DNA of 26,196 nucleotides from Ectocarpus siliculosus (lineage: Eukaryota > Sar > Phaeophyceae > Ectocarpales > Ectocarpaceae), in contig FN649730.1 in assembly GCA_000310025.1 (NCBI GenBank), positions 721,515 through 747,710 on the forward strand, in the 5' to 3' direction. Shown in pieces: positions 1 through 26,196 of the stretch; within the stretch, counting starts at the first letter, position 1, and each line of letters opens with the position of its first letter. The translations under genes were made by a program, and so were the position numbers. The notes beneath the pieces are model-generated. The model did not search any database. It was given only the letters and a program-made list of their open reading frames with translations, and had not been told where the DNA came from.

Positions 1-83
1 GGGGGGGGGGGTGGGGTTTGGGGGGGGGGGGGGGGAAAAAAAAAAAAAGTTGGTGGTTTTTTTTTGGGGGGGGGGGGGGGAGT
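1..83. repeat. G-run, A-run and T-run at the left edge
   Basis: Successive homopolymer tracts (G, then A, T and G again) occupy the extreme left of the window. They look like a low-complexity contig end rather than a functional element, and their lengths should not be trusted. Confidence 0.7.
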
Positions 84-1701
84 AGTGGGGCCGGGGCGGG
101 CGGCACGGAAGATGGTATTTAGCGACATGATCTCGCAAGGGGGTAGAAGCGGCGACAAGGGTAGCTTTGAAAAAGGCTGGTACATACTGATCCTGACCTT
201 TCGCCCTTTTGGTTGGGTACATGGGTGGGATAGGAATGGATAAGTTGGGGATGAAACTGCGTAGCGTGTTAACATTTTCTCAGGGTCGCCGGTTTCTTAG
301 AGATGCGTCCATGTCAAATTCTAGTAGGTAGGTGTACCACGGCACGGCCATGGAGACATGGTAGCGATTACAGGGTGCGATTCTGCCTTGCCTTGTCCCA
401 GCAGGTCAGGGCCTCCCGGATCTTGGAGTGCAGAAGCTCACGGTTCGGGAGGATGCGCAAAGACGACAGGCTGTTGTGGTCGTTGGCAAGCGGCGGCGGC
501 AGCATCCGAAGTACACACCATGGAAGGCAAATACGCACACACATACATATGCAAGAAGAATAAGGGCGTGGACTGGGGAAGCAAAAACATGAGTACCAGT
601 GATGTTCCCGCAGATGGGCGCGGATAGCAGACTACCAAGCATTTGCGGGCTACAGCTCTAACCTTGGGAACCCAAAGATGGTGTTGCAGAACCAATCACG
701 AAGCCCCCATTTTGCATGATGACGTCAAGCGGCGATGCGCGCGATAAATGCCAAGTAAATATAAACGTCAGCCCTGTGGTACACCACTGCAAAGAAAGAA
801 ACTGTAGTGTGTCAAGCCTCCAAGCTCTAGCCTCGGCGATCGGTAAAGCTTAGGTGTATGTAGGGCGAAGAGAGACCTACAGGCAGGAGCAACTATTGCT
901 GCGACGTTCGTTGCAGCTTTCAGCTTCGCGATATAAACGGCATGACCTTACCATTAGTCTAGGGGGGTGAGCAAGAAAGACAACCGAAACGTGCGTCTAC
1001 GTTTCTGGATTCTGGGAGTGTTTTGAGCGAAGATTCATCGACGGCAGTGTGTAAACAACTTCGCCTCAGGTCTCACGGCACGCCTTCCCATATGCTGCCG
1101 TTGAAGAGTTGCACACGAACACAAGTCCCCGCATCGACATACACCCGAGTATGGCATCTAAAACAGGAGAAACACCTCTTCAAGCACGCGGGTTTCCTCA
1201 CTCAATGTCCGTATCTCGAAGCGCTTGTCCCTGTGCATCGTCCGACTCCACGTCTTGCTGCAGGTCTCTCTTCAGGGCCTCGCCCAGCCAGGCGCAAGTC
1301 TCGACGGTTTCGCCAACACTGGGGACAGTCTTGACGCCAACATTGTCATGGCGCGCAGGCCTCGCGGCTGCCGCCCCCCGGTTGCGCGTCATCCCCCAAC
1401 CGAAGTACCTCTGTGGAAGGGTAGCGCGCGAACCGATCGAGGGGACAAGGACAGAGAGATGGACAAGTGGACAAGGGACAGGGATCTCCTTCCGGCATCC
1501 GGCACTGTGGGAAGCGTTCGGCACTGTCACATTCGTCCCCTGGTTTTGTTGGTGCGTTTTTTCTAGAAACCCGATTCTTGGCCGTAGGGCCCCGGCGGCT
1601 GAGCCTGGTTGCCTGGTTCAGCTGTACCGCTGTACAACCAAGTCGAGCCTTGGCAAGTGCACCCACTCACTAGACACGCACACAGGAGTGCATCTAGCGC
1701 G
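84..1701. other. 5' flank of MPP-alpha, no gene recognised
   Basis: No conserved coding signal is seen on either strand. The open frames here are short and mutually overlapping, with no family motifs. The MPP-alpha promoter and 5' UTR must lie here, but I see no convincing TATA or initiator. A TATAAACG-like string near 930 is not at a sensible distance to call. A perfect TGACGTCA lies at 720-727. Confidence 0.6.
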
Positions 1702-1965
1702 ATGAACTCCGTGCTTGCTCGGGGCGGCAAGTCGGTGTTGGCCCCAGCGGCGAGGGGGCAGCAGCATCGTGGTAATGGCAGCGTTGCTCGCGCAGCCGGT
1801 GCCCTAAGAACAGCAGTAGCAGGTGGGCGGCGAGCAGCATCGCCAACACTCCAAGCTGCTGGCTACCATCGCGCCGGACAGCAGCTAGCGAGGAGTAGCG
1901 GGGGGGCGGCTGTCGGGGGAAGGGAGCTCCACAACTCCGCCTCTAAGGTCAAGGAACCCGAAGAG
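1702..1965 (+). other. MPP-alpha exon 1: mitochondrial presequence region
   Basis: These 88 residues start [19 protein letters not shown] and are rich in Arg, Ala, Ser and Gly with almost no acidic residues until the last few, as expected for a matrix-targeting presequence. A plausible processing area lies near RELHNSASK. The exon ends GAG|GTGCGT in phase 0, matching exon 2. A competing donor, AAG|GTCAAG about 20 nt upstream, is weaker. The region is poorly conserved in the family, so assignment rests on composition and on the fit with exon 2. Confidence 0.75.
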
Positions 1966-3365
1966 GTGCGTGCACAGCCTGTAGGATACTGCAATATTTG
2001 GCGGTGTCGGGTTCGGCAAGTACGTGGGGACCAAGTGTTGGTAGTGTTGGGGTGGTCTATTGTCCTCCTGCTGTGGGTAGTGGTCACACATATAATGCCC
2101 GGCGTGGGTGATCGGGACAGTGCTGCCGTTTGCTGTGGGCAGATAGATATGTAAGCGGTTGATTTTTGTACCCTCAAGATGAAATGCGATGTTTGGTGTT
2201 ATGCGCAAAAGCCCCGGCCTGTTCAACGGTAGTGTAGCTAGCCACCAGGCAAGAGGTCAAAGGGGCCCGGCTTTGTGTACAAACGCTGCCCTTCAGTTGA
2301 CCGATGATAGGTATCTAAGGACGTACTTTGTGTGTTGGACGGCGCGGGGCTTCGAGATCGACAAACGTACAACCGCTACTTAACACATGCACATGAACTG
2401 CAACGATCATCGCACCCGCAAGCCGCCTGCCGGTGGCTCAAACTAAGATATTTAGTCTCTCCCAATGGCACCCATAAGACGAGACATCTCCTGGACCAAG
2501 TTTCAAAGCTCGATTTCTCCACTGCAGAAATTGTGGAGGCGACGAAAAGGGCGGCGTTGAATCCGTCTCGTTGAGAGCTTTCCGTTTCATTAATGCACCG
2601 TCTTCGTCGTAGAGAGTGTAATCGAGCTCTACAAATCGGGTATGTTGCGTCACCTCCGGTAGAGGCGGGGGGGAAGAGCGTTGGGTTTCCGCCGACCAGG
2701 AAGGCGTTGTTGGTCACACAAAAAAGAATAAACCCGAATAGCGAATAGATTTATGCGAAAAAGAGGACGTACGTTTTGCCTCTCAGGACTGGCTCCGGAG
2801 GCGGACCTCGAGCAATTTTCCATTTTTTATAGTGGGAGGGGGTCTGTGACGACCAGCGACGAACGACGATGGTGAGCGTGCACCGAGCAGCGATCCTTGG
2901 CCCTGAACACAGCGAAATCCTTCGCTCATACCGCCCCCACCCTCAACCTGACACCCGCCCCAACAGGTGGTGGTGCTGTCTTCTTCAAGAACAGCCAAGA
3001 GCGTGGACAAGTCTGCCATGCTGGAGGCCAGGAAGGGGAGGTTTCCTATGGACAGGCCTTTCCCGGGCGTGCCTCCTCTCAAGCCTCCGGGCGCGTTGAA
3101 GGTAAACGTGCGGCGTGATGACGTGGAATCGGCCGGCGGTGGCCTATCGCGCGTGGATTTGTGTGTAGATGTGCAAGTAGGGCCGTGTGTGCGCGCGTCT
3201 CGAAGATGTTTGCGATCAAAAGTGTGTCTCTTAGGCCTTCTTGGGCTGGGAACAGCAGGGAAGTCGAACACTGAACAACGGGGACGTGCGACACCAGGAA
3301 GGCGGGTGCACCTATCTATCCAGCACCCTCTCTTTCTCCCTCAAGCTCCCCCCCCCTCTCTCTCC

Positions 3366-3418
<53 letters not shown>

Positions 3419-6098
3419 GACTACAATTCCCTCATGTACTCATTTTTCCAACCATAAACCAACACTTTCTCATTTCTAGTCTCCGTCTCATATACGCTTC
3501 ATGAACTTACTTGACGATATCTCAACCAGAACTTACCCCAACCCTGCTCCCAGAGCCAACATTCTCTAATCCATTCCATCACGCCTCAACATATATACTG
3601 TGCTTACACTACCCCAAGTCTTCTTACACTTACCAAAAGTAGGGTTGACTTATTGCACGACAGACAGTGATTACATGGCGTTGGTGGTTGTTGCCTCCTA
3701 TTGTGTGTGGGTTGGGAGCACTCCCTTACCCGCTCGCCTCAACAGGTTTGCAGGCCAACTGGGTGTAGTAAAATTTCGATGCGAAGCCGAGCGCCTGGCG
3801 CTGAAATGTGAGCGAGAGAGAGGGAGAGAGAGGGAGGTGCCTCCCGAAATACGAGGTGTCGTGCCGCTTGCGGTCATTTTTATTTCCCAGGGTCCACGAG
3901 GGAAACGGATGGCGGAACCCGTCTCGCGATAAAAGCTACGGCAAGCACCGCAAGGGGAAAGATGGGGCAATAAAACAAAAAACAAAGAAATGAGAAAAGC
4001 TCCTGTGTGACCTTCCTCTTTTGTGACCCCGGCTGATACGCCAGGTATATATATACGCCGAAAGGCCTGTAAACCGGCGCCAGAATAGATGGGACGAACA
4101 AACACACACACACACACAAGCAACAGAGGCGCTCTCGCAGGTTCTACCGCCGACATCTGTTGCTGGTGTCTAGGTCAGGCCACGGGTGTGTTGTGTGTTC
4201 GTCATGTGCTCCCTTGCGCGTTGGTTTATCTAGCAGTAATCCTCCTCCCACCTGGCGCTACCTCAATGACTCGTCGTAGTCCTAGTTGTGTGTGCTCACT
4301 GAGAGCATCCTGCCGACGGAATTTGTGGTTTGGTTGTATAGTGAGGGATTGGAGGTGAATGGAGATCTAAAGGCGCCTGTTTATTCTTCGGCGCAGCAAC
4401 AAGCAACAAGCGTCGAATCCGGTTTGTGCATGCGTGTTGTGTTTCCCGTCGCCCTGCTTGCCGTCCTCGAGCCGATTACCCCACCCACGTCGACCAATCA
4501 ACGATCGCCCTGCCTGCCGTCCTGGTGCCGATTACCCCAATCAACGATCGCTCCCAGAGGCCAGAAACCTTGACCACCACCCTGCCGAACGGCCTGCGCG
4601 TGGCATCTCAAGAAACGTACGGGGCGCTGTGCACCTTCGGCATTGTTGTCAACGCTGGAAGGTAAGCGTTTCACACGTAGGTTTGATCATGACGAACACA
4701 GCGTTGAGCACATGGGTGGCATTCCCATCATTATATATTGACGGTGTTCGGTGCGAGATGGGACAAGTGGAGCCCTGTATCGAAGAGTGAATTCATGGAC
4801 CATATCATGGGAAGAGCGACGGGAGAAACGAGTGCTATCCCCCCCCCCCCCCCCCCTCCGTCCCCCGCAGCATCGACGACGCCTGCGTAAATTTGTGCGC
4901 TTGACCGCTCAATCAGCCGAAGTCTTGTGCAATTTAGTTGAACGAACGGTGTCCTCCACCCCGCGCGAGAATCGTCTCGTGCAAGCACCATCTTGCACTT
5001 GGATGTAGCAGCTCCCCCCCCCCCCCCCCCAGAGACATCGAGTCTTGCATGACAGCACGTACACCTGCTCCCTAGCTGTAGCCATTCGAAAGACATCTGC
5101 ACAAGCACAACACGCTCCACACAAGAAACTGACCCCCCCGCTCTGCGCACTTGATGGACCGCCTCCAGCCGATTGGAGACCGACCTGAACACGGGGACAT
5201 GCCATTTGCTCGAGCTCATGGCCTTCAAGAGCACAGCGACGCGCTCGCACCAGCAGGTACAGAAAAACACGGACCATGACATCAGCCATGACGTCAGCGC
5301 TGGATCCAAACAAATCGATTTTTGAAAATGGGAAAAAACAAGTTGCCTAAGTTCATCCGCGAGGCTCGTCCCTGTTCTCGGAGAAGTAAACCTGCTCCTG
5401 ATCACGCCCCTGCTTGCCTGTAGCTCTATTTTCAAGTCGGGTGAAATGTTGGTGTTTTTGTCTTTTACAACGGCCGATTAGCGGGCACACGGGAAGACCG
5501 TGGAACCAACAATTGTGTGGAATCAGCTATTGTCATTGTCTTTCCTTGTGCCACCAATAGTTTACTGTCGTACACTTCCAGGATTGTGTTTTCTTCTCTA
5601 TGGACTAGTCTTTCTACCGTGCTTTCTGTAACAGTTGAACGCCCGTTCAGCATGTAAAACGAAATTTTTCACGCGATGTTCATCGCGGTGCAAGCTTTCG
5701 ATTTGTTCTTATGGCAATTTCTTTAACTGTCTGTGTTTGTCGTAGGTTGTGAGCGAATTTGAGGAAATGGGCGGAACGACTTCTACACACGGCTCGCGAG
5801 ACCAGATGCTGTACTGCGTGGTGAGTTTTCCTTTTTCTTTTTCGCTATCCGTTATTGTTGCTGCTGTTGCATACGCGGGTCCGCGCTTTGAGAGTTGAAG
5901 GAACGGAATGTTGGTGTTTTCGTGACACATCAGATTGTAAGACGTTGTCGACCGTGATGACCTTGACGACTTTTCTATGCCGACTCGCCTATAAAGCTTG
6001 TCTCCTTTGTCCCTGTTGTTGGTGCTGGTGGTAGTGATGGTGTGGGGCGGTGCTTCTGCTACTGCTGTTGCTGCTGTTGCTGCTGTTGCTGCTGTTGT

Positions 6099-6162
<64 letters not shown>

Positions 6163-9100
6163 GTTGGTGGTGTTTTTCTGCTTGTTGCTGTTGCTTTTAT
6201 TGTCTTGTGTCCTGTCTTAAGAAATGAATGAACGAACGTACAATCGGGATGGTATTGTTGCTAATACAGGACGTACTGCGGGACAACCTGGAGAGGGCCG
6301 TTGAGCTGCTGGCGGACACGCTCATCAACCCTAGGGTTACGCCGGAGGAGGTGGAGGAACAAAAGGCGGTGAGATTTATTTATAGTGTGATTTGGTGAGA
6401 TTTAGTGAGACTTGGTAAAGAGTTATTAACGGTGAGATTTCAAGTGAGATTTTGTTAGATTTTATGTGAGATTTCTTGCAACATTCGGCAAACATCTTCG
6501 GGCCGGTAGAGCATTGTTCGCAGGTCTCCAGATCTTGACTGGTTGCATGTTCGTAATTACCCCTAGGAAGACGCCTATACCCTGGTTTCCACATTTAGTC
6601 GTAGAAGGTAGTATTAAGTGAGATTTACAGAAGCAAAGTACGTAACACGTTTGCCAGTACTCAACGGTAGTGGAAAGTTGGATACCATAACCAGCGCAGG
6701 CAGAGGAAGAAACGAAAAACTGTGAAAGTGCAGGTAGTGTCCGCTAACATCATGGATCCATTGCTTTTTTGTCCCAGACTCTTATCGTGCATGGAGATGA
6801 ATTAATTCGTTGCTGTCGTGGCTCCGATGTATGAGGGTGGTGTGACGAAGGCCCTTGACCGTCTTCGATCGGAGCCCCCTCTTATACCGGAATAAGAAGG
6901 TAGCCTACTGTTATATGGTATCGCGGGTCGAACCCGTGACAAACATTTCGACCCTCCTACATCGGGGCCCCTCTTGCAAGGTAGGAAGTACCTTGTTACA
7001 TCGGAACCACGACTGGATGTCTATAAAAAAAAAAAAACCGACGACGATGATAATGACGACGACGACGACGGCAGGTGATCGGCTTCCAACTGGAGGACAC
7101 GATGCCCGAGGTCACAATGCGAGAGTCCCTCATGACGGCGGCCTTTAAGGGCCAGCCTCTCGGGCGCCCGTACTGGTGCCCAAAATCGGCGCTCCCCAAG
7201 CTCGAGGCCAACATGGTCCGGAGCTTCCGAAAGAGGTTAGCTACCTGTTGATGTTCTGTGGGCGCGCCACCTTGACGTTATGCATTCTTGCTCTTTTTGA
7301 TGTTTGGTGCCGGAAACGTGCTGGGCGTCGGCAGAAGGTATCTTTGTGTGTTGGTTTGCTGTGGGCACGCGACCTTGATGCTGTGCGTTATTGCTCTCAA
7401 GAGAGGTGTAAGGTGCGAGCATTATGCGGGGCTTCCGAAAGAGCCATCTGTTGATGCATTGATGTATTTTGTCACGTGATGTTGACGTTGTCGATTAACG
7501 CTCTTGAGAGGTGTCAGGTGCCAGCATCACGCGGGGCGTCCGAAAGAGGTAGCTATTTGATGTGTCATGGTCGTCATGGTGTTATGTTCGCGTGACTTTG
7601 AAGGTTGACGACTTGCGTACCTGCGACCGCCACCGGTTCGCTGGACAACAACCCCAAGACGCAATGCCGTACGCCTCTGCTCTATGTTAGCGCTACGGTT
7701 GGTGACGAAAAGGGTTCCTACTGCTGCCCCGCTGAGGTCACGCGGCCGTGACATTGTACACTGTTGCTTTTTTAGATGAATGGGTAGTCTTTCCGTGTGT
7801 GTTTTTATTATTCCTTCATTTTTTAGATGCCAGGTGTGCCAGCATCGCGTGCGGGGTTTCAGGATGATTGGTTTTTGCATGTACGGTGCGTGGAAGCCAT
7901 TTTCGTTTGTAACCAGAATCGCGGTTCACTCTCCCTACCCGATAGAGCAACTTAGCTCATGAAATTCCGATGACCCCTGGTGCGACCTAGGCTTGGAGTA
8001 CACTCTTCCCCGCTTTGTGTGGCACCCGTGTTTCTTTTCAAAGAAAATTTCCTTGGTAGCCTTAGATCCCCCCCCCCCTATTTTTTGTCACATTCTGCGG
8101 GGCACCGTGCTTCTAAAACACTGAAGAAAATGTTATCCTTGAAGCGGGGAGTGTCGTCATTCTTGTCGTCCTTGTTAAAAAGGGTGTATGACTGCTGTAC
8201 AAGAGAGACATGACAACACACACAGCACACAGCACACACAGCACAACGTTCCAGGTCCATCATTCGGTTTGTTGACCTCTCTTGGGAGGTCTCGACGTAA
8301 AATCTCGTTTTTTGGTTAAAGTTGTGGTCGGTCGTTGTTTTCGTGCCAACAAAACAAGACAGAAGATGACCCCCAACATCATCTCACTCCTTCTTTCACC
8401 GCCTCTGCGTGTGTTTTGTTACAAAACCTCTACGACCACTACACAACCACTGGGTGTGCTTACAACCACACGCAGGCATTTCACGCCGGGGAAAATGGTG
8501 CTCGCGGGGGCGGGGGTAGACCACGATGAGCTCGTCCGATTGGGGAACAAGTACTTCGGAGGGCTCGAGGCCGTGGAGGGCGGCAACGGTGATGTTGTTG
8601 ATGCTGCCGGACCGGCGGAGTCGAGCTACGTCGGGGGAGAGTCGCGCAACGTCGTTGCCAAGCATAAGGTACAGAGGAGGAATTGCCGGACGGCGTTGTT
8701 GTGGCTTGGGGGAGAGTCGCGCAGTGTCTTGGCACGGAAAAGGTACAGGCGAGGAATTAGTGCCGTTGGCTCGGAAAAGGTATAGGCAAGGGACGAGTAC
8801 GACGGTGTTGTTGTGGCTTGGGGAAGAGTCGCAGGGTGGGGTGTCTTGGCACGGATAAGGTAGACACGAGGAAGTTTTTACAAGGCGCTGTTGTATGCAT
8901 AGCGGCGGGGAGAGTCCACAAGTGCTGGGAGATCCAGTAGTAGGCTGCCCGCATCATTCTCCCAACACGAACGGAATCATGCCAAGATAATCGAAAGCTA
9001 CTGCTGCCAGCATGAGCACCACTGTCGCCACCCAATCGAAAGAGAGGGGCCATAGCAACGGCAACAGCAACGGTGTCCAACGACGATCACTACCACATGA

Positions 9101-12100
9101 ACTACCGATACATACCCTCTGTTCCCTCCCTTGCAAAACCGATATATACCCTTCTCGGTGCCTCCCCCTCCCCCCCACCTTTGTCTCGCAGGACAAGTTA
9201 ACCCGCGTATCGGTGGCCTTCAAGGTGGGCGGCTGGCACGACGATCTCCTCGTACCCACCTGCGTGCTTCAGGTACGATGCCCACTTTCGCGGCCAGATA
9301 GATGTAAAAAATCGATATGCCCGCGTTGTTGAGGCCATCAAGAGACCAGACAGGATGGTATGCCGGCGTACAGGAAGTATTGAGATAAGCTTACCCATAT
9401 AGTCGTGTGTACCATGCAACACAACGGGTTAGTTTTTTTTTTTGCTCGTTCTGTATTATTCGCGTTAGAATACACGGTATTTTTTTGTTCTGTAAACGTG
9501 TGTGCCACACAAACACCACGGATTCTTTCTTTTTTTGCTCCGTAATCGTGTGTCAAAAACGAGTCATTTTTTTCAATTCTGTTCTGTATGACGAAGAAAA
9601 AACGCCAGCATGCGCGTTGTTGGGGGGCCCGTGACTGACAGGTTTTGCTTGGCGGTGGGGACTCATTTTCCGCGGGCGGGCCGGGCAAGGGCATGTACTC
9701 CAGGCTGTACCGAGAAGTGCTCAACAGGTACAGTGAGCCCCCGCACCCCAAGAACCTCTAGTTTTGCCCGAGGCTCTCAGTTGTAGGGAAACGCTTCGAA
9801 TGGTCACTACATACGGTTTTGTGTAGTGGGTCTTAACCGAGCTCGCAGTTTGGTGCTCAATTTCTTAGATTTTGGAGTGTTGTTGGAGGCTACATCAACT
9901 GTAAGTACCGTGGGTATAGGACAGGTGGGATATAACAACATTGCTGGTGCTGGTGGTAGGTAGCGCTGTTGTTTTCGTTGTCGTTGCTTGCGGTTGGAGC
10001 AGCCGGTGTCGTCTTCGTTGCTGGAGGTAGTTTGAGCCGATTTGCTGTCAATTTAATTTTTTTTGCGTTTGGTGTCGGGGGAACCTGCTTCTGTGGCGAT
10101 AGATGCCCTTCATTAAGGGTTCACATAACAATCTCCCCAGAGTAGAAAACATTAATATTCATACGAACACAGAAAGATTATCCGTTCGAGAAAACACCAC
10201 GGCAGTGGAAGGGGATGGTTTGAAGTCTTCACAGCGAGAGGGAAGAAAACCGGCTGGATACTGGGCTTATTTTGAGTCTGTCTTAAGCCTTTACACTGTC
10301 TAAGACGATTCCCTCTTTTCACACTTAAGTCACCCCGATTGGTTACGGGTCGGAGTCTGTAGACTTGCCAGCGTGGCAATTGATCCATATCCATCGTGAC
10401 TCCATCCCCAAGGAAGGGCTGATCCACAGGTAGGTCATGCTTGCTTGTTGCCTGCTACACGCCCGGTTTTGTTGCGCCGCGTCAGATTCTACTGGGCCGA
10501 GGCAGCGGAGGCGTTTTCCATGATCCACGACGAGACCGGGCTGCTCGGGATAGCCGGCGCCGCGGCCGACAAGCTGAGGGCCGGCCAGCTGATGCACGTC
10601 TTCTGCGAACACTTCGCGACCCTAGCCACGGTGCCGGTAAGGAGAGATCTTTGCGATTTATTTGCAAGATACCACACCCCCTGGACCGATTTGCAAAGCT
10701 CGATTTACACTCCCTGGACCGATTTTCGAAGCTCGATATCTCGGCAGGAAAAGCAGTGGCGGTGCCGAAAATGGCGGCGTTGGAACTGTCTCGTAGAGAG
10801 CTTTCCGAAAACGTATACTTTGATTTCGGCATCCTCTTCGTCGTGGAGTAATCGAGCTTTGAAAATCGGTCCAGGGTGTGTGATACCTTACGTCATGTCA
10901 CCTACGGTACGCCTTGACGAAGAAGATGCGTAAGTCAAACGATAGGCTTTTGGAAAGCTCCCGACGAGACGGCTTCAACGTTCGGTGCTGCCACTCATTT
11001 TGTGGAGAAGTCGAGCCATGAAACCGGTTCAGGTGTCATACCTTGTGTCATCTACGGTTCGTTTGTTTGTGTGATGCTAATACAATGTGCATATGTTTAG
11101 AAATGCTACCCCGTTCGAGATAAGTACCACAGCACTCGAGTGAAGTCTTTTCAGCAGAGAGTGGGACCAAAACATTCAATTCCAGACGTCGTTTTCTTCA
11201 CGTCGCGGTATGTTTGGATCAATCATCCCGGACGGACAACAAGGCCAACGCGGAGTGTTTGTTTTTCGCCCCCTCCCCGTATCGTTCCTGTAAAATACAC
11301 GGCTTGCTGATGTTTTGCATACCGTAGGCAGAATGCACAATACATAGACGTTCCGTTCCTCCTGTGGCATTTCTCACGAGAGGGCCAGCGGTGCCGTACG
11401 TACGTACAGTACGGAAGGCCAACACAGGAGTTTTTTTTTTTTAACTCCGCCTCCGCTTCACCAGTGGTGCTGTAAAATGCACGGCTCATGTTATGCATAC
11501 ATACCGTAGGCAGAACGCACAGCAGCAGTCTGTCCCTCCTGTCATTTTCTCTCTGATGTATCTTACAAGTGGGCCAACGCTTCTGTATGTGCGTAGAGCG
11601 AATCACTCGCCGTCTGCACCCGCGGCTTCAGTCAAGACGAGACGCGAGGTGGTGCATTGACGGCCCCCTTCAGTGGTTCACTCTAAATAGCTCTATTCCC
11701 TCTAACTTCATCACATTTACTCTATTAATCTCGATAATTTTCTCTCTATAGCTTTTATCATGTTCCCTCTAGCTTCATCACGTTCACGCTGTTTAGCTTG
11801 ATCATGTTCACTCTATTTAGCTCTATTTATCGTGTTCCCTCTAGCTTCATCACGTTCACTCTATTAATCTCGATCATTTTCTCTCTATAGCTTTTATCAT
11901 GTTCCCTCTAGCTTCATCACGTTCACGCTATTTAGCTTGATAATTTTCACTCTTAGCTTTTATCATGTTCCCCCTAAGTCCATCACATTCACGCTATTTG
12001 CTTGATCATTTTCACTCTGCAATAGCTTATCATACCGTGCACTCTAATTTTTTCATTAGCTTTGGCATCTTCACCCCAGCTTGATCAAAATTACTGTATT

Positions 12101-14488
12101 GCTACTCGGGCGGGGAATCGTAGAAACACAGGTAGTGTCTGCTAACGATACGAAATTACTCATCGCTAGTCTATCCCAGACTCTTCTCTGAGGAAGAGAG
12201 GACTTGTCTTCCAAAACCCAAAAAACACTTAATTAAAGTATTCAAATTCTAGTTATTTCGTTGTGTTCTTGTAGAAGAGAAGCACGCACACGCCTCCGTG
12301 ACACCGTTCGTCCCTTGTGTTGTCAACGTTGTGGGTGGTGAAACAGGATACCGATGGCCCATAACTCCCTTGTCTTGGGTGATGAAACAGGATACCACCG
12401 AGCCGAAACGTTGTTCGTCCCTTGTCTTGTCAACGGTGTGTGTGGTGAAACAGGTCACTGACGAGGAGCTAAGCCGCGCGAGGAACATGCTAAAGTGCAA
12501 CGTTCTCACGCACCTGGAGTCAAGGCTCGTGCTGTTCGAGGACATCGGCAGACAGATGCTAACCTACGGGCGAAGAGAGACGCCGGAGGTAAGTTTCAGC
12601 AGCAGCAGCCTAGTCAGTCGAGCGTCACCGCACGTTAATGAGCTGTTCGCGTTCATCCGAAGATCGCGAATTGTTTGAGCGTCGAGAGACGAGGGTAGTC
12701 AAGATGGACGGGGGTAATTTTATCTCTTTGCCCCCGCCGGTGTGCGACCAGGGCGACCAAAAGCGCCGACATGCCGCCCTCTACATGTCTTTATATCTTC
12801 ATTTATACTACCCTCTATATGTCTCTATATCTTCCTTTATACTTCTTCTACTCTTAAAATGTCTCTATATTTTCGGTTATACCACTCTCCCGCTTCGCGT
12901 CGTTCTCCTCCTCACTTGTTTGTTTTTTGTGCCCCCCCCCGAACGACAACCCCCTCCCCCCCCGCCGAGGGGGGGTGGGTTTTCGTCGCTTGGCAAGCGA
13001 CGTTGTAAAACAAGCCCCCCACCCCCCCCTCGGTGTTTGCCATCGGGGGTTGGGTTTTCGTCGCTTGGCAACGACGTTGTAAAACAAGCCGCCCCCCCCG
13101 GTGTTTGCCATCGGGGTTGGGTTTTCGTCGCTTGGCAACGACGTTGTAAAACAAGCCCCCCACTCGGTGTTTGCCATCGGGATTGGGTTTTCGTCGCTTG
13201 GCAACGACGTTGTAAAAGAAGCCAATTCACTTCGTGAACTCGGCAACCAGGTTACCGTTTTTTTTTTTACCTCGGTTTTTTGTTTTGGCGGTAACCAAAA
13301 TGGTGGTCGAGTAGATCATGTTGTGCGGGGTCGAGAACCCTCACTCCGCGCAACGGGGGATGATCGCACCACGTTGTGTTAAAATGGTCAAGCTTCCTCG
13401 AGGCAGTTACACAGTGCTTACAACTGTCAATGGAAGTGAAAGCACCAGAAAATAAACTAAGTCATACGTAGCTGTCATCCGTACGCAAGGAAGTAAGCCA
13501 AGATGCCGAACACCCTTAGCAGGATGCAGCTCACCCTTCATGCGACTCGCCAAATACCTCACGGCGCTTCGCGCTTGGTGATGTGAGAGCCTGGTCCGGT
13601 GAGAACCCGGCGTGCTCCGTCCCGGCTTTGTAGGGATGCGAGGTCAATGGTCAAACGACTACGGCATGCACGACTATGAGTACACCCCCCCCCCCCCGGT
13701 GCTTGCCATCGGGATTGGCTTTTTCGTCGCTTGGCAACGACGTTGTAAAAGAAGCCAATTCACTTCGTGAACTCGGCAACCAGGTTACCGGTTTTTTTTA
13801 CCTCTGTTTTTTTTGTTCGGCGGTAACCATAATGGTGGTCGAGTAGATCATGTTGTGCGGGGTGGAGAAACCTCACTCCGCGCGAGGGGGATGATCGCAC
13901 CACGTTGTGTTAAATTGGTCAAGCATCCTCGAGGCTGTTACACAGTGCTTATAACTGTCTCTGGAAGTGAAAGCACCAGAAAATAAATTAAGTCATACGC
14001 AGCCGTCATCCGTACGCAAGGAAGTAAGCACAAGATGCCGAACACCCTTAGCAGGATGCAGCTCACCCTTCATGCGACTCGCCGAATACCTCACGGTGCT
14101 TCGCGCTTGGTGATGTGAGAGCCTGGTCCGGTGAGAACCCGGCATGCTCCATCCCGGCTTTGTAGGGATGCGAGGTCAATGGTCTAGCGACTACGGCATG
14201 CACGACTATGAGTACACCCCCCCCCTAACGACAACGTTTACACGAGTAACCCCCCCCCCCGCCTCTATCTTGCACCCTTCCATGCTACAGGAGGTTTGCG
14301 CCAAGATCGACGCCGTAACGGCAGAAGACCTCATGACGGTGGCAAGGCGCGCCCTGGCGACCCCCCCCAGCCTGTCCGTGGTAGGGAGCGATCTCAACGG
14401 GGTGCCCACTTACGAGCAGGTGTGCTCGTGGTTCATGAAACCCCCGCTGGAGCAAGAAATGAAAGCTGGCCGAGGAGGAACACAGTAG
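1702..14488 (+). CDS. PMPCA: Mitochondrial processing peptidase alpha subunit, 13 exons, complete
   Basis: MPP-alpha is the substrate-binding partner of the MPP-alpha/beta heterodimer that removes presequences from proteins imported into the mitochondrial matrix (M16 family knowledge). Exons: 1702-1965, 2967-3101, 4558-4661, 5169-5256, 5746-5820, 6270-6368, 7075-7235, 8476-8668, 9192-9272, 9642-9727, 10486-10636, 12454-12588, 14291-14488. All introns are GT-AG and every junction phase matches, giving 1770 nt and 589 residues ending in TAG. Visible marks are an Arg/Ala/Ser-rich N-terminus, [17 protein letters not shown] (about 117-133), [10 protein letters not shown] (about 142-151), a degenerate zinc motif HLLEL (180-184), the loop [14 protein letters not shown] (404-417) and [12 protein letters not shown]. 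The loop and the lost second His assign the alpha rather than the beta subunit. The ATG at 1702 is the first ATG in this frame. Family lengths are usually about 500-570; the excess is at the N-terminus. The split codons (AG|C Ser, AG|G Arg, AG|A Arg) strongly support the model. Exon 1's donor is the least certain boundary. Confidence 0.95.
2480..2664. mobile_element. MITE-like inverted-repeat element, copy A (intron 1)
   Basis: Degenerate terminal inverted repeats flank a core. The left end reads CTCCTGGACCAAGTTTCAAA. The right end, reverse complemented, reads CCGATTTGTAGAGCTCGATT with GGTGACGCAACATACC outside it. The core shares GGCGGCGTTGAATCC and GAGAGCTTTCC with copies B and D. It is the most diverged of the four copies, lies in a spliced intron and has no coding capacity. 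Confidence 0.7.
3369..3414 (+). repeat. (CT)n microsatellite
   Basis: An uninterrupted CT dinucleotide run in MPP-alpha intron 2, pyrimidine-rich on the sense strand. Confidence 0.98.
3885..4050 (+). repeat. Dispersed repeat G, copy 1
   Basis: It shares TCGCGATAAAAG, GGCAAGCACCGCA, CTCCTGTGT and GTGACCCCGGCTG, in the same order and spacing, with 22895-23040. No terminal repeats or coding capacity are visible. It lies sense to MPP-alpha intron 2, while its partner is antisense to NudC intron 3. Confidence 0.75.
4451..4549 (+). repeat. Direct duplication next to the intron 2 acceptor
   Basis: Two adjacent copies (4451-4506 and 4507-4549) share GCCCTGC(T/C)TGCCGTCCT, GCCGATTACCCCA and ATCAACGATC. 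The second leads into GCTCCCAG|AGG, the authentic acceptor. The first copy is longer by a short insert. Confidence 0.85.
5169..5256 (+). other. MPP-alpha exon 4: degenerate M16 zinc-binding motif
   Basis: Catalytic M16 peptidases, including MPP-beta, carry HxxEH. Here the equivalent stretch reads [12 protein letters not shown]: the first His (180) and Glu (183) remain, but the second His is Leu184. Loss of this motif is typical of the non-catalytic alpha subunit. The exon begins with one base, C, that completes the Ser codon left as AG at the end of exon 3, giving NAG-SR, the expected family sequence at this place. It ends HQQ|GTACAG in phase 0. Confidence 0.92.
5998..6200 (+). repeat. CTG/TTG triplet repeat in MPP-alpha intron 5
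   Basis: A mixed GTT/GCT/CTG region contains a pure stretch of about 16 CTG units at 6101-6150. It reads as polyalanine, polycysteine or polyleucine in the three frames, which is artefact, because the flanking exons splice cleanly across it. Confidence 0.95.
6369..6626 (+). repeat. Iterated donor motif GTGAGATTT in intron 6
   Basis: The authentic donor of exon 6 is GTGAGATTT at 6369. The exact nonamer recurs at 6395, 6432, 6444, 6466 and 6618. One-mismatch forms lie at 6385, 6405 and 6454. The spacing is irregular. Confidence 0.9.
6731..6786 (+). repeat. Dispersed repeat H, copy 1
   Basis: It shares CAGGTAGTGTCCGCTAAC and GTCCCAGACTCTT with 12129-12186 in intron 11, in the same orientation. 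The element is about 56 bp with no other recognisable feature. Confidence 0.7.
6815..7013 (-). mobile_element. Inverted-repeat element, copy E (intron 6)
   Basis: A 199-bp block is bounded by 16-bp terminal inverted repeats, GTCGTGGCTCCGATGT and (reverse complemented) GTCGTGGTTCCGATGT, with one mismatch. It is homologous in inverse orientation to copy F at 14752-15000. On its - strand it carries CGGGTTCGACCCG, similar to a tRNA T-arm/B-box, so a short SINE is an alternative to a MITE. It ends about 60 nt before exon 7. Confidence 0.75.
7200..7620 (+). repeat. Tandem repeat, about 105 bp, each unit ending in a copy of the exon 7 3' end
   Basis: The exon end GGAGCTTCCGAAAGAG (7220-7235) recurs as GGGGCTTCCGAAAGAG (7428-7443) and GGGGCGTCCGAAAGAG (7533-7548), with a weaker form ending GGCAGAAG at 7337. 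Each is followed by a copy of the intron head: GTTAGC, GTATCT, CCATCT and GTAGCT. Periods are 102, 106 and 105. Confidence 0.88.
7236..8475 (+). other. MPP-alpha intron 7 with donor-anchored tandem repeat
   Basis: The first third is a roughly 105-bp tandem repeat phased on the splice donor (7236-7337, 7338-7443, 7444-7548, then a partial). A fainter copy of its AGCATC..GCGGGG segment lies near 7829-7860. The remainder has C- and T-rich stretches and no supported gene. Confidence 0.75.
8620..8925 (+). repeat. Tandem repeat of the exon 8 3' end and its donor
   Basis: The exon end GGGGGAGAGTCGCGCAACG..AAGCATAAG|GTACAG is followed by copies ending GGCACGGAAAAG|GTACAG (8743), GCTCGGAAAAG|GTATAG (8780) and GGCACGGATAAG|GTAGAC (8860). 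GACG(G)..GTTGTTGTGGCTTGGGG is repeated between them. Units are 74, 37 and 80 nt. Confidence 0.88.
9642..9727 (+). other. MPP-alpha exon 10: glycine-rich substrate loop
   Basis: This exon encodes [19 protein letters not shown] followed by YREVLN. The flexible glycine-rich loop is the diagnostic feature of MPP-alpha and takes part in presequence binding and handover to the beta subunit (established for yeast and mammalian MPP). It ends with AG, completed by A at the start of exon 11 (Arg429), joining LNR to [11 protein letters not shown] without a gap in the family pattern. Confidence 0.95.
10655..10911. mobile_element. MITE-like element, copy B
   Basis: The left terminus GATACCACACCCCCTGGACC and the reverse-complemented right terminus GGTATCACACACCCTGGACC are near-perfect inverted repeats. 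They continue through GATTT(T/G)CAAAGCTCGATT and, on the right, out to a GTAGGTGACATGACGTAAGG-type end. The left repeat is partly duplicated inside the element. The core matches the reverse complement of copy D. It starts only about 20 nt after the exon 11 donor. Confidence 0.85.
10912..11065. mobile_element. MITE-like element, copy C (truncated)
   Basis: It has the same orientation as copy D and begins inside the core (GACGAAGAAGATGCGTAAG). It retains CGACGAGACGGCTTCAACG and a degraded right terminus (AAACCGGTTCAGGTGTCATACC). It abuts copy B head-to-head, so B and C form a larger inverted structure. Confidence 0.75.
11241..11580 (+). repeat. Two-unit tandem duplication, about 165-175 bp per unit
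   Basis: Units start AAGGCCAAC at 11241 and 11415. Both contain TGTAAAATRCACGGCT, TACCGTAGGCAGAAYGCACA and CCCTCCTGT-like segments in order. A third start, GGGCCAACG, follows near 11571. Confidence 0.85.
11681..12095 (+). repeat. AT-rich minisatellite in MPP-alpha intron 11
   Basis: This is an array of variants of TTCCCTCTAGCTTCATCACG, TTCACGCTATTTAGCTTGAT and CTCTCTATAGCTTTTATCATG, with a higher-order period of about 135 bp (the segment near 11747 recurs near 11882). The later units decay. Its composition is strikingly T-rich on the sense strand. Confidence 0.9.
12129..12186 (+). repeat. Dispersed repeat H, copy 2
   Basis: It contains CAGGTAGTGTCTGCTAAC and ATCCCAGACTCTT, matching 6731-6786 in the same orientation. 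Confidence 0.7.
12300..12453 (+). repeat. Triplicated 3' splice site before exon 12
   Basis: GGTG(G/A)TGAAACAG occurs three times, ending at 12346, 12390 and the authentic 12453. Each is preceded by CCCTTGT(G/C)TTG-type sequence. The spacing is 44 and 63 nt. Confidence 0.9.
12784..12882 (+). repeat. Short tandem repeat, about 35-40 bp, three copies
   Basis: ATGTCT(T/C)TATATCTTC(A/C)TTTATAC is repeated with variation in intron 12. Confidence 0.85.
12960..13222 (+). repeat. Tandem repeat of about 65 bp with hairpin core, four units
   Basis: Each unit contains TTTTCGTCGCTTGGCAACGA followed by CGTTGTAAAACAAGCC, separated by C-runs and CGGTGTTTGCCATCGGG. The first unit has a perfect palindromic stem, CGTCGCTTGGCAAGCGACG. 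The later units lack one G and pair imperfectly. Confidence 0.9.
13561..13684 (-). mobile_element. tRNA-like (SINE-like) repeat, copy S1
   Basis: On the - strand it reads GTACTCATAGTCGTGCATGC, then an A-box-like TGCCGTAGTCG, ATTGACCTCGCATCCC, and the T-arm-like hairpin CCGG-GTTCTCA-CCGG with a 7-nt loop. It lies in the first copy of the 533-bp duplication. Confidence 0.75.
14094..14217 (-). mobile_element. tRNA-like (SINE-like) repeat, copy S2
   Basis: This is the same element as S1, carried by the second copy of the 533-bp duplication. The A-box-like string is TGCCGTAGTCG, and the T-arm-like CCGGGTTCTCACCGG is intact. Confidence 0.75.
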
Positions 14489-14584
14489 TCGTGGCTCCCA
14501 TGTCATGGCTCCCATATCAGAACGTCAGCAAGACGTCGGCTAGGGTGGTCAAGACCAAGATCGAAAAGACCACTCTTGGGCAGG

Positions 14585-14620
14585 TTCGTTCGTTCGTTCG
14601 TTCGTTCGTTCGTTCGTTCG
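14585..14620 (+). repeat. (TTCG)n tetranucleotide repeat
   Basis: About nine TTCG units lie roughly 100 nt after the MPP-alpha stop codon, probably in the 3' UTR. Confidence 0.97.
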
Positions 14621-14751
14621 GTACTTTCCTTGGGGATGAACGCATGGCTGGAAGGTGTGTCGGTTAAAGAATAGCGTCATTGCGTTCATCGGAACAGAAA
14701 CAAGTGTTTTAATTTCAGTGGCAGGACGAGGCGTGTTGGTTCTATAGAACA

Positions 14752-15000
14752 GTCGTGGCTCCGATATAATAGGGTACCTTACAAGAGGGGCCTCCAACAT
14801 CAGATGTTGTCACGGATTCGACCCACTATAGTATAGTTGGGTACCCTCTTATTCTGGGATAAGAGGGGGTTCCGATGTGTACGAGGGTCGAAAAATCGGG
14901 TTTCGCGGACTCGACCCTTTTGAGTAAGTTGGGTACCCCCGTTGAAGAGGGAGCTCCGCTACAAGAGGCCTTTGGTCATACCACCCTCTTGTGTCATGAC
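14752..15000 (+). mobile_element. Inverted-repeat element, copy F
   Basis: It starts GTCGTGGCTCCGATAT. It shares with the reverse complement of copy E, in order, CAAGAGGGGCC, GTCACGG(G/A)TTCGACCC, TCTTATTC(C/T)GG(T/G)ATAAGAGGGG, GGCCTT and CACCCTC. The right terminus is degraded (GTGTCATGAC). It is non-coding. Confidence 0.75.
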
Positions 15001-15312
15001 TGTAGGCATAAGGACAAGCGATTTTATTTATAGCACTGGACCTTTGCGGGCCCCGTTCGTTTTCTTGTGTGTTAAGAGATGGATGGCGCTTCGACTGGCA
15101 GGCCCTGTCGTTGTCTCGTGGGTGAGAGAATGGTGGCGTTTCTTTGGAGAAACTGGCAGGCCCTGGTGTTGTCTTGGGTGTCAGAGATAAATGGTTTTTC
15201 TTTCGAGAAGTGGGCAGAGGCCTGTCAGAGATAGATGACGTTTCTTTGGCTATCATCCCTTTCTGCGACGGAGTGATTATTGGGTCGTCCTGGACCACGA
15301 CGGGGGTGGGGG

Positions 15313-15397
15313 GCGTGCTCACGTTTTACAATGCCTTAGCGGCTAGACTGCTGACCACGCATCCTCGAGAGGACCGGGTATTGTTCCCACAGGACCG
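15313..15397 (+). mobile_element. tRNA-like (SINE-like) repeat, copy S3
   Basis: It reads GTGCTCACGTTTTACAATGC, an A-box-like TGCCTTAGCGG, CTGACCACGCATCC and GGGTATTGTTCCCAC. It is diverged in the T-arm region. Confidence 0.65.
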
Positions 15398-15639
15398 ATC
15401 ACCGCCCGGGGGGTGGGTTCGCGCTCGTCCCTGCCCTTGGAGATGTGGGCTAGCTCGGGGATGGGGAAGAGGAGCAGGCACAGTCTTCGAACTCCTAAGA
15501 CGGTATTGTTCGTCTTGTTGGCCATCATGAGGATGTAACTCGGTGGTGGAATATTGGTGTTCTACCGCCATGTGCGGGTTCCGCTGACTGCAGCCACGAT
15601 CTATGACCCCGACCGACCAGTAGAGGTGGAAGAGGAGAT

Positions 15640-15739
15640 NNNNNNNNNNNNNNNNNNNNNNNNNNNNNNNNNNNNNNNNNNNNNNNNNNNNNNNNNNNNN
15701 NNNNNNNNNNNNNNNNNNNNNNNNNNNNNNNNNNNNNNN
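15640..15739. other. 100-N assembly gap
   Basis: Exactly 100 undetermined bases, followed at once by a G-run. The true gap length is probably unknown. Confidence 0.99.
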
Positions 15740-17317
15740 GGGGGGGGGGGGGTAGCCCCGGCCCGACGCTGAAGCCCCCCTTGTCTTCCCCTCGGAGGTT
15801 GCGGGTGAGGCGGCGCACCACGCGTAACAAGCACATGAGGCCCCGTAAAATCTAGTATATGTTGGAACATGAAGGTGATCCAACCATCCGTGGGTTAACG
15901 TAACCCTAGAACCCTCCTAAGGTGTTCCCGAAACCCAAAAGAAATCACACCCGGCGCAGTGACGCTGGAACATGTCAGAACCCATCTATCTATCGCCCAG
16001 GTGGACCATGCTGCACAGATAACCATGGGTATGCCCCAAAACCATCGTGCACACCCGGGACACTTTAGCCTGCTCCCCTGAGATCCTGTCCTTGCATTCA
16101 CCACAGATGACTGACAGGGTGTTACATTAAAGCAGGGACCTACGCCCACGCGCCGTAGCTGTTGGAAGAGTTTTTTCTTGTTTCTGTCCCTCCTTTCCCC
16201 TTTCTGGCGACGGAGTTGGGGGGGGGGCGATAAGGAAGCGGGCTACCGTTGAGGTCAGGGCTACAAACGGGCTGTTGGTATCGTTATCGTTAAGTCACTC
16301 AGGCGTCGGGGGGAAGCAACCGCGTGTTTCCCGTTCTTCAACGGCGTGAACCGTTTTTTTCGTCTCTCCTCGTTGTGCATTAACCCCCACGCGCACCAAA
16401 AATAACGACGCATGCACTGAAGATCGAACACAGGGCCGAAAAACAAGACACGACACAACACGTTACACCAGGCAAATCAATCGTCCGCTCTCAACCACCC
16501 TAATGCTCTCCCCATCACTCCTACATTCTGCGAGCTACCGGGTTGGTTCTTCGACACACGTGGACCACCCGTCAACAAAGTCACAGCTGAGTGGAGCGCC
16601 CAGAAGGGATGGTCGGCTAGACGCTCTTACCGCCGTGACGGCTGGGCACACAACGCCCACTACCCACTCACCCGCATGCATCTACACCAAAACTGCTTTC
16701 GTAACCTCAAGAAAACCAAAGTGCCGGGCGCCAATGGCTTGGTGAACTAGCAATGAGTGGTACTTTCACCACAAACTAGCTTCTCGTCCGATGCCCTCTT
16801 GATTTCCCATCGTCAAGCCGATACGATCAGCATTCTGTGCAGCTTTCTTGGCCATGCGATAAACCAAACCGGACTCCATTGTCCGGCGACTCAACTCAGT
16901 CAAATGGCGACGACAAAAAATGCCTCGTGCATGCACACGGTGTAACGTGTAAAATGGAAACCCGCAGCGGGAGGAAGAGAGAAAAGGAGAAAACAAGAAA
17001 GAAAACAGCACTCTCGAAAACTCGGTAGTTGCAAGAGATATTCGAGCAGCTCACAAACCGGAACAACCAAGCAGCATGGGGAGGGCGAATTGATTCCACA
17101 CCAAGAGTGAAAGGAACATGAACGCCAAGGTACTCATTGACGTTCGCGTCCATCCCCCCACCCGTCAGACACCTGGCCCTGCCACAGCAGCTACACCCGT
17201 GAAGCGATTTGTGCCTCCTGGCCTCGTCGCTGAGGTGCGATCCCCTGCATCCCGACGCTCGCGATGTCTTAAGCCTTCACGATGCCTTAACTCTCTGACC
17301 CTCAACACGTCTTGCCC

Positions 17318-17668
17318 TCACGATATCTTAGCCCTCGAGAAGTCCATTTCCGGGTGCTGACAAAGAAAAAATGAAAAAAACGGCAGCACGGGTGCCAACG
17401 AAGCAGTCGCACAACAAATGGCACCGGGGATAGGGGAGCAGTACTCAAATTGTTGCTTGTCAAGTACCTGGTGTAAAAAAGAGTACGTTGACGATTGACT
17501 TGACCTGTCATGATCTTCGAGGCGGACGACGGTCCTAAAGTACTGTGATAAAAAACGACGTAAGTGGCAAGTAGGGGCCTTTACATTCGTGGTGAGATTG
17601 AGAGGTGGACCGTGAGGCGCCTATCAAGCGAAATTTAGACCGCACACATAGTAGATGTAGATGCCAGC

Positions 17669-17703
<35 letters not shown>

Positions 17704-20700
17704 AAACGTACCCAATTAGTCCACAACAACAGTCAAAACAACCAGCACAAAATCAACAACCGGCACCACCGTCGCCACCACCACCTCGAACACCACAACA
17801 ACCACCAAAAACAGCCACAAAACCAGCACCATCGACAACATCAACAGCAACAATTGTCGCCGCCACGATCACCGCCACCCCAACAACAGTGCCGCCGCTC
17901 CCGACCACCACCACCACCAACAACAAACGCAGTGAAAAAACCGTACCTGCGCCATGAACTTCCCCAGCATCTCCTGCTTGCTCATCTCGTCTGCGGTAGG
18001 CAGCCCCTGAGCCTTCTGACGCTGATCGAACTGCTCCCCCAGACGGAACCAAGAGAACAAGACAGAACGAGGAGAACGCCGCAGAAATGAAAAAAAAAAA
18101 AAAACTCTACGAATGAAAATAGGACCGCCTTCGCGAGCATGTTAAGCGTTTCTTAAGTATATGTGAAATAGAGACAGGTTTCGTAACCCCAATCCCCAAC
18201 CCAAACCCGTAACCCCTTCTAAAGCCAAGCTTCATATCCTCGTGAAGGCTACTGAGGATGCTGGGACTGACAGTTTGATGAAAATAGATGAACATGTCGA
18301 ACGTGAAATATCCGCACTATCACCGGCAAGGAGTAGTCGGAATAACGACAGCGAAACAACTGTCGACTCAAAAAAACACATTATCAAAACAATGGTTCAA
18401 CCTGGCATGTTGTTTCCGTTTTTTCACGCAGCGGGGCTAGCACCAGTTCCAGGGTGCCATACGTTTGGTCTACATACCTCTTGGCCGGACGCACTCGCAT
18501 CTCTCGAAAAACAACACGACATGTTTCCCTCTCAAAGGTCAATATATATTGCTCTTGTCTCCACACCGAAAAGCCGTTCGGGTCTCCATTCAGTCAGTAC
18601 CTTCAAACATGTGTACTGGTCCACCTGAAGCGGACGCTCTCCGCGGCCACAAGCCACCTACCCAAAAAAAAGGGGCACACCTTTCTAGAAATCAAAGAAA
18701 AGGAAATAAAAATGGACACCAGAAGTATAATTACAATTCTCGCTGTTTCGAGGTACGGTACCAAGTGGTGGGTACGTTTCTAGTGGACGTTTTCTGTGTT
18801 GCGAAAGCGTGAGACAGAAACGGCAGACGAGTAACTGACTTACCATCATCTTCTCCACAGTCTTGCGTGTTTCCCCGTCGAGCTCGGACAGCTTGCTGTT
18901 CTCCGGTTGCACCTGACAACATACGGTCGGAAAAATCCACTAAGCTTGGAAGGCATTTGAGTCTACCGGGGTCGGGGATTACCATCGCCACAACCCATTC
19001 CACCCGCGTAGCACGGCCGTTACTCGAGGCTAGCCAGGGTTGGATGGTTCTCAAAAAACATGCACCCAACAGTTAACGTAGTATATCGTTGTACTGTGTG
19101 CCTACATTCCCTCCCTCGTCTATCTGCACCATGTGAGCGGATGGGCCTGACACTACATAACTCTGACATGAGAGTGGTCAGAGGCCCAAGGTAGGTTGTT
19201 TTTTTACGCTTCCGTGGGCGTTCCAGCATCTGCTTTGCCTACTGCTGTGGTCTCTCTCCGCTTGAAACGACGACACATCACGGAGGTGTTTACATAGCAC
19301 GATACAGCCGTCCAAAGAGGCGCTCATCTCGGGAAGCATCTTCAATTGTTGCATTTTCGTAACATTCAAGTGCATACACCCGTAGCTTAGACACGTGATC
19401 CCCGAAGCGCATCGTCCATGTTTACTATTATGTTCAAGTACACGCCCTTGCCTTACAATACATCTGCAAGCTTCCGCAATTTGTTGCTGATTCATAAGGT
19501 TCAAGTGCACGCCCTTAGCTCACATATGTTATCTTATCCCCGGAAGCATCATCCGTTGCTTTTATACTCCGCCTTCTTACCTTAGAGGTGTTGATCTCTG
19601 GGTCACCCTTGACGACGCACTTCCACCATTCCATTTGGTTCTCCTATTACAATGAGCCAAGTTCCCGGAAAGTTCACACAGGCCGAGGGGAAATGGTCAA
19701 CGTCATCCATTGGCCGTAGTGTCCAGGCGATATGGCAGGGGGGGGGCTGCAAACATGTGCGCATTCTTTCTCAATTTGGACGACACCAAAGTAATGCAAA
19801 AAAATCCAAACTCTCCCGAGTGAACACGTAACATGGGGTCTAGGTACAATTTATGACACATTCAGAAAGAAAAAAACGATGGTACACAATCGCGCAGACT
19901 CGTGCGAGCTCACTGACTGTACTGTCACCTTGCTGCTCCTTGCCGAAAGTTTTCAGCACGATCTGATGCGTTACTACTGCCGTACCGTACACTGGAGTTG
20001 CCGTGATCGTTGCCCTTCGCGTTCGTGTCATTTGCTCTCTGGACAGCCTGGTCCATCCGTTCTTCTGCGGCCTCGTCATGAACAACCACCACATTCTCAC
20101 ACCAATACAGCGACCCTACTGCAGCACATCGTATTTTTTTCCATAACCCACAGGTGCTGTTGTATTATCCTTCATGCGTTTGTTGTGTTCTTCGCCGCAG
20201 ATTCTGCATTACCATCACTGCCATCCCCATCACCTTTTGCAGCGCGATGCTGACTTCCTTCCCATCTTCAAGGGTCCAAAAGCTGTCGTCCACCTTCACC
20301 TTGTTGTACATCTCGCCCTGCATAAAAAAAAAATAGACAAAAAAATGGTAAGTTACGGCACCGTGCCCGCGTGCTTCTTGCCGGAGGGGGTGTACTCATA
20401 GTCGTGCATGCCGTAGTGGTTAGACCGTTGACCTCGCATCCCTACAAAGCCAGGACGGAGCACGCCGGGTTCTCACCGGACCAGGCCCGCACATCACCAA
20501 GCGCGGGAGGGGGGGAGGGGGGGGGTATCCCCTGAAGGGAAGGGATAGGGTTGAGGTGGGTGGATCAAACAAAAAACACACCACCGGCATTCTACTACTG
20601 TAGGAAAGGGAGTGATACCACGTGCACAGCAGCGTCTGCAACAACGTTGCAACAGCAGTGGAAGTGGTGGGGATAAAACCGAACGGGTCTCGAGATGCCG

Positions 20701-23700
20701 AGGGCCTGGCTAAAGGGTCAAAGAGTCCGATTTTGCGCGTGACCATCGCTGGTGCCTCGTTCGATAAACTTGATCGAGCGACGCCACAATCAAAGAAGCT
20801 AAGGGCCGTGCGAGGACATGTAGCCGGAAAACGAGAAAGAAATCAATTCCTTGTAGCAAGAGGGAGGTCGGGGGATGACCACCCAATGCACCCTGTGGTC
20901 ACAACGGGAAGGATCTCCATCACCTGCAGGGCCAGTGCAACGTCAAGGAAGGTATCTACCAACTTGGTTTGTACCGTGCAATAATAACAAGCGTCGTGGA
21001 GAGTTGTCTTGTTTTATGCTCTTGTCGTCCCATTTATGTTCTGGACGTCAGTCTTTTCGCCTTTCGCTAACGAGGAAGGATCTCTCTCCTGATACCTGTC
21101 AGAGGATCTACACCAAGGTATGAGGATCTAACTACTGTAGGTGGCACAGTTCAGGAGCCAAGCCTCGCATATTGGTGAGGTGGGACTACCACTGTACGAC
21201 GGCTACAAACGCACTGTGGACGTTTGCTCACGTCGGCGTCAAGAAGGGCTGGCCTTATCTAACAATGTGCCCATGACCAAAAATCGCTGAATACGGCAAC
21301 TGCCGAAAACAGCGGAGTATGTTGACATACTGGCGACAACGGAAGGAGAGGACCCCCGACGAACGCTTCTGGGGTTTCTTTACACACACGCACACCCCTG
21401 GTCCCGTGAGAACGCGACGTGCTCCGTCCCGGCTTTATAGGGATGCGTGGTCAATAGTCTAACGACTTTTTCGGCAAGCACGGCTATGAGTAACTTCTCC
21501 CCCTCAGATAGGATAGACGGGCTAGGGGCCATCTTTCGCAAAATAGGAAGGAGCGATTGGCCATCGGTGGTCGGTCTTATGGGAACAACGCTCAGTCCTG
21601 TCGAGGACGCGTGGTCTAACAACGAAGGCATGCAAAAACATGACTACGCCCTCCCATGTCCGTCTCACGTCCACGAGGAGCGGCTGTCCCTTGAGCCCAA
21701 CCCTCAGGCGCGACTTGGTGATGTCGCACACAACATCTCGGGACTTGGATCCCTCCGGCACCGGCACTACCACGCTGAGCTCTTGCAGAGTCTGCGTCCA
21801 GTCGTACTTGTCCGTGCTGCCGCCGTTTCCGACCGCTGCAGAATCGGGGGGAGATACGGGAGACGCCGGGCGGGAAAGGTAATTCGCGGACAGAACTCAG
21901 AAGAGGTTATCTACTGTGTAAGATCTTTCTGAGCAACAGAACAAAAGAGGGCGATACGACGGTATCTACCAATGAATAGAGAGAGTGCGAATATCGTCGC
22001 AGGTAGACTACCCGTTTCGAGACAGTTCTTGGAGGAGATGCGCTGAGTCAATCAAGTCTTGGCAAAGATGGTTGGCGGACCCCTGCTGGTTATGGATATA
22101 TTTTTCTAGAAAATATGCATACCATCACAGAGAGATTACCCGTACGACATAACACATGCTTCTTCATATCTTGTGGGACATGGTTTCGAATCCAGCACAC
22201 ACGTTATGCCGGGCCAATAGGTCGCGAACACAAGCACCTACGGGTAGCAATTGTTGTTGTGGACACATTTTTCAGCAAACTTCGAAATTTCAACTCGCTC
22301 TTCTCCTTTGTAGGATACTCCACGCACTTCACAAGTTTGTTTCCAAGAAATGTCGTGCGGGAATCAGGAGATATACATAGAAATACCTTCCCGGCTGTAC
22401 AGACACATATACAACACAGATCTAGCGGGTATTTACTATATTGGCACCAGACCACTCTTTCCCTGGCAGTAGTAGTTGGTGCCCTGTAAACACTTTCGTT
22501 ATTGGTTGTCCTAGAGCTGCCACGCCTAAGCCTGTCGGGTTCTGAAGGTGGTAAAGACCGAGAATTCGACTACGGTAGGTGACATGAGAATCCGACTACG
22601 ATAGGTGACATGGGCGCAAGATATCACACCCCCTGGACCGATTCTCAAACCTGGACTTCTCCATGACGAAGAGGATGCATAAATGAAACGATGCGTTTTC
22701 GAAAGCTCTCGACGAGACGGCTCCAACGCCGCCGTTTTCGGCACTGCCACTCGTTTTGCTGTGGAGAGATCGAGCTTCGAAAATCCGTCCAGGGGGTGTG
22801 GTATCTAACGTTGCCACCTACGGTGGACCAGCACGCGGCAAGCCTCAAACCTCAAACACCACACAAGCACCAACCGGATCAAATCGGTGTGTACGCGAAA
22901 ATTCGAGCTCACGGTTGACTAGGGCAAGAAACGGCTGAATCCTTGTCGCGATAAAAGTCAAGGCAAGCACCGCAGAAGGAAGGTAGATTAACACCTCCTG
23001 TGTTGCCTTCTTCCTGCGTGACCCCGGCTGGTGCGTCCAGAATTGTACAGTAAGATGGAAGGACCGACGTCCAGAACAAATGGGATACAAAGCGAAGGGA
23101 TAAACAAAAAAAAAACAGAACAAATGGAACCACAAAAAACAAAAGAGGATAAAGAAGAAAAAAAGAGACGACAAAAAAAAACAAAAGGACAACAAAAACC
23201 TTACGAGGCGGGGAGTTGTCCTCTTCCTCGTCATTCTCTTTGTCGCCAGTCTCCTCTTCTTCTGGTCCGTCCCCACCGGCCGCCGCTGTTGCTGCTGCTG
23301 GTACCGCAGACAGTCCGCCAGCGGCCGCCGCAGCCTTCACGGCTTCCTTCATGTCCGCCGCCGCCACTCCCGTCTGGACCACGGTCGAAGTTCCCGCCGC
23401 ATCCTGTTTGGTCCACATATCATACAAGTACATGGTAGGCGTTACTGATATCTGTATCATCATGTCTGTTTTTGTCATATCATACATAGGCGTTCACCGA
23501 TCTACATGTATGATATCTGTTTGTCACATCATACATAAGCGTTACCCATACAAGATCTATCGTGGACTTATGTCTGTTTGACATATCATACAGAAGGCGT
23601 TCACCGATATCTATCGTGCATCATGTCTGTTTGTTGTATCATACGTAGGTTACCGATATATATCTATCGTGGGATATGTCTGTTTGTCATGTCATACATA

Positions 23701-25943
23701 ATAGGCGTTCATGGTGTGGGATGATACCGTTCAGAGGGCGCCCGTATGGAACGTTGCAGCAAGTAATCAAACACCACGGCAGATTCTTCGATGGTCGAAT
23801 AAAGTTTGGACTGCCGCGTCATATTCGGGGTGAACTCTGACGTTACTTCTTGTCCGATTGTAGTGATGGACAGCAACGACAACAACAGCGACAACATCAA
23901 TAACCAACAGCAACATGGTCATCATCACCAGCAGCAACAACAAACAACAACAGCAGCACCAACACAAACAACACCAAACAAAAACAACAACCCGAAAACC
24001 GACAGCCACAACCTTGCGCCATCCACTCACCGTCGAAGGCGCCGAGTCCACGTCGAACGCACCATCCTTTCCGACCTCCACGACCCCTTCTCCCTCGCCA
24101 CCACCCACACCACCGCCAGAGGAGGCCTCAGCAGCAGCATCAGCAGCAGCCAGCTTTCTCTTACGGTCTTCCTGCTCTGCCTGCGACGTACCCGAAGCAT
24201 AAGGCCAACAGAAATAAAACGGAGGGGGGGGGTGGGGAGGTACTCACGTTTTGCATGCCTTAGCTGTTAGGCCATTGGCTATGCGTTCTCATGAGGACGG
24301 CGGGTACTTGGTTATTTATACCTTGCCTACGAAAGAGGCGCATGCGTCTTGAGAGACGTCGAGACGGCATAGCTGTCGAGATAAAAAAAAAAAACATGGT
24401 GAACATGCACCTCATCGCGGGTGACTCCCCGTTCCTTTTGAACAAGTGGCGAAAAAAATGATTCGACACGTTTGCTGGTAGCGGATTTGGCTGCCACCCC
24501 CATTCGCGCGTCAGGCGTGACTGCGGTTGGAGTTTTATCGGCTACGAAGAACGAAGCATGGGCTTCCGCGCCAGCGCGTCTACGTTTACACTTCAGGGCA
24601 GCTGATATCGACTACAACAAGCCGTACGATTATCGGTTGCACTCGAGTTGTACGCCGGAGGATGCTCTGATGGATCGATCTAGGCGCCTTTTCTTGCCTG
24701 GACAGGTGGACACTGTATATCTTTCGGGTCACAAACGGTGTCTATTCTACAGTACGACACATCAAAGACCGCTTGTCTATGTCTACGAGGCCCATTGACG
24801 TCAACAACCCACTTTCTCGCGCCATGGTTCACCGAGGCGAAACAGCAGTGAAAACTTGTTCACGCAAAACTCGTGTGAACTATCTCACTAATCTTGGATA
24901 AATGTTTTGTTCGCAAGATGTGCGATCGCGTCGCAAACGACACTCGGTACTGGCGGCGAAGTCCGACACGATGAGTAGTCACATGTGGGCGCTTGATCAC
25001 AAGGATGCATACACGGCTGGGGTGAGCAGAGCACCTGAAAGCGACGACGTTTTCATCATACGGGAGCACCTGCACCCTCGAGAGCTGGCTTGCTGTGCGC
25101 GTGAAGAACCTTGTGCGTGTATTTTCCACGGTCAGTGAGATAGATCACTCACAGATTGTGTGAGCATGAGTTTCACCGCTGTTTCGCCTCGGTCAACCAT
25201 GGCGGGAGAAAGTGGGTTGTTTGCGCCAACGGGCATGAGGCATCATTCGCTCGACACACACGGGAAGTCGAGAAGCATGGTTGACGAATGTGACACCACG
25301 CTTGAGGAGAGAGAAGAAGAAGAGCTCTCCCCGGAGCCGTCGGACAACGAAGATGCCACTTTCAATGCCCTAAGCAACAAGGGAATTTCACAGTCCCGCG
25401 TGTGTTTCCTGATAAATCTCGATGATACTTTGCCCGGCGAAAGCAAGGGGTTGCCATGCTCTGTTGTGGTGTACATAATGCCCCAAACGGTACTTCGCCG
25501 ACTTCGAAAAACATCACGCCTCCAACGATCTCCAACCACATCTCCTTTTTCTCTCCCTCGATGGAGAGACGCAATCGCTACACAGGACATGTGACTGCTG
25601 TGGGCAGCATAGTCTACACCAAGGCCTAGCGAGAAACATCGAATAATAGGACGAGCATGAAGCTGTGATGTACAGATGCGGCCTAGAATGTCGCCACTTC
25701 AATATTCGCCAATGCAGTAGGTAGCAGCATTAGGCGGAGGCAGCAGCAACAAAATGATGAATTATGATTTCTTTTCGGACATTTAACCTCGGCACCCATA
25801 CATGGGCGACGAGAATCGTCCCGTCGTACCTTCTTTTTCGCCAGGGCTGCCTTCTTTTCTGCCCGCTTTTTCTCATCCGCCGCCCTGGCCTTCTGCCTCG
25901 TCAACTCCTCCTTCTCTGCGATTGCCTTTTGCCGACGAACCAC
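17318..25943 (-). CDS. NUDC: NudC nuclear distribution protein, 5'-partial, nine exons visible
   Basis: NudC is a cytoplasmic co-chaperone of HSP90 and of the dynein/LIS1 machinery, needed for nuclear movement, mitosis and stability of beta-propeller proteins (family knowledge). Exons in transcript order: 25943-25830, 24180-24031, 23403-23205, 21835-21669, 20317-20234, 19643-19581, 18912-18844, 18030-17947, 17356-17318. They total 969 nt in one open frame, giving 322 residues plus TGA. Landmarks are a Lys/Glu/Ala-rich coiled-coil segment (1-38), an acidic and Ala-rich linker (39-155), a CS domain starting KYDWTQTLQEL (164 onward) with GLKGQPLLVD, VKVDDSFWTLEDGKEV and NQMEWWKCVVKGDPEINTSK, then ENSKLSELDGETRKTVEKMM, FDQRQKAQGLPTADEMSKQE and the terminal HPEMDFSRAKIS. 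The NudC N-terminal domain (about 60-80 residues) is missing because the gene runs off the right edge. Confidence 0.95.
17357..17946 (-). other. NudC intron 8 with G/T-rich triplet repeats
   Basis: After the donor GTACGG the transcribed strand is rich in GTTGTTGGTGGTGG-type sequence (17705-17935) and ends in a pure (TTG)n run at 17672-17703. The long glutamine- or threonine-rich frames on the + strand here are antisense artefact. The acceptor TTTGTCAG precedes the final 39-nt exon. Confidence 0.85.
17672..17703 (-). repeat. (TTG)n / (CAA)n microsatellite
   Basis: About ten CAA units on the + strand, read as TTG in the NudC transcript. Confidence 0.97.
18913..19580 (-). other. NudC intron 6 with a degenerate repeat of about 65-75 bp
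   Basis: Between about 19330 and 19560 the transcribed strand repeats GATGCTTC(C)GGGGAT, AAGGGCGTGCACTTGAA and GCAACAA(A)TTG three to four times with heavy divergence. The array begins about 20 nt after the donor. The rest of the intron shows nothing recognisable. Confidence 0.7.
20391..20508 (+). mobile_element. tRNA-like (SINE-like) repeat, copy S4 (best preserved)
   Basis: It reads TGTACTCATAGTCGTGCATG, then TGCCGTAGTGGTTAGACC. The eukaryotic A-box consensus TRGCNNAGYGG matches TGCCGTAGTGG at 10 of 11 positions. About 50 bp later comes CCGGGTTCTCACCGG, a 4-bp stem with a 7-nt loop in T-arm position and a partial B-box. It does not fold as an intact tRNA: no clear acceptor or anticodon arm is seen. 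Confidence 0.78.
21396..21491 (-). mobile_element. tRNA-like (SINE-like) repeat, copy S5
   Basis: On the - strand it contains ACTCATAGCCGTGCTTGCC, ATTGACCACGCATCCC, GCCGGGACGGAGCACG and GCGTTCTCACGGGACCAGG. The A-box is disrupted by an A-run. Confidence 0.7.
21567..21650 (-). mobile_element. tRNA-like (SINE-like) repeat, copy S6
   Basis: On the - strand it contains GTAGTCATGTTTTTGCATGC, TTCGTTGTTAGACC, ACGCGTCCTCGACAGGAC and GTTGTTCCCATAAGACC. It is internally deleted relative to S4 and begins about 18 nt after the donor of NudC exon 4. Confidence 0.68.
22594..22825. mobile_element. MITE-like element, copy D (most complete)
   Basis: The left end reads CTACGATAGGTGACATGGG, then GATATCACACCCCCTGGACC. 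The right end, reverse complemented, reads CCGTAGGTGGCAACG, then AGATACCACACCCCCTGGAC. The inverted repeats extend inward to CTCGATCTCTCCA, about 65 bp per arm. The core CGACGAGACGGCTCCAACGC is shared with B and C. It is about 230 bp, non-coding, in NudC intron 3. Confidence 0.85.
22895..23040 (+). repeat. Dispersed repeat G, copy 2
   Basis: TCGCGATAAAAG, GGCAAGCACCGCA, CTCCTGTGTTGCC and GTGACCCCGGCTGG match 3885-4050 in order and orientation. Confidence 0.75.
23404..23715 (-). repeat. Minisatellite of about 51-62 bp built from the NudC intron 2 acceptor
   Basis: The authentic acceptor on the - strand is ATGATATGTGGACCAAACAG. Variants ending ACAAACAG (one ACAGAT-like) recur with their AG at 23466, 23517, 23574, 23627 and 23680. 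Each is preceded by CGGTGAACGCCTATGTATGA-type sequence and GATAGAT. Spacing is 62, 51, 57, 53 and 53. Confidence 0.88.
23860..24030 (-). repeat. GTT/TTG-rich tract after the NudC exon 2 donor
   Basis: The transcribed strand is dominated by GTTGTTTTTGTTTGG, GTTGTTGTTTGTTGTTGCTG and similar strings immediately downstream of GTGAGT. The asparagine- or glutamine-rich frames on the + strand are antisense artefact. Confidence 0.85.
24239..24311 (+). mobile_element. tRNA-like (SINE-like) repeat, copy S7 (partial)
   Basis: It reads GGTACTCACGTTTTGCATGC, CTTAGCTGTTAGGCCATTGG, CTATGCGTTCTCATGAGGAC. The 5' half of the family consensus is recognisable and the 3' half is lost. Confidence 0.65.
24442..25594 (+). 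other. Candidate nested or decayed coding region, unidentified
   Basis: Open frames 24442-24798 (about 119 codons, no early ATG), 24902-25138 (78 codons) and 25160-25594 (144 codons, ATG near the start) run in series on the + strand, antisense to NudC. The last two share a frame, separated by one stop. The third has an acidic stretch (TLEEREEEELSPEPSDNED). No conserved domain is recognised. It could be a degenerate transposable-element or nested gene fragment, or chance. Confidence 0.25.
25830..25943 (-). other. First visible NudC exon: basic/acidic coiled-coil segment
   Basis: It encodes 38 residues dominated by Lys, Glu, Ala and Arg (AIAEKEELTRQKARAADEKK and onward). This corresponds to the charged helical stretch between the NudC N-terminal domain and the linker. 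The acceptor CGCACAG at its 5' side and the donor AAG|GTACGA fix the boundaries. Nothing resembling the NudC N-terminal domain is visible between 25944 and 26196, so the upstream intron continues past the edge. Confidence 0.85.
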
Positions 25944-26196
25944 CTGTGCGCCCCCCCCCCCCCCACAATGGCCGGACAAAAATAACGGAAGAAGACACCC
26001 AGCAACCAAAAAAGCCGCCTTTATGTCCAAAAAATCTCCCAGGATGCTCAACGCTGGGGGGACTACCGCCACAGGGAACGACCTAATTTTAACTCCTGAA
26101 ACCAAAAAAGAAAGGGCACAGGGGCGCACAAGGGCGGCACTGATGCTGGGTACCCCGAAGTATATGTGGGGAAAGGCAAAAAAGTTTGGTGTACGG

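Follow-up and report, generated by a model that had tools for sequence, protein, structure and literature searches.

Local tandem duplications copy splice sites into introns of Ectocarpus siliculosus without a pooled excess at the junctions

Introduction

Do splice junctions attract tandem duplications, or do such duplications fall on junctions much as they fall elsewhere in introns? The question is raised by a 26,196-nt stretch of the genome of the brown alga Ectocarpus siliculosus (hereafter, the window; C5:721515-747710 in a genome of 189 Mb and 492 contigs), in which two unrelated genes, encoding MPP-alpha (mitochondrial processing peptidase alpha) and NudC, carry repeats beside or across several of their splice sites. 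An earlier note on this DNA had read these repeats as seeded at the junctions and as a mode of intron growth that multiplies splice sites, and had linked them to the duplication of AGGT-containing exon segments proposed as a route of intron gain. Here, we compare junctions with intron interiors, in the window and in 299 introns from four unrelated gene families.

Materials and methods

For each junction, the 60 nt centred on it were scored against the next 200 nt of the same intron, with dinucleotide shuffles for comparison. As a control, interior windows taken every 20 nt were scored in the same way as the junction windows, and simple repeats were masked.

Loci for the independent sample were found with the Pfam profiles of kinesin (PF00225), CCT (PF00118), SNF2 (PF00176), and MCM (PF00493); 70 stretches, labelled L001-L070, were taken and splice-aware gene models were fitted to them. 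The sample covers 39 of 45 kinesin clusters (single-match clusters were left out), 9 CCT regions (the C31 pair was left out), 14 SNF2 regions (the C26:5960422 cluster, the C37 clusters, and single-match places were left out), and 8 of 8 MCM clusters. The first-pass splice models appeared to over-split the genes and were refitted with a higher intron cost and with profiles extended by genes of this genome. Introns with weak flanking exons, 58 in number (43 and 15), were dropped; the 43 include those of L048, a divergent CCT-like gene with a weak model, all introns of which were excluded. The final sample comprises 152 kinesin, 72 CCT, 49 SNF2, and 26 MCM introns. The first 244 modelled introns, from the window and L001-L047, have a median length of 480 nt, near the autosomal median of 524 bp given for Ectocarpus in the available part of PMC12477816. 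GC donors are present in 30 of these 244 introns, some of them perhaps misplaced by the aligner; a splice misplacement of a few bases barely shifts a 60-nt window.

Results

The MPP-alpha gene lies on the forward strand (1702-14487) and has 13 exons (1702-1965, 2967-3101, 4558-4661, 5169-5256, 5746-5820, 6270-6368, 7075-7235, 8476-8668, 9192-9272, 9642-9727, 10486-10636, 12454-12588, and 14291-14487) and 12 introns, with a single open frame of 589 aa. The predicted product has Pfam matches to Peptidase_M16 and Peptidase_M16_C, with which the name MPP-alpha, taken from the earlier note, appears consistent. The NudC gene, on the reverse strand (17318-25934), is incomplete at its 5' end; it has 9 exons within the window, the first of them incomplete, in one open frame, with the last exon and the stop identified and introns 1 to 8 complete, and its product matches the CS domain in Pfam. 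The rebuilt models give 12 introns for MPP-alpha and 8 for NudC, bearing out the earlier count of 20 complete introns. Scans of the whole window for tRNA and Rfam families (gathering threshold) returned no match.

Intron 12 of MPP-alpha contains a dispersed element of approximately 520 bp, present at 13160-14220 as two tandem copies with a spacing of 531-533 nt and led by a 66-bp minisatellite. The element has at least 77 matches in the genome, the others reaching up to 97% identity among the 40 that were scored of 2381 first-look candidates, and pieces of it lie within intron 7 of L019, intron 7 of L023, intron 2 of L050, and intron 4 of L059. It has no Rfam or tRNA match. Compared by eye, NudC intron sequences at 20398-20510 and 21400-21500 are like its 3' part.

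The six introns that had been named as carrying junction repeats all have a self-match of the 60-nt junction window at p < 0.01, and these matches exceed dinucleotide shuffles, with p from 6e-3 to 2e-9; exon sequence, however, is reached in only 3 of the 6. In MPP-alpha intron 7 (7224-7560, forward strand), the exon end CTTCCGAAAGAG is duplicated together with the GT that follows it (p = 5.5e-6; 29 exonic nt in the match); one copy, at 7432, has no GT, and the other, at 7537, has it, with a donor score of 5.6 against 8.5 for the real donor. In MPP-alpha intron 8 (8632-8870, forward strand), a unit made of the exon end and the donor lies at 8638 and has copies at 8713 and 8825 (p = 2e-9; 30 exonic nt, the limit set by the window size), and decoy donors at 8742, 8779, and 8859 score 6.9, 6.1, and 6.1, compared with 6.9 for the real one. 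MPP-alpha intron 11 (12306-12461, forward strand) has its acceptor unit, with the end GTGAAACAG, duplicated at 43/49 identity and with 8 exonic nt in the match, so that decoy acceptors at 12347 (score 6.1) and 12391 (5.5) stand upstream of the real acceptor at 12454 (7.4).

The remaining three introns match without any exonic base, so that the description 'anchored on the junction' suits them loosely. In MPP-alpha intron 2 (4449-4551, forward strand), copies at 4449-4508 and 4505-4551 abut each other beside the acceptor (44/60 identity; p = 6e-6). Short GTGAGATTT repeats run from the donor onward in MPP-alpha intron 6 (6369-6475, forward strand; p = 6e-3), where TRF reports arrays at 6383-6410 and 6432-6475 and decoy donors are found at 6394, 6431, and 6443. 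NudC intron 2 (23404-23700, reverse strand) holds a TRF array with a period of about 53 that extends up to the acceptor (p = 4e-3), the adjoining exon starting at 23403. For the repeat regions of MPP-alpha introns 7, 8, and 11 and NudC intron 2, a search that skips very common words found no second locus in the genome; since each region matches only itself, these repeats appear to have been made locally.

Within the window, 3 of 20 donors and 3 of 20 acceptors have a match at p < 0.01 (6/40 in total), as do 167 of the 1277 interior windows of the same 20 introns (13.1%). Forty random interior positions in these introns are expected to give 5.4 matches (SD 1.9), and at least 6 are obtained with P = 0.46. 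The window's introns are repeat-rich throughout, and thus the six cases are the junction share of the repeats: the point in favour of junction seeding that six of 20 introns have a junction self-match is explained by random placement. Copies of 40-nt exon ends within their own intron (p < 0.001) were found in the window for 3 of 20 upstream exon ends and 0 of 19 downstream exon starts and for 95 of 1113 interior 40-mers, an uneven split that leans against indifferent placement.

The independent sample gives the same answer when pooled. At p < 0.001, matches were found at 9 of 255 donors and 7 of 254 acceptors (16/509) and in 277 of 7624 interior windows, which corresponds to a junction-to-interior ratio of 0.87 (0.47-1.33). 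For matches that span the junction, the counts were 7/255 donors and 3/254 acceptors (10/509) against 201/7624 in the interior (0.75; 0.36-1.28), and at p < 0.01 they were 21/255 and 16/254 against 467/7624 (1.19; 0.84-1.62). By family, the ratio at p < 0.001 was 1.07 (0.42-1.90) for kinesin, 0.87 (0.17-2.11) for CCT, and 0.66 (0.16-1.46) for SNF2 and MCM together; at p < 0.01 the corresponding values were 1.10, 1.45, and 1.04, and every interval spans 1. Windows of 80 nt, applied to the first 224 sample introns, yielded 0.99 (0.54-1.66).

By contrast, weighting the comparison within introns raised the ratio in the sample to 1.44 (1.01-2.02) at p < 0.01 and to 1.17 (0.65-2.01) at p < 0.001; where matches spanned the junction, it stood at 1.04 (0.48-1.81). 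In the 60 sample introns of at least 700 nt, the within-intron ratio was 1.99 (1.17-2.98) at p < 0.01, 2.12 (0.76-3.96) at p < 0.001, and 1.31 (0.00-2.63) for spanning matches; in the 71 introns of that length that include the window's own, it was 1.95 (1.24-2.84), 2.12 (1.09-3.60), and 1.49 (0.40-2.53), respectively. A modest junction excess may therefore remain compatible with these ratios. Together with strong spanning cases in intron 3 of L007, introns 3 and 5 of L023, intron 4 of L041, intron 8 of L045, and intron 4 of L070, they are what can be said for duplication seeded at the junction, promoted by AGGT or by splicing, as a specific mode of intron growth. Set against the pooled ratios, the spanning ratios, and the position profile described below, which has no peak at the junction, we consider such a mode improbable. 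The kinesin gene L023 has two acceptor-spanning duplications, one in each of the introns just named.

Exon ends, too, are copied about as often as interior sequence in the sample. In 224 sample introns, a copy of the 40-nt exon end (p < 0.001) was found in its own intron in 10 of 417 cases and in other introns in 2 of 2509, which argues that the exon-end copies are real; for intron-internal 40-mers, the own-intron rate was the same (138/5523). Sample introns with a junction match also had an interior match in 11 of 16 cases, compared with 44 of 201, the two counts being not fully independent. The exon halves of copies probably decay more slowly, selection keeping them recognisable for longer, an effect that would inflate the junction rate and might equally mask a true depletion there.

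The position of the matches along long introns bears on how the within-intron excess is to be read. In 87 sample introns of at least 600 nt, with partners allowed on either side, matches were found for 8.1% of windows at the junction, 6.5% at 1-50 nt from it, 10.2% at 51-100 nt, 10.8% at 101-150 nt, 9.7% at 151-250 nt, 6.4% at 251-350 nt, and 3.5% farther in. Across their outer 250 nt, these 87 introns thus give a plateau with no peak at the junction itself, and we assign the junction excess of long introns to this outer zone and not to the splice site. Consistently, in sample introns of at least 500 nt, windows 60-160 nt from an end matched 2.09 times (1.19-3.37) as often as those more than 240 nt away, suggesting that duplication is uneven along long introns. 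It is conceivable, and we hold it tentatively, that long introns acquire duplications, or retain them, mainly in their outer 250 nt, either because transposons inserted later have taken up the middle or because the ends are prone to mutation, the junction itself being in no way special. The distance profiles of the sample introns point in this direction, as does the presence of the dispersed element of approximately 520 bp inside MPP-alpha intron 12 and four sampled introns; the confidence limits, however, are wide, and the 13 window introns of at least 600 nt display no fall beyond 350 nt (38/239). The enrichment of duplications in the end zones is weak and unproven.

Twenty junction matches at p < 0.001 were found among 319 introns, those of the window included; mapping across the junction succeeded for 13, 2 of them in the window, and failed for 7, including that of MPP-alpha intron 7, in which the junction lies beside a gap. 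The mapped copies are 72-97% identical to their source, 11 of the 13 keep the GT or AG, and 8 of these 11 equal or exceed the real site in score, as might be expected if the duplicated sites were maintained as alternative splice sites. Such maintenance is nonetheless unlikely: use of the 11 decoys would shift the frame in 6 cases and, in 4 of the 5 in-frame cases, introduce a stop; 97 of the 319 introns in any case have, in their first 300 nt, a cryptic donor that matches or surpasses the real one in strength; and the retention of two bases at 72-97% identity requires no selection. Since 10 of the 11 decoys would be disruptive and strong cryptic donors are common, the decoys look tolerated rather than maintained, and we regard their use as unlikely. 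The lone open in-frame case is intron 8 of L045, where a copy of the exon start, identical at 33 of 34 bases, lies upstream of the acceptor; splicing to this decoy acceptor would lengthen the product by 71 codons, none of them a stop, which makes it a candidate for an alternative isoform. The donor excess among spanning matches in the sample (7/255 against 3/254) hints at an asymmetry, as might arise if decoy acceptors did more harm than decoy donors.

Intron gain by tandem duplication has been described for a potato RdRp gene (PMC4974935) and for cases in Drosophila (PMC2891723), and, as far as the available text of these papers goes, the present duplications are likewise local, tandem, and carriers of splice signals. 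Unlike in those cases, existing introns lengthen here. Some introns could in principle have been born through tandem duplication of an AGGT-containing exon segment (the Rogers model, established elsewhere according to the accessible part of PMC4974935), with the repeats as relics of their birth. Under this model the intron start should resemble the start of the downstream exon, and the intron end the end of the upstream exon. In 235 introns, however, the mean in-register identity between intron ends and the opposite exon ends was at background, with 6.17 and 6.15 of 24 where mismatched pairs gave 6.11 and 6.00, and identity of at least 14/24 occurred in one case against 0.48 expected, with none at 15, in a comparison that sees undecayed events only, old ones having decayed past detection. 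The proposed link to AGGT duplication thus finds no support in these 235 introns, and we give the birth of these introns by this route very little credence.

Introners are dispersed, near-identical copies that fill whole introns at many loci, and are likewise a source of intron sequence. No pair among the 319 introns matched over at least 80% of the shorter intron, and 30 of the 319 have pieces in common with another intron. Unlike dispersed introner elements, the repeat regions of MPP-alpha introns 7, 8, and 11 and NudC intron 2 were each found at a single locus in the genome search described above, which skips very common words.

Discussion

The repeats are most probably the product of ordinary local tandem duplication with no particular regard to splice junctions, a reading that we prefer because, in pooled counts, the copies reach junctions about as often as they reach the intron interior. 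Tandem duplication of units of approximately 10 to 200 nt would strike introns, and some events would straddle a junction. After such an event, the copy of the splice site on the exon side would presumably keep working, and the other copy, with the attached piece of exon, would become part of the intron, leaving it one unit longer and furnished with a decoy. The duplications could originate by replication slippage or break repair and would be close to neutral. A concentration of duplications in the outer parts of long introns is compatible with ordinary local duplication.

What the earlier note had seen therefore divides. The copying of splice sites into introns is borne out by the alignments of the window and the sample: it recurs in unrelated genes, lengthens introns, and multiplies GT and AG sites, with no clear depletion at the junctions and often with a decoy left behind. 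The reading of these copies as seeded at splice junctions is not borne out at the present sample size, and the comparison of junctions with interiors that it invited gave no pooled excess but a modest within-intron one at the laxer threshold, about twofold in introns of at least 700 nt; the observation itself is true.

Tandem repeats that cross exon-intron boundaries are already known, from human genes. In genes of human segmental duplications, internal tandem repeats across these boundaries multiply splice sites and alter intron structure, as set out in the available sections of PMC2812944, and here, too, copies contain both sides of the junction (MPP-alpha introns 7, 8, and 11, and 10 of 509 sample junctions). 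In the human genes, the same sections describe copy numbers that vary between recent paralogues and changes supported by transcripts, whereas the repeats reported here are single loci described from DNA and display no pooled excess over the intron interior. Direct repeats at splice junctions, as here, were also described by Rogers and Bendich (2025; PMC11782384), near the borders of 213 introns; those repeats have a mean length of 11.4 bp, pair the 5' border with the 3' border, and are interpreted as scars of insertion; in the accessible portion of that paper, the null is an equal-base one and no interior control was found. The copies in Ectocarpus differ in being longer and in adjoining one junction. 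Among the matches listed in a search of the open-licence literature, there was no report of how often duplications span splice sites in brown algae.

With interior windows as the control, a pattern that is striking in two genes thus proves to be nearly the one expected from random placement, and such a control is advisable wherever repeats at junctions are taken as evidence of intron origin. In a more specific picture, local tandem duplication would fall mainly in the outer 250 nt of long introns and pass across splice sites without hindrance; approximately 1 junction in 50 would thereby have its own exon-intron boundary copied, in most cases together with a decoy about equal in strength to the real site. 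This is a speculation that we think rather unlikely to hold as a whole. If it were true, exon-side cues would have to choose the right copy, and the copies would feed the lengthening and sliding of introns. Exonic splice enhancers are mentioned for Ectocarpus in the accessible text of PMC12477816 and are a possible cue of this kind. Of lasting use are a measured rate of duplication across splice sites in a genome with long introns, a suggestion that such introns have more duplications in their outer parts than farther in, and a set of natural splice-site duplicates of similar strength, from which one might learn how the correct site is selected.
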